DNA of 64,000 nt from Cenococcum geophilum 1.58 (taxonomy: Eukaryota; Ascomycota; Dothideomycetes; Gloniales; Gloniaceae). The notes under the pieces are model-generated. The model had not been told where the DNA came from. It worked only from the letters and a program-made list of their open reading frames with translations, and did no database searches. The DNA is taken from the NCBI GenBank assembly GCA_001692895.1, contig KV748245.1, positions 124,001 through 188,000 of the forward strand, given 5' to 3'. The translations under genes were made by a program, and so were the position numbers. How positions within the stretch are numbered: position 1 is the first letter of the stretch; each line of letters begins with the position of its first letter. Below are positions 1 to 64,000 of this stretch, piece by piece.

Positions 1-1659
1 GTCCTTAAAGATTCTAAATATCTTTAGGTTGTTTACTAGAGGTATAATATCCGTCTAATTAATTTAGTTAATATCTTTACTTATTATACCTAAAGTCTCT
101 TCTTCTTTACACGCCCAATGTCGTGCCCACACTGTTACTGCGATATTATCTCTTAGTGAGGTTATACTATCTCCGTATTCTCGTTGCTTAAAAAAGGGGC
201 TAGTTTATATTATATTAGTAAGTCCATCTTCGCAACAATTATCCTCTTACTTAAAGTGCACTAAAGCAAATATTTACTCCTTTTATAACGTTTATTTTAT
301 GTCTAATACTAAATATACGCGACCTATTACTCTTAATAGTTGTCTAGTTCCCTAATTAATTTGTCTTAAGGTTTTATATTTAATCTGCTGCTACGCGGCT
401 AGATAGTAAACTGTCTTAAGCCTTTATTAAGCTAGAACGTTCTTATAATATAGAGTAAAAGGCTCTTAAAGCCCATATCGCGGCGTCTGCTTAGTTACTC
501 TATCTTAAGAAGGTTTATAAGAAGGTTTATTTTAAAGAGTAGAAACTTATAAAATAAGGTTTATAGGAACTTAGCGATAAAAGAACGGATTTTCTTCTAA
601 TAGAGAAGGAAATAAATCTAAGTAGTTCAGCAACTGCTCTTCTTAGGTCCCCCTTAGGTAACTTATTCTTTAGCGATCCTTCTTTATTAATACTACCTAA
701 CCTAATTTCTTCTAATACTCCTATACCTTTCCTATAGCGTTTTTTAAATTTTCTAGTAGTTTCTAGGTAGTCTTAGTATAGCCTATCTACTTAACCTTGT
801 ATTATATTTTATTGTTAATGTCCTTATAACTAACAATCTTTAAAACTTACTATTTGTTTTCTTTTTATCCTCTATATATATCTGCCTTATAAACTAGTAG
901 CTTAATATTCTCATATACTAGCTCTAGCATCGCGATATACTATATAGGGTAGATTTTTATTTTAGCTAGTAGGTTTAACTTAAACGTAACCGGTGAAATC
1001 CTCTATATAATTTTAAAAGGTCCTAGTCTAATATAGTTTAACTTCTTACTTAGTTGTTAACTCTTAATATTTTTATATAGTAGCCATACTTTATCTCCCT
1101 CCTTAAGATCTAGTCCCTTAGATCTCTTAGTATTATAGTACTTTTTTATTTTCTCTTATACTTTCTTTATTAATTCTATAAGGTCTATATAAAGATTTAT
1201 TAACGTCTTTATTCTTTCCTTAGCTATACTACTCGTTTTCTTTACTTATTATAGTAATAACAATATTTTTAGCTTATATCCGTAATTTGCCTTAAATAGT
1301 AATATACCTATTCCTTCTTATAGTGTTACATTATATGCAAACTATATAACTAGTAATAATAATACCCAATTATTCTATATATAATTAATATAATGCCTTA
1401 AATACTATTCTAATATCTAATTTAATTTTTCTATTTAACCGTCCGTCTGTAGATAATATGCGGTAAAAGTTACTACTCTAACTTCTTACTCTGCTAAGAA
1501 TACTTCCTAAAATACTGCTACGAATCTTAGATCCCTGTCCGATATAATTTTACTTAGTACTCCATATCTTATAAATACTTCTTTAATATAAATTCTAGCG
1601 ACATCTTCCGCTAAGATTTCTTCTATATATGCTATAAAGTATCCCTACTTTATAAGCTT

Positions 1660-1720
1660 NTCTACTATTACTAANATNNCNTNNTAATCTTANCNNGTAA
1701 TAGGATNTNTTAANTTTAGN
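1660..1720. other. Cluster of ambiguous bases (N)
   Basis: More than ten N calls are scattered through this short stretch inside Gypsy A, with isolated Ns also near 15135, 15194, 57390 and 57406. They sit in repeats, which suggests collapsed or poorly resolved assembly rather than biology. Confidence 0.8.
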
Positions 1721-3901
1721 AACTTAATAATAAAGTCCTATAATATAACCTCCTATAGTCTCTTTAGTATTTTAATAGGTTATAGCCCTCTATATAGCTT
1801 ATACCTTATTAGTTTATTCCTTTAGCAATCTAGATATTTTTTTATAACTTTTCGCGCTAAGCCCTAGATTCCGTTAATAATATACTCCTCTTAGAGTCTT
1901 AATACTAAGCCCGTAGCTCTATTATATCCTTAAGTTATTCCCTTATAGAAATCTTCTATAAAGTGTTCTGCTATACTTCTTAGAATATACTTTACCTCTC
2001 TATACTTATACAGTATTTCTTCTTCTAGATATTTTAACTGTTTTTTTAGCTGCGCCTTAAATATTCTTTATACCTAAAAGCTTTCTAGTATCTTATAGAC
2101 TCTTCCTAGTTTATTATCCTCTTAAATTACTATAATTTTTAGATAATTATACCTAATTAATCCGTCTATATCTTTTCGCAGTAAAGCTCCTAATGGCTTC
2201 TTATTATTTTATAGTTTAGCTTTTCGGCTTAAAGCATCTGCTTATATATTATCTATACCCTTAGTATACTAAATCTTAAAATAGTATTCTATAAGTATCT
2301 CTACCTATCTAACCTGTCTTTAGTTAAGTTTCTTCGTTATTAGAAATCCTGTTAGATTTTTATAATCCGTTTTAACTATAAATAGTTTTTCTATACCTTA
2401 TAAGAATGCTCTTTATTCCTTTAGTACTATAACTATTCCTAATAATTCCTTATTATAGATGTTGTAGTTTAACTTTAGTAGTGTTATCTTTTAACTATAG
2501 TATACTACTAGGTACTATCTATCTTAATATTTCTATATAAAGTATGCCCCTAATATAAAGTCTAATATATTTATTTCTACAACCGTCTCTAGTCCTAGTT
2601 AATAGATCTTAAGAACTGGTTCCTAGGTAAACAATTCCTTAACTTTCTTAAACAACTCTTATTATTCCTTTCCCTATACCTATAGTTCTTCTTTCTTTAT
2701 TAATTACGTAAATGGTTTAATATCCTTTAACTATTGTGTTATAACCCTTCTATAGTAATTGCAAAACCCTAGGAACGATCTTAACTATATATCGTTCTCT
2801 AGTTCCTACCAATTTACTATAGCCTCGATCTTTTTTAGATCTATACTAAGTTGGCCTAGTTTAATAATAAATCTAACGAAATCGGTCTTCCTAGTAAAGA
2901 ACTCGCATTTCTTAATTGCTACTAGCATTTATTCTTCTTATAGTCTCTTTAAACCCTATTTAACGTGTTCCCCGTATTCTTCCTTAGTTATTAAGTAGAT
3001 AATAATATTATTAAGGTATACTATAACAAATTTATCTAAGTATTCTCCTAATATATTGTTAATACGCTTCTAAAACGTTACTAGTGCGTTTATAAGCCCA
3101 AATTATATAACTAATAGTTTATATAGTCCTTCTTTTAACCTAAAAGCTGCTTTCTATTTGTCGCCTTTTTTAATCCTAATTTAATAGCATACCTATCTTA
3201 GATCTATCTTTATAAAGATTTATACATTACCTATCCTATCTTAAATCTCGCTAATTAAAAGTAAAGGATACCTATCCTTTCTAGTAATGCTGTTTAACTG
3301 TCTATAGTTAATGTATAGCCTTAATTTACCATTCTTCTTTAGTATAAATAGTACTGGATAACCTACTAATAATTGCGATAGTCTAATATATCCCTTTTAT
3401 AAGTTTTCTTAAATAAACTCTTTTAGTGCTCTACTTTCTTCTTCGGTAAGCTTATAGGTAAAAAAAAACCTTAGACTTATTCCTAGTTCCAACTCTATTT
3501 TATAGTCCTATACTATATAATCTGCCAGCTTTTTACTTTCTAGGCTCTATAGCTTTTTACCATACTTATAATATCTTTTTAGTACATAACTTAAGCCTCG
3601 CTCAGTCTCCTTATATATTGCTCCGACTTAGTACTATACTAACTTAGTTTACTGTCGCATTTTACGGCGTTATATATCTTTAATATCGACCTACCCTATA
3701 ATCTAATTGATTCTTAGGTTGTATTCCTATAACTAAGGTATCTTTAATACTGCCTTATCCCGTCCTAATAGTAGGATATTAAAAGATATCTTAATTTATC
3801 TTCCTTTAATGGTTATTTATATAGGTCCTATTTTAAGATTAATAATCCCTCCTTTATAGGCTATCGGATCTCCTAAAATCGTAACTAATAGGTAAGGTTA
3901 C

Positions 3902-4172
3902 TGTATAATTACAGCACCTGTCATACCAACCGCGTGCTTACGCGCTCGGTACGCCGAGTACGCGTTTACGCGTTTGGTGCACTAACTACCCGCTTACGTG
4001 TCTGGTGCACTTCTAAAGCACTAACTAATTAGGGGGGAGGCGCATTAGTATATAGACTACATAGTCTGCTTCATACAATCGACAGTTACCACCGTCTAAA
4101 TAAGCATACGATACTATACGTATTTCGTGCCCCTAGACACGACTTACTTATACCATTAAATTAGTATAAACA
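3902..4172 (+). repeat. Copia 5' LTR
   Basis: 271-bp LTR starting TGTATAATTA and ending AAACA; matches 9901-10171. It contains a short CTCGG/CCGAG inverted repeat and runs of CGCG-rich sequence that stand out in the AT-rich surroundings. Confidence 0.94.
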
Positions 4173-7100
4173 CTAATTAGTAAGCGCGCATAGATTAGCA
4201 ATCACTCGACACCTCCCCCTAAGCGATACTTAACAGCAACTACCTGTTTATATCCTAGTACGACCTACTAGAAGGTCGGAAGTTAGGAATTACGGACCTA
4301 TTACCAACTCTGTATACTTATTTAAGTCTTAGTACGGTTTACCGGAAGTATAATAGACGCGAATACAGACCTATATAGGAACCCCCTACCCTCAAACCTC
4401 AAACCCCTATCCTTACTATACCTCCCCTAGACCCCTTACGGAGACTCCTTACCCTTCTACAAACCGCTACGGACCCGTTAATTACCTTTACGGACCGTTA
4501 TAAGCCCTTATAGAAACCCCTTACCCTCCTACAAACCCTTACGGACCTATTATCCGCCTTTATAGACCACTACAAGACCCTTCTACCCGCTACGTACAAT
4601 ACTATATAGTATGGCAGATATCAGTAAGCAAGTCAGCGAAGGTTAAAAGAAGTGGAGTTAAGGAGTCGACCTTACGTCTACGAACGATATTAACGACTAC
4701 ATTTAATTTAAACTCCTTAAATACGGATACTTTAAGCCTATAAATAATGATATGTGGGAGCAATATAAGAAAGACTTTGCGGACTTTACGGAAGCTACTT
4801 TTAAGGCCTATAGCCTTATAACTATCCGTAACCTACAAACCCTCCTCCGTAACCACAGCGTATAGGTTAAAAAAGACAAACACGTTACTGTTGCACGGTC
4901 TTTATATAATGTAATATATAAGGAGGACCAAACGGAATAGACTAAGGAAGAAATCCTAGACCAGTTCAATACTACTAAGGAACTCTTTGCTTCTTCCAAA
5001 CTTAATATAATCGCTAGCCTTATACCTAACCCACTTAACTAAATTCGTCCTACAGACCTAAACGCCTTTAGAATTAATCTTACGGGCTAGAGCACACCTA
5101 GTACCCAAGTTACAGACCGTAATACCCCTATAAACCAAAATACGGACCAAAACACTTCCGCTACTTAAGCCACAGATCCGCAAACTATATATCCGCAAGC
5201 TACAGATCCGCAAGCCATATATCCGCAAGCTACAGATCCGTAAGCCATATATCCGCAAGCTACAGATCCGTAAGCCATAGACCCGTAACCTACCTAAGTA
5301 AAGACCTATAGCAAGGAACTAGCTAACCTGGCTAAGCTCTATACCGACAAATCTAAGTACAGCAGTGAAAACGATAACTTTAACTTTAAACTAACCATTT
5401 TTACGGACCTCTGTCAGAAGGCTAACATTCCTAAATAAGAGTTTAGCCAAGCCTACTCTACCATACTGCGCGGCCTAGCACTTAACCACTACTACACTAA
5501 CCTTAAGAGTAACCCCCTTGGTGTCCCCTTTAATAAGCTATACAAAGCTACCTATAACTACTTTAAAGGACCAGAATATAGGCGTAATATCCTTACCTAA
5601 TAGAATGCAACCAAGCTACAAACCGTAATCGACAAGAATACCAAAAAATCGACTATAGAGTGTCTGCAAATCCTTATTAAAGACCTCCAGCACCTATAGC
5701 ACAGCCTTAACGCCAAGCTTCGAACAGACGACTTCCTGCACAATAAACTTATTACGGCTTGCTAGGAAGTAAAGCCCTACAAGTACACCTATTACAAGCC
5801 TACAGATACCTTAGCTGGCCTTATCAATAACCTACGCTCCTCTATTATAACGTATAAAGTCTTAAACCCACCAAGCAGCACTTAAGCCTTCGCTACGGAT
5901 ATTTAATATCCGTAAACAGACTTAGAAGCCTATTTTACGGACCGCCGCTACCGCCAATAGTACCCGTACCGACTAAACCCCACCCATAACCCCCGCAGTA
6001 ACCCCCGTATAAAAGTATATCCACGCAGATAAACTAGCCAGAAGTGCTTCGTGTGCGGCAAAAAAGGATGTTAGTCTACAAGATATACCTAGGAAGAACA
6101 TAACAAGTCTAGGAAAAGACTTAATAACCAGATTAACCAGTTTATTTTAGAATATAAAGGAGAGGAAGCAGAGGAGCCCCCTAACAAGTCAATAGAAGCC
6201 CTTATAATTAACTTTAACTTAGACGCTTAGGAATAGGAGACCTTAGAGACATTCCTAACTACTTTTAGACCTTTTACGGACAGTTAAGCCTTTAATACTA
6301 TAACCGTATTAGCCGACCGCTCCTTTATACACTTAATTACACCCGAAAACTGGCCCGTAAGTATACCCGTTAGACCTGTTATAGACATTACAGACCGCGA
6401 ACAGGACCCATTTGCATATATTACTATAGAACGCTATACCCCTAAAGAATTTTATAGCATTATAATCAATATAGGTGCCTCTAAGAAGTCTACTGTAGGT
6501 TACGGATAATACCTTGTATATAAGACTACCGTAAATAATAATACGGACATTAATACTATGCAAGCTGGGGCCGTAAACGTCCAATTTGGCATTGGTTTAA
6601 CCGCATTAATTAGATCAGTCGTAGTTAAGACCCTAATTGGCCTAGTTAACTTCCACATAGTAAAAGCGGACACCCCTTTCTTACTTTACCTTACGGATAT
6701 AGACAGGTTACAGGTTTACTATAATAATATTACGGACACCTTAATCGGCCCCGTAACTGCCCTAGAAAGCAAGCATATTACCCTACCAATTACACAATAA
6801 TTTGGACACCCGTTCCTTATATAGGGAGAGACTTTACGGACCTACATTTAGGAATCTTTCGACTATAACCCGTGCTACCTTACCAGTACAGAGATCCACC
6901 GTCTGCACCGCCATTTCGGCCACCTGTTAGCCGAAAAGCTATATAAAGTCCTTAAACGCTCTGGACACGACGACGTTAATAGGAAGGCAGTTGATTACCT
7001 AACTAAATACTGCTCCTTTTGCCAGAAATACGGACGTTCCTTAGGCCAATTTAAGTTTACCCTTTATAAGGACCTTAACTTTAACCACTTAGTGTATATA

Positions 7101-9900
7101 GACATTATGTATATTAATAGCAGCCCAGTATTATATATAATTAACGAGGTAACCCGCTACTAAGCTGCCTGTTAGTTGCAAAATATATCCACAAAATATA
7201 CTTGGGACATTTTACGGACCTGCTGGATTGACACATACCTTAGACCCCCTAAGTATATCACCTACGACGCTGGTAGGAACTTCATTAGTAAGGAATTCCA
7301 ATAGTACGCTACGGCCATGGCTATTTTAACAAAAGCCGTTCTAGTTAAGGCGCACTAGTCCGTTGGACTTGTTAAGCGAGCTTACTTAGCTTTACAGAGA
7401 GTTTACCAGATTATTACAAATAAGTGTAAAAATATCTAAAAAGAACTGGCTTTACAGATGGCCGTAAAAGCCGTTAATAATACCGCTAGCCCTAACGGAC
7501 TGGTACCTACCCTCTTAGTCTACGGAGCCTACCCAAGGATAAGCAAACTAGATCCTCCTACCCCGTCTATTATAGATTGAGTAGCTATAATACGGAAGGT
7601 AATAGCCAAAATAGTTAAATTACGGGCTAAATAAACTGTTAATAACGCTCTGTACTACCGTAACGGACCTAATATAACCCTAGTATACAACCTCCCGCTT
7701 AACTCTGAAGTCCTTATATAGCGGAAAAGCGGTAATTAGACTGGACCTTACCGTCTACTAGCCGTAGAAGACGAGACCTGCTATATATAGCTCCCTAGCG
7801 GACCGACAAGCTTTAGAAGCACGTCCGTAAAACCCTATTTTTGGTCCAAAAACACCTATGACGTTAAGCTAGATAAACTAGAAGCAACCGCCAAACCAGA
7901 CGAACTAGAAACGACTGCCGAATTAGATAAACTAGAGGCACCCTTACCTACCCTAGAGGTCCCTTAGAAACCCACTAAACCTACTAAACCTACCGTAAAG
8001 CGTGGCTAAGGACGCCCCCGTAAGAATCCCGTAACGAAGAACCACCTAACCTCCGCAGGCACATCCGTAAAGCAATCTCCGCCTATGGATATATTAGTTC
8101 TAATATAGGAAACCCCTTTTATGGACTTATGGCGTAAAGAGATTAACGGACTACTTAAAAAGGGTATTTTTGCGATTATAACAGAGAGAGACGTTCCGTA
8201 AGGCGTCCATATATTTAACTTATGCTTTATTAATAAGATTAAGCACCCTAGTACTAATAAAGCCTTTAAGAAATTAAGGCTTATTATACAAGCTTATAAT
8301 AACTAGGGAAAGGACCTAGTCCTTACGTAATCGCCTACAATTTAACGGGTCAGTTAACGGATTATACTCGCATTTATGCCTGGACTATAGTAAACTAAAT
8401 CCGTAGCCCTTTATTTACGGGACATCTCACAAGCCTATATATAGTCTAATACTTACCTAAGCAGGGATATCTTTATACGACCACCCTATGAGCTTAACCT
8501 ATAACTAGGAACAATTTTATGGGTTATAAAACCTCTTTATGGAGTACTAGAAGCCGGAAACTATTGGTTTAAGACATACTATTAGCACCACGTTAGTAAA
8601 CTTAAAATGGAACAGTTGACCTACGACCCCTACCTCCTATACAGCTTATTAAACGGCCTTAGTATTGTTAGACTCCAAATAAATAATACCCTCTTCTTAG
8701 CAGACCGGATATTTACGGACGCTAAAGAGACTAAACTGCAAGAAGCTAAGTTCCTAGTAAAGCCGCGAGAGTAGTTAACTAAGTAGACTCCAATTAAGTT
8801 TAACGGAGGCTTAATTATATAAAAGGGCAACTTAATCTAGCTAACCTAGGAACACTAAGCTTAAAACCTAAAGCTTATTACAGCAAAGCCTATAGACCTC
8901 ACTAGTTCCCACGGAGAGATCTGTAAGACCGTAAATATAAAGAACCAATACGCTGCATAGCGTGCAAGAGGCGCCTATATTGCCATAGTCTGCTAACCCG
9001 AATCTGCCTACAACTTATCCTTTGCGGCCTAGGTAGTAGATCCATAAGAAGAAAATATTAAGCAGCTTAATAAGCGTATTTAGTGGCAAATTGATAATGC
9101 AGCAAGGGGACTTACTTTTGTACCACTAGACCTAAGTTCCCTTAGCTTACTAGCATTTACGGACGCCTCCTTTGCCAATAATAAAGACCTATCATCACAA
9201 ATCGGCTTTGTAATTGTACTTACGGACCGCAATTAGGACGCAAATATACTGTACTAGTCTTTAATTAAGTGCAAATGAGTAACCCGTAGTATACTAGCTT
9301 CTGAACTATATATACTAGCTTATGGATTTAATATAGCAGCCGCAATTAAATTAACGGTCCAGAAGATTCTATAACTAGAGCAGTTACCCCTAGTTTTATA
9401 CACCGATTTAAAGTCCCTTTACAACTGCCTAGTTAAACTAGGTATGATATAAGAGAAGAGGCTTATAGTTAACCTAATGTGCTTACATCAGGCCTATGAA
9501 CAATATAAGATTACGGAGGTTAAATGGATTAGTAGCGGAGATAACCTAGTAGACGCTATAACTAAGGTAAAGCCGTGTTAAGCTCTTAAAACCCTAATTA
9601 ATATAAACAAGCTTAACCTAAAGGTTATAGAATGGGTAGAGCGAGACTAACGGAGCATTTACGGTTCAGCCACGGCCCGTTGGAAGGCCGTACAGTGCAT
9701 TCACAGCCCGTCAAAAGGCCGTATAGTTCATTTTACGGACCGTAAGCAGGACTTACGGCTAGCTTAGAGTACCATTTAGAAGGCAACCCAGAAGGCACCT
9801 TAGGAGGGATTTCCTATGTATTTTCTTATGTGTTTTATGGTTCTATTAAGACAATTACGGAGGCTATATATAAGTGGTTTCATTTTCCAAGTACCGCTAG

Positions 9901-10171
9901 TGTATAATTATAGCACCTGTCGTACCAACCGCGTGCTTACGCGCTCGGTACGCCGAGTACGCGTTTACGCGTTTGGTGCACCAACCACCCGCTTACGCGT
10001 CTGGTGCACTTCTAAAGCACTAACTAATTAGGGGGGAGGCGCATCAGTATATAGACTACGTAGTCTGCTTTATACAATTGACAGTCACTACCGTCTAAAT
10101 GAGCATACGATACTATACGTATTTCGTGCCCCTAGACACGACTTACTTATACTATTAAATTGGTACAAACA
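9901..10171 (+). repeat. Copia 3' LTR
   Basis: 271-bp copy of the 5' LTR. It retains more C and G at the differing sites, so it seems slightly less mutated than the 5' copy. It is preceded by a purine-rich tract near 9805 that could be the polypurine tract. Confidence 0.94.
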
Positions 10172-10794
10172 GTTACTCTTTCTATTTATAAGGTAATCCC
10201 ATTCTTTTAACTGCTATTAGTAAGATATAGTTTTGTATTACTCTACTATCTATTAGCGCTTTAAACTGCTAATCTTACCACTTAACCTATAAATTTAGGT
10301 GTTGTTCTTAAATTTCTTTAAAGGTCTAAGGCTTTACTACTAGTTCCCTTTAGTTCCGTAGGCCTTTACTTTTCCTAACTATTAGCTGCTTAATTCTTAT
10401 ATACTTAACTCGCTCTTCAGCCAATACCTAGTTCGCTTTTTATCTTTAATATACTATAGATACGTATTCTCTAGGCATTCCCACCACAGTTATCTATTTA
10501 AGTATTCTTTTATAAGGAATTTTTCTAGTTAAAGTATTAAGTCTCCTAACTCTTAAACTTCTATTAGATGCTAGCTATATATATACTTAGTATTCCTATA
10601 CTATTACTTATCTGGCGCCTAATATATCCTTATAGGGTATTTTTAATTCTTTTCTTTCGGATTCTTATACATTTTGTATATATTATCCATGTATATAATC
10701 TATAATAGTGTATAGTATACTAGGTGCTTTAGGTTAACTCTTAACTTATTTTTATCTTTAAGTTTAAACCTTTGCCGTGCTAATCTAAATATTA

Positions 10795-11725
10795 ATAATA
10801 AATTCAATTTACCGTCCGACCTGGTCCCCCTAATGGGTCCACACAGACTAATTCCTATGGGAAAAAACCTCCTTATCTAAAAAAAACCCCATTTTTTAGG
10901 TATATAAAAAACCTCTAGGGGAAATATAAGAGGTAATACTTCTAGATAGCATCCGTACTACATTAACGAGAGGAAAAACACCGTCAGGTTACTGCTCTAA
11001 GACTCTATAGGAGTGTCCAAAATGCCTATCTTGCCCTATCTACCACTTAAACCATTTTTGCCACGTCTATATATTGCCTATATAAAGTCGTATACCTATC
11101 CCTAGCTCCTTTTCCAAGTCTCCTATAAATATCTCCTAATAATAACGCTTGCGCTCCACCCGGGCCTATATACTAAGGTCTCTTATCTATTCCTTTATTA
11201 AAAGGTTTCTATAACGGGGTATATATAACTTAGTATTGCTTTTGCCCTAGGGCCTAAACCTAGGCCCTTATACCTATTCGTAAGGTATAAAAGGACGCTC
11301 TAGATAGGGGGGACCAGTCCCTATAACTAGATACCTAGGTTACCAGGTAATATTAAAATAGGGGGCCTCTGCTACGCTTAAGGCGCGGATTGTTTATGTA
11401 TATATATATAGTTGCTATACGGTATATATAGTATTTATAAGAGGGAGGGGGTACGCCGGAGGGATAATTGCTTATCAATTTAAATAACCGAACGTGTATA
11501 ATAGACGTAGTAGCTATATTTAAACTTTTTACTAGGGCTCACCCCTTAGTAAAAAAATTTTACACGACCACCACCACGTCGCTACGTAGGCGCTGCGTAG
11601 CCGTATATACGTCTCTGCATTTGCTCTAGTAGTTTATTAACACGATCCAAATAGAACATTAATAGTAGCTGCCAGGTTCCCGGGCTCCACCGCGTGGAGG
11701 TATAGAGGCCGATTTCATCGAGCCC
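10795..11725 (-). mobile_element. Non-autonomous non-LTR-type element L1, HDV-like ribozyme at its 5' end
   Basis: A 931-bp insertion in Gypsy A flanked by a 14-bp duplication TAATCTAAATATTA (10781-10794 and 11726-11739). A long, non-fixed-length duplication is typical of target-primed reverse transcription. Read on the minus strand, the element starts GGGCTC at 11725 and ends with an AT-rich tail. No reverse transcriptase or other open frame is visible, so it looks like a short non-autonomous relative of a LINE. Element L2 at 61511-62537 shares its architecture: a ribozyme-like head, a GCAGAGACGT block, G-rich to T-run segments near the 3' end, and a similar tail. Its family name is unknown to me. 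Confidence 0.75.
11613..11725 (-). ncRNA. HDV-like self-cleaving ribozyme candidate (L1 head)
   Basis: On the minus strand the first six bases GGGCTC pair with GAGCCC about 38 nt later (P1). Between them ACC/GGT closes a loop TCCACGC (P3/L3), nearly the textbook HDV-like L3 TCCTCGC. GGG follows P1 as expected for P1.1. Further on, CAAA fits the C-N-R-A joining segment with the catalytic C, followed by GCAGAG facing CTCTAT for a weakened P2. P4 is an AU-rich insert. The predicted cleavage site is the first base of the element. HDV-like ribozymes at 5' ends of non-LTR elements are established; activity of this decayed copy is unproven. Confidence 0.62.
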
Positions 11726-14191
11726 TAATCTAAATATTACGGTTTTATTTACAGGTACTAAAACGCGTCTTTTACTTCTCTAGTCTTTTAATCGTTCCTC
11801 TAGATCCTTTAACGTTATAATTAAGGCTCCTTTAATATAAGTTATGGCCTTCTCTGTAATCGGGTGGTCTTAGATAACTTATTTATCCAACTATATATAG
11901 AAATCTTCCCACTTATCGTTATATCGCTGTCTATACCACTTTTAGTATAGCTATTAAAGTATATACGGCTTGTCCGTAAAAATGTATCTTCTTATTGCTA
12001 TATTATAATAGCCTTTTATATATTATTTCTTAAACCTAGTAGAAATCCCTAAATTCTCTTTATTTTCTAATTTAGTAAGCTATTTAGCTCTTAGTATGCC
12101 TGCCCTAGGCCTATTAGTAATTCTTTATACTAGTACTCTATCCCTTATATAACCTAATATACTAAATCTCTTATCTAGTTTCTGTTCTTACTATGCGATA
12201 ATTCTTTGTCTAAATTCCTTTATAGTTTCTTTTGGTTTATATCTTACGCTTAAATCCTTAAAGTCTTCTTACTTCTTAATCTTAGTATTAACATTTTAAT
12301 CCTATTACTAAGCCTTACTCGCGATTTCTTTAATAGTCCTTATTCTGTTACTAAAATCTTGGTCCTATAGGATTCTTAATCCTAAGCTCGCTTTTATCTT
12401 AAGCTTTACTCTAGCCTTACTCTAACTAGGCTTTATTAGTGTTCTTATCTCGTCTTAAAAGTCTTAAATTTTACTTATCTTGTCTTAAGAGTCTTATACT
12501 TTTAGGAAACTTCGTCCTAAGCTTATTCGTATATTACTAAACTAAGCTATTACTCTACTCTATCGGTTATCGTCTATTATAGGTCCTTAAGCTTACCTTA
12601 TCTCGTCTTAAGAATCTTAATCTTTTGGCCTTTTGCCTTTATTAAGTGCCAAAGTGGCTCGCTATTCTACTTCTCTTACGTCTCGTAAAGCGATAGACAT
12701 CGTATCTAGTAGGGTCTTAATCCCTACTAATATTCCCTATTTTATAGTGGAATTATTCTCTACCTCTTATATAATATCTCTAAGGTCTACGTACTCCTAG
12801 TAAGCCGCTTTCGTTACCTTATCGTTATAAAATATTTCGCCTATATTAAATTCATCATTTTTAATATCCGGTCTATAAACTGGTTTATTAATTCCTCTAT
12901 ATTCTGCTAAATATAGCTCCTATAGCCAATAGCTTACGCTATACTTAGCGTCCTTATAAATTTAGTATGCGTTATTATAACAAAACGCAAAACTCTTAAT
13001 TAAATATTCTTTTATTCCTTATAGTATATTATTATCCCTTTATATATATATATCGTCTACTAGTCTTATTCCCTTTACTACATAGTAATTCTAACCACTT
13101 TTATAGTCTTTAGCGTAATAACCTTATTTTCCATAATTTATATAAGCTCCTTCTTTAAACAATTTTTCTTATTATAGAGTCCGCCTAAACGTCTTCTGCT
13201 ATAGAGATCCTTAGTTTAGCCTCTACTCCTTAGACCTTTAATTACTTAATCCTTATTCTTTAGGTTTCTATAATTTCTTATTCTATCTTTTAGATTCTTT
13301 AGTACTACTTAGGTCCATTAGTTCTACGCTATACTATAGTTTTTAACTTAGCTTTAGTTATTACGTGCTCTGCGCCTTATACGACTATAGAACTCTATCC
13401 TAGCCTCTTTTAGCCTGTTTCCTTTAGTTGATCTAATTATTAATTTTAATTACTTAATCTATTAGTTCCCTTAAGGTGTTTATATCTTCTATTAGAATAA
13501 TTACATCCTAGACTTTAGCCTTAAGTTCTTACTTATACTATGCTATAAGCGTCTTATTATTCTACTTAACTTATATAGCTAACGTTTGGAACTATATTAT
13601 GTACTTAATTACTAAGGTTTGTTACGTAATATTTTAGAGTTTCCTTTCTGCTGTAGTTACTGCCTCTAGGTCTCTAAATATCTATATAAGTCGCTTCGTA
13701 AACCCCTCCTAGCTTAAGAATATAAACCGCACCTCTTAATTAGTAGTCGTTATTCCATTTACCTATATTTCCGTAAGGTAAGGCTTAAACTACTTAAGTG
13801 CTCTGCCTAATAGGAATAGTCCCGCATAGGCTATTCGATCTATAGGTATTAGTAGCTTTACCCTTTCTTATATAACTTTAAAGTGCATTTATATAAGAAA
13901 TCCTTTAAGCTTTAATCTTTCTCCTAAGTATCTCTTAATTAATAGTAGCTTAATCTTTACTACTCCTATTCTATTAACCCTTTCTTCTAGCGCCGCATTA
14001 TTGGTCGTTAATTAGTTAACTATCTTTTATAGTTGTTCAACTGTTATAGGTTATTGCGAGTTAGTATCTGCTATACTAGTATCGCCTCTTAACCCTAAAG
14101 TAGTTGCCGCCGTTAATGGCGTCGTAGTGGCTGCTTTTAGTGGCATATTATTTAACTTTTTATATTTAATACCGTAACTAGGTAGTAATTA

Positions 14192-14614
14192 TATAACGGA
14201 ACCTTATAGTAAGTACTATAATAGGCTTATTAATAGGCTAGGTATATAGGTAATATAAATTAAAGTTAACAACATAATAATAACTGGTAGAGTAGTTGCC
14301 TAATAGATTAACTCTAATTATATTCTAAAAATCACTATAAGGAAGGAACTATCTAGGTAGGGATTAAGGGTCCTTAAATATATAACTATACTCCTACGAA
14401 ATCCTTCTTATATGTAATGTACGTCTTATATATAAGGTACGTAAGTCCTTCTTATTCCTCTTATTTAATACGTAGCACGTTATATAACTTTAGTTATTAT
14501 TCCTCGTTATATAGTTCTATTGGCTCTATCTTAAACTATATCCAAATTAACTAACTAGCTTCTTCCGACTCTTCTTTAAGTAGTTATAACATTGTACTTA
14601 AAGCGTCCGTAACA
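14192..14614 (-). repeat. LTR of Gypsy A
   Basis: 423-bp LTR; on the minus strand it reads from TGTTACGGACGC to CCGTTATA. The same length is found for the LTRs of Gypsy B and C, identifying one family. Confidence 0.9.
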
Positions 14615-14793
14615 CTTTCTATATAACCTTAAAGTGCATTTATATAAGAAATTCTTTAAGTTTTAACTTCTCCCCTAAAAATCGCTTAATTAAGGGTAAC
14701 TTAACCTTAGCTGCTCCAATCCCATTAATCCTTTCTTTAAATATCCTATTATTATCTATTAATTAATTAACTATTTCCTATAGCTATCTAATA

Positions 14794-15005
14794 CGTCAGG
14801 AAAAAATTTACCAGCATCTAATTTTACTTTTCTGCCATTTTAGCATTTTCTAGCATTTAGCAGCTAAATGCGGCATTTATTACTAAGTATTAGCATTTAG
14901 CGCCAAATGCCGCATTTATAATTAAGTATTAGCATTTAGCTGCTAAATGCTAGAAAATACTAAAATAGCAGAAAAGTAAAATTAGACGCTAGTAATTTTT
15001 TTCTA
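14794..15005. repeat. Long imperfect hairpin at the left of M1
   Basis: The left half (CTAATTTTACTTTTCTGCC onward) is repeated in inverse orientation ending at GTAAAATTAG near 14985, with AAATGC-rich sequence in the middle. The outer ends also mirror each other. Alone it would resemble a 212-bp palindromic MITE. Confidence 0.8.
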
Positions 15006-15007
15006 AA

Positions 15008-15332
15008 GTTCTATATAAAGTTTAAAGTTCTGCACGAAGTTCCGCACGAAGCTCTGCGCGAAGCTCTACATAAAGCTCTGCACGAAGTTCTACATAAAGC
15101 TCTACACAAAGTTCTGCACGAAGCTCTGCACAAANCTCTACGCGAAGCTCTACACGAAGCTCTGCACGAAGTTCTACACGAAGCTCTACACGANGNTCTG
15201 CACGAAGCTCTGCACGAAGCTCTGCGCGAAGCTCTACACAAAGCTCTGCACGAAGTTCTACACAAAGCTCTACACGAAGTTCTGCACGAAGCTCTGCACG
15301 AAGCTCTACACGAAGCTCTGCACGAAGCTCAA
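15008..15332. repeat. Minisatellite A (12-bp unit) in M1
   Basis: About 27 units of GCTCTRCACGAA. The main variants, CTGCAC and CTACAC, differ by a transition at a TpG, the type RIP makes. Because 12 is divisible by 3, several frames stay open, which explains the Cys-Arg-Ala-Ser and Glu-Leu-Arg open frames here. Confidence 0.92.
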
Positions 15333-15439
15333 ACATTAGGGCATGTACCTCCGTATATGCACCTAGGTAGCCACCCCATTTTTTACCCTTCCTTACATCC
15401 TCCCTACCTAGGAAGACACCAGAACGACAGCCAGCAGAC

Positions 15440-15835
15440 GACCGTCGCCGGAGCTAGACGACCGTCAGAGCCAGACGACCGTCGTCAGAGCTAGACGACC
15501 GTCGTCAGAGCTAGACGACCGTCGTCAGAGCTAGACGACCGTCGCCGGAGCCAGATGACCGTCGCCAGAGCTGGACGATCGTCGTCAGAGCCAGACGACC
15601 GTCGTCAGAGTTAGACGACCGTCGTCAGAGCTGGACGACCGTCGCCGGAGCCAGATGACCGTCGCTAGAGCTAGACGACCGCCGCCGGAGCCAGATGACC
15701 GTCGCCAGAGCTGGACGACCGTCAGAGCCAGACGACCGTCGTCAGAGCTAGACGACCGTCGCCGGAGCCAGATGACCGTCGCCAGAGCTAGACGACCGTC
15801 GTCATCGCCACACGACCGTCGCCAGAGCCACACGA
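15440..15835. repeat. Minisatellite B (20-bp unit) in M1
   Basis: About 20 tandem units of GACGACCGTCGTCAGAGCTA with C/T variants. The GACGAC-CGTCGTC core is nearly self-complementary. Confidence 0.92.
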
Positions 15836-15904
15836 CAACCGTTCGAACGACCAGCCAGCGAACACGATAAACGATTCGATCGATCGATCGAATCAAGGTG
15901 ACAT

Positions 15905-16034
15905 AGACAGGTAGGCACAGATAGGTAGGCATAAACGGGTAGGTATAGACAGACAGACAGATAGGTAGGTAGGCAGGCAGGCAGGCAGGCAGGCAGGTAG
16001 GCAGGTAGGCAGGCAGGCAGGCAGGCAGGCAGGT

Positions 16035-16069
<35 letters not shown>

Positions 16070-16095
16070 TAGGTAGGTCGGTAGGTAGGCAGGTA
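15905..16095. repeat. Minisatellite C (GGCA/GGTA tetranucleotide) in M1
   Basis: Irregular units such as AGACAGGTAGGCA pass into a long GGCA tract with GGTA interruptions. Confidence 0.92.
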
Positions 16096-16167
16096 GAAGA
16101 GAACCGTCGCTATATATTAAATTATCTAAAATAATATAATTTATTTTGCACCAACTGCGTAGAAAGC

Positions 16168-16440
16168 AAGATATATAGAATGTGCGAGAAGGGCATTATA
16201 TACGGAATGTGCGAGGAGGGCATTATGTATAGAATGCGCGAGGAGGGCATTATGCAAAATGCGTAATTAGCTGCACTAGATTGTTAAATACAGCAGTATG
16301 CCGCACTGCATTATTAAATATAGCAGTATACCGCACTGCATTGTTAAATATAGCAGTATGCCGCACTATATTGTTAAATACAGCAGTACGCAGCAGTATG
16401 CCGCACTGCATTGTTAAATGCAGCAATATGCCGCACCTTA
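16168..16440. repeat. Two further tandem arrays at the right of M1
   Basis: First about three copies of a 27-bp unit containing GCGAGGAGGGCATTAT, then about five copies of a 28-30 bp unit containing GCAGTATGCCGCACTGCATT. Neither appears in M2 or M3. Confidence 0.85.
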
Positions 16441-16679
16441 GTCGATACCATACGCTACACGTTATAGTGCGCGGAATGCGCATTTGGCCGCCAAATGCTG
16501 CCAAATGCTGCAAAAATGCTGGTAAATTTTTTCCTGACGTAGTAACTAGTTGCGAGTTAGTATTTGCTATACTAGTATTATTACCTAATCCTAAGGTAGT
16601 CGCCGCTGTAAACGCCGTCGTGGCTGCCACTTTTAGTGGCATATTATTTAACTTCTTTTATTATAACCTTAGTAGTAAA

Positions 16680-17102
16680 TGTATAATAAAGCCTTATAGG
16701 AAATACTACGGTAGACTTATTAATAGGCTGGGTATATAGGTATAGAATAGTTAATAATATAAATATAACTAGTGGAGTAGTTACCTAATAGATTAGCTTT
16801 AATTATATTCTAAGATTTACTATAAGGAGAGAAGAACTATCTAAGTAGGGACTGTGGTCCTTTAAATATACAACCGTACTCCTAAGAAATCCTCCTTATA
16901 TATAAAGTACGTCTTATATATAAGGTACGTAAGTTCCTCCTATCCCTTTTGTTTAATACATAGTACGTTATATAACCTTAGTTACTATTTCTTATTATAT
17001 AGTTTTATCGGCTCTATTCTAGACTATGCCTTAATTAACTAACTAGCTGCTTCCGACTCCTTTCCTAGTAGTTATAATATTGTACTTAAAGCGTCCATAA
17101 CA
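16680..17102 (-). repeat. LTR of Gypsy B
   Basis: 423-bp LTR, same family and boundaries as the LTRs at 14192-14614 and 47646-48068. Confidence 0.88.
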
Positions 17103-18188
17103 CTTTATATAGAGCCTCTATACGTAGAGCTTTATATAGAGCTCTGTGCGCGGCTTATTCCGCAGAGCTCTTATAAGCTTTATATCTATATAATATTACT
17201 TATCCTTAGGATATTTAAATAAAAGCGGTACCATTTTAAAGCGCTTTATAAGCTCTATAAATCTATATTAATAGAAATTTTATTTATTTAATATTAGGGG
17301 TTGTATTATAAGTGTAAGTATATTAAGGGAACATTGCCAAGACTATCCGGAGACTATCCGGATAGTCTCCAGATACTATTAGCTGATAGGTCTATTATCC
17401 AAGAGGCCTATCCGGCCTATCCGGCCTATCCTCCGCAAGTTTGTTTATCGATAAGCTCTAGACACCAGCGGGTTAAGGGATACAGATTCGTTCTTGACTC
17501 CACCATGGAGTCTCCACACACACCATACACCTGCGTTCCTGAGCGACATTTTTAAACGTATCGGAGCGTCATGTTTGAAGTCACGTGTATACTTACTAGT
17601 CAGGTAATTGGCCTTTGATATTCAGGCCTATCTTGAAACTTTAGCACTTTATTATCAGAGGAGTGAGTTGAAGGCTGCAATTCCTCCAGCCGAGGATGAC
17701 AGATTAAGACATCTAGCATCTCAAGCACCACTTTAAAAAGCACTAAGCTAGCAAGCTTAGCAGCTAGTCACTATCGACGAGAATGAAACCTGTGGCGTCG
17801 AGTCAGTGGCTGCGAGACGAAGCTGTGGAAGCACATAGCTGCCTGAGACCCGTTCCTCTGAGGGAAGCATGAGGTGAAATTAAAGCAATCATGATGAAAT
17901 TCTAATTCAAGCAAAGGAAGTGGATGGAAGGAGCATAGGCATAATAAGAAAATACTATTGGTAGCACTTAGAAGGATGCGGAATTCCAAGCTTGATGGCT
18001 GCATTAACTAGCTTAGCGTCTGCCCTCCTTGAATCTCCCGACGATAGATCGACCCGCGATGACAGATCTTATTAAAGAAAAGAGTCTGAAGGATTGCACA
18101 CCTCCCCTTTCTGAAACGAGTGGGATAAACAGATTGCCGCGATGTTCTAAACACCGGAACATCCCGAAAGGACAGATAATTGAGTGTA
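17103..18188. other. Intergenic, transition from RIP-rich to normal composition
   Basis: Up to about 17300 the sequence is AT-rich with short TATAGAGC-type inverted repeats. From 17300 it turns to ordinary composition. I see no convincing gene. It holds a perfect 22-nt palindrome at 17349-17370 and a triple CCTATCCGG repeat near 17410-17435. The stretch ends at the target duplication of the hAT element. Confidence 0.6.
17349..17370. repeat. Perfect 22-nt palindrome
   Basis: GGAGACTATCC followed directly by its reverse complement. The left neighbour adds another GACTATCCGG, so the half-site occurs three times within 40 bp. Confidence 0.9.
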
Positions 18189-21100
18189 CAGGGTTGTATA
18201 GAAACGTACCGGTTTTAATACGTTTTATGCGGTACTAAAACGTTTCAACTGTGCGTGTTTTATATAAAACAAACCTGGTACGTTTTAACTGTTTTAGTAT
18301 TTTATAGGTTTAGCTAACGAAATGAGGTTTCCCTCATAGTTTCCCTCCTTGTCGGAATAAGGGAATTATATGTTTACTACCCATGCTTACGCTGCCAAAT
18401 TCTGCCATATTCTGCCGACCCTAAATTTAGCCAATCAGGATTTTCCATCCCCGGGATGGAAAATCGCTATTGGCTCGCTTACTACTAGCGCCTTAGCGGC
18501 CCTCGCGATATGTCTATATGCTACCCCTGACGACAGATAGAAAAGATAGATTAATTAATATAATAACCTTCCCCTTACACCTAGGTGTATACCCCTATGA
18601 TACCTATACTCCTGGTTTCCCTCCTCCAAACCTTCTATCTTAATACCCTTTTACCTCTACCATGGCTTCTTAAGACAATGTCTCTACTGTTTTGGATTTT
18701 ACGGAGTATACATAAGACGAAGACGATAACTCCTGCCTAGCATCCTAAGCTAGCACCACTAATAGCGACGAAATCTTATGCCAAGAGAGGGTAAAGGCAA
18801 ATAAGGAGCTATGGTCTTATACTCGTAAAGCAAATAGTTCTAAGAAGGTAAGGGATAGGTTTCGCCATTAGATATACTATTGTAAGCATTATAGTAGCTA
18901 TAAGGGCACTCTAAATGCTGAAAGATTCCGTATATACCTTAAAAGCCACGGTATAAGTGTTAGCTCTACGCCCCTAGGTCTAACAAAGAGAGCTTTTAAT
19001 AACACGATAGTAGACGTCTTTGGTAGGAAAATGACTTTACAAGAGTAGCGAGACCTAGATAAAGAAAAGACCCTTTAAGTAGCTATTAAAGTACCTGAAT
19101 TCAAGGAAGCCTATGCACGACTTATTACTATCCAAAACCTACCTTTCTCACTACTCAATTGGCCTGAATTTTGGGCTGTTATTCTGTTAGTCAACTATAT
19201 GGCTAAAGAGACTCTTAAACTCGCGCGAAAAGACGTTCTAAACCTTATCGAATTAACCTATATCCTCTACCGCGAAGAGCTTATTAAAAAGCTTAAGAAC
19301 TCCCTTTCCTTAGTCCACTTTTTAATTAATATATGGACATTGCCAGCAAACATAGGGTTCTAGGCAATTATAGTACATTGGGTAGATGCAGAGACTCGCT
19401 ATACGGAGACTGCCTTATTATCACTTAAAGAATTCAAGGGAGCTTATAGTGGTGAGGAGCAGGCAGAGGTCTTTCTTTAAGTTATAAGAGAGGCTAGTCT
19501 AGAAGATAAACTCGGCTTCTTTACGTCAGATAATTATGGTTTAAACGACATTATGCTACGCTATATTACAGAGGAGATTAAGAACTTTAACCTAGTCCTT
19601 CGTTAAGTACGTTGCTTTGGCTATAATCTTAATCGTATTGCCCAAGCATTCCTTTTTGGATCTATAGTAAAGCAAGGAGAGGGACAACAGGACGAGGATA
19701 AGGCAATTGAGATAGCTATTTGGGATATTACTAAACTCTAAGACGAGCTTTAAGGTCAAGGATTATAAAGTAAAGAAGATATTACTAAAGAGTTTCGCAA
19801 GCATGGCAGTCTCGGTAAACTCTATAACTATAACGTCTTCTCTCACTCTTCTCCCAGTCGATTTTAAGCCTTCCTTACAGTAGTTGGCTGAGCAATTCCT
19901 ATGGATAATGACACGCGGTAGAACTCCTGGCTAGATAAGGTTACTGTCGCTTTACAGAAGCGTAAGGAATTTATGTCCTGGACGGAAGATTACTAGCAGG
20001 AGCTTAGTGATAATATTCTTATAAGAGACGACTGGTAAGAGCTTAAAGACATTAGAGAAATCCTCTAACCTCTTAAGACCTGTACAAAGAACACAGAAGG
20101 GCATACTGCTACGCTTTATACGACCTTTAATAACATGGAATTCCTTATTTACCACTTTACCTAAATATAGGAGAGGTTTAAGGGTAACGCTTAAATAACT
20201 ATAAGGTTAATGGCAGCTTGGTATAAGTTTGATAAGTACTATAAGTTCACTAATGATACACCCGTTCACGCGGTAGTAGCTCTTCTTTACCCCTAACTAC
20301 GCGAAGCATACCTTAGGAAGGTATGGTCAGGCAAGGAGCAGCAGAAGTGGATTAAGCCTACTATTACTAAGGTTCAAAACCTATGGAGGGACTATTTTAA
20401 GCCGGAGAGCGTATAACCAGTAGATCTCGACTTAATTAAAGATCTAATTACACGCTTTGTTACTAAAATGACTATTTTAACAGCAACCGTCAATGAATTC
20501 GATGACTTTATTAAGGTATAACTCTAATAATCGCTTATTACTCTAGCTAATATCTACAGGGCGTACAAACCTCTATCGGCGATTAATTACCTCTTAACTA
20601 GTGGCTGGAACCTGCACGGCAATTTACCTATCCTAACCTTTCCCGAATGGCTATTACCGTCTTCAGTATCCCCCCAATGTCGGCTGGCCCAGAATAAGTC
20701 TTCTTGGGAGCTAAACATATAATTGCGCCAAAGAGAGTAAGGCTTAGAGTAAAGATGTTGGAGATAGCAGAGTTACTAAAGAGCTGGGTCCGTATTTTAA
20801 AAATAATAGGTAGGGTACCGTTAAGTGGCGTATTTACGAAAAGCCGCTTTATAAATAAGGCATTAAAGGTATTAGAAGAGGAAGGCGACGGCAATAAGGT
20901 AGTTAAACTACCTCTTAAATAAGATAGTTGACTATAGGCTCAACACTATAAATTACTCCTCCTGTTTATATAGTACGACGCCCAAGCTCTGCGCAAGTGC
21001 CTCTGTAAGGCGTTATGCTTAGCCTCTATTGCTATAGAAACCCCAGATTAAGTAAACAATGGCTTCGCCTAAGCTTATTAGTATACCTGCGAAACCTGAA

Positions 21101-21193
21101 ACATATTGAAACGTTTCGCATAAAACTGATACGAAACGCCATGAAACTGAAACCGCGTGTCAGTTTCAGTTTCAATGTTTCTATACAACACTG
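18189..21193 (+). mobile_element. hAT DNA transposon with intact ends (hAT1)
   Basis: 3005-bp element with terminal inverted repeats CAGGGTTGTATAGAAAC (left) and CAGTGTTGTATAGAAAC (right, reverse complement). An exact 8-bp target duplication TGAGTGTA sits at 18181-18188 and 21194-21201. Eight-bp duplications and CAG-starting ends are hAT hallmarks. Subterminal sequence is rich in GAAACG and ACGTTTTA words. The transposase inside is decayed, so the copy is not autonomous. Confidence 0.95.
18662..20920 (+). pseudogene. hAT-family transposase, decayed
   Basis: From ATG at 18662 the plus strand reads as a hAT transposase. Landmarks: HWVDAETRYTETALLSLKEF near 19380-19440, a GEEQAEVF and TSDNYGLND stretch (catalytic-domain region) near 19460-19555, DNDTR and NSWLDKV near 19910-19945, and the C-terminal dimerisation block SIPPMSAGPE...GAKHIIAPKRVRLRVKM near 20670-20760. 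Several in-frame stops interrupt it, mostly TAA or TAG where Gln or Trp is expected, fitting RIP; the fourth codon is already TAA. The bulk of the 750-residue frame is still alignable in one frame, so decay is point-mutational rather than by deletion. Confidence 0.88.
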
Positions 21194-21201
21194 TGAGTGT
21201 A

Positions 21202-21683
21202 TTGAGACAAAAGATTGTTCTTTCCTATAGTAGAGGCACAGACTCGTCGTTAGCGCCACATCATAAACAATCGAGTCACCTTAGCAAACACAAGACAAAT
21301 TTCTCTAAGCGGTCATATATTTGAATCCGAAATCTAGATGTTTTTGTGGCAAGATATGCAAAGGAGCGCGATGAAGGAATCAAATATTACATATATTACT
21401 CATTAAGCCTTTAGGTTATTGCGTGGCTGCAACAAATATATGCAACGAATCCGCCAAAAATATTACAAAAAATTCTATAGTAAACGCAAAGCCCAGAGTT
21501 CCAAAATATGTCAATGCCCAAATGCGCCGTTGGCTATGCAAGGTTAATGAGTGGACGCCCACCAATAACGTTAAAGGAGTGTCGTAAGTGGTTCATTTTA
21601 TATTCCCTGCATCAAAATCGCCATGCTTTTCATCTACGCATACCCCGGCCCTTCAACGTAAACATTTCAAAACTATCAGATCA
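21202..21683. other. Intergenic, no gene seen
   Basis: Ordinary composition between the hAT target site and the 3' end of the wall-protein gene. Only short chance open frames. Confidence 0.55.
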
Positions 21684-22772
21684 TCACCAGTGATAACCTC
21701 CCGTCGGCTTTGGGCCAACGTGAGAAGAGGCGGACACCCACGTCGAGCTGGAGCTGGAGTACGCATAAGGAACGGAGCTAGCTCCAGTGCCAGTAGGTTT
21801 GCTGCTGTATCCGGTGCCGACAGACTTGCTACTGTATCCGTTTACGCTCAGCTGCGTTGATATTTGAACTGCTGCAGATGAGGGGGTCTTGGTGGTTTCC
21901 GGATACTTCGTGAACGTGACACAAGTTGTCGTGCCGCTCTCAGTGTAAGTGTGTGTCTCGTAGCAGGTGTGGCATTCCTTGGGTGGAGTTTGAGGAGCAA
22001 CAGTAACGTAAACGGTGCTGTAGACAGTTGTCGGAGCCGGGCAGGTCCCTGAAGCAAGAGCGGTAGAAGTAACAGCAGCGACGCCGACAGGAGTAGTAGC
22101 AGCGAGGGTGGGCTGAGTAGTCTTAGTTTGCCATACAGTCACTTCAGTAGAGTAGATCTTCGTTGTGTAGCTTGCACTCAGCCATGTCGAATAGTAAGTG
22201 GTGGCCCCCTGGCTACCCACTGCTAATGAAGTTGGCACGAAAATCGGGGTTGAAGTGGTAATTTTTGTTGGATAGACGATCGAGCTAAGACCAGTTGAAT
22301 GGGGTGTCGACGGCGTGGTCGACTGGTGGTGGCACCCTCCCTTGCATGATGTGATGGTAATAGTTGATGTAGTAAGAGTTGTGATGACCTGAGTGCCGGA
22401 AGTCTGCGTTACAGGGCAAACTGTAACGGTGGTATACGTGGTTAGAGTCTCCGTGCTCGGGCTGCCTGTGCCAGTGCCCGTGCCAACGACAGGTGAAGAC
22501 CAGGGAATGTATGGCAGGAGCGAAGATGAGGGTGAGGAAGAATGATGACGGCCACTAGAGTAGGCTGCTGTTGAAGAAGCGGTGGCCCCTGTTGAGATGG
22601 GACCTACAGAAGTGGTCGAAGAAGAAGCTAACGATGCTACTGAGGGTGTCGACCTCCATGAGGAGCTTGCACCAGACGGAACCCAGCTACCATAATGTCG
22701 GGGCCAGTTCAGGACAGGCTCAGCAGAAGCCGCGCCGACCAAAGCAGCGAGGAGCAAGGATGCTGAATACAT
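21684..22772 (-). CDS. Secreted Ser/Thr-rich cell-wall-type protein
   Basis: Single-exon frame of 362 aa. Residues 1-17 (MYSASLLLAALVGAASA) form a typical signal peptide, with the mature protein starting EPVLNW. The rest is dominated by Ser, Thr, Gly and Pro, with repeats such as YSSK(S/P)(V/T)GTG near the C-terminus and scattered TVYSTVYVTV and TTYTTVTVC motifs common in fungal wall adhesin-like proteins. A Cys-containing patch (CKGGCHH, about 144-150; CHTCYETHTYTESGTTTC, about 277-294) may form disulfides. There is no clear GPI-attachment hydrophobic tail. A surface or wall-associated, O-glycosylated role is inferred from composition; no specific family is recognised. Confidence 0.78.
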   Translation of the reverse strand: MYSASLLLAALVGAASAEPVLNWPRHYGSWVPSGASSSWRSTPSVASLASSSTTSVGPISTGATASSTAAYSSGRHHSSSPSSSLLPYIPWSSPVVGTGTGTGSPSTETLTTYTTVTVCPVTQTSGTQVITTLTTSTITITSCKGGCHHQSTTPSTPHSTGLSSIVYPTKITTSTPIFVPTSLAVGSQGATTYYSTWLSASYTTKIYSTEVTVWQTKTTQPTLAATTPVGVAAVTSTALASGTCPAPTTVYSTVYVTVAPQTPPKECHTCYETHTYTESGTTTCVTFTKYPETTKTPSSAAVQISTQLSVNGYSSKSVGTGYSSKPTGTGASSVPYAYSSSSSTWVSASSHVGPKPTGGYHW

Positions 22773-24859
22773 TATCGAAAAATAAGTCGAAATAAGAAAT
22801 CTGAAGGTGAAGTTGAGTGTAGTGAGGAATAGATTCTGAAGCCTTTCTTAAGCGATGGACTTAAGGAAAATTCAGAGAAACGACTGGTTGTTCTGAACGT
22901 GGAATAAGAAAAGCGAGTGTAAGGTTGAGATGTATTATACTAAGGATGAACTTTAACAGATGCTGATGAATCCCAAGAGGACAGCATGGCATATGTACTT
23001 ATAATCCACGCGACCACAGCATTCCGTCGCTGATAAAACGTGGGAGCGTTCTGTCACATTCCCACTGTGTCATCTTTGTTGCTGCAAATCCCTCTAAGGC
23101 AACGGCGAATACGGAATCGATAGCGTGGGTAGCTGAAGTGGGATTGGGTAAGCATTGGCGGGAGGAATGCACAGCCTTAACTATCGCGTGGTGGCAGTGA
23201 CAGGGGTAACATTACTGAACACGGGTCTACAGTGGATATGTGAGTACCCGAAGAGGAAATCTTCACGCCGACATATGGTGAAAGTGAGAGTGGCTCGTTG
23301 AGGTGTGGCGGTGGAGTGATCAGAATATGGCGGTGCGTGCGAGCGACCATGCCAAGGCTGATGCTTGTCGGCATTACCGCGATATTTTTGGAATCGCCCA
23401 GCTCCTTGTGGATTAGCCTCTGGGTTCGCGTCTTTCTCGTAAGGCTGACAGTTTCTGCGCAGCAACGTTGCAGCGCCGCCATCACCGCATCACCACCCTA
23501 TCATCCCATCAACGCCATCAACCCAGCTTGCCACAGATTGCCATAACGCAGCCTCAATACGAGCCGCAAAATTCTGCACGCAGCACGGAACCGCGGCTCA
23601 CTGACCCTGCTGCGGTCGATGGCTGTATCCAACCTTATTTCGACACCTCAGCTCCGTGGCAATCAGCCATCAAACTTGAAGAGCTGACACCCCGTGAATC
23701 AAAGCATAGAATCTCTGTTTCTCATTCCGTATAACAGCTGTTTTGCGCTTGAAAGCCCCACGTTGCAGCGAGACGCACGCATCGGTCTTCCAATATTCCC
23801 CGTTTATCGTATCGCGAACCCGCTTGGCAACGAGAGTGGAGCCTGATATCCCAGCCCCGCAAAAAAGCAGACAGAACCAATTATTGACGACGACCTAAAT
23901 GGCACCCTCAAACATGGCGCTTCCGTGGTAGCCCCTCGCTAAGTCTTATCAGCTTCCGGATATGGCAAGGGAAAAAAGCCGATAGAACCGATATCCATTT
24001 TAAGTGCACACACCGTATTTGGCACCCGCTAGCTCGGATTTCCTGCTTTTCATCGGAAGGCAAGCCGTTCGGAGCACGCTGGAGCATATGATACTTGCTC
24101 GACCTTTGCCACTTGTCTTACACGTCACGTCACGTCCAGAAAAGCATTCTGCTTATTGGGTTTTCATCACCCGATCCCTGACCGCCTCGAAGCGAATACT
24201 GTCAACCGCTTCGTGAGGGTTGATACGGAGGTAGGCGCAGAATTCTGACTGTGTCAGTAGTGTCTAGTACTGACTCATTCCGATTCGAAAGGACGTGTAG
24301 ATTAGTGATCTATTTGGACTGGGTTAAAGTGGACTGGACTGGACTGCTAGCCTTGATAGGCAAGCGTTAGTCCTGTTTAGGAATGAGCTAAACTACAAGT
24401 AATTTGGAATGGAGTGAATTTGAACTCAAATCCACTCCACTCCACTCCAAAAAGATCACTGGTGTGGATTTATCTCAAGTAACGCATACAGAATCTCTAA
24501 ATCCGGCATTAGATTACGGAAGGGCGTCCTGGAGTATTAACTGGGCAAATTTCGCTTTTTGGACGCGAAACCGGTCGGGCGAAATCGTCCGATAATCTTG
24601 CCTCTGGCGTGCAGCCTTAGTTACCCCTGAAGGGTCAGAGAATTGTTCCGTCAGCTCTGGTTGAGCGTCAGGGTTGGTCTCGGTCATTTCCTCATCGGCA
24701 TCGCTGTGTTCTTCGAATTCTGAATTGAAGCTGTCTGTCGGACGGACAAGTCACTCATAAGAACTCTGTCGATTGAAGCTGGCTCTAGAAGCTCTCTATA
24801 TACATGAGGTAGGGGCAAAAGACTGACGACGACGCTGACGACGATTTGGTAACTGTTAC
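22773..24859. other. Intergenic region, no convincing gene
   Basis: About 2.1 kb between two minus-strand genes. Short open frames exist on both strands, but none shows a recognisable domain, extended codon bias or good splice support. The upstream part (22773-23050) is the likely promoter of the wall-protein gene. A hairpin with GGAGTG arms lies at 24403-24451. Confidence 0.5.
24403..24451. repeat. Imperfect hairpin with GGAGTG-rich arms
   Basis: TTTGGAATGGAGTG...ATTTGA is mirrored by TCAAATCCACTCCACTCC. The right arm carries one extra 5-bp unit. Related GGACT repeats lie just upstream near 24315-24345. Confidence 0.7.
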
Positions 24860-25840
24860 TCAATCGCCACAAGGTCGGTATTGCCACTCAGTCGGTGATA
24901 GGTAATGAATAGGTAATAGAAAATAGATAGTAAGACATAAGATGGCAAGAAACAGGGTGTGAGTCATAAGGTGGTACTTGACAGTGACCTCAACGTGCGA
25001 CACTGTCCCACCCGCCTCAATATCTTCCTCGCTAATAAAAGAGTCAGAGTAGTACCGGCGAAGCACAGTGAGTTCCTCTTTGCTAGTGAACTCCTCATTG
25101 TTCCCGTTTGACTGCTCATGCCCGAGGGCAGGGACGAGCTCGTTGCCGAATCCAAGCTGCCTATTCCTCCTCACGATGCGTCTTCGCAAGAGTGCTGAAG
25201 TACGCTCCGGATGATGATCCCCGACATCCACATAGAGCTCCCGGAGAGGCAACTCTCCAGATAGAGATTCTGGGATGGGGTTTCCTCGGCGGTTCAAATC
25301 CTCAGTTATTTCCACGAACGAAACGAGCCATTCACGGGTCTCCTCATCCATATGCTCTATATCGGTTGCTGTGAGTGCTTGGGGATCTTGAAAGGTGCAT
25401 GAGAGCCTTTCCTCGTTCTGGGTAGTTACCTGGCCTGGCGGCGTCTCCAAAAGATCCGTCAGATCAAGGGGAGAGTCGTCACGCCGCCGAAAAGCAAGAT
25501 CTGAGCTCTCTGCTGAGTCTATCTCGCGTGAAGGCTCAATGGGCGTGATCGCTGCGCGGACCATCTGGAGAACAGAACCTACCTGGGGCTGCGTTGTGCT
25601 CTCGCTGCTATGAACTCGATCCTGGAGTGGATTGGTTAGTGTCATGAGATTCTCGTAGGCTGTGACCATCTCGTCAATATCTGAGCCTATAACGAAGGTA
25701 TTGTCTTCGGCATTGTAGTCAGAATCGTACTCAGAGTCAGAACCATCGTCGCTCGCTCTTGCGGGAACAGGAGTGTCAGGAGAGTGTCCGCTTTCCAGCA
25801 GCATATCTTCTGTAGCACCGGGGCTAATAGAGCCTAGCAT
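24860..25840 (-). CDS. Hypothetical acidic protein with C-terminal membrane segment
   Basis: I do not recognise the family. The chosen start (Met at 25840) gives 326 aa. An open frame extends 86 residues further upstream to 26098, but that part looks like leader sequence (mixed, not acidic) and may be untranslated. The N-terminal half is acidic and low complexity (SDSEYDSDYNAEDN). The middle has a TDIEHMDEETREWLVSFVEI stretch and a basic LLRRRIVRRNRQLGFGNELV segment. Near the end, residues around 292-312 (HTLFLAILCLTIYFLLPIHYL) form one hydrophobic helix followed by a short tail, suggesting a tail-anchored protein facing the cytoplasm. No intron is evident. Confidence 0.6.
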   Translation of the reverse strand: MLGSISPGATEDMLLESGHSPDTPVPARASDDGSDSEYDSDYNAEDNTFVIGSDIDEMVTAYENLMTLTNPLQDRVHSSESTTQPQVGSVLQMVRAAITPIEPSREIDSAESSDLAFRRRDDSPLDLTDLLETPPGQVTTQNEERLSCTFQDPQALTATDIEHMDEETREWLVSFVEITEDLNRRGNPIPESLSGELPLRELYVDVGDHHPERTSALLRRRIVRRNRQLGFGNELVPALGHEQSNGNNEEFTSKEELTVLRRYYSDSFISEEDIEAGGTVSHVEVTVKYHLMTHTLFLAILCLTIYFLLPIHYLSPTEWQYRPCGD

Positions 25841-26626
25841 ACTAGACAAAGATGCTGCTGTAGAACAAGGGCAAGATATTGAACTGCGGACGTTTTCGTT
25901 GAAGTTGTTGGTTTTCAAGGATATTTGAATGCGAATTTCTGTGTTGAATTCCAAATAGGCCAGCCGAATGGAACTTCCAAGAGTGCAGTAAAAGCTTTCC
26001 CGAAAGCTGACCTCGATATATATAATGGTTAGTAAGGTACAATGTGCGTTCATAGTACTACTGCAGGATTTCCGGAGCAAAATTGTGTAGAATGCCAACT
26101 GGAAAATAAAGGTTTCGTTTTCGTGGAGGCTAACAAGGCGTTGTGTTGCTTGACTGTGTTAGAACAAAGAATGGTATTGTCGACCTAGTGTCGATCACTA
26201 GTATATTAGGGTTAGATCAGGGTGCCTGTGACTCATCCACCGTGTATATATAGCCTCATTTTCTTTGTAGATTAATCTACACACGAGTTCGTCCGACAGG
26301 TATCTCCTAATGATGTTTGGGGCAAGGCATGGTAACATCTGAGAAACTCCACATGAACCCGAAAATAACCAGTTAGGAAAGCAGCACCATTTTGAGAGTG
26401 CTTGGGGGGTTAGTGTTAATAAGGCATGAATTCAATCCTTTTGCAAATGCTCATTGATATAATAGAGCTTGATGCCAGCGACGGAGTCATTGACCTATAA
26501 AGCTCTGAGAAATACGTCTTCTATATGTAGCTATTGATGGACTAGCAAAAGCGTATGGAGGAGAGCCATTGGCCACATGGAATGGCGGTACTCAAGGCTA
26601 TCATCTTTTCTCCAGTTCGAGATAGA
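25841..26626. other. Intergenic
   Basis: Probable promoter and 5' leader of the preceding minus-strand gene plus the 3' region of the next one. A TATATATA box-like tract lies near 26243. Nothing else is recognisable. Confidence 0.5.
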
Positions 26627-27403
26627 TCAATTCACTCGTCTAATGCCGACAACTCTTGAGAGCCTCTGCTTGAGCCCGAAGACTGAATCCCGAACACCTT
26701 CCAAGTCTCTGACCAGGTTTTTCACACTCTTATTGCGAGTTAGTTAGCATGATGAACCCTGCCCTGTCCATCGACATCCTCTCGTCACTAGCAAACTCAC
26801 AATGTACACGTACATTGCAATCTTCCCAACCTCCTTTGCAATCCTCCTCGTCACAAGCCTATTCAACGCCTCTAGCGACCGCACGACATCGCTTCTCGTC
26901 CTCAACCACATGACTCTCTCCCGCAGCCCACACCGCCTATGGCTCGTGCAGTAATAATCAGGCCAATCGATCCCATCCTCATCGAGGTACCCCTTCTCGT
27001 TACTCACTTCACCCCTAGGGTTCAAAAACGGCCTCTCGAGTTGCCGGAACTCGCGAATCATGTTCTTAACGGCATCGTTCATAACTCGAAGCGCCACATC
27101 CTCGCTTTCCACGTCCATGTGAGTGCGGACTCCATGACTCTTCTCGCGGCCGCGGCTCCGCAGACTCGTGCGGCGGTCTCGGCGCCGGACTTTACGTAGA
27201 TACGCGCGCTCTTCTTGGGCGCCTTGCTTGAGGTTCCCAGGATAGGCTGTTATTTGGTGAGGCGCGGTCCAGAGGGTATTGAGGTTGTTCTAGAGAACGC
27301 GGAGGAAGGTCAGAAGGGTGAAGGCGAAGAAGGTAAATCCGATAATGGTTGAGGCGAGTGATATGGGGGGGAGTGTTGCGTGACTTGAGAGAGCAACACC
27401 CAT
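26627..27403 (-). pseudogene. Conserved fungal membrane-associated protein, one in-frame stop
   Basis: Two exons on the minus strand: 27403-26801 (201 codons) and 26728-26627 (34 codons including TGA). The intron (26729-26800, 72 nt) has a GTGAGT donor and a CTAACTAAC branch region; the acceptor is the less usual AAG, and phase 0 is kept. The product would be 234 codons: a membrane segment near residues 18-36 (SLASTIIGFTFFAFTLLTF), a basic arm (LRKVRRRDRR), then helical sequence ending DLEGVRDSVFGLKQRLSRVV. This organisation resembles a family of uncharacterised Pezizomycotina proteins that I know only from memory. Codon 38 (27292-27290) is TAG where Trp would fit (TGG), a G-to-A change; otherwise the frame is intact. 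It could be a nonsense allele, recent pseudogene or base error. Confidence 0.62.
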
Positions 27404-27673
27404 CTTGGTCTGGATGCGCTACCACATGCGAGGTAATGGAGACGACGTAAGGACTAACCAAATGTATTCGGAAAGTGTGGGAAGAAATGGCTGCTGGTGT
27501 GGCTGATTGTGTGGCACTTCTGGTAAAGAGCTGAACAGCTTCTGATTGTCGAAGAAATGTGGTTTTAATTGGGTATATGAGCCGACTCAATGAGCGAAAT
27601 CTACGATCTACGCGTAGTCCGGTACTTTTTGGCTCGTTTGACTGCAAGAGGTTGAACTTGCGAAGGAACCTAT

Positions 27674-29887
27674 TCATTCCAATACAGTACTGCACAGCTT
27701 TAGTCCCATCTCAGTAGCTTCTCCGTGCATGATTGAGTGGACGTAAGCTTCTCCAACAACTTGATGGACACCGCTAGGGAGATGTCGCAAAACGAATGGG
27801 ACCGGAGCTCCTGCAAGGACCCACAGTTCATCTCCCACTTGGGTTGATCGAGCCCCGGTCCCTAAGTATTTATTTTCAGTCTTGAATAGGCGCCGCATGC
27901 TTCCTCCAGCGATATCGAACTCGTGCTGCAGTTGGGCAAGTCCGATAGGAGAGTACGTTCCTTTGAACATGTTTGCAACGACATCTGAAAGTCTGCGCTC
28001 GTAAAGCTGGACGCCATAAGGAGATCCTGTAGGCTCGGAAGCAAGTAATGCGTGCCACTCTGGGTATGTTGATTCCGAAATAGGGGAATGATGTGGTTGA
28101 AACTCTACATCACTTGACCACGGCGTCAACCTGTGGCGAATCTGTAGATTGATGATATAATCGATGAAAAGTTCACCACAATGTGTCGGGGCAGGATAAT
28201 GTCTCGAGAAGGAATTGGTGATCAAAGTCCTCCAGAGTACCTCTACTCGAGAGAGCTGTCTTGTCTCTGAACGAGTGCTCCGATAATAATCATCCAAACC
28301 AAATGCAATTCGGACACAACTGGCCCATGGATCAGTAGCGTCTTTAGACTCGTCTCGTAATGTTGAAATTTGATCGATAATCCCAAGCTGGTATCCTTGA
28401 ACATGAAGACGACCTCTTTCCATTGATCCTATATCCTGTTTCCAGCGTACATCACCACTTGCGGACCAGTTACAGGCACCTCTAAATTGCAAAGGATATG
28501 GTTGTAGTCCTACGCTATAGTCCGGAACCCACGATGGAAGATTGGGAATTCGTGTGAGAGACTGGTCTTGTACATGAGAAAGCAATCTCAGGTCTCCGTA
28601 TGAGATTAAAAAGGCTCGAGCCACTTGAAGATAAAGCTCTTGTACCGTCATGTTATAATCTGGCACCAGGGTATTTGGCAGAGCCTTGAACGGTGCTACT
28701 CTCCTATCTGCAAGACCAAGAAATGCGTATACTTTATCTCGAGCATCTGTAGACTTGGAGTATCGGTGCGTTTCTAAAAGAATACGCAGAGAAGGCTTCC
28801 GCTGTCGGTTTTGGCTTTGCAGTGCCAGTCTTCCCGATGCGGCTATATGCGTTCTTGTCCTATCGAGATACATTGCTGCCATTGCAATGTCAGCACTGGA
28901 GCTGAGAAGTCGTTTGTAGGCTCCTGGGGCTTTTTGGAGCGCAGCAATATGTCTCATCTTTTCTGTCGTCAGATGATGGTACCACCTAGTACTCTTTATA
29001 AAGGCTAGGGTCTTGGACAGCTGATCCCATGGAAATACTTTGTGCCCACAGACAAGTAATGCCGACTTGGCTAAGGCAATCTCTTGCACCACCCATGCTC
29101 TTTTAAACCAAGGACGATTGACAAATGCGATAAAGCCAAGCCAGTTGAAATAAGATAGATGCCGGACCTGAAGTTTCTTGTAGCAGTCATCTTTGTAGAA
29201 GTCCGTATAACCAACGGACGGCCATACTGTTTCTGGAATTGCAGATATTTGCTCAATTACTTCTATAGCATCTGCCGTGAAGTCATCTTCTTTCCCAAGC
29301 CATACAATGACACCCTGAGCTGCTTTGAATGTCTCAGCCATGTTAGCAACTTGCGCATTTCGTTCGGCAATATTCTCTTGATCAACGCAAAGTGCGTCAA
29401 TCCAAACATATTCCTGCTTCGTGATTTCCTTTGTCGCGACTTTTGATTTGTTCAACATTTGGAGCGCATCCCTAAGGTTTGCGGTGACTAGTATAGTCCG
29501 GCCATCGCATACGATAGGATAACGGCGCTTACGCCCCGAAATCTCGCTGTCTGAATCGGTATATTGGGAATCGACACTAGACTTGGAAGTAATCATCGAC
29601 GGTTTGGGCAATTTTTCCCAGCCTTTAGAGCTTGTTGCAGGGTACGATTTTGAAAACGGTGTAAGTGGAAAACCCCACGTGTAAGACAAAGCATCAAAAG
29701 CTGGCGCATCTCGAAGCTCAAAGGCCTTTAAAGAGCAATATATAGTTTTGTTGTCCGTAGATGGGGTGAGCTCTAGTAGGCGAATTGATGTGGAAGATGG
29801 CAATGGTTCGTATTGATAAGTTCGAGGCCGGAGTTTCGCTATCTGCGATAAATGTGACCGCACATTGAAGATATTCCTGGTCCTCAT
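27674..29887 (-). CDS. HET-domain (heterokaryon incompatibility) protein
   Basis: Intact single-exon gene of 737 aa. The HET domain (PF06985) is clear: ALSYTWG at about 66-72, YVWIDALCVDQENIAERNAQ at about 160-179, VIVWLGKE at about 193-200 and RAWVVQEIALAKSALLVCG at about 263-281. C-terminal to it are the usual RDKVYAFLGLA motif, a PSWVPDYS motif, and a conserved tail with GDELWVLAGAPVPFVLR. HET proteins trigger regulated cell death when incompatible strains fuse, acting in the cytoplasm; the partner of this one is unknown. The start Met at 29887 (MRTRNIFNVR) is used because no upstream in-frame alternative is seen. Confidence 0.93.
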   Translation of the reverse strand: MRTRNIFNVRSHLSQIAKLRPRTYQYEPLPSSTSIRLLELTPSTDNKTIYCSLKAFELRDAPAFDALSYTWGFPLTPFSKSYPATSSKGWEKLPKPSMITSKSSVDSQYTDSDSEISGRKRRYPIVCDGRTILVTANLRDALQMLNKSKVATKEITKQEYVWIDALCVDQENIAERNAQVANMAETFKAAQGVIVWLGKEDDFTADAIEVIEQISAIPETVWPSVGYTDFYKDDCYKKLQVRHLSYFNWLGFIAFVNRPWFKRAWVVQEIALAKSALLVCGHKVFPWDQLSKTLAFIKSTRWYHHLTTEKMRHIAALQKAPGAYKRLLSSSADIAMAAMYLDRTRTHIAASGRLALQSQNRQRKPSLRILLETHRYSKSTDARDKVYAFLGLADRRVAPFKALPNTLVPDYNMTVQELYLQVARAFLISYGDLRLLSHVQDQSLTRIPNLPSWVPDYSVGLQPYPLQFRGACNWSASGDVRWKQDIGSMERGRLHVQGYQLGIIDQISTLRDESKDATDPWASCVRIAFGLDDYYRSTRSETRQLSRVEVLWRTLITNSFSRHYPAPTHCGELFIDYIINLQIRHRLTPWSSDVEFQPHHSPISESTYPEWHALLASEPTGSPYGVQLYERRLSDVVANMFKGTYSPIGLAQLQHEFDIAGGSMRRLFKTENKYLGTGARSTQVGDELWVLAGAPVPFVLRHLPSGVHQVVGEAYVHSIMHGEATEMGLKLCSTVLE

Positions 29888-30700
29888 GGAATCTTTAATG
29901 GCCCATCAGGACTGATGACAACGGAAGGAAAGAATTGGCCATCAATAGCTTACGGAAGAGTGGTGCAACGTAGAATGGAGAGCGATGATAGGTCGTGGAC
30001 TCGCTCTATTTATCTGCCTGATGAAGGGTACCGCTGTGGGGCCAAAACGCTCCAGGATGTGAGCCATGCAGGCTGAGAAACCCTGCGCCACTGTGGCTCG
30101 AGATCATTAGGATTCATTTCAAGAAAGTTAGAAACCATGGCTTGAGACACGAGAGTTCAGGGGTTTATATGAATGACTACTTCTGTCCTTGAGGCTGAGT
30201 TCATTGTGGAATGCATCACGCAGCTATGCTGATTAATCTCAATATTTCACCTAGTCTAATCTGTAGAATTGCTAGATATTTAGAAACCATCCCGAAAATT
30301 ACGTTTTGGCTAAATAAGAAAGCTCGGATACTCGGAAGTCGGTCTACGATCATCGCGACCAGTAGTTGTACTTCATCGGTGGTGAGCACTGCAAAAGTAT
30401 GTGAGAGGGCAGCCGCGCATCCGATTTAATCAAAATGAAGCTAGATGATTCTCTTGATCTCCAACGGTATTGCAGAATCGTCCGATGACGACCATCAAAC
30501 CAATACAGGCACAAAGGGACAGAGGAGAAAGCCGGATGGGAAAAAAAATCGGCGTTGATATCTTATATTCGACATTGATTGACCGCGTTTACGAGGTCTA
30601 TATATGGATCCCAGATTTCAAACTTTGCCAAGTCTGCTTCTGATTGGTTTAAAAAAAGTTGCGCACGGTAGGTCGTGGCAGAATTCACGCGACGAACTTC
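29888..30700. other. Intergenic, upstream of the HET gene
   Basis: Likely promoter of the HET gene on its right side, followed by sequence of normal composition without a recognisable gene. It runs into the 12-bp repeat patch. Confidence 0.5.
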
Positions 30701-31665
30701 AAAACACCGAGTTCTACCAAAGCTCTGCAAAAGCTCTACCAAAAGCTCTACCAAAGGCTTTGCAGCACCTCTTCCCACCCAGTATACTGGCCATGCGGCG
30801 AACGGGGCATGCGGTGCGCGGGGGGGTCTCCCCCTTGAAGCTCTACTCGAAGCTCTGCTCGGGGCTTTACTCGAAACCCTATACGGAGCTCCAAAGCTCT
30901 ACTAACACGCAGTACTAATATACTAGGAAGGTTCTTCAATTAGCTGTATAACCGCCCATACGATCAATCGCCGTACAATCGTCTCTACGAACGGCTCTAC
31001 GAACGGCTCTACAAACGTCTACACGATCGCCCGTACGATCGCCCGTACAAACGTCCATACAAACACCCATACGATCAATCAATCAATCGATCAATCAAAT
31101 GCCTATCCAATTAATCAGATGCCCGTACGAACGGCTCTACGAACGTCCATACAATTAACCAATCGATCAATCGCCCATACGAACGCCCGTACGAACACCC
31201 ATACGATCAATCAATTAAACGCCCATACAATTGCCCATACGATCATCTGTACCCTATACACCTACATATGGCTCTATAGAAGCTCTACACGAGGCTTGGT
31301 AAAAGCTCTACCAAACGCCCCACTAAACGCCCTACTAAAGCCTCTGCAAGAGCTCTGCCCACGCAGTGAATTGGCCACGTAGTGTATTAGCCACGCAGTG
31401 AATAGAGCACGCAGTGCGTAGGGGGTCTCAGGGGGTCTCCCCTTGAAGCTCTGCTCGAAGCTCTGCTCGAAGCTCTACTCGAAGCCCTGCACGGAGCTCC
31501 AAAGCTTTACTAATACGCAGCACTAATATACTAGGAGGATTCTATAATTGGCCGTATAGCCACCTATACGATCAATTGCGGTATAAAAGGCTCTACAAAC
31601 GTCTACACGATCGCCCGTACGAACGCCCATACTATCAATCGATCAATGGGTCAATTGCCTGTCCC
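30700..31665. repeat. Duplicated repeat patch related to minisatellite A
   Basis: Two tandem copies, roughly 30715-31260 and 31265-31660, share the order: AAGCTCTACC units, a GGGGGTCTC block, GAAGCTCT(A/G)CTC units, GGAGCTCCAAAGCT, a TACTAATATACTAGGA tract, then CCGTACGA/CCATACGA and ATCAATCA-rich arrays. The GCTCTACTCGAA unit is a one-to-two base variant of the 12-bp unit in M1-M3. I find no CATCAGG-type ends or TA duplication here. Confidence 0.8.
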
Positions 31666-31669
31666 TTAA

Positions 31670-32266
31670 CACGTTAGGGTCCTCAGGGTAAGTGGTCCGT
31701 GCGGAGCACCGTTTTCAAAACAACGCGTATATCTATATAGAATTCAATCATCAATTATACCGCCACCATGCCTTCTAATCGTGCTAGAATTGATGTAGAC
31801 CTTGTTCAGAAGACTCGATATAACGTTCCCCTAAATAAGACGGCGAAAATAGCTCCCCCCAAACCCTGGCCGTTGCCCAAATTCGAACCTCTCCATATTA
31901 ACAATTAGGACGACCATGGCTCACCAAACCTCCCTTCTAACGTTAATATACACAATCTTTTCGAGTTATTTAGACTATCCTTTACGGATGAGATTATGGA
32001 TAAGCTTGTAGAGTGGGTAAATAAGCCCGCGGAGCTCTATCCGCTAGACAAGGAAGCAGAATACCTATGCACATAGCAGCCAATATGTACTCTACGCGTA
32101 CTTCGGAATGCTTATCCATATAGGAATTACTATGGAGCCGGCTATTAAAGACTACTGGAAGGATTTAAACATACATGGCAGCCTCATATTCCTGAGTAGG
32201 GGCATCGAATTTAGCTGATCCGATTGGTCGATCTTTATCGATAACCTGAGGACCCGAATTAACGTG
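31670..32266 (+). mobile_element. Internally deleted piggyBac-family element
   Basis: 597 bp between exact TTAA target sites (31666-31669 and 32267-32270). The ends are inverted: CACGTTAGGGTCCTCAGG on the left, and the reverse complement of the right end is CACGTTAATTCGGGTCCTCAGG-like with a 4-bp difference. TTAA duplication is the piggyBac hallmark. An ATG at 31768 starts an N-terminal transposase-like reading (MPSNRARIDVDLVQKTRY). A second frame around 32100-32215 gives YFGMLIHIGITMEPAIKDYW, a conserved piggyBac (DDE_Tnp_1_7) block. The catalytic region is missing, so this is a non-autonomous derivative that kept both ends. Confidence 0.88.
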
Positions 32267-32270
32267 TTAA

Positions 32271-33343
32271 GGGATATAGCATACAAATAGCCTCACAATC
32301 AAGCCCTTAAAGTTCTATATAAAAAGCTTCACGTTTTGTGGTCGATATTTTGATGAGGAAGGCCTTGGCAGAGGCGTACGTAGACTAAAAAAAACCGACC
32401 TCGTAGGTAAGCGGCCGGGCCGATGAAGGGTGTCTTGCAGTCTTGCAGGCCGAACAGCTTCCAGAGCCGAAGGGCGACTCCAGAGTTTTCCAAGGTGTAG
32501 CCACTCAAGTCGCTTATGGGTCTCTGCTGTTTCACGCCCTAGTCCTAGCAAGCGAAGACGAGGTTCTAGAACGCGCAATAAAGTTATCAGTGCTCAACTT
32601 AGCAAATCACCCGCGTACCTCGACAGCCCCTGCACACGGCCCAAACCCACAGGTCGCTACGCTCCAACCGAGGCGCACCTTTGCCCCCCGGAACTGTTCC
32701 CAGACGCCGTTGCTCGAGCGGCCTCCTCTCTTTTGCGCAGCTGTTTTGAGGCAAGGCCGCTAAAGCTAAAACCGCCGATTATCTATTGAGCAGTGAGACG
32801 GGAGACGCGGCGCTCTGAGCATTTTTGTCCAACAGGACACACCAAGACACACCAAGCACTAAGACACCTGCACGCTGCTTCGTGATGGCCCGTCAGACGG
32901 CTACGCTACGGCTTATACAGCATCAAATCTTTGCCTGACATCCTCGGACTGATATGCTAGACCCCGAATGATACTTCTTCTCCTTGTCGCCCTCCTTGCT
33001 CTCACAACTCCCGTCCAGCCGCACCCGCATTGGGCTTAGAGCCTGCGCAACACCACATCTCCCTCCCGTGCCTTGCGGTCTTCTTTGGTCTTGGGATCTC
33101 ATTTCGTCCCCGTTGCTTGCAAGAGCTTCCTCCGCTCTTCTGCTCGAGGAATGGGAAGCTGACCGGTCTTCGCTTCATCTTGACCTCTTCACCTCTCGAC
33201 CCGCAACCTCTGCCGCCCGCTGTGGAATCTCCGCCTGGCCTAACCAACGAGGCTTTTCGCCGCCGCCTTCCGCCGCTCCTGGCCGTCTCTACTCCTTTTT
33301 TCTCGGGCACTCTGGCACCTGTCAGAGCACTCGACTCGCTCAG
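32271..33343. other. Intergenic: probable promoter and 5' leader of the kinase gene
   Basis: Ordinary to GC-rich sequence, pyrimidine-rich from about 32960 to 33300, as in long leaders of fungal signalling genes. Open frames here overlap in several registers and show no domain. Confidence 0.5.
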
Positions 33344-36300
33344 ATGGTCAAAATGCGGGTTCCCATCCGCGAACAGCTAGGATGTCTGGTCTTGCTTGCC
33401 TCTCTCATCGGTCTAGCGGTCATTGCTATTGCAACATGGGTAAATTTCATCCTTTTGCGGGCTTGACGGTCTTTGGCCTTGCCATGGGTAAATTTCATCC
33501 TTTTGCGGGCTTGACGGTCTTTGGCCTTGCCATGGGTAAATTTCATCCTTTTGCGGGCTTGACGGTCTTTGGCCTTGCCATGGGTAAATTTCATCCTTTT
33601 GCGGGCTTGACGGTCTTTGGCCTTGCGCTCAATGCTAACAATTCCGCGCAATTGCGTAGATTACGAACCACCATTTCGTGCTGAGCATAAGGTCAGTACG
33701 ATTTTCCGGCTGCCGTTCACCTTTCCTAACAATTCCGCAGGGCGACACGGCTGTCCCTTACTGCATCTTTGAAGGCCGCTCAGCTATCATCGAACTTGCT
33801 TCTCATGCAGTCAAGCGTGAAGTCTACCGCAACACGAGTCCTAATTCAAACGTCCCTCCAACGCTACAACAAGGGCAACAATACGGCCGAAAACTGGGTT
33901 CGCGCACAAACAGACCTTGGTGCTGTATTTCAGGGCGATCAGCAAGCAGCGCTCCTTCTCCAGGCCCAGGTTTTCCCAATCAACAATACTGGTTTGGCTG
34001 GGGATGGCTCGGTAATAAACTGCACAGGCAGCTCTGCTGCTTCCATCGACCTGCCTTATAACTATCCGAATGGAACCCCAGTAACTTTGGGAGATCCACA
34101 ATATGGGTTTCCGCCTGCATTGTATCCAAATTTCACCTTCGTCGATATTCAGATCAATTCCACTTTCAACAAGACAATTGCCGTTTTTGACGGTCGAACT
34201 ATTGATATGAACAACTATCTCCTATTAGGCCCGTGGCTAGTCAACGAGACATTTTCATTGGTATCGATCACAACACCGATCATTAATAATACGTCTTCTA
34301 TTGATATCCTAGGATGGCTGACTGTCGTTGTTGATGGAAGGCTGATCAAAAATGTCGTCGACGCAATAGAAGGCCTCGACCAGAGTGGAGTTACCATGCT
34401 GTTTGGTCCAAACAATGTGACCAACAAATTTCCAAATGGAGTCCTCTATAATTCGAATCACGGGGAAGCCCCGCAAGATGAATCAGTGCGGTTCCTATTC
34501 CCACCAACAGAACGCCCCGGCATTCCTGACAGACATTCCGCCCACGCGTATGGAGCTACAGATCCGCCGTTCGATTGGAACAAGTTCATCGCTATCAAGA
34601 CTGGATTTACCGAGGATAATGGGGCTGCCAATAACGCAGGAAGCTTAATTTCAACCGAAAACGAAGAGGGTGCCGCCGTAGCCGTTGGCTATGCCGTTGT
34701 GAACACGAATCTGGTCGATTGGATGGTTATCGTCGAACAAACGCATACCGAAGTTTGGGGGCCCATTGTTCACCTACGAAACCTTATAATAGCTTGTGTT
34801 TTCGGAACAATGGGGGGAATGCTTGTTCTCGCTTTCCCAGTTGCCCATTTTTCGAGTCGTCCCATCCGGCGTTTGCGTGATGCAACTCGGAAATCCGTCA
34901 CTCCCCTTGGCTACGGACCTGAAGATGAAAGCATAGGGTCACACCATGGTGACGGTGCCGAAAATGACGATGCAGCTACTCAGGTTGCTCGAAAGGAAGG
35001 ATTCATGGAACAGCTTAAAAGACTGAGCACCAGACAGAAACTCACGAAGGCAGAGCGGAAGGAAGAAGCACGAAGAAGGCAGTTTCGAATACCCGGTAAA
35101 GTCAAAGATCGCAAGCACCTCATACATGACGAACTCACCGACCTCACTCAAACATTCAACGAGATGTCTGACGAGCTCATGATGCAGTATGAAAAGCTGG
35201 AAGAGAGGGTCCAGCAGCGTACTGCAGAATTGGAGTTGAGTAAGAAAGCTGCTGAAGCCGCTAACGAGAGCAAAACCTTGTTTATTGCGAATATTTCACA
35301 TGAGCTCAAAACCCCGCTCAATGGCATTTTAGGCATGTGTGCTGTGTGTATGTCGGAAGATGACCCAGTCAAACTGAAGCGGTCACTCGGTATTATATAT
35401 AAGAGTGGTGATCTCTTGCTCAATCTCCTTACCGACCTCTTAACTTTCAGGTAAGAAGATTTACTAATGTTGGTTCCGTGTATCGAAGAAGGAAGATTGA
35501 GTGTAATTATTGTTTTTGTAGTAATTTGTGCTGAGAAATCCTTGTGTTTTGCTAACATATAATATAGTAAGAATCAAGTTGGCCAACAACTTGCTCTCGA
35601 CGAGAAAGAATTTCGGTTACGTGACGTCAGCTCACAGGTTCTTGCTATCTTTGAAAAGCAGGCCAAAGAGGGTGGGATAGGTCTTCGCGTCAAGTTTGAG
35701 GGCCCTGTTGATACGAATCTTGATGAGCAAGGCCGACCCATAGAACGTAATGACCTGGCTCCATTTGGCTTGGGACGCCTTAAGGATATGATATTATGGG
35801 GAGATCAGCATCGAATACTCCAGGTTGTCATTAATCTTGTGTCTAACAGTCTCAAATTCACTCCTCAAGGCGGATCTGTTGTCATCACTATACGTTGCGT
35901 TGGAGAGGCGTCGGTGTCGGACAGTAGCCGGAAGGGATCTATGCAATCAAGACAAAGCTCGATGCGGAATTCCCGGAACAAAGTTCGAGCTTCAATATCC
36001 GAAGCATCGGTAGCGATATCGACTCCAAAAAATATGGATACTGCAAACGCCATCAACGCCTTCGAGAAACCAACAGCATACTCTCACGTCATGGCTCATG
36101 AACGAGCTGTAACTCCTCCACCTGGAAGATGGCTTATGTTCGAATTCGAAGTCGAGGATAGTGGGCCTGGTATACCTGAACATCTCCAAAACAAGATCTT
36201 TGAGCCATTCGTGCAAGGCGATCTTGGTCTGAGTAAGAAGTTCGGGGGGACTGGCCTGGGGCTCAGCATCTGTTCTCAACTGGCTGGCCTTATGAAAGGC

Positions 36301-37380
36301 ACAATCAATTTGAAGAGCGAGCTGGGCCATGGAAGTGTCTTTACCATGCAAATACCACTGAGACATCTCGCTAGCCGGGCCGATAGCACGGCCAGCTCAA
36401 GCAACATGAATCTGAACGATACAAATTTAAGGAGAAGTGTTTCGATGGACGAAACTCGGACACGAGATCTATCTCGTGATGACGCCCTTTCAGGTCGGTC
36501 TGTGCAGTCTGCTATCAGCAATCCTCCGAGCGGTGGACCTGTTGCATTCGAAGCGGATTCGAAACCCCGCCTGGTGGGTCTCAGCCATCCTTTTTTCGCT
36601 TCCAACCCACCTATAGAGTCGCCAAATTCCCAGATTGCCACAATGGAGCGGGTTACTGCAGAAGCTACCAAACGGGGTGATAAGGTTAAAGTTCTCGTGG
36701 CAGAAGATAACCAGACCAATCAAGAGGTTGTCCTTCGTATGCTTAAGTTGGAGGATATATACGATGTGACAGTTGCAAAAGGTAATTTCCTATAATCATC
36801 TCTGAAGAAGGATCTTTACGCTAACATTTACAGACGGACAAGAAGCACTCGACAAAGTTAAGGAGAGTATGGAAAGCAGAAATCCGTACAACTTGATTTT
36901 CATGGACGTTCAGGTATTCTCGATATAACCATTATAAAAACATTCAGCCATTTAATTTATGTTTCAGATGCCGAACCTCGACGGCCTTCAGTCAACTCGC
37001 TTGATAAGACAGTCTGGCTTTTCAGCTCCCATAGTAGCTCTCACAGCCTACGCAGAAGAGAGCAACGTAAAGGTAAGTTTCCAGTCCCTAAGCTCTATGA
37101 TTATATAGGTTTTGACATTTAGCAGGAATGCCTTGACTCCGGCATGGACTACTTCCTTTCTAAACCTATTCGGCGACCCGCGCTTAAACACGTCCTGAAA
37201 ACCTACTGTTCCCCAATTCCTGAAGAAAACGAAGCTGCAACAACACCACCGCCTGAGCAATCTCTACAATCGAGAACCAATGGGCAGAGCCCCCGATCGC
37301 AAATGCGGGGACCCGGTAGCGTAAACAATGCAGTTGTTGATAAAGGTAAGGACTCGCCAAGCATGTCGCCCACGTCATGA
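33344..37380 (+). CDS. SLN1: SLN1-type (group VI) hybrid histidine kinase
   Basis: Seven exons: 33344-33439, 33660-33691, 33741-35450, 35568-36781, 36834-36913, 36968-37072, 37126-37380; 3492 nt, 1163 aa. All introns are GT-AG. Order: membrane segment at about 13-31, an extracellular sensor region, a second membrane segment at about 390-412, a HAMP-type linker ([10 protein letters not shown]), a coiled-coil, the phospho-acceptor block [18 protein letters not shown] with His563, ATPase motifs ([19 protein letters not shown]), and a receiver with Asp1042 in [10 protein letters not shown] and Lys in FLSKPIRR. This family senses osmotic and wall stress at the plasma membrane and feeds the phosphorelay to the HOG MAP-kinase cascade. 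The first Met (33344) may be replaced by Met4 (33353). Intron 1 is expanded by a 48-bp tandem array. Confidence 0.95.
33440..33631 (+). repeat. 48-bp x4 tandem array inside SLN1 intron 1
   Basis: Four essentially identical 48-bp units starting at 33440, 33488, 33536 and 33584. Each begins with the donor GTAAAT preceded by CATGG. The intron is 220 nt (33440-33659); without three extra units it would be 76 nt, like the other introns here. The acceptor GCGTAG and branch TGCTAAC follow the last unit. Confidence 0.95.
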
Positions 37381-38754
37381 CCAGAACGAGTACCGCGGAT
37401 TTCATATTAGCTCACCTCCATCCCACTCCGTGTTCCTAAATGCTACAATTTTCTTTTGATGTGTTCCTAGTATACCACTGGCCCGTGCATTGCACTGTCT
37501 CCTTGTTGTCTCATTGGTTTCATGCTCTTGTGCTATCTCTGTATCTGTTTATTACTGTGTGGAAGCATGGCGCTGGAGGCGCCCTGGATGCTCAAAATGG
37601 CGCATGCGGCATATTTGGTTTGGAAAAATTTGGTCTCCAAAAGCCTTCTCCTTCGAGTGGATGAGCTGGGTTCTAAAGCGGAGTTCATGACAATTTTTCT
37701 TGGGATTGAGATTTTCGGCTATTTGGCCGCCTGGTTCAGTTTTTGGGTAGATGCATACGGGCATTTCTTCATCTTTTCTTTTGTGCATATGCTTTGGGAC
37801 TAAATGACCTCTTGTTAATCTGGGGTTTGTATTTCTCTTTTGGGCTGCATTTGGGCTTTGTCCTTTTCGGAGAAATGGGACTGGCGTGCCTGCAAGAACA
37901 GTCGGAAAATTAATGCTGTTAAATCGAGCCGAGTAATATAAAAGCTAATATGCTCACTTTCCTAACTTTTGGCTGTGCGCTGTTGTGGTTCACTATTACA
38001 TCAGCCGTATCGAGCTGGTGGAATGACTTTCATAATCACCTTACGTGTTTTCGCAACTTCCACACGCTTATTAGGCCTTTCTAAGAGATTCAACGAAGAA
38101 AAGAGGGGCTGGCGAACCACAACATTCGACTGGCGTTAAAGGCCGGGTCATTGATTGAGTAATCTCAGTCAGAAACAAGCTGGAAGTTCAGAACGGCTTT
38201 GAACGTTAAATGTTTTTTGGAATTGCAGAAATGCATTGTTGATTCTCTTCCATCTTCATACTCGTGTACCCTCATGTCCTCTCCAGCTCACATCGAACAC
38301 GCAGCACCAGATATATAAATCTCCTAGCGTTTTTGCCTCGCTTGTTTCGAAATCACTTTCCAGCCAGCAAAAGCGCCTCCCAAGCTCTTCAACCGTCCAC
38401 TGAAAAACGAGTGGATACAATAAGGCCCCATGCATTATGTAAACGCGACCACAAACAAAATTTTGCGTCTTGGTAGTAGAAGTCAAAACGAAAGAAGCTG
38501 TCGGAGACGGAGAGAGTTTGCTTTATTACCGTGAATGTACAAGGAAACCAGGAATTAACGCCGTTGTTCCCTCCCACCAATGTTTCGCCGTAGGACCAAA
38601 AGTTGGCCCCAAGTTTTTCTGAAAAGTGTGTTGATTTGAACTGGATGTAAACTCGACACTGTCGCTCTTAACTAATATGCTGGAGATAATATGGACGGAA
38701 TCCGGCTCATTATGCTTATTGAGAAAATGCTCGTGGTAATAGGATGGAAAGATA
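37381..38754. other. Intergenic between convergent genes
   Basis: 3' regions of the kinase (plus) and the nonaspanin (minus). Short open frames at 37440-37803 lack any domain and probably belong to the 3' untranslated region. Confidence 0.5.
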
Positions 38755-41167
38755 TTAATCCGCTTTAATAGCCCTGAAGTTCAGATATAATTAGCCCAAT
38801 GCCGGTCTTATTAAAAACATCTCATAAGAGATGATATTTCATGAACTCACCCATAAATCCTTCTTACAAACGCATAAGCAGACAAAAATCCAATGGTGCT
38901 TGTGAGCAGGCCATAGACGCCGCAGGCAAGAAAGCCGTAGCAAAAGAATAGCAGGCTGGAGACGAAGCCTGTGATATGTAGTTTGGTGAAGTAGTACCAA
39001 AGGAGATAGCCGAAGATCCAGATGCTGCTGCTGCCACCAACAAGAAAGGATTGCCACCACCAGTGATAGTTCTGCTGCAAGTTAGTCTCGAGGCTTCCGC
39101 GCCAGTAGATCTAGGCTACATAGGGAGAAAACCGGTCGACATACCTCTGAACATAGTTGCACGTACGTAGCTACGATCGTGACCTCGATAACGGTAATAA
39201 TCAGAATAACACTGACAACTGCTAGGAACCCAAAAACATAGTAATATCCGCTCTTATCCTGCCACAAGCTCTTGAATACGAACATCAGTTCGATGAAGAT
39301 AACGGCGAAAGGGATAAAACCGGCGATGAGTATTGTCTGGACGCTCTTTGTGTACCAGGACTGAAGTGGGATCTGGCGTGGAATCACATTTGTTTTGATA
39401 GGGTGGTCCCATGCTCCAACAACGATAAAACCGTACCAGCCACCGATATAGACGAGTGGTAGTTGAATTAAGAGCCACAGCGCGATTAGGCCGACAAGCG
39501 TACCGAATGGAATGGCTGTACTGGATGCTTGTGCCCAGACGAAGAGGTTAAGGATGAAAACAGTGGCAAAGAGGAGGCCGGGGATTAATGTTCCAGTCTA
39601 AAATAATGTCAGAGAGCTCGTTTCGAAAAATTGCCAGTGAAATTTCGGGATTGGTGACATACCACTAAGACATTCTTCTGCCACAACTGTCCACCAAAAG
39701 TCTTGTACACTCTTGACGAGAAATAACCCGAGAACAGACCTGCCACAACAAACAACCCCATCCCTACACTGATATATCCACCCCGAAAGCTTGGATTGAG
39801 GACACCGAAGCAGCTAAGGGTGAGGAGGCCTGCAGCCATAAAGACAAGTTGCATGCCTGAGCCGACAAGAGGAGCCAAGAGACCGCCGTACGGAGGAGGT
39901 CTGAAAACATCTCCGTGGACCAATTTCCAACCTGTGATGTCCTCCAAAGATTCTTCATCCGAAGATATGTCAGCATCAGCATCAGCATCTCCAAGATGGT
40001 CAAGGAGTCCGCCCTTTTCTGCGCTCTTCCTCGGTGATCTTGTGCCTCTCACTCTCTTGACTTTGGCTTTGCCTTCCTCTACACCACCGTCCTTGTACCC
40101 CTTGATGTCTCCGCGGATAGTGCGAGCAACAATGACAGCAACAACGGCAGTGAGGAGTCCTAAAATGACCAGTGAGTTGATGATGGCAAGCCAATGTATT
40201 TTCGAGCTCTCGTCCTGAGCAACGAAATACATATCCCATCTGTTCTGCCACTCGAGCTTTTCCTCCTCCCTAAAATAGACCGAATATGTATATGGGATGG
40301 TAAGAGTGGCACCGTCATCTAAGTCATCGGTCTCAGATACTGAGGATGGATCGGCATACTCGCCTTCCGCGTCGGTGGTATTAGGCGAGATATGAAGCTC
40401 CATTCCATACTCCACATTGTGAATATCAACAGGAAGACCATCTTCGTTCCGGTTTCCGGCTTCAATGCTCTTTGGGAAAACCTCGAATCCAACTATGACC
40501 TTCTTGCCCTGTTGGCCATCCTTGCCTGGTGCTTGGTGGTATCGAATTACCAGTGTCACATGATTATTGATGAAGTATTGCGGCTCGGTGCTGCCTGACG
40601 AGTAGTACTCCTCTCCTATCTTGAATCCTGCAGCGTAATATTTGCGAGACTTGTCAGTCGTAACAAAGCTAGTAGCTCCAGGAAGGTTATCCACAATCCA
40701 CTCGGCTACATAGCCATCCCTGATAATCTCCTTTGCTCTCTTCAGCCCCTTCCTGTCCACTTGATGACTGCAAAGGTATCGAGCCTCTTCGTCGTTCCCC
40801 ATGACCAACTCATAGTCTGACACCATGATCCGATCGCCTCGAAGCACTTCTCCAAGATTGAGCGAAAGGCTTGTCCCACTAATCAGACTCGACCCAGAGT
40901 GTGTTCGCCCGCTCGGTGTGCACACGAAAGGTAGCTCTGAATATGCATACTGCAGCTCAGTATTGTCCGAGTAGACCTTATTGACGAATAGCGGTATGGT
41001 CTCGCCATCTCGATAACTTTTAATAGAGAAACCTAGGGTTGTACACCAGTTAGTACATGTCGATCTATCCGCACGCTTATATCTTTGTGCATACCGGGAA
41101 TATAAAAGGCTTGCGCAAGTACCAGAAAAGAGCAGAAAATGGCACTTCTCCTTACGTCTGCGTGCAT
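38755..41167 (-). CDS. TM9/EMP70 family nonaspanin
   Basis: Five exons on the minus strand: 41167-41095, 41032-39663, 39597-39145, 39074-38851 and a 19-nt last exon 38773-38755; 2139 nt, 712 aa. Introns are 62, 65, 70 and 77 nt, all GT-AG. Residues 1-20 are a signal peptide (MHADVRRSAIFCSFLVLAQA) followed by FYIPG and SIKSYRDGETIPLFVNKVYS, as in TM9 proteins. A long luminal domain ends near YFREEEKLEWQNRWDMYF, then nine membrane segments start near residue 307. The tail FVRRIYGAIKAD ends in a KxD motif used for Golgi retention and coat binding. TM9 proteins reside in Golgi and endosomes and help sort membrane cargo. The short first and last exons are easy to miss. Confidence 0.94.
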
Positions 41168-42176
41168 CTTGACGGAACGGGCGAGAGGGAGGAGAAGATC
41201 TAGGCGGGTTCGACGGTGTGGTTGATGCAGACAGCAAAGAAGCTTTTGCGGCTCTAAGGATCAGGAAAGGCGCAGGCTCGGCAGTGGAAAATCGAAATTA
41301 AAGACTCCTTTCACGTAGCGAAGAAGTCAAGCTGGCGATGATCTGAAATACGATCAAGGAAACAGGGTGCAGGGCGCAGGGTCGCGAGAGAATGGGGCTG
41401 AAGAGTTAACGAGTGTAATTGGCACCTAGTACCGGTGTTCTAGTGCTGACTGCGTTGCTAACTGGAGTGTTGAGAGGGAGGAAGGAGGAGCAGTCAGGCA
41501 TAAGACGGGGACAACCCTCTAAGATTTCCTCGCACTTGCACTGGCCCGCTTTTAGACGCCTTAGCGACCTCCTCTCCTCCCCCCCAACCTCCAGTCTTTT
41601 AGTGCAAGGGAGCGTCCCTGTAGGCCCACAGTGCCCCTCGACCCACAGCCCACCCAGTTACCAGCCGCGTCTGGGTCCCTTCGCTCCTCACCGCATACAG
41701 CTTGTACTCAAGTGCACCATCCAGCGTAGATACTGTGCACTTGCCAAAAGAGTTGTGCACCCGCAAGAAAGGCAAAGCTTTTCATTTTTTAAGCTTAATT
41801 ATAAGAGTTAAACTTGAAACTCACTTGTGCGTACAAAGCGAAATTGCTGTCTGTTGCGCGCGCACACAGGGGTGGGAGGGGACGTACAAGCTGTACTACC
41901 CGTATGTCCCGCCCCCATTGGCGATATAATTATATGCTGTCACCGTGTCTTCCGTACTTATGGGATCTGATCAGCCATGCATCTTATACGCGCATGGATG
42001 GCTTCCCGACCATTTGTCTCCAATCAATCTGTTGGGGAGGACGGTCTGTACGACCAACCAATTAGCACCAGCCAAGCATTGGAGATCATGACGAATTGCA
42101 ATGTACATATTCGAGCACCACTACAGATGTGGCTGGCGGCTGGGGGGCACCATTGACCTCTGCGAGTTTGTAGATA
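41168..42176. other. Intergenic, upstream of the nonaspanin
   Basis: Likely promoter of the nonaspanin at its left edge, then unremarkable sequence with short overlapping frames. No gene recognised. Confidence 0.5.
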
Positions 42177-42593
42177 TCAGCACTGTGTTAGAGATGCGAG
42201 GGCTATGTGTTTACAGCTTTGTTCCTTAGGCACACAGAAAATCGCGGACAAGAAGCGAAGCGCTAGCTTGACGCATCGCTGCCCGTCATTAACACTTCCA
42301 CAATAAGCTCCAATCCTTTCAAATTGCCCAGGTACTGCTCGCGACTCCCGTATCAAAATCGCCTGGCAATTGACCATATTCGGAAGACTTACCACAGGTG
42401 CTGGACAATCCTTGTCCAAATCCCAATGTTCCCAGGTTCTCACGACTATGAAGTAGAACCTCTGATCAAGACCTAAACCCCGCAGCATCTGCATTACACT
42501 ATCCGGGACCAAAAAGACTTGCTCAACATCTCGGTTCCCTCTCTCAGTCGCTCGAGCACTGTCTAAAGACGGACCTGTAAGGTCGAATTTCAA

Positions 42594-42704
42594 GTGAACT
42601 ACAGTCTCTACGTCATCTAGAGACACATGAGTGAACTACAGTCTCTACGTCATCTAGAGACACATGAGTGAACTACAGTCTCTACGTCATCTAGAGACAC
42701 ATGT
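42594..42704. repeat. 37-bp tandem repeat x3 in the HET pseudogene
   Basis: Three near-perfect units beginning GTGAACTACAGTCTCTACG. Each contains an inverted repeat GTCTCTA/TAGAGAC. 37 is not a multiple of 3, so the array shifts the frame of the HET tail. Confidence 0.93.
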
Positions 42705-43429
42705 AACGTTTCGAAGTCCGCAGTGGTGGTGGTGACGAGCCCTTCAGACTGGAACCTGGCAACTAATACCGGCCCTCGAAGGACGATGTGTCCATTTTTC
42801 ACCTCGCCAGTAAGGTCTGGTCCAAGCGGCTCACAATGCGTCTTTAGAACCTGACACTCCACTTTGTACATAGGGACCAAAAGGAGCAGCATGCATTGGC
42901 CACAGTTCCGTCGACGGAAGCCCACGACCAAGTAGGAGCTCGATACGTTTCGCTTCTCCTAGATGGATGTGGCCGTGGCCGTATAGATTTATCCCATGGC
43001 AATTTATCTTGACCAAGACGAAACCACAGAAGACCTTCTGGAAGCTGTGCCTCCCACATTCCGGCGAGATACGCGCCTAGGTATGGTTGGCGGAAGCATT
43101 TAGCGACCCAGAGAACGCAGGGAGCTTGTCCGAACCATGTGAGAGCAGGCGGCGACTGTACTCTTCTACAAGATTTTCCCAAGCCCCAAAGTAAGATGAG
43201 AACGTATCGTTAGATGTCCAACCATCCTCACCGCATCGCATCTTTCCTGTTAATATCTTTTCTCCTAAGGGTATCTTCGATAGTAAGTGGTCTAGCCAGG
43301 GTGGTTTTGGATAAATCTTATCGCGATAAGTCTTGGCATACCCCAAATAAATTTTCGTCGCCTTTTTCTTCTTTATTATCGTATAAAATATAGCTTTAGA
43401 AGTGGAATCAGAAGCTCTCAACTCTATTA

Positions 43430-45740
43430 ATACCTTTAAATCAAAAAATATAAGAGGTTACTTAGCTCTTTTAACATAGGAGCATACCTATCCACTAGGT
43501 AGTAATAAGCCCGTATAAAATAAAAAAGCCCGTCTTTTATTCTATTATAAACACTATATAAAGTCATACGCTATATAGTTAACTTTTAACTTCCGAAATT
43601 ACTTAGCGTTAAAGCATGGTATTATAGTTAAGCCTAAAACTAGTTATACGAAAGAAGTAATACGGGATTAATTAAAAGACCTTTACCTTAAAGCGTTATC
43701 TTAAAATAAGACAGAAGAGCTAGATTTAGAAGTACTCTAAACAGTCCTAAATAAGGAAGTTATTAATAAGGCCCTTATTACATTAATTATTATATAAAAC
43801 TTACTATTTTAGATAGTTAAGTGGCTAGAGTTCCATATTCTTCTATAGTTAATTAATCCTAAAGTAGACGGCCATATAACTATAGCCCATTTAGCAGTTA
43901 GTAAAAAGATTTATAACTTATGGCTATTATAAAAGGATATTATATGAAAGAGGCTGCAGTCTACACTAATAAGTATTTATCTCTCCATTAATATCTAGAC
44001 CTCTCTAAATAATTACCTTCTCCTTATAATTTACAGCCATTTTATTAATAGCCAGGAAAAGCTTATAAACGCTCTTCTTAGCCTTTATATAGTAGCCTTT
44101 TATAGTAGGGATAAGTAATAGAATACTCTTCTTCTAGTGCTTAAGGACTATAGGATTATATAAAAGCTAGGTGCCGTTATATCTAATAACTATACTATAA
44201 ATAATAAGCTCTATTATATAATAAGCGACTAGCTTCTTTTAAAAGAAGGAATTAAATAAAATCCCGTCCACTAACGGATCCGCTACTAGGGTTATATTCT
44301 TAACCTTACCGTATAGGCTTTTCTCTTTAAAAACTTAATTAGTCTTAATAATATTAAGTTATATAAAGAAGGAAAAAAGCTAGATCTAAAAAAGGAGAAA
44401 GAGAAGAGTAATTTATTTTAGAAACTTGGCGCACTTAAAAAGCTTTATAATATTACCGTATACACCTATAGCTTAGCTAGCCGTATAAGGGAGTTTAAAA
44501 GTCTTATAGGGAGAAGAATTCCGCTTAATAATCGTATAAGATAGAATAGCTGGTATTTTATACTTAGCGTAGCAATTTAGAAAGAGTCTACCCTTAATAC
44601 GTATACTAAGCGTAACCTTAATACGCTTAAAAAGGACTATCTTAGTCCAAAGGACTAGGAGGCGCTTCATACAATAAAAAGCTTTCTTTAAATATTCCAC
44701 TAGGCAACCCTAAATTGCTAGGGACACAAAGCAACGCTTAAGAATATGCTTTTTACAATAGACGTTATAATTAAGCACCTTAATAAATCCTAGGTTAGTC
44801 TATCTCCCCTTTTTATTTCCTAGCTAATATATAATAGAAGGAGTATATATCTAATAAAGAGTTCTCTAAACGCATTAAAAATACTTAGAATACCTTTAAT
44901 AAGTATTACCATAAAATGGATAACTCGCCCCTTTACACTACTGTACTTATTCTTTATCTAGCCCGTTATATAAGATATATTAAGCAGGTTTAGAAGAAGG
45001 AGTAGCGTAAGCCTATACTTGACAGCGTTAAAGAGCTTTAAAAAAGATATCGGAATAGGAGTTCTACGCCTAAAAGTATATTATTATATAAAAAGCTAGC
45101 TCTAGCTTAAGACCTTAATGAGTTTAATAAGATTGCCGAGGATCTTAATAGTATAATATTTCGACTAAAAAGTTAGGATAAGTATAAGGACTTTATCTTT
45201 AAGACGTTATATAAGATTTTAACAACTGCACTTTAGTAGTAGTCTTAAGAACAGCAACGAAAACGCTAGCCACGGCTCTCGCTTATAGCAATCAAAATTC
45301 TCTTAATTCCAGCAATAAGTAATAAGCCAGAAAGAGTTTTTTTAGGAGGACGTTGTACGGTATTATAGGAGAGAATATAGATAGATCCTAAAACTCTTAA
45401 GAAAATAGAGTGTTTAAAGAATTAGTATTAGAGAAGAACTATAAGAGAAATAAGTAGTTTTTCTCTAAGTATATAGCTATTATATAGTTAGGGGGGAAAG
45501 GTAAATAGGGACCCTATAATATCTTACGCCTATCTATAATATCCGCAATATCCGCAGTATCCGCAATATCTGCGATATCCGCAATATCTGCAATATCTAC
45601 AATATCCGCAATATCTATAATATCTGCAATATCCGCAATATCCGTAATATCCGCAATATCTGCAATATCTACTAAATTCTGCTAGAATCGAGTCCTATTC
45701 TACCTGGTTGGGGTAGAAAAGCTCCGCACAGGGCACTTTT
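43430..45740 (+). mobile_element. Decayed hAT-family transposon (hAT2) inside the HET gene
   Basis: AT-rich, RIP-like 2.3-kb insert. On the plus strand it reads as a hAT transposase with many stops: EFHILL near 43830, KRLQSTLISIYLSINI near 43950-43995, GHILNLTV near 44295, SLASRIREFKSLIGRRIPLNN near 44470-44535, and a C-terminal dimerisation block with NKPERVF and GRCTVL near 45325-45365. The right flank has a purine/pyrimidine repeat field. I could not fix the exact ends or the 8-bp duplication; boundaries are approximate. It belongs to a different hAT lineage from hAT1, judging by the differing C-terminal block. Confidence 0.78.
45525..45672. repeat. ATATCYGCA tandem array
   Basis: About 16 units of (A)ATATCCGCA with C/T variants (CCGC, CTGC, CTAC), likely subterminal repeats of hAT2. 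Confidence 0.88.
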
Positions 45741-47085
45741 ATCCTTATCGATTGCGATATTTATGCATATTCTATTGGATAAAGGATATTTTATGCTCGC
45801 TTATTCGCATTATCCAAAACCACCCTGGGTCTAGCTCCCGGTGTAAGATGCCGCTCCGGTCATGCCTGTTGAATCTTTCCTGTATTGACCCGCACTCGCA
45901 TTCCACAACAGCCCTGCACTCCCAGATAACCTCCGATATTGTGTAGTGTAATACACGGGGGCTTAGGAGCCGCTCTTGGAATGCCCATCCACGTTGGTAG
46001 AGGGGTGAAGATTCTTCTCTGCCGTGTAGAGATTGTGTTTGATGAGAAATTCGCCTGCGTACAAAGGCTGTGACGGGTTCACCCCATTTTAGTTGTACTG
46101 GAAAGGATTTTAGATCGTCCTGGAAAATTCCTTTTGTTTTTTGGTCGCACAAGAAGTATCTGTCGTGAAAGCATCCGTATTCGGCGTCTGGGCCGAGAGC
46201 GGCAGATATATTCAGGACGCCGTTCTCATACACTTCGGCCATTTTCGACGATTCCACTTGCCAATCATGGACGCCATCTTGAACAGTACACAGCGAATCG
46301 ATCCAGAGGTACCGATACCCCAATCTGCGTGTTATAGCTACTGCATCCTTAAAGGTCTTTGGAAGATTCATCCAGGGAATATTTTTCTTCCACCGACCAA
46401 GTGTCTTGCTGTCAGATTTGAGAAATCCTTTGCCTCCCCAGCAGTAAGACAAAGTGAAGTACTCTGGCATTGCAGTGCCGACTTCAATAAGCTTAATTTC
46501 CTGGTTCTCTAAATCGGTGCCAATATCAATTAACCTTGCAGGTCCAACCTGCATAGCTCGGCCGGACAGATCTGGTGCCTTTTTAAACAGATTTCAAGCC
46601 AGATCTTAGCCAGATCAAATGCCGAATCAGCAGAAGAGTTCCGCGCAGGGGTCCTGCCAAATCCAAAGGCCTGGTGTGTCACTTTTGCCCCGGGGTTAGT
46701 ATTTTAGTTACATGAGTGGACTGAAAGAGGAAGGACAAACAATGATATACCAGAATCTTCGGCGTGCTTCCTTTTTGGAGAGCTACAATTGTAATTATAG
46801 TTAAAGAGATAGGACCTAGAAAATAGACTCGTATTCAAAGAATCTACAAGATTGCTCAAATCAAGAGGAAGTTCTTGAGTGTAACGTATACATTCAAACG
46901 TACCTTTCTCCATAAAAAATCTCAATTGAAACCGTCTCCACCGTCTCTCGTACTTCCGGATTATTCAGAACTATTAATAGTTTCAACGGTTTAAATATCT
47001 TGTTATCAGGCAACCACATGATATAGCTGGTGTCGTCGTACTCAGCGTGGTTTTCAATATCAATACTGCCAATAATATTGATCAA

Positions 47086-47645
47086 TATTGTTACTAATCA
47101 ATATTGGCGAATATATTGGCGTTACCTCAGCGAGCTCAGACGTGATTTTTTTAGCTAGCGTCGGAATAACCTACGCCGTCTTCTGAATTGCAAAATTACG
47201 TCTAAGAGCCTTTGGCGAGTTTTGTTAAAAACGTAAATAAAATCCATAAAACGGATATTACAGATATCTAATTTATTTATTCACATAACGCGTTATTATT
47301 AAACCCTATAGTTACATTTTTTTAAGACTTAGGGCTTCTAAATAGTATTAATTTTATTAAAGTTAAAAAACGCGTTATTAAAAGCGTAAGCATATATTAT
47401 ATTTTATTAAATAGTCTACTAATATAGATAAAACTATATAGATATCTATTACTTAAAGCTATTATAATACCTAGTAGATACTATAGTTAGGTCCTTTCTT
47501 AAAAATATCCTTACTTAGCCTAGAGTGCCTCTACTAACTACTAAACGCTATATCTGTATAGAAAACCACTATAGCTTAAAAGAAAAACACTAGTTATTAG
47601 GGTTAGAAGACTATAATTAAATAGGAACGCTAGTAGGTCTTATAG
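47086..47645. other. AT-rich flank of Gypsy C
   Basis: Up to about 47240 the composition is ordinary; after that it is RIP-like and AT-rich with no recognisable domain. It ends at the target duplication TATAG of Gypsy C and continues at 62763. Confidence 0.6.
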
Positions 47646-48068
47646 TGTTACGGACGCTTTAAGTACGATGTTATAACTACTTAGGGAAGAGTTAAAAGAA
47701 GCTAGTTAGTTAATTAGAGCACGGTTTAGGATGGAACTGGTAGAACTATATAACGAGGAATGGTAACCGAGGTTATATAATGTGCTACGTATTAAATAAG
47801 AGGAACGAGAGGAACTTATGTACCTTATATATAAGACGTATATTATATATAAGAAGGATTTTATAGGAGTACGGTTGTGTATTTAAAGGACTATAGTCCC
47901 TACCTAGATAGTTCCTTCCTTGTAGTGATTCTTAGAATATAATTAGAGTTAATCTATTAGGCAACCACTCCACCAGTTATTATTACGTTATTAACTTTAA
48001 TTTATATTACCTATATACCTAGCCTAATAATAAGCCCACCGTAGTTCCTACTATAAGGTTTTATTACA
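47646..48068 (+). repeat. Gypsy C 5' LTR
   Basis: 423 bp, TGTTACGGACGC to TTTTATTACA; matches the LTRs of A and B. Confidence 0.93.
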
Positions 48069-51019
48069 TAATTACTACCTAGTTACGGTATTAAATATAG
48101 AAAGTTAAATAATATGCCACTAAAAGCAGCCACTATAACGCCATTAATGGCGGCAACTACTTTAAGATTAGGAGGTGACACTAGTATAGCAGATACTAAC
48201 TTATAACAACCTATAACGGTCGGATAACTATAGGAGGTAATTAACCGGTTAATAACAAATAATGTAGCGTTGGAAGAAAGGGTTAATAGGATAGGAGTAG
48301 TAAAGATTAAGCTACCCTTAATTGAAAGATACTTAGGAAAGAGATTAAAGCTTAAAGGATTTCTTACGTAAATATATTTTAAGGTTATATAAGAAGGGGT
48401 AAAGCTATTAACACCTATAGATTGAATAGCCTATACGGGACTATTCCTGTTAGGGAGGGCACTTAAGTGGTTTAAGCCTTACCTTATAGAAATATAGGTA
48501 AATGGAATAATAACTACTAATTAGGAGGTATAGTTTATATTTATAAGCTGGGAAGGGTTTATAGAGTAACTTATATAAATATTTAGAGACCTGGAGGCAG
48601 TGACTATAGTAAAAAGAAAACTTTAGGACCTTATATAACGAACTTTAGTAATTAAATATATAATATAGTTCTAAACGCTAGCTATGTAAGTTAAGTAGAA
48701 TAATAAGGCGCTTATAGTATAGTATAAATAAGGACTTAAGGCTAAAGTCTAGAACGTAATTATTCTAATGGAAGATGTAGATACCCTACGGGATTTAATA
48801 GACTAAGCGATTAAGATTAATAATTAGATCTACTAAAGGGAATAGGCTAAGCGAGGCTAGGATAGAGTTCTATAGTTATATAAGGCGTAGAGTACGCAAC
48901 GACTAAAGCTAAGTTAGAAACTATAGTATAGCGTAAAGCTAATAGACCTAAGTAGTACTAAAGAAGCCTATAAGAGATGGAGTAAAAAACTATAGAAACC
49001 TAGAGGTTAAGGATTTAGTGATTATAGGACTAAGAAGTAGAGGCTAAACTAGGGATCTTAGTAGTAGAAGATATTTAGGCGGACTCTATAGCAAAGTTAA
49101 TAGTTTAAAGATAGAGCTTATATAAATTGCGGAAAATAAGGTTACTTTATAAGGGATTATAAAGATGGTTAGAGTTACTATATAATAAAGGGAACCAGAC
49201 TAGTAAAAGATATATATATATAGAGGGATAATAGTATACTATAAGGAATAAAAGAATGTTTAATTAGAAGTTTTGCGTTCTATTATAATAACGCATACCG
49301 AATTTATAAAGACGCTAAGTATGGCGTAAGCTATTGGCTATAGGAGCTAAATTCTATATAGTGTAGAGGAACTAACGAACTAGTTTACAGATTGGATATT
49401 AAGGACGATAATTTTAATATAGGCGAAATATTTTATAATGATAAGGTAATAAGGGCAGCTTACTAGGAGTATATAGACCTTAGAGATATTATATAAGAGG
49501 TAGAGGATGATTTTATTATAGAATAGGGAATATTAGTAGGGATTAAGACCCTACTAGATATGATATCTATCGCTTTATAAGATATAAGAGAAGTAGGATA
49601 GCGAACTACTTCGGCACTTAATAAAGGCAAAAGGCTAAAGGCTTAAGATTCTTAAGATGAGATAAGAGATGACTAAGATTCTTAAGATAAGATAAGGTAT
49701 ACCTAAGGACCTATAACGGACAGTAACCGATAGAGCAGGGCAGCAGCTTAGTTTAAAGATATATAAATAAGCTCGGGATAGAGTTTCCTATAGGCATAAG
49801 ACTCTTAAGATAAGATGAGTGAGATTTAAGACTTTTAAGATAAGATAAGAATACTAAGCAAGCCTAATTAAACTAAGGTAGGAGCTAAGCTTAAGTTAGA
49901 AGCGAGCTTAGGATTAAAAATCCTATAAAACTAAGACTTTAAGACATAAATAAGGACTATTAATGAGATTAAAGAATCTGCGGTATAAATAGTAACTAGA
50001 TTAGGAGACAGATATATAGACTTAGAAGACTTACTAGGGAAATATAGTGTTTAGCCTAAGGATTGGAAGACTAATACTAAGATTAAGAAGTAAGAAGACT
50101 TTAAAAATTCACTTATAAGACGCGAAAGGAAAGAAACTATAGAGAAATTTAGAGCGTAAATTACCTTATAGCAAGAATAGAAACTAGATAAGAGATCTAG
50201 TATATTAGGACGTATATAAGATAGAGCACTAGTATAAAAAATCACTAATAGGCCTAGAGTAGGTATACTAAGAGCTAAGTAGCTTACCGAACTAGAATAA
50301 GAAGAGGATTTAGGGATTTTAACTAGGTTTGAAGAACGATATATAAAGGGCTGTCACAATATAGTAATAAGAAGATACTTCCTTATAAACGAACTGTATA
50401 TACTCTAGTAGCTATACTAAAAGTGGTATAAGCAACGGCATAATAATGAGTAGGAAGATTTCTATATATAGTTAGATAAAAAAGTTATCCAAAACTACCC
50501 GATTATAGAGAAGGCTATAAATTATATTAAAGGATCTAGAGGAGCGTTTAGAGGACTAGAGAAGTAAAAGATGTATTTTAGTACTTATAAATGAAGTTGT
50601 AACGCTTAGATTAATATAAGAAAGGTTTAAACTTAAAAGTGAAGACGAGCTAAGAGTTAACCTAAGACACTAAGTATATTATACATTGGTATAGATTATA
50701 TGTGTAGATAATACGTATAATATATATAAAACACCTAAGGATAAGCATTGTAAGTACCTAAGAAGAATATATTAGATGTAGGATAAGGCGAAATACTAAA
50801 ATACTAAGTATATGCATGGTTGGCACCTAGTAGAAGTATAAGAGTTAGGGGACTTAATACTTTAGCCAGAAAGATTCCTTACGGAAGAATACCTAGATAA
50901 ATAATAGTGGTAGGAGTACCTAGAGAATATATATCTATAGTATATTAAAGACAAAAAGTAAACTAAGTATTAGCCTAAGTTGGACTAAATATAAATAGGA
51001 TTAAATAGCTAATAGTTAG

Positions 51020-51213
51020 TGTAAGCTTTGCAGTGTGTAGGAATTAAACGAGCGACTTTATTGTAAATCTATGGAAATCAAGTGGTATAAATACATGAAA
51101 GTAGACCCCGAACTCCGAAGCCCATAAGTTATTTAAACCATATCCAAGACATGCAAGGGTAGTGCTGACGCAGGTGAAACAGGGTAATATGCAAGGTCCG
51201 GTAGTCGGTTACA
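51020..51213 (+). repeat. Solo LTR (194 bp) in Gypsy C
   Basis: TGTAAGCTTT...CGGTTACA flanked by exact 5-bp duplications GTTAG (51015-51019, 51214-51218). It contains a TATAAATA box. Inverse copy at 63188-63379. TG/CA ends plus 5-bp duplication fit a solo LTR left by recombination. It has far more intact CpA/TpG sites than the surrounding Gypsy, so it is younger or escaped RIP. No internal retroelement region for this family is in the window. Confidence 0.83.
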
Positions 51214-51838
51214 GTTAGGAAAAGGGGAGGCCTATAGGACTAAAGGGAACTAGTAGTAGAGCCTTAGACCTATAAAGGAATTTAAGGACAATACTTAAAT
51301 TTATAAGTTAAGTGGCAAGATTAATAGTTTAAGGTATTAATAGATAGTAGAGTAATAAGAAACTATATCTTACTAGCAGTAGTTAAAAGAATAGGGTTAC
51401 TATATAGGAAGAAAGAATATCCTTACCTATTAGTGACGATTTTAGGAGATCTAATAGCCTATAGAGGAGGCATTATTAATCTTAAAACAGGACCTATTTA
51501 GTTAACTATTAAGGGGAGACAAATCGAGATATCTTTTAATATATTACTATTGGGAAATAATAAGGCAGTACTAAAAATGCCTTAGTTATAGGAATATAAT
51601 CTAAAGATTAATTAGGTTACAGGTTAGGTTAATATTAGAGATACTTAACGCCGTAAAATGTAATAGCAAGCTAAGATGGTATAGTACTAAGTAGGAGTAA
51701 CCTATAAAGAAACAGGAAAAGGACTAAGTTATACATCAGGAAATTTTTTTTTAGGCACGTTGTTGCAAGCGAAAATCGGGTCTGCAAAACCTGCGTAAGT
51801 CGCGATTTGCGGCAATTCGCAGCAATTTGCTACAAACA

Positions 51839-51915
51839 CGCAGCTACTTATAAGTAGCCTATGCAAATTGCTACAAATACGCAGCTACTTATAAGTAGCC
51901 TATGCGAATTGCTGC
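51839..51915. repeat. Direct repeat with ACTTATAAGT palindrome at left of M2
   Basis: Two copies, about 41 bp apart, of CGCAGCTACTTATAAGTAGC, each holding the palindrome GCTACTTATAAGTAGC, next to GCAAATTGCTGCAAA-type words. Confidence 0.85.
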
Positions 51916-51953
51916 AAATTACCGCAAATTGCTAAAATCGTGACTTGAGCCAG

Positions 51954-52552
51954 CTCTGCACGAAGCTCCGCACGAAGCTCCGCACGAAGCTCTACACGAA
52001 GCTCTGCACGAAGCTCTACACGAAGCTCTGCACGAAGCTCCACATAAAGCTCTGCACGAAGCTCTACACGAAGCTCTACACGAAGCTCTATACGAAGCTC
52101 TACACGAAGCTCTACACGAGTTCTGCACGAAGTTCTGCACGAAGCTCTATACGAAGCTCTGCGTACAGAGGCTCTGCACGAAGCTCTGCACGAGGCTCTG
52201 CACGAAGCTCTACACGAAGCTCTACACGAAGCTCTGCACGAAGTTCTACACGAAGCTCTGCACAAAGCTCTGCGTACAGAGGCTCTGCACGAAGCTCTAC
52301 ACGAAGCTCTACACGAAGTCCTACACGAAGCTCTACACGAAGCTCTGCACGAAGCTCTACACAAAGCTCTACTAAGACTCTGCACGAAGCTCTGCACGAA
52401 GCTCTACACGAAGCTCTACACGAAGCTCTACACACAAAACTCTGCGCAAAGCTCTTATACAAAGCTCTATACAAAGCTCTACGTACAGAGGCTCTGCACG
52501 AGGCTCTACGCGAAGCTCTGCGTACGGAGGCTCTACACGAAGCTCCGCATGA
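51954..52552. repeat. Minisatellite A (12-bp unit) in M2
   Basis: About 50 units of GCTCTRCACGAA, interspersed four times with a GCGTACAGAGG or GCGTACGGAGG spacer that is also present in M3. Confidence 0.93.
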
Positions 52553-52677
52553 CACACATTACTTCGGGTCCCCGCTATATTCCCGATAGCCTCTACACAT
52601 AGGTAGCCACCTTATTTTTTACCCTTCCTTCCTTACATCCTCCCCTACCTAGAGAGGCACCAGAACTGCAGCTAGCA

Positions 52678-53222
52678 GACGACCGTCGCCAGAACCAGAT
52701 AACCGTCACTAGAACCAGACAACCGTCCCCCAGAGCCAGACGACCGTTGCCAGAGCTAGACGACCGTCGCAAGAGTCAGACGACCGTCGCCAGAGCTAGA
52801 CGACCGTCACCAGAGCTAGACGATCGTCGCAAGAGCCAGACGACCGTCGCCAGAGCTAGACGATCGTCGCCAGAGCCAGACGACTGTCATCAGAGCCAGA
52901 CGACCGTCGCCAGAGCCAGACGACCGTCGTCAGAGCTAGACGACCGTCGCCAGAGCTAGACGACCGTCGTCAGAGCTAGACAACCGTCGTCATCCAGACG
53001 ACCGTCACCAGAGCTAGACGATCGTCGCAAGAGCCAGACGACCGTCGCCAGAGCTAGACAATCGTCGCCAGAGCCAGACGACTGTCGTCAGAGCTAGACG
53101 ACCGTCGCCAGAGCTAGACGACCGTCGCCAGAGCTAGACGACCGTCGCCAGAGCCAGACGACCGTCGTCAGAGCTAGACGATCGTCGCCAGAGCCAGACG
53201 ACCGTCGCCAGAGCTAGACGAC
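52678..53222. repeat. Minisatellite B (20-bp unit) in M2
   Basis: About 27 units of GACGACCGTCGCCAGAGCTA with a period of exactly 20; most variation is C/T. Confidence 0.93.
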
Positions 53223-53369
53223 CGCCAACCGTTCGAACGACCCAGCTAGCAAACACTGAACGATTTGATTGGTCAAATCAAACCAGAGCATTATTATTAG
53301 TCTATTACCGAATCGAATCGAATTAAGCCCTCCTATGGAGGCACCCCAGACAACTACTGTTTAGAGGTA

Positions 53370-53595
53370 GTATAGATAGATAGGTATAGACGGTAGGCAT
53401 AGACAGGTAGGCATAGACAGTAGGCATAGACAGGTAGGTATAGACAGTAGGTATAGACAGGTAGGTATAGACAGTAGGCATAGATAGGTAGGTATAGGTA
53501 GGTGGGTATAGACAGACAGACAGATAGATAGATAGGCAGGTAGGCAGGCAGGTAGGCAGGCAGGCAGGCAGGCAGGTAGGCAGGTAGGTAGGCAC
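53370..53595. repeat. Minisatellite C in M2
   Basis: ATAGACAGTAGGC and ATAGACAGGTAGG units pass into GGCA/GGTA tetranucleotides, as in M1 and M3. Confidence 0.92.
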
Positions 53596-53689
53596 TAGGC
53601 CAATTAACGATTTAGAGGCTCTAAGTATTTTATATAGTTATAATATAAATATATTTAAAAGTATATTATAGCAATCTATAGAAAACGTG

Positions 53690-54020
53690 CAAAATATATA
53701 AAACGTATAAAACGTGCAAAACGTACGAAACGTGCAAAACGTACGAAACGTATGAAACGTATAAAACGTACGAAACGTGCAAAACGTACAAAACGTACGA
53801 AATATGCGAAATGTGCGAAATGCAAGGGCTACGTACAGGCTTCGCGCGGATTGCCGCAAAAAATATAGGCTTCGCGCAGGTTGCTGCAAACTGCCGTAAA
53901 AAATATAGGCTTCGCGCGGGTTGCTGCAAACCGCCGCAAACCGCACAGGACCATATACGACCACCGCAACCGTACAGTTTGCAGCAAATTGCCGCAAATT
54001 GCTGCAAACCGCAACAACGA
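53690..54020. repeat. AAACGTACG array and GCAAA-rich end of M2
   Basis: About 8 units around AAACGTGCAAAACGTACG (53690-53820), then about three copies of a GGCTTCGCGCGGGTTGCTGC-type unit and GCAAATTGCCGCAAA words towards the right terminus. Confidence 0.85.
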
Positions 54021-55769
54021 GCCAAAAAAAAAATTTCCTGATGTATACCGAAGAGATACCATAAGTATGGTAAGAAACTATGGTCGCTAAAAAGCGAGAA
54101 GCTGTTAGAGTATATAGTATAGAACTATAAGATAGAATTAGAACTAGGAATAAGTTTAAGGTTCTTTCTAATCTACAAGCTTACTAAAGAAGAAGGTAGA
54201 GCATTAAAAGAGTTTATCTAGGAAAATCTATAAAAGGGATATATTAGACTATCGCAGTTATTAGTAGATTATTTAGTACTATTTATACCTAAGAAAAACG
54301 GCAAGCTAAGATTATGTATTAACTATAGATAGTTAAATAGCATTACTAGAAAGGATAGGTATCCTTTACCCTTAATTAGCGAAATTTAAGATAGGATAGG
54401 TAACGCGTAAATCTTTACGAAGATAGATCTAAGATAGGCATACTATTAGATTAGGATTAAGGAAGGCGATAAATAGAAGGCAGCCTTTAGGTCAAAAGAA
54501 GGACTATATAAACTATTAGTTATATAATTCGGGCTTATAAACGCACTAGCAACATTCTAGAAGCGTATTAACAATATATTAGGAGAATACTTAGATGAAT
54601 TTGTTATGGTATACCTTAATAATATTATTATCTACTTAATAAATAAGGAAGAATATGGAGAACACGTTAAATGGGTTTTAAAGAGACTATAAAAAGAATA
54701 GATACTAGTAGCAATTAAGAAATGCGAGTTCTTTACTAGGAAAACCGATTTTATTAGATTTATTATTAGATTAGGCCAACTTAGTATAGATCTAAAGAAG
54801 ATTAAGGCTATAGTAAATTGGCAAGAATTAGAGAACGTCACGCAGTTAAGATTATTCCTAGGGTTTTGTAATTACTATAGAAGGTTTATAGCGCAATAGT
54901 TAAAAGATATTAAGCTATTTACGTGATTAACAAAGAAAAAAGAACTATAAGTATAGGGAGAGGAATAGCAGAAGCTATTTAAATAAGTTAAAGAGTTATT
55001 TACCTAAGAGCTAGTTCTTAAGATCTATTAACTAGGATTAGAAACGGTTGTAGAAATAGACGCATCTAACTATATACTAGGGGCGTGCTTTATATAGAGG
55101 TATTAAAATAGATAGCACCTAGTAGCATACTATAGTTAAAAGATAACACTACTAGAATTAAACTATGATATCTATAATAAGGAGTTATTAGGTATAGTTG
55201 TAGCACTAAAGAAATAGAGAGCATTTTTGTAAGGTATAGAGAAACTATTTATAGTTAAGACGGATTATAAGAACTTAATAGGATTCTTAATAATAAAGGA
55301 ATTTAACTAAAGATAGGTTAAATAGGTAGAGATACTTACAGAATACTATTTTAAGATTTAGTATATTAAGGGTATAGATAACATAAGGGCAGACGCTCTA
55401 AGTTAAAAGGCTGAACTACAGAACGATAAGAAGCCATTAGGGGCTTTACTGTAAAAAGACACAGATGGATTGATTAGGTTTAATTATCCAAAAATTATAA
55501 CAATTTAAGAAGAACTAAATAGAGCTTACGAGTTACTAGAAAGCTTTTAGGTGTAAAGAATTCTAAAAGCATAGCTAGAAGATCTATAGACGGATATATA
55601 CGAAAATTAAAAAGTAAAGTATATCCTAAGAAGCATAGCAGAGCAATTTATAGAAGATTTCTATAAGGGAATAACTTAAGGACATAATGGAGCTATAGGC
55701 TTAGTATTAAGACTCTAAGAAGAATATATTATTAACGGAATCTAAGGCTTACATTAGCATTTTGTTGGG

Positions 55770-56060
55770 GTGCCAAGATCCTAGAGGCCTCCTAACAGGA
55801 TTTTGATTTTCCTGGAGGTCCTGATCGTCCTAACAGGCTCCTAACAGGGTCCTGGCAGGATTTTAATTTTCCTAATCGTCCTAAACGTCCTAAACGTCCT
55901 AAACGTCCTAAACGTCCTAATGTCCTGAACATCCTGAACGTCCTAATCGTCCTAGTCGTCCTAATAGGAAACTAATATTTTCTGATCGTCCTGATAGGCT
56001 CCTGACAGGAAACTAGTATTTCCTGATCGTCCTGTCAGGTTCCTGGCAGGATACCCCCCC
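55770..56060. repeat. Left subterminal repeats of M3
   Basis: Short units such as GTCCTAAAC, GTCCTGATC and CTCCTAACAGGATTTTGAT. Similar GGTCCTAAT/GGTCCTGAT units recur at 57460-57670 at the other end. Confidence 0.88.
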
Positions 56061-56097
56061 AAAGCAACACCCTATGCACACCCCTTAAGCAACACTA

Positions 56098-56392
56098 CTG
56101 GGGCTCTACACGGGGCTCTGTACGAGGCTCTACATACACAAAGCTCTGCACGAAGCTCTACATAAAGCTCTGCACGAAGCTCTACACAAAACTCTATACG
56201 GGGTTCTGCGCGAAGCTCTATGCGGAGCTTGCGCGGAGCTCTGTACAAAGCTCTACACGGGGCTCTGCACGAAGCTCTACACGGGGCTCTGCACAAAGCT
56301 CTACACGGGGCTCTGCACGAGGCTCTGCACAAGACTCTACACGAGGCTCTACGCGAAGCTCTGCGTACGGAGGCTCTACACGAAGCCCCACA
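56098..56392. repeat. Minisatellite A in M3
   Basis: About 24 units mixing GCTCTACACGGG and GCTCTGCACGAA, ending with the GCGTACGGAGG spacer shared with M2. Confidence 0.9.
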
Positions 56393-56919
56393 TGACACAT
56401 ATTACTATCGGGTCCCCGCTATATTCCTAATAGCCCTACACGTGCCTCTGCCAAACTACCCCTTTATAGCCACCTTATTTTTACCCTTCCTTACATCCTC
56501 CCTACCTTAGGAGGCACTAGAACGGCAGCCAGCAGAGGACCGTCACTAGAACTAGACGACCGTCGCCAGAACTAGACGACCGTCACCAAAACCAGATAAC
56601 CGTCACCAAAACCAGACAACCGTTGCAAGAACTAGATAACCGTCCTAGAGCCAGATAACCATTTCCAGAACTAGACAACCGTTACCAGAACTAGACGACG
56701 ACCTTTCAAACAACCAGCCAGCGAATACCACGAGCGATTCAATTAATCGATCAATCAAATTAAACCAGAGCTTTGATATTGGCCTATCACCAAATCGAAT
56801 CAAGGCCTCCTAGGGAGGCACCCTAGACAACCACCGTTCGAATATACAGCTAGCGAATAGCCATAGAGAACGATCTAAATCAATTAGAGCCTTCGATCGG
56901 GCCGACTTCTCCCCCAAAT

Positions 56920-57192
56920 TACAGATAGGCATAGACAAGTAGGCACGACAGGCAGGCATAGACAGGTAGGCACAGACAGGTAGGCACAGACAGGTAGGCA
57001 CGAACAGGTAGGACGGTTGGACAGGTAAAACAGGCACGACAGGTAGGACAGGCAGGACAGGCAGGACAGGCAGGACAGGCAGGATAGGCAGGACAGGCAG
57101 GACAGGTAGGACAGGCAGGACAGGCAGACAGGCAGACAGGCAGACAGGCAGATAGGTAGACAGGTAGATAGGCAGACAGGCAGACAGGCAGG
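56920..57192. repeat. Minisatellite C in M3
   Basis: GGCACAGACAGGTA units turning into GGACAGGCA decanucleotide-like and GGCAGACA repeats. The long Leu-Pro-Val open frame on the minus strand is a by-product. Confidence 0.9.
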
Positions 57193-57459
57193 CACTAGGC
57201 CTAGTTAGGAAATCAGTACACGGCCGGCGGATTATTAGGAACACCGCTAATCGACGGTTTAGAGCCTCTGCGAGAGCCTTACCCCTCGTCTCCTCGATTA
57301 ATCGCGACGCAGGTAGTAGGCAGGAAGGATTTAGATTATTTAGATTCCTTAAAGTATCCTATATATAGAATAGGGTCTAAAATTAAACTNGTTTTTATAT
57401 TTATTNGCTAGCTATAAATATAAGAGCATTAATATACCTTATTTTTAAATTTAATTTTT

Positions 57460-57670
57460 AAATTATTGTCCTAATTGTCCTAATTGTCCTGACGGTCCTA
57501 ATGGTCCTAATAGTCCTGATGGTCCTGATGGTCCTGGAGGTCCTGGAGGTCCTAGAGGTCCGTGTGGTCCGGGCGACCTCCTGATAGGTTCCTGATAGGA
57601 AGCCGAGTGTAAGTGTCTCCTAGAGCTCCTAACAGCCCTGACAGGAGCTGTTAGGAACCTGTTAGTACTA
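57460..57670. repeat. Right subterminal repeats of M3
   Basis: GGTCCTAAT, GGTCCTGAT and GGTCCTGGA 9-bp units followed by an inverted CCTGACAGGAGCTGTTAGG segment. Confidence 0.88.
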
Positions 57671-58587
57671 TTAGGAGGCATAAACATTTTCCTAATATAG
57701 CGTAAAAAGTTATAAAGGAATATTTAGATTGCTAAAGAAATAAACTAATAAGGCATAAGCTATATAGAGGGCTATAACCTATTAAAATACTAGAGAGACT
57801 ATAGGAGGTTATATTATAGGACTTTATTATAAAGCTATTAAAATTAAGAAATCCTATTACCGGACAAGATTATAATGTAATCTTAGTGATAATAGATAAG
57901 CTTATAAAGTGGGGATACTTTATAGCATATATAGAGGAGATATTAGTAGAAGATATCGCTAGAATCTATATTAAGGAAGTATTCGCAAAATATAGAGTAT
58001 TAAGTAAGATTATATTAGATAGAGATCTAAGATTTATAGTAATATTCTAGGAGGTATTCTTAGCAGAATAAGGAGTTAGAGTAGCAACTTTTACCGTATA
58101 TTATTTGTAAACAGACGGTTAAACGGAAAGACTAAATTAGATACTAGAGCAGTATCTAAGATACTATATTAATTACGCGCAGAATAATTAGGTATTACTA
58201 TTACTAGTTATATAGTTTATATATAATATAACATTATAAAAAGGAATAGGCATATTACTATTTAAGGTAAATTATGGATATAAGCTAAGGATATTATTAT
58301 TACTAAGACAAATAAAGAAAATGAGTAATATAGCTAAAGAGAGAATAAAGACGTTAATAAATCTTTATGCAGACCTTATGGAATTAGCAAAAACGGTATA
58401 AGAAAGAATAAAAAAGTACTATAATGCTAGGAGATCTAAGGGACCAGATCTTAAGGAGGGAGATAAAGTATAGCTACTACACAAAAATTTTAAGAGTTGA
58501 CGACTAAGTAAGAAGTTGGACTATATTAGACTAGGACCTTTTAAAATTATTTAAAGGATTTTACCAGTTATATTTAAGTTAAACCTA

Positions 58588-60507
58588 CCCGTGCCGCTGT
58601 CGCGATCCACTTACCTCGTTACCGAGGTAAGTGCCGGCCAGCTCAACGAGTAGAGCCCACCTCAACGAGTAGAGCCCACCTCAACGTCAGATTTGCCAAG
58701 ACCTTGATTTTGAAGCCGCAGAGCTCTACCAAAAAGTCGAATATTTAGAATCTTGTAGTGTAGTACTAGTTTCTTAATGGAAGGAGTCTCTATATATAAT
58801 AGATCAAGGCTCTAGCCGCCTTATGGCGTCCTAAAGAAGCTACTTCGCGGTTGCCCGTTCCTTCCTTAGTAATGCACGTGCAGCTTTTAGAGCCTCCTCC
58901 TACTCGCGCTTTTGTACAATTAACCGTGCATTTGCTGCATATATAACCCCTCCCTTCTATATAACCTTTCTGTTAGTTTTTTGGCGTTGCCGACGAGCTC
59001 TAGTAACTGCTTATGTATTTGCAAGCTCGCGTTTAGCTTATAGTCGTGCATGCATATTTACCGAACTACCTCTTACGAATTTTATAAAGATATCCATGGC
59101 CTCCTTATTATCTTTATATACCTCCTAAGCTAGCGGTAAAACTTTCATCTAAACTATATATAAAGATCTTAGTATATATAGTGTAGATGGTGGCTCACAA
59201 GGTGGTAGAGGGGGGGGGGGGTAGTAGGACGCGCCTCGCGCATAGAATTAAGGACGATTTAAGGGTTGTAAGGAACGAGGCCTGCCTGCCAGAAGGCTAA
59301 TTTAATTATACTCGATTTAAACGTTTAGCGACGAATTAATTTAATTGCGTGGAGGAATTCAACTTTATTAAAGTTAGTATAGCCTATCTATATCGCTTGC
59401 TTAACTACCTTACTATAGTGGTGTTTATACGGCTAAAATATAACAACATTAAGAGGCTGTAAAAGGTGGCTTATATACGGAGGTAAGGTAAATGGTATAA
59501 TCTTTTAATTATCGCAATACTTAATAAACTCCTTCGTGAGGTGAGAGCCGTAGCTATTAAAAATTAGGAGCCTATATACACCCAGCTAGCGCTAAGAGCT
59601 ATATGCGTTAAAGTGCTTAAGCTAATTAAAAGCTAATTTGTTATTTAAATAGCATATTTCTAATAGGCCTAATAGATAGTAGTTAGAAAGGGCTAAATTC
59701 TTAAACTACTAGTAGAGGAACTGTGCGCCCGCAAGTATAATTATAGGTAGTAAATTAACTCCGTTACCACTTATTGTTTCCATTATAGTAACTAGCTCGC
59801 AATTCGTATCTATAGAGATATAAGCTTTTTAATAAGGCTCCCTTATAATAATTTACTGGTCCTTACTAATACTAACGCGGAATCCTAACTTATTGAAGTT
59901 ATATATATCCGTAGGCATAACTGCATACTTAATTATAACGTCGCGGTATTAATAAAACCACGCCTTAATATCCTTTGGCTCGTGTACCACTGTACGCTTA
60001 AGCTCTATTGTCTTCTGCCTACGCTTATAGTACTCTAGGTGGCGGCTAAGCCAGTGTTTAATAAAGTGAGAGCTAACAGGAGGTGGCTGATCTAGATTTT
60101 CGTTGGCTTAATTTAAGATCTAATTTGCTGCAGAACATATTATTAGTAGTCAAGCGGCGGTATATAAGGAATCTAAGCGATTAATATAGCTATAAAGAGT
60201 AAGGCCTTAATCGTCAGTAAGCCTTCTACCTGCTGCAGGCCTCTTACAACGCGATTAACGTCCTTTCCATCAAGCGCGGAGGCGTGATTTAGGAACACCG
60301 TGTTGGCGCGCAGCCTCTGCAACATTAGGCTTGGTAGACTCTTAGAGTTCTTTAAGAGCCTCCTGGATCTTATTTTCGACGCGAATATACTTAGTAGTTA
60401 TGGCGTTAATAATATATAATAAGAATATTGATAGTATTTGGGTGTCTTGGCAAATCTGACGTTGAGGTGGGCTCTACTCGTTAAGTGGATCGCGACAGCG
60501 GCACGGG
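58588..60507 (-). mobile_element. pogo/Fot1-type Tc1-mariner transposon, decayed
   Basis: 1920 bp flanked by TA (58586-58587, 60508-60509). Terminal inverted repeats start CCCGTGCCGCTGTCGCGATC and, after an interruption on the left side, continue to GTCAGATTTGCCAAGAC, about 64 bp in all. On the minus strand it reads as a Fot1/pogo transposase with RIP-like stops: YGSHLTKEF near 59550, IIPFTLPPYISHLLQPLNV near 59500-59450 (DDE-domain block), NKVEFLHAI near 59360, AGLVPYNP near 59270. Length, TA target and transposase type agree. Confidence 0.92.
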
Positions 60508-61510
60508 TACCTAGAAGCCACTAGAAAATTTAAAAAATGCTATAGGAAAGGTACAGGAGTATCGGAAGAGATTAGGTTAGGAAGTATTAATAAAAAAGAA
60601 TTACTAAAGAATAAGTTACCTAAGGGGGACCTAAGAAGAGCAGTTGCTAAACTACTTAGATTTATTTTCTTCTCGGATAGAAGAGAATCTGTTCTTTTAT
60701 TACTAAGTTCCTATAGACCCTGTTCTATAAGCTTCTACTCCTTAAAACGGACCTTTTTATAAACCTTCTTAAGACGGAGTAACTAAGCGGACGCTATAAT
60801 ACGGGCCTTAAGAGCCTTTTACTCTATATTATAAGAACGTTCTAGCTTAATAAGAGCCTAAGCTAGTTTACTATTTAGCTATATAGTAGTAGATTAAATA
60901 TAAGACCCTAAGACAAATTAATTAGGGAACTAGACGACTATTAAGAGTAATAGGTTGCGTATATTTAGCATTTAAAGTAGAGCGAACGTTATAGGACGAA
61001 TGAATATTTGCTTTAGTGCACTTTAAGTAAAAGAACGGTTATTGGGAGGATGGACTCGCTAACGCAATATAGACTAACCCCTCTTTTAAGTAACGAGAAT
61101 ACGGAGACGGCATAATTTTACTAAGTAATAATATCGTAGCAATAGTGCGAGCACGACGCTAGGCATATAAAGAAGAAGAAACTTTAGGTATAATAAGTAA
61201 CGATATTAACCAAATTAATTAGACGGACATTATACCTTTAGTAGATAACTTAGAGATATTTTAAATCTTTAAGGACGAAAATAAAGAGGAGGGAGATAAT
61301 ATTATGGACGCTTTAAGTACAATATTATAACTACTTAGGGAAGAGTTAGAAGAAGCTAGTTAGTTAATTAAAGTACAGTTTAGGATAGAACTAGTAGAAC
61401 TATATAACGAGGAATAGTAACTAAGGTTATATAACGTGCTACGTATTAAATAAGAGGAATAAAAGGAACTTACGTACCTTATATATAAGATGTATATTAT
61501 ATATAAGAAG

Positions 61511-61597
61511 GTAGCCGTCGAAATCGGACTCTGCACCTGTACGTGGTGACGGCTACGAACCTAGTCTTCGAAGTTCAGATCTAGAGCCAACGCAGAG
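61511..61597 (+). ncRNA. HDV-like self-cleaving ribozyme candidate (L2 head)
   Basis: 87 nt. GTAGCCGTC (61511-61519) pairs with GACGGCTAC (P1). CACC/GGTG closes the loop TGTACGT (P3/L3; expected pyrimidine-rich TCCNCGC). CTCTGC (5' P2) pairs with GCAGAG at 61592-61597, preceded by CCAA fitting the C-N-R-A joiner. A small CTTCGAAG hairpin is a P4 candidate. The P1 stem differs completely in sequence from L1 but stays paired. L3 is more decayed than in L1. Confidence 0.58.
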
Positions 61598-62537
61598 ACG
61601 TCGCATAGCGTGCGGACAGGACCTAGTGGTGGTTGTAGGCGTTAAGGGCGGTAGTGAAAAATTTTCGGATGGTAAGATCTTAAAGAACACTACTGTTAGC
61701 TCTCTACATACGACAACTACTACGCTGTTCTCCTATCCAGGGCACCTATACGATCTAACATGGATACATAGTATTCGATAACATCCCCTAACCCCCAGTA
61801 GAGAGCATTAACGACCTTATATTAACGAATAGATAAACGTAAACGAACGAACGAATAAGTAAATATACGGCCCCTTCTAACCCCCAGGGCGATTGCCCGC
61901 GGAGCATGCGGTCACTCGCCGTACTGCCGTAATACTACTGAAACTGGCAGCCGGATAACCCCGTACGGTTTTCCTTGTCTCCTCTCGACGGAGTGGTGCC
62001 CTTAGAGAGGGCCTAGTGACTAGGGCCTAGGCATAAAAGATACTCAGATACATACACATCCCACTTTCGTTTTCAGTATTAGGATAGTAGAATGGATGAA
62101 TCCCCCTTACGCCTTCAATAGGCCTTAGGGGGGGGGGAGGTATAGCGTATATAGCAATAGCAATGGTTAACAAGAGATGGCATATAGGGGGTGGTCAAGA
62201 TATGGGACATAACCACAAGTATACGACAATCGAACGGCAAGGCCTAGCTAGGACGTAGTGAATCCTAGCTTTAGATAAGCTAGAGAAGGAAGTAGTAGTT
62301 CCTAAGGAGTTTAAAACATCTAAGGAGGAGGACGAGCAGTAGGCCTGTAGGGCCGCTGTTACGTGCAGGCATGGCAATTCGGGGTTTTTTTATCCTACTA
62401 AGGTGGCTCATAGGGTTTTTCCTCCCCCCCAATAGTAAGGGGTTTTTCCTATTAATATTACTTTCCCCTTATATACGGAGTAGTCTGCGTAGGCCTAGAT
62501 AGGATCCGTATTAGACGTTAATTAAAGAATCTACTAC
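61511..62537 (+). mobile_element. Non-autonomous non-LTR-type element L2, HDV-like ribozyme at its 5' end
   Basis: 1027-bp insertion in the 3' LTR of Gypsy C with a 13-bp duplication TATATATAAGAAG (61498-61510 and 62538-62550). The LTR pieces fit together exactly once the insertion is removed. It starts GTAGCCGTC with a ribozyme-like head and ends GTTAATTAAAGAATCTACTAC. Related to L1 (10795-11725) in the GCAGAGACGT block, the AAAATTTT segment, and G-run/T-run tracts near the 3' end. Less AT-rich than its host, so probably one of the latest insertions. No protein-coding frame seen. Confidence 0.77.
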
Positions 62538-62767
62538 TATATATAAGAAGGATTTTATAGGAGTATGGTTATATATTTAAAGGACTATAGTCCCTACCTA
62601 GATAGTTCCTTCCTTATAGTAATTCTTAGAATATAATTAGAGTTAATCTGTTAGGTAACTACTCCACTAGTTATTATTACGTTATTAACTTTAATTTATA
62701 TTACCTATACACCTAGCCTAATAACGAGCCCACCGTAGTTTCTGCTATAAGGTTCCGTTATATATAG

Positions 62768-63187
62768 AGCTTATAAAAACTAAATAATTATATATAGGAG
62801 GATCTTACGTCCCTAGTAGAGAGGTAGTTATAAAATATATAATATAAGCTTCTAGCCTTATAGGAGGTAAGTAAGGGGGAATGGTTAAGCGTAATAGATA
62901 GAGCTATTAAGCTTCTATATCCGTATAGCGGATAACCTAGTTAAATTAAGGTATTAAGACGGGTAATATATAGAAAGAGGGACTTATTTCTAGTAGCGAA
63001 GATATTATAAGGTAAGAGTATAATAATACAGGCGATTCTATTACTAATTTAAGCTTCCGTTACTATTATTATATTACCTTTAAATATAATTAAAGAGGAG
63101 TAGCTATTAAAGATATAGGTTATCCTAGGAGTAAATCCCGTATTTATATATATGGAAGTAATAAAAGCGTATATAGATATCCTAAAA
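62768..63187 (+). pseudogene. Possible RecQ-like helicase remnant
   Basis: AT-rich, RIP-like sequence. From about 62975 one plus-strand frame reads LFLVAKIL*GKSIIIQAILLLI, resembling a Walker A (TGxGKS-type) motif, followed by ASVTIIILPLNIIKEE and a weak downstream region, as in RecQ-like helicases repeated in fungal genomes. Stops fall where Gln, Trp or Gly could be expected. The assignment rests on one motif and is tentative. It is interrupted by the solo LTR at 63188 and was also the neighbour of the Gypsy C target. Confidence 0.38.
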
Positions 63188-63379
63188 TGTAACCGACTAC
63201 CGGACCTTGCATATTACCCTGTTTTACCTACGTCAGCACTACCCTTATATATCTCGGATGTGGTTTAAATAACTTATAGGCTTTGGAGTTAGGGGTCTAC
63301 TTTTATATATTTATACCACTTGATTTCCATAAATTTACAATTAAGTCGCTTGTTTAATACACACACTATAAAGCTTATA
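63188..63379 (-). repeat. Solo LTR (192 bp), second copy
   Basis: Inverse orientation to 51020-51213, starting TGTAACCGAC, ending AAGCTTATA, with exact duplications TAAAA (63183-63187, 63380-63384). More C-to-T changes than the first copy. Confidence 0.83.
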
Positions 63380-64000
63380 TAAAATATATTAAGGCGGGTT
63401 GGTTTATATATATTTTAATATCGCTAGAGCTACTATTAAGTAAATGGTTCCACTATATTCTTACCTAGCCCATTTTTTACTTATATATTTCCCTAGTTAT
63501 AATTAATAAGTATTATCTAGTTACTAACTAGGGTAAGAGCTTCTAGCCCTATTATATACAGCTCTTTAAGGTCTAATTACTGCTTAGTTTAATAGTGCTA
63601 TAGTTTATATATACTATAATACTTAATAAGGAGACGTATATAAAGGTAATGCCCGCGAAGCCCTACTGCACGCGTCTACGTTGCCGCGGGTGAAAACATT
63701 ATCGGGAAATCATTCCTTATGATGGCTAAGTGTAGAGGCGATGGAGGAGAGCCGTCGCAGCGCGCGCAGCACGCTGGTGTTGCGACTCTATGGTGTTGAG
63801 CCTATGACGTGTATATCGCCCTTAACAACACCAGGAGTCCTACTGCCCCTGCTTAGGGCTCCTGCTATACCATCTAGGGGGGCCATTAAGGGAAACTGGG
63901 ATACGAAAACTGCCCGACATATAACTACCTGGCTCGCAGCCAGGCCTAAAACTAGCCTTATTTAGCTAGTTAACGTAGACGCGCCCTAGGCGTACAATAG
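63380..64000. other. AT-rich tail then GC-normal sequence, unassigned
   Basis: To about 63640 the sequence is RIP-like and may continue the helicase remnant. From 63640 composition is normal, with a CCGCG-rich stretch and a 74-aa frame at 63741-63965 (MEESRRSARSTLVLRLYG) that shows no domain. The abrupt change in composition suggests another element boundary, but I see no ends. Confidence 0.45.

Follow-up and report, generated by a model that had tools for sequence, protein, structure and literature searches.

Probable Plavaka-type transposons of Cenococcum geophilum share one minisatellite core between four sets of ends

Three insertions in one stretch of the Cenococcum geophilum 1.58 genome carry the same minisatellite arrays inside different ends, which raises the question of what class of transposon they belong to and how one interior came to lie between unlike ends. 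The stretch (contig KV748245.1, positions 124,001 to 188,000; 64,000 nucleotides, hereafter the window) was re-examined, and the shared interior, or core, was followed through the genome together with its outer parts, the shells.

Composite insertions in the window and the core in the genome

Re-examination upheld the placement of the three insertions (M1, M2 and M3, all mapped on the forward strand) given in a preliminary description, the order within each (12-bp array, first linker, 20-bp array, second linker, GGYA array) and the claim that their subterminal repeats differ. M1 (14794-16539, 1746 bp) is a composite of shell A, delimited by its ends and by a duplicated TA at 14792-14793 and 16540-16541. 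Its left shell (14794-15012) is a foldback with 72-nt arms (14800-14871 and 14932-15003) that are 93% complementary, the inner terminal repeat being eroded. The 12-bp array (15025-15330), the first linker, which contains CCTTACATCCTCCCTACC (15331-15435), the 20-bp array (15436-15836), a second linker of alpha type (15838-15910) and the GGYA array (15905-16095) follow, and the right shell (16096-16539) begins with a part common to shell C.

M2 (51734-54043, 2310 bp), a shell B composite between TA at 51732-51733 and 54044-54045, contains the 12-bp array (51952-52545), the 20-bp array (52676-53224), a second linker of gamma type (53228-53360), GGYA-type arrays (53365-53594) and its right shell (53595-54043). 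M3 (55752-57697, 1946 bp), a shell D composite between TA at 55750-55751 and 57698-57699, is built accordingly, with the 12-bp array at 56103-56386, the 20-bp array at 56539-56696, a delta-type second linker at 56701-56857, GGYA-type arrays at 56921-57192 and the right shell at 57195-57697. The ends had been described as fitting C(A/G)TCAGGAAA, but the left end of M3 does not: it reads CATTAGCATTTTG where other shell D copies read CATCAGCATTTTG.

A genome search with the first linker, as the preliminary description had proposed, identified 407 exact copies of an 18-mer in the 177-Mb genome, versus 2 for the reversed control. The detailed set comprised 23 copies, namely the three in the window and 20 fetched from one contig by exact linker match, with composite elements of 1.5-3.7 kb bearing inverted ends and target duplications. 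A shell end was present in all 23 and both ends in 17, the limits of the six one-ended copies being placed by hand, and none of the 20 fetched cores was devoid of a shell end. The idea of a common core in different shells thus held for every copy examined. The three shells first distinguished stand as A (M1), B (M2) and D (M3), but the count was incomplete, as a fourth, shell C, was found in fetched copies, its ends being absent from the window. Module order was constant in the 23 copies, wrong-side units being limited to one 12-bp unit in L009, and the orientation and order of the core relative to the shell ends were uniform wherever ends were found. The 12-bp array was absent from four copies, all of shell D (L009, L015, L023 and L025), and the GGYA array from two (L015 and L023). 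We read the core itself as passive filler between working ends; no function was seen in it.

Target-site duplications and empty sites

A perfect 2-bp duplication was found in 16 of 17 two-ended copies and across all four shells, with a matching third base in none; the sole mismatch was L019, with unequal flanks (AG/TA). Eleven of the 16 duplications were TA, including those of all four shell A copies, compared with a TA frequency of 17% in the flanks, and the other five were AA, AA, TT, AC and CT. Bounding by TA is therefore true of M1, M2 and M3, as had been stated, but not general. At least one insertion-free paralog showed the dinucleotide once for L011, L016, L022, L024, L026, L028 and M3 (window 2278-1458, reverse strand), and the non-TA duplications of L024 (AA) and L028 (TT) were confirmed in this way. 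The empty paralog of M2 (window 3900-3185, reverse strand) was gap-free with TG at the site, and the empty-site alignments of M1 were gapped and not clean. Inverted ends, 2-bp duplications and paralogous empty sites are observed features of these elements.

The excess of TA, the four TA-flanked shell A copies and the abundance of DDE_1 domains (150 scored of 713 candidates) would fit TA-specific Tc1/mariner (pogo/Fot) MITEs with internal minisatellites, and an autonomous Tc1/mariner partner had been suggested. However, the non-TA duplications refute this for shells B, C and D, the A copies being all TA, and a scan for inverted TA-flanked ends at the best 30 of the 150 scored DDE_1 loci revealed no matching pair of shell ends. 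Where inverted ends were seen at these 30 loci they were of other types, several loci had no convincing ends, and the one B-type end encountered, at L043, stood alone and outside that locus's own inverted repeats. Together with the association of shell C with Plavaka described below, this makes a Tc1/mariner origin highly improbable.

Transposase domains and shell ends

PlavakaB elements, as characterised in the relevant part of PMC12730594, have CATCA..TGATG termini and 2-3 bp duplications and belong to a CMCT/CACTA-related clade, their families being described there as reconstructed from Agaricomycotina. The same termini were found here in shells B and D (in M2, L019, L024 and L025, for example), with L027 (beginning CGTCA) and M3 (beginning CATTA) among the deviants, and the duplication of exactly 2 bp in 16 of 17 copies lies within the range given for PlavakaB. 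The composites of shell C read CATCG..CGATG, and L060, the end of a Plavaka unit, reads CATCA. Shell A has CGTCA..TGACG termini in M1 and thus is not filed as a member of PlavakaB, only as working alike.

Plavaka (PF18759) domains gave 123 matches in the genome. Among the matches listed, a C left end facing inward was located 2,103-2,224 bp 3' of 11 of 26 class-1 domains, with none on the 5' side of the 26 and no recognisable C left end at the other 15; at class-2 domains it was found in 0 of 13, and a C right end at about 17 kb was missing for 13 of 20 class-1 domains. By coordinates, with one end read, four units between a C left and a C right end enclose a Plavaka domain and measure 19,956, 19,966, 19,966 and 19,986 bp. 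The end that was read, L060, can be aligned to the left shells of five C composites at 73-79%, and the similarity stops about where their 12-bp array begins. These coordinates and the one end read strongly indicate that shell C provides the ends for a Plavaka family of about 20 kb in the same genome, so that, as in PlavakaB according to the description available in PMC12730594, transposase domains lie between the same ends. Differences from that description are that the elements here are mostly non-autonomous with a minisatellite core, that the termini of A and C deviate and that the coding units reach about 20 kb.

The best-scoring Plavaka copy, L059, was the sole one read across its domain; it carries subterminal AGTGGAAA-type repeats and was rejected as a partner of any shell, as neither its ends nor these repeats match one. 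At C8:1843809 a single core has a Plavaka domain 1.1 kb away; by our estimate, a lone coincidence of this kind is not surprising.

Among the matches listed, none of the four units of about 20 kb contained the exact core linker, and the same core occurs within unrelated shells. Both points could speak for a core that is a satellite in its own right, or another mobile element, and that only happens to lie within elements of the Plavaka type. Against this, every fetched core has a shell end, in one orientation and order, and no ends of the core's own were seen, and we regard such nesting as quite improbable.

For shells A, B and D the search yielded no autonomous partner: no Plavaka domain occurred within 6 kb inward of any of the 100 A ends listed (of 245), the 100 B ends listed (of 281) or the 40 D ends scored from 141 first-look candidates. 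A B-ended interval of 5.98 kb around the L012 core (C1:871343 to 877322) was rejected as a coding unit, its frames (stop-to-stop, at least 90 aa, judged by eye; L012 ends 1.1 kb before the outer B end) being repeat-derived. A search of the genome for Transposase_21 (PF02992) had no match, and the control genomes gave none either.

In plant CACTA/En-Spm elements, large autonomous units occur together with small derivatives; repeats lie in the subterminal regions, the termini are of the CACTA type and target duplications are 3 bp long. The elements described here resemble them in subterminal repeats and in the coexistence of large and small units, whereas their duplications differ and their termini are not of the CACTA type.

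Taken together, the elements are probably non-autonomous, Plavaka-type cut-and-paste DNA transposons with a transferable minisatellite core. Transposases would bind end sets with the approximate sequence C(A/G)TC(A/G)G(G/C)A and integrate them preferentially at TA, each insertion duplicating 2 bp of the target, and shells A, B and D may be moved by Plavaka transposases of other lineages.

Linker types and exchange of the core

Second linkers of alpha type were found in M1 (shell A), two B copies and, in diverged form, four C copies; the beta type in L012, L016 and L028; the gamma type, which groups with D, in M2 and L019; and the delta type in D copies and the C copy L026. A purely vertical history, with one ancestral core element, four lineages and fast outer turnover without exchange, would account for the strong clustering of shell labels on the two linker trees (with 7 and 4 changes where shuffling gave means of 12.4 and 12.3), for the clade formed by D on the first linker and for shell A, whose clade status was rejected on neither linker. 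However, alpha, beta and gamma linkers all occur in shell B copies, alpha is also present in A and C, and delta is shared by D and C. A single clade was rejected on the second linker for shell B (p 0.001) and shell C (p 0.0002), in a test that includes the long row L015, and on the first linker for B only and marginally (p 0.048), both trees resting on short alignments of 80-137 columns, with good support for few branches. The three beta copies were left out of the second-linker tree owing to a possible start at a paralogous unit, and L023 is in neither tree. Shell A adjoins B copies on the first linker, yet the sequence that follows its GGYA array is common to A and C. A history without exchange is thus considered unlikely.

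Since a single origin of B and of C is rejected on the second linker, core and shells appear to have recombined. The core exchange that the preliminary description had marked as inference is now supported. Within the Plavaka-type reading, the core, from the 12-bp minisatellite array through the 20-bp array and both linkers to the GGYA array, would have taken over the interior of such elements. Its transfer between shells may proceed by recombination, or by template switches during gap repair, the arrays supplying the homology. Elsewhere in the genome, free short foldbacks with A ends measure 177-335 bp, and short B-ended foldbacks also exist. The left shell of A, and to some extent that of B, resembles a complete foldback MITE, an indication that fresh ends were acquired through insertion of a short MITE next to the core.

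Comparable modularity is described, in the material on Cg_HINE in PMC7492417, for non-autonomous Helentrons of the Pacific oyster, whose families likewise combine flanking sequences with central satellite-like repeats; in contrast, the present elements have inverted ends, 2-bp duplications and one multi-part core across four end sets. BrickBuilt, a MITE of Porphyromonas gingivalis with 19 copies in one strain, also places a minisatellite between small inverted-repeat ends, but is bacterial and has a single array, as far as its account in PMC4596501 goes. It is possible, if doubtful, that the core is a selfish module outliving its carriers, which time and again adopts ends from new Plavaka lineages through recombination between repeats and so stays mobile while repeat-induced point mutation inactivates each carrier family.

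The finding ties hundreds of non-coding repeats in this large fungal genome to Plavaka transposases and supplies four end sets, together with a natural example of transposon ends being switched around an internal block. It also illustrates that flanking TA can mislead in AT-rich, RIP-like DNA, where the class was revealed only by non-TA copies and empty sites.

Core copies and their shells

The three composite insertions M1 (14794-16539), M2 (51734-54043) and M3 (55752-57697) were confirmed in position and in module order, namely 12-bp array, first linker, 20-bp array, second linker and GGYA array. A search of the assembly (177,193,698 bases, 162 contigs), in which the window is C70:124001-188000, identified 407 exact copies (213 + 194) of the first-linker 18-mer genome-wide versus 2 for the reversed control; the linker of M2 has one inserted base relative to this query. 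Examined were 23 copies, i.e. the first 20 listed (8 kb around each, all on contig C1) and the three in the window. Every one of the 23 copies has an end from one or more of four sets, termed shells A to D, and 17 have both ends; the preliminary description's reading of one core in different shells holds in all 23. Shell A comprises M1, L010, L011 and L022; shell B M2, L012, L016, L019, L020, L027 and L028; shell C L014, L017, L018, L021 and L026; and shell D M3, L009, L013, L015, L023, L024 and L025.

All 23 copies had one or more 20-bp units when up to 6 mismatches were allowed, 19 had the 12-bp array and 21 more than one AGGYA unit; apart from a single 12-bp unit in L009, every unit lay on its expected side of the linker. 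Among the shell-D cores that lack the 12-bp array, L025 carries GCGACACACAGTGCTATCGGGC-type repeats 5' of the linker, and L009 a lone GCGACACACAGTGCTATCGGGC-type unit adjoining unrelated sequence. Genome-wide counts were 245 for the A left end (control 0), 281 for a B 16-mer (control 1), 492 for the C left end (control 1) and 478 for the C right end (control 0). D right ends were identical over 120 bp in 13 of 40 scored cases, the query's own included, which suggests that shell D moved recently.

The window also harbours another minisatellite-rich stretch (30713-31680) built of distinct, though related, units (GAAGCTCTGCTC, CTCTACGAACGG and CGCCCATACGAA), apparently in two similar halves, in which the A-D shell, linker and array queries had no match. 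Perfect tandem repeats (100% matches) were seen at 33435-33626 (48 bp x 4) and 42593-42703 (37 bp x 3).

Probable exchange of the core between shells

Four forms of the second linker were distinguished. Form alpha occurs in shell A (4/4), in B copies L020 and L027 and, diverged, in C copies L014, L017, L018 and L021; beta in B copies L012, L016 and L028; gamma in B copies M2 and L019; and delta in the D copies and C copy L026. One post-GGYA sequence is common to A (4/4) and C (5/5), and another can be recognised in 4/7 D and 3/7 B copies and has left remnants in additional B copies. On the first-linker tree, the A copies fall together with L020 and L027 of shell B.

For the second linker (22 rows), B and C were each rejected as a single group (p 2e-6 each), also after omission of the three beta rows (19 rows; B p 0.001, C p 0.0002), and A was not rejected (p 0.14, 22 rows). 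For the first linker, B was marginal (p 0.048), A and C were not rejected, and D formed a clade. Core exchange, one of two possibilities named in the preliminary description, is supported, as B and C were rejected as single groups on the second linker. Since shell labels still clustered on the trees, we read the descent of the core as mostly vertical, with several exchanges between shells.

Target duplications and the search for a partner

The same dinucleotide flanked 16 of 17 two-ended copies (probability by chance 0.087 per copy), the exception being L019 with AG/TA. It was TA in 11/17, and otherwise AA (L021 and L024), TT (L028), AC (L017) or CT (L025). TA makes up 17% of the elements' flanks, and CA and TG 2.2% each, a composition that looks like RIP-type mutation. 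TA is therefore favoured, yet not obligatory.

Among the retrieved sequences, insertion-free repeats were found for M1, M2, M3, L011, L016, L022, L024, L026 and L028. For L011, L016, L022, L024, L026, L028 and M3, at least one such paralog has the dinucleotide once, TT and AA duplications being among those matched. A second empty paralog of L022 has CA at the site, that of M2 aligns gap-free with TG, and those of M1 gave gapped alignments in which the site is not clear. Together, the non-TA duplications and empty paralogs exclude a strict TA element for shells B, C and D; shell A duplications were TA in 4/4.

The proposed autonomous Tc1/mariner-type partner did not emerge either: at none of the 30 best-scoring DDE_1 loci (of 150 scored) was a matching pair of ends seen. 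Two of the DDE_1 loci, L047 (domain C137:25891-26403) and L044 (domain C24:2165372-2165881), are perhaps young elements: the domain is free of stops, and the two inverted ends match perfectly over 40 bp in L047 and 25 bp in L044.

Relation of the shells to Plavaka elements

PlavakaB families, placed among CACTA relatives, are described in a paper on fungal transposons (PMC12730594) with termini 5'-CATCA..TGATG-3' and 2- or 3-bp duplications. The Plavaka domain (PF18759) had 123 genome matches, which were sorted by hand: 67 are contiguous (class 1), and the rest are parts of a split domain, the first half in 43 (class 2) and the second half in 13. Domains and ends were compared by coordinates within stretches covered by the C-left or C-right listing. 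An inward-facing C left end lay 2,103-2,224 bp 3' of the domain in 11/26 covered class-1 matches, against about 0.15 expected by chance (own arithmetic), and none was found 3' of the domain in the other 15 or in the 13 covered class-2 matches; on the 5' side, the 4 kb next to the domain were free of such an end in both classes. In 7/20 covered class-1 matches a facing C right end was located at 16.7-17.3 kb, in four at 24.3, 29.3, 33.0 and 41.4 kb, and in nine there was none within 45 kb.

Six C-left/C-right intervals contain a Plavaka domain (19,956, 19,966, 19,966, 19,986, 27,430 and 36,122 bp), of which the two longest may contain insertions. By coordinates, the ~20-kb units are C1:6268551-6288516, C4:3751388-3771353, C7:3861499-3881484 and C8:1407723-1427678. 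Their length is near-constant, and the ~17 kb from the domain to one end may carry other genes. At one end of a 19,966-bp unit, L060 reads TA|CATCAGGAAAATATTCGCAGG; it aligns at 73-79% identity to the left shell of each of five C composites, up to about the start of their 12-bp array, where the match ends. None of the listed exact core linkers lies inside the four units. Shell-C composites thus look like Plavaka elements with the interior swapped for the core. Listed exact linkers fall inside 10/40 C intervals below 6 kb, one interval lying beyond the core listing; in the remaining ones the linker may be mutated or absent. A second Plavaka lineage may be present in the genome, since the best-scoring Plavaka copy, L059 (C30:1709500-1716500), carries AGTGGAAA-type repeats at either side and matches none of the shells.

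No Plavaka domain was found within 6 kb inward of 100 listed A, 100 listed B and 40 scored D ends. These shells have the 2-bp duplication, a similar start and the core in common with C; A starts with CGTCA, unlike the CATCA of PlavakaB. The left shell of M1 is a foldback, and facing A ends 177-335 bp apart occurred in 7 cases among 100 listed, one such A-ended pair (C6:1186641-1186975) being followed 0.57 kb later by a core linker (C6:1187549). For B, an inverted second copy was found within 256-268 bp at 7/40 scored loci. We infer that short A- and B-ended MITEs were ancestors of left shells A and B; the reverse descent is possible. Overall, shell C has good support as a Plavaka end set, B and D are likely Plavaka shells, and A may be one.

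Among the open-licence papers listed on minisatellite MITEs in fungi, Cenococcum repeats, Plavaka, and CACTA with minisatellites, none was seen to describe this family; the nearest designs are oyster Cg_HINE (PMC7492417) and BrickBuilt (PMC4596501). The elements are an abundant non-autonomous family, partly mobile in recent time, and its unusual point is a core common to, and exchanged among, shells.
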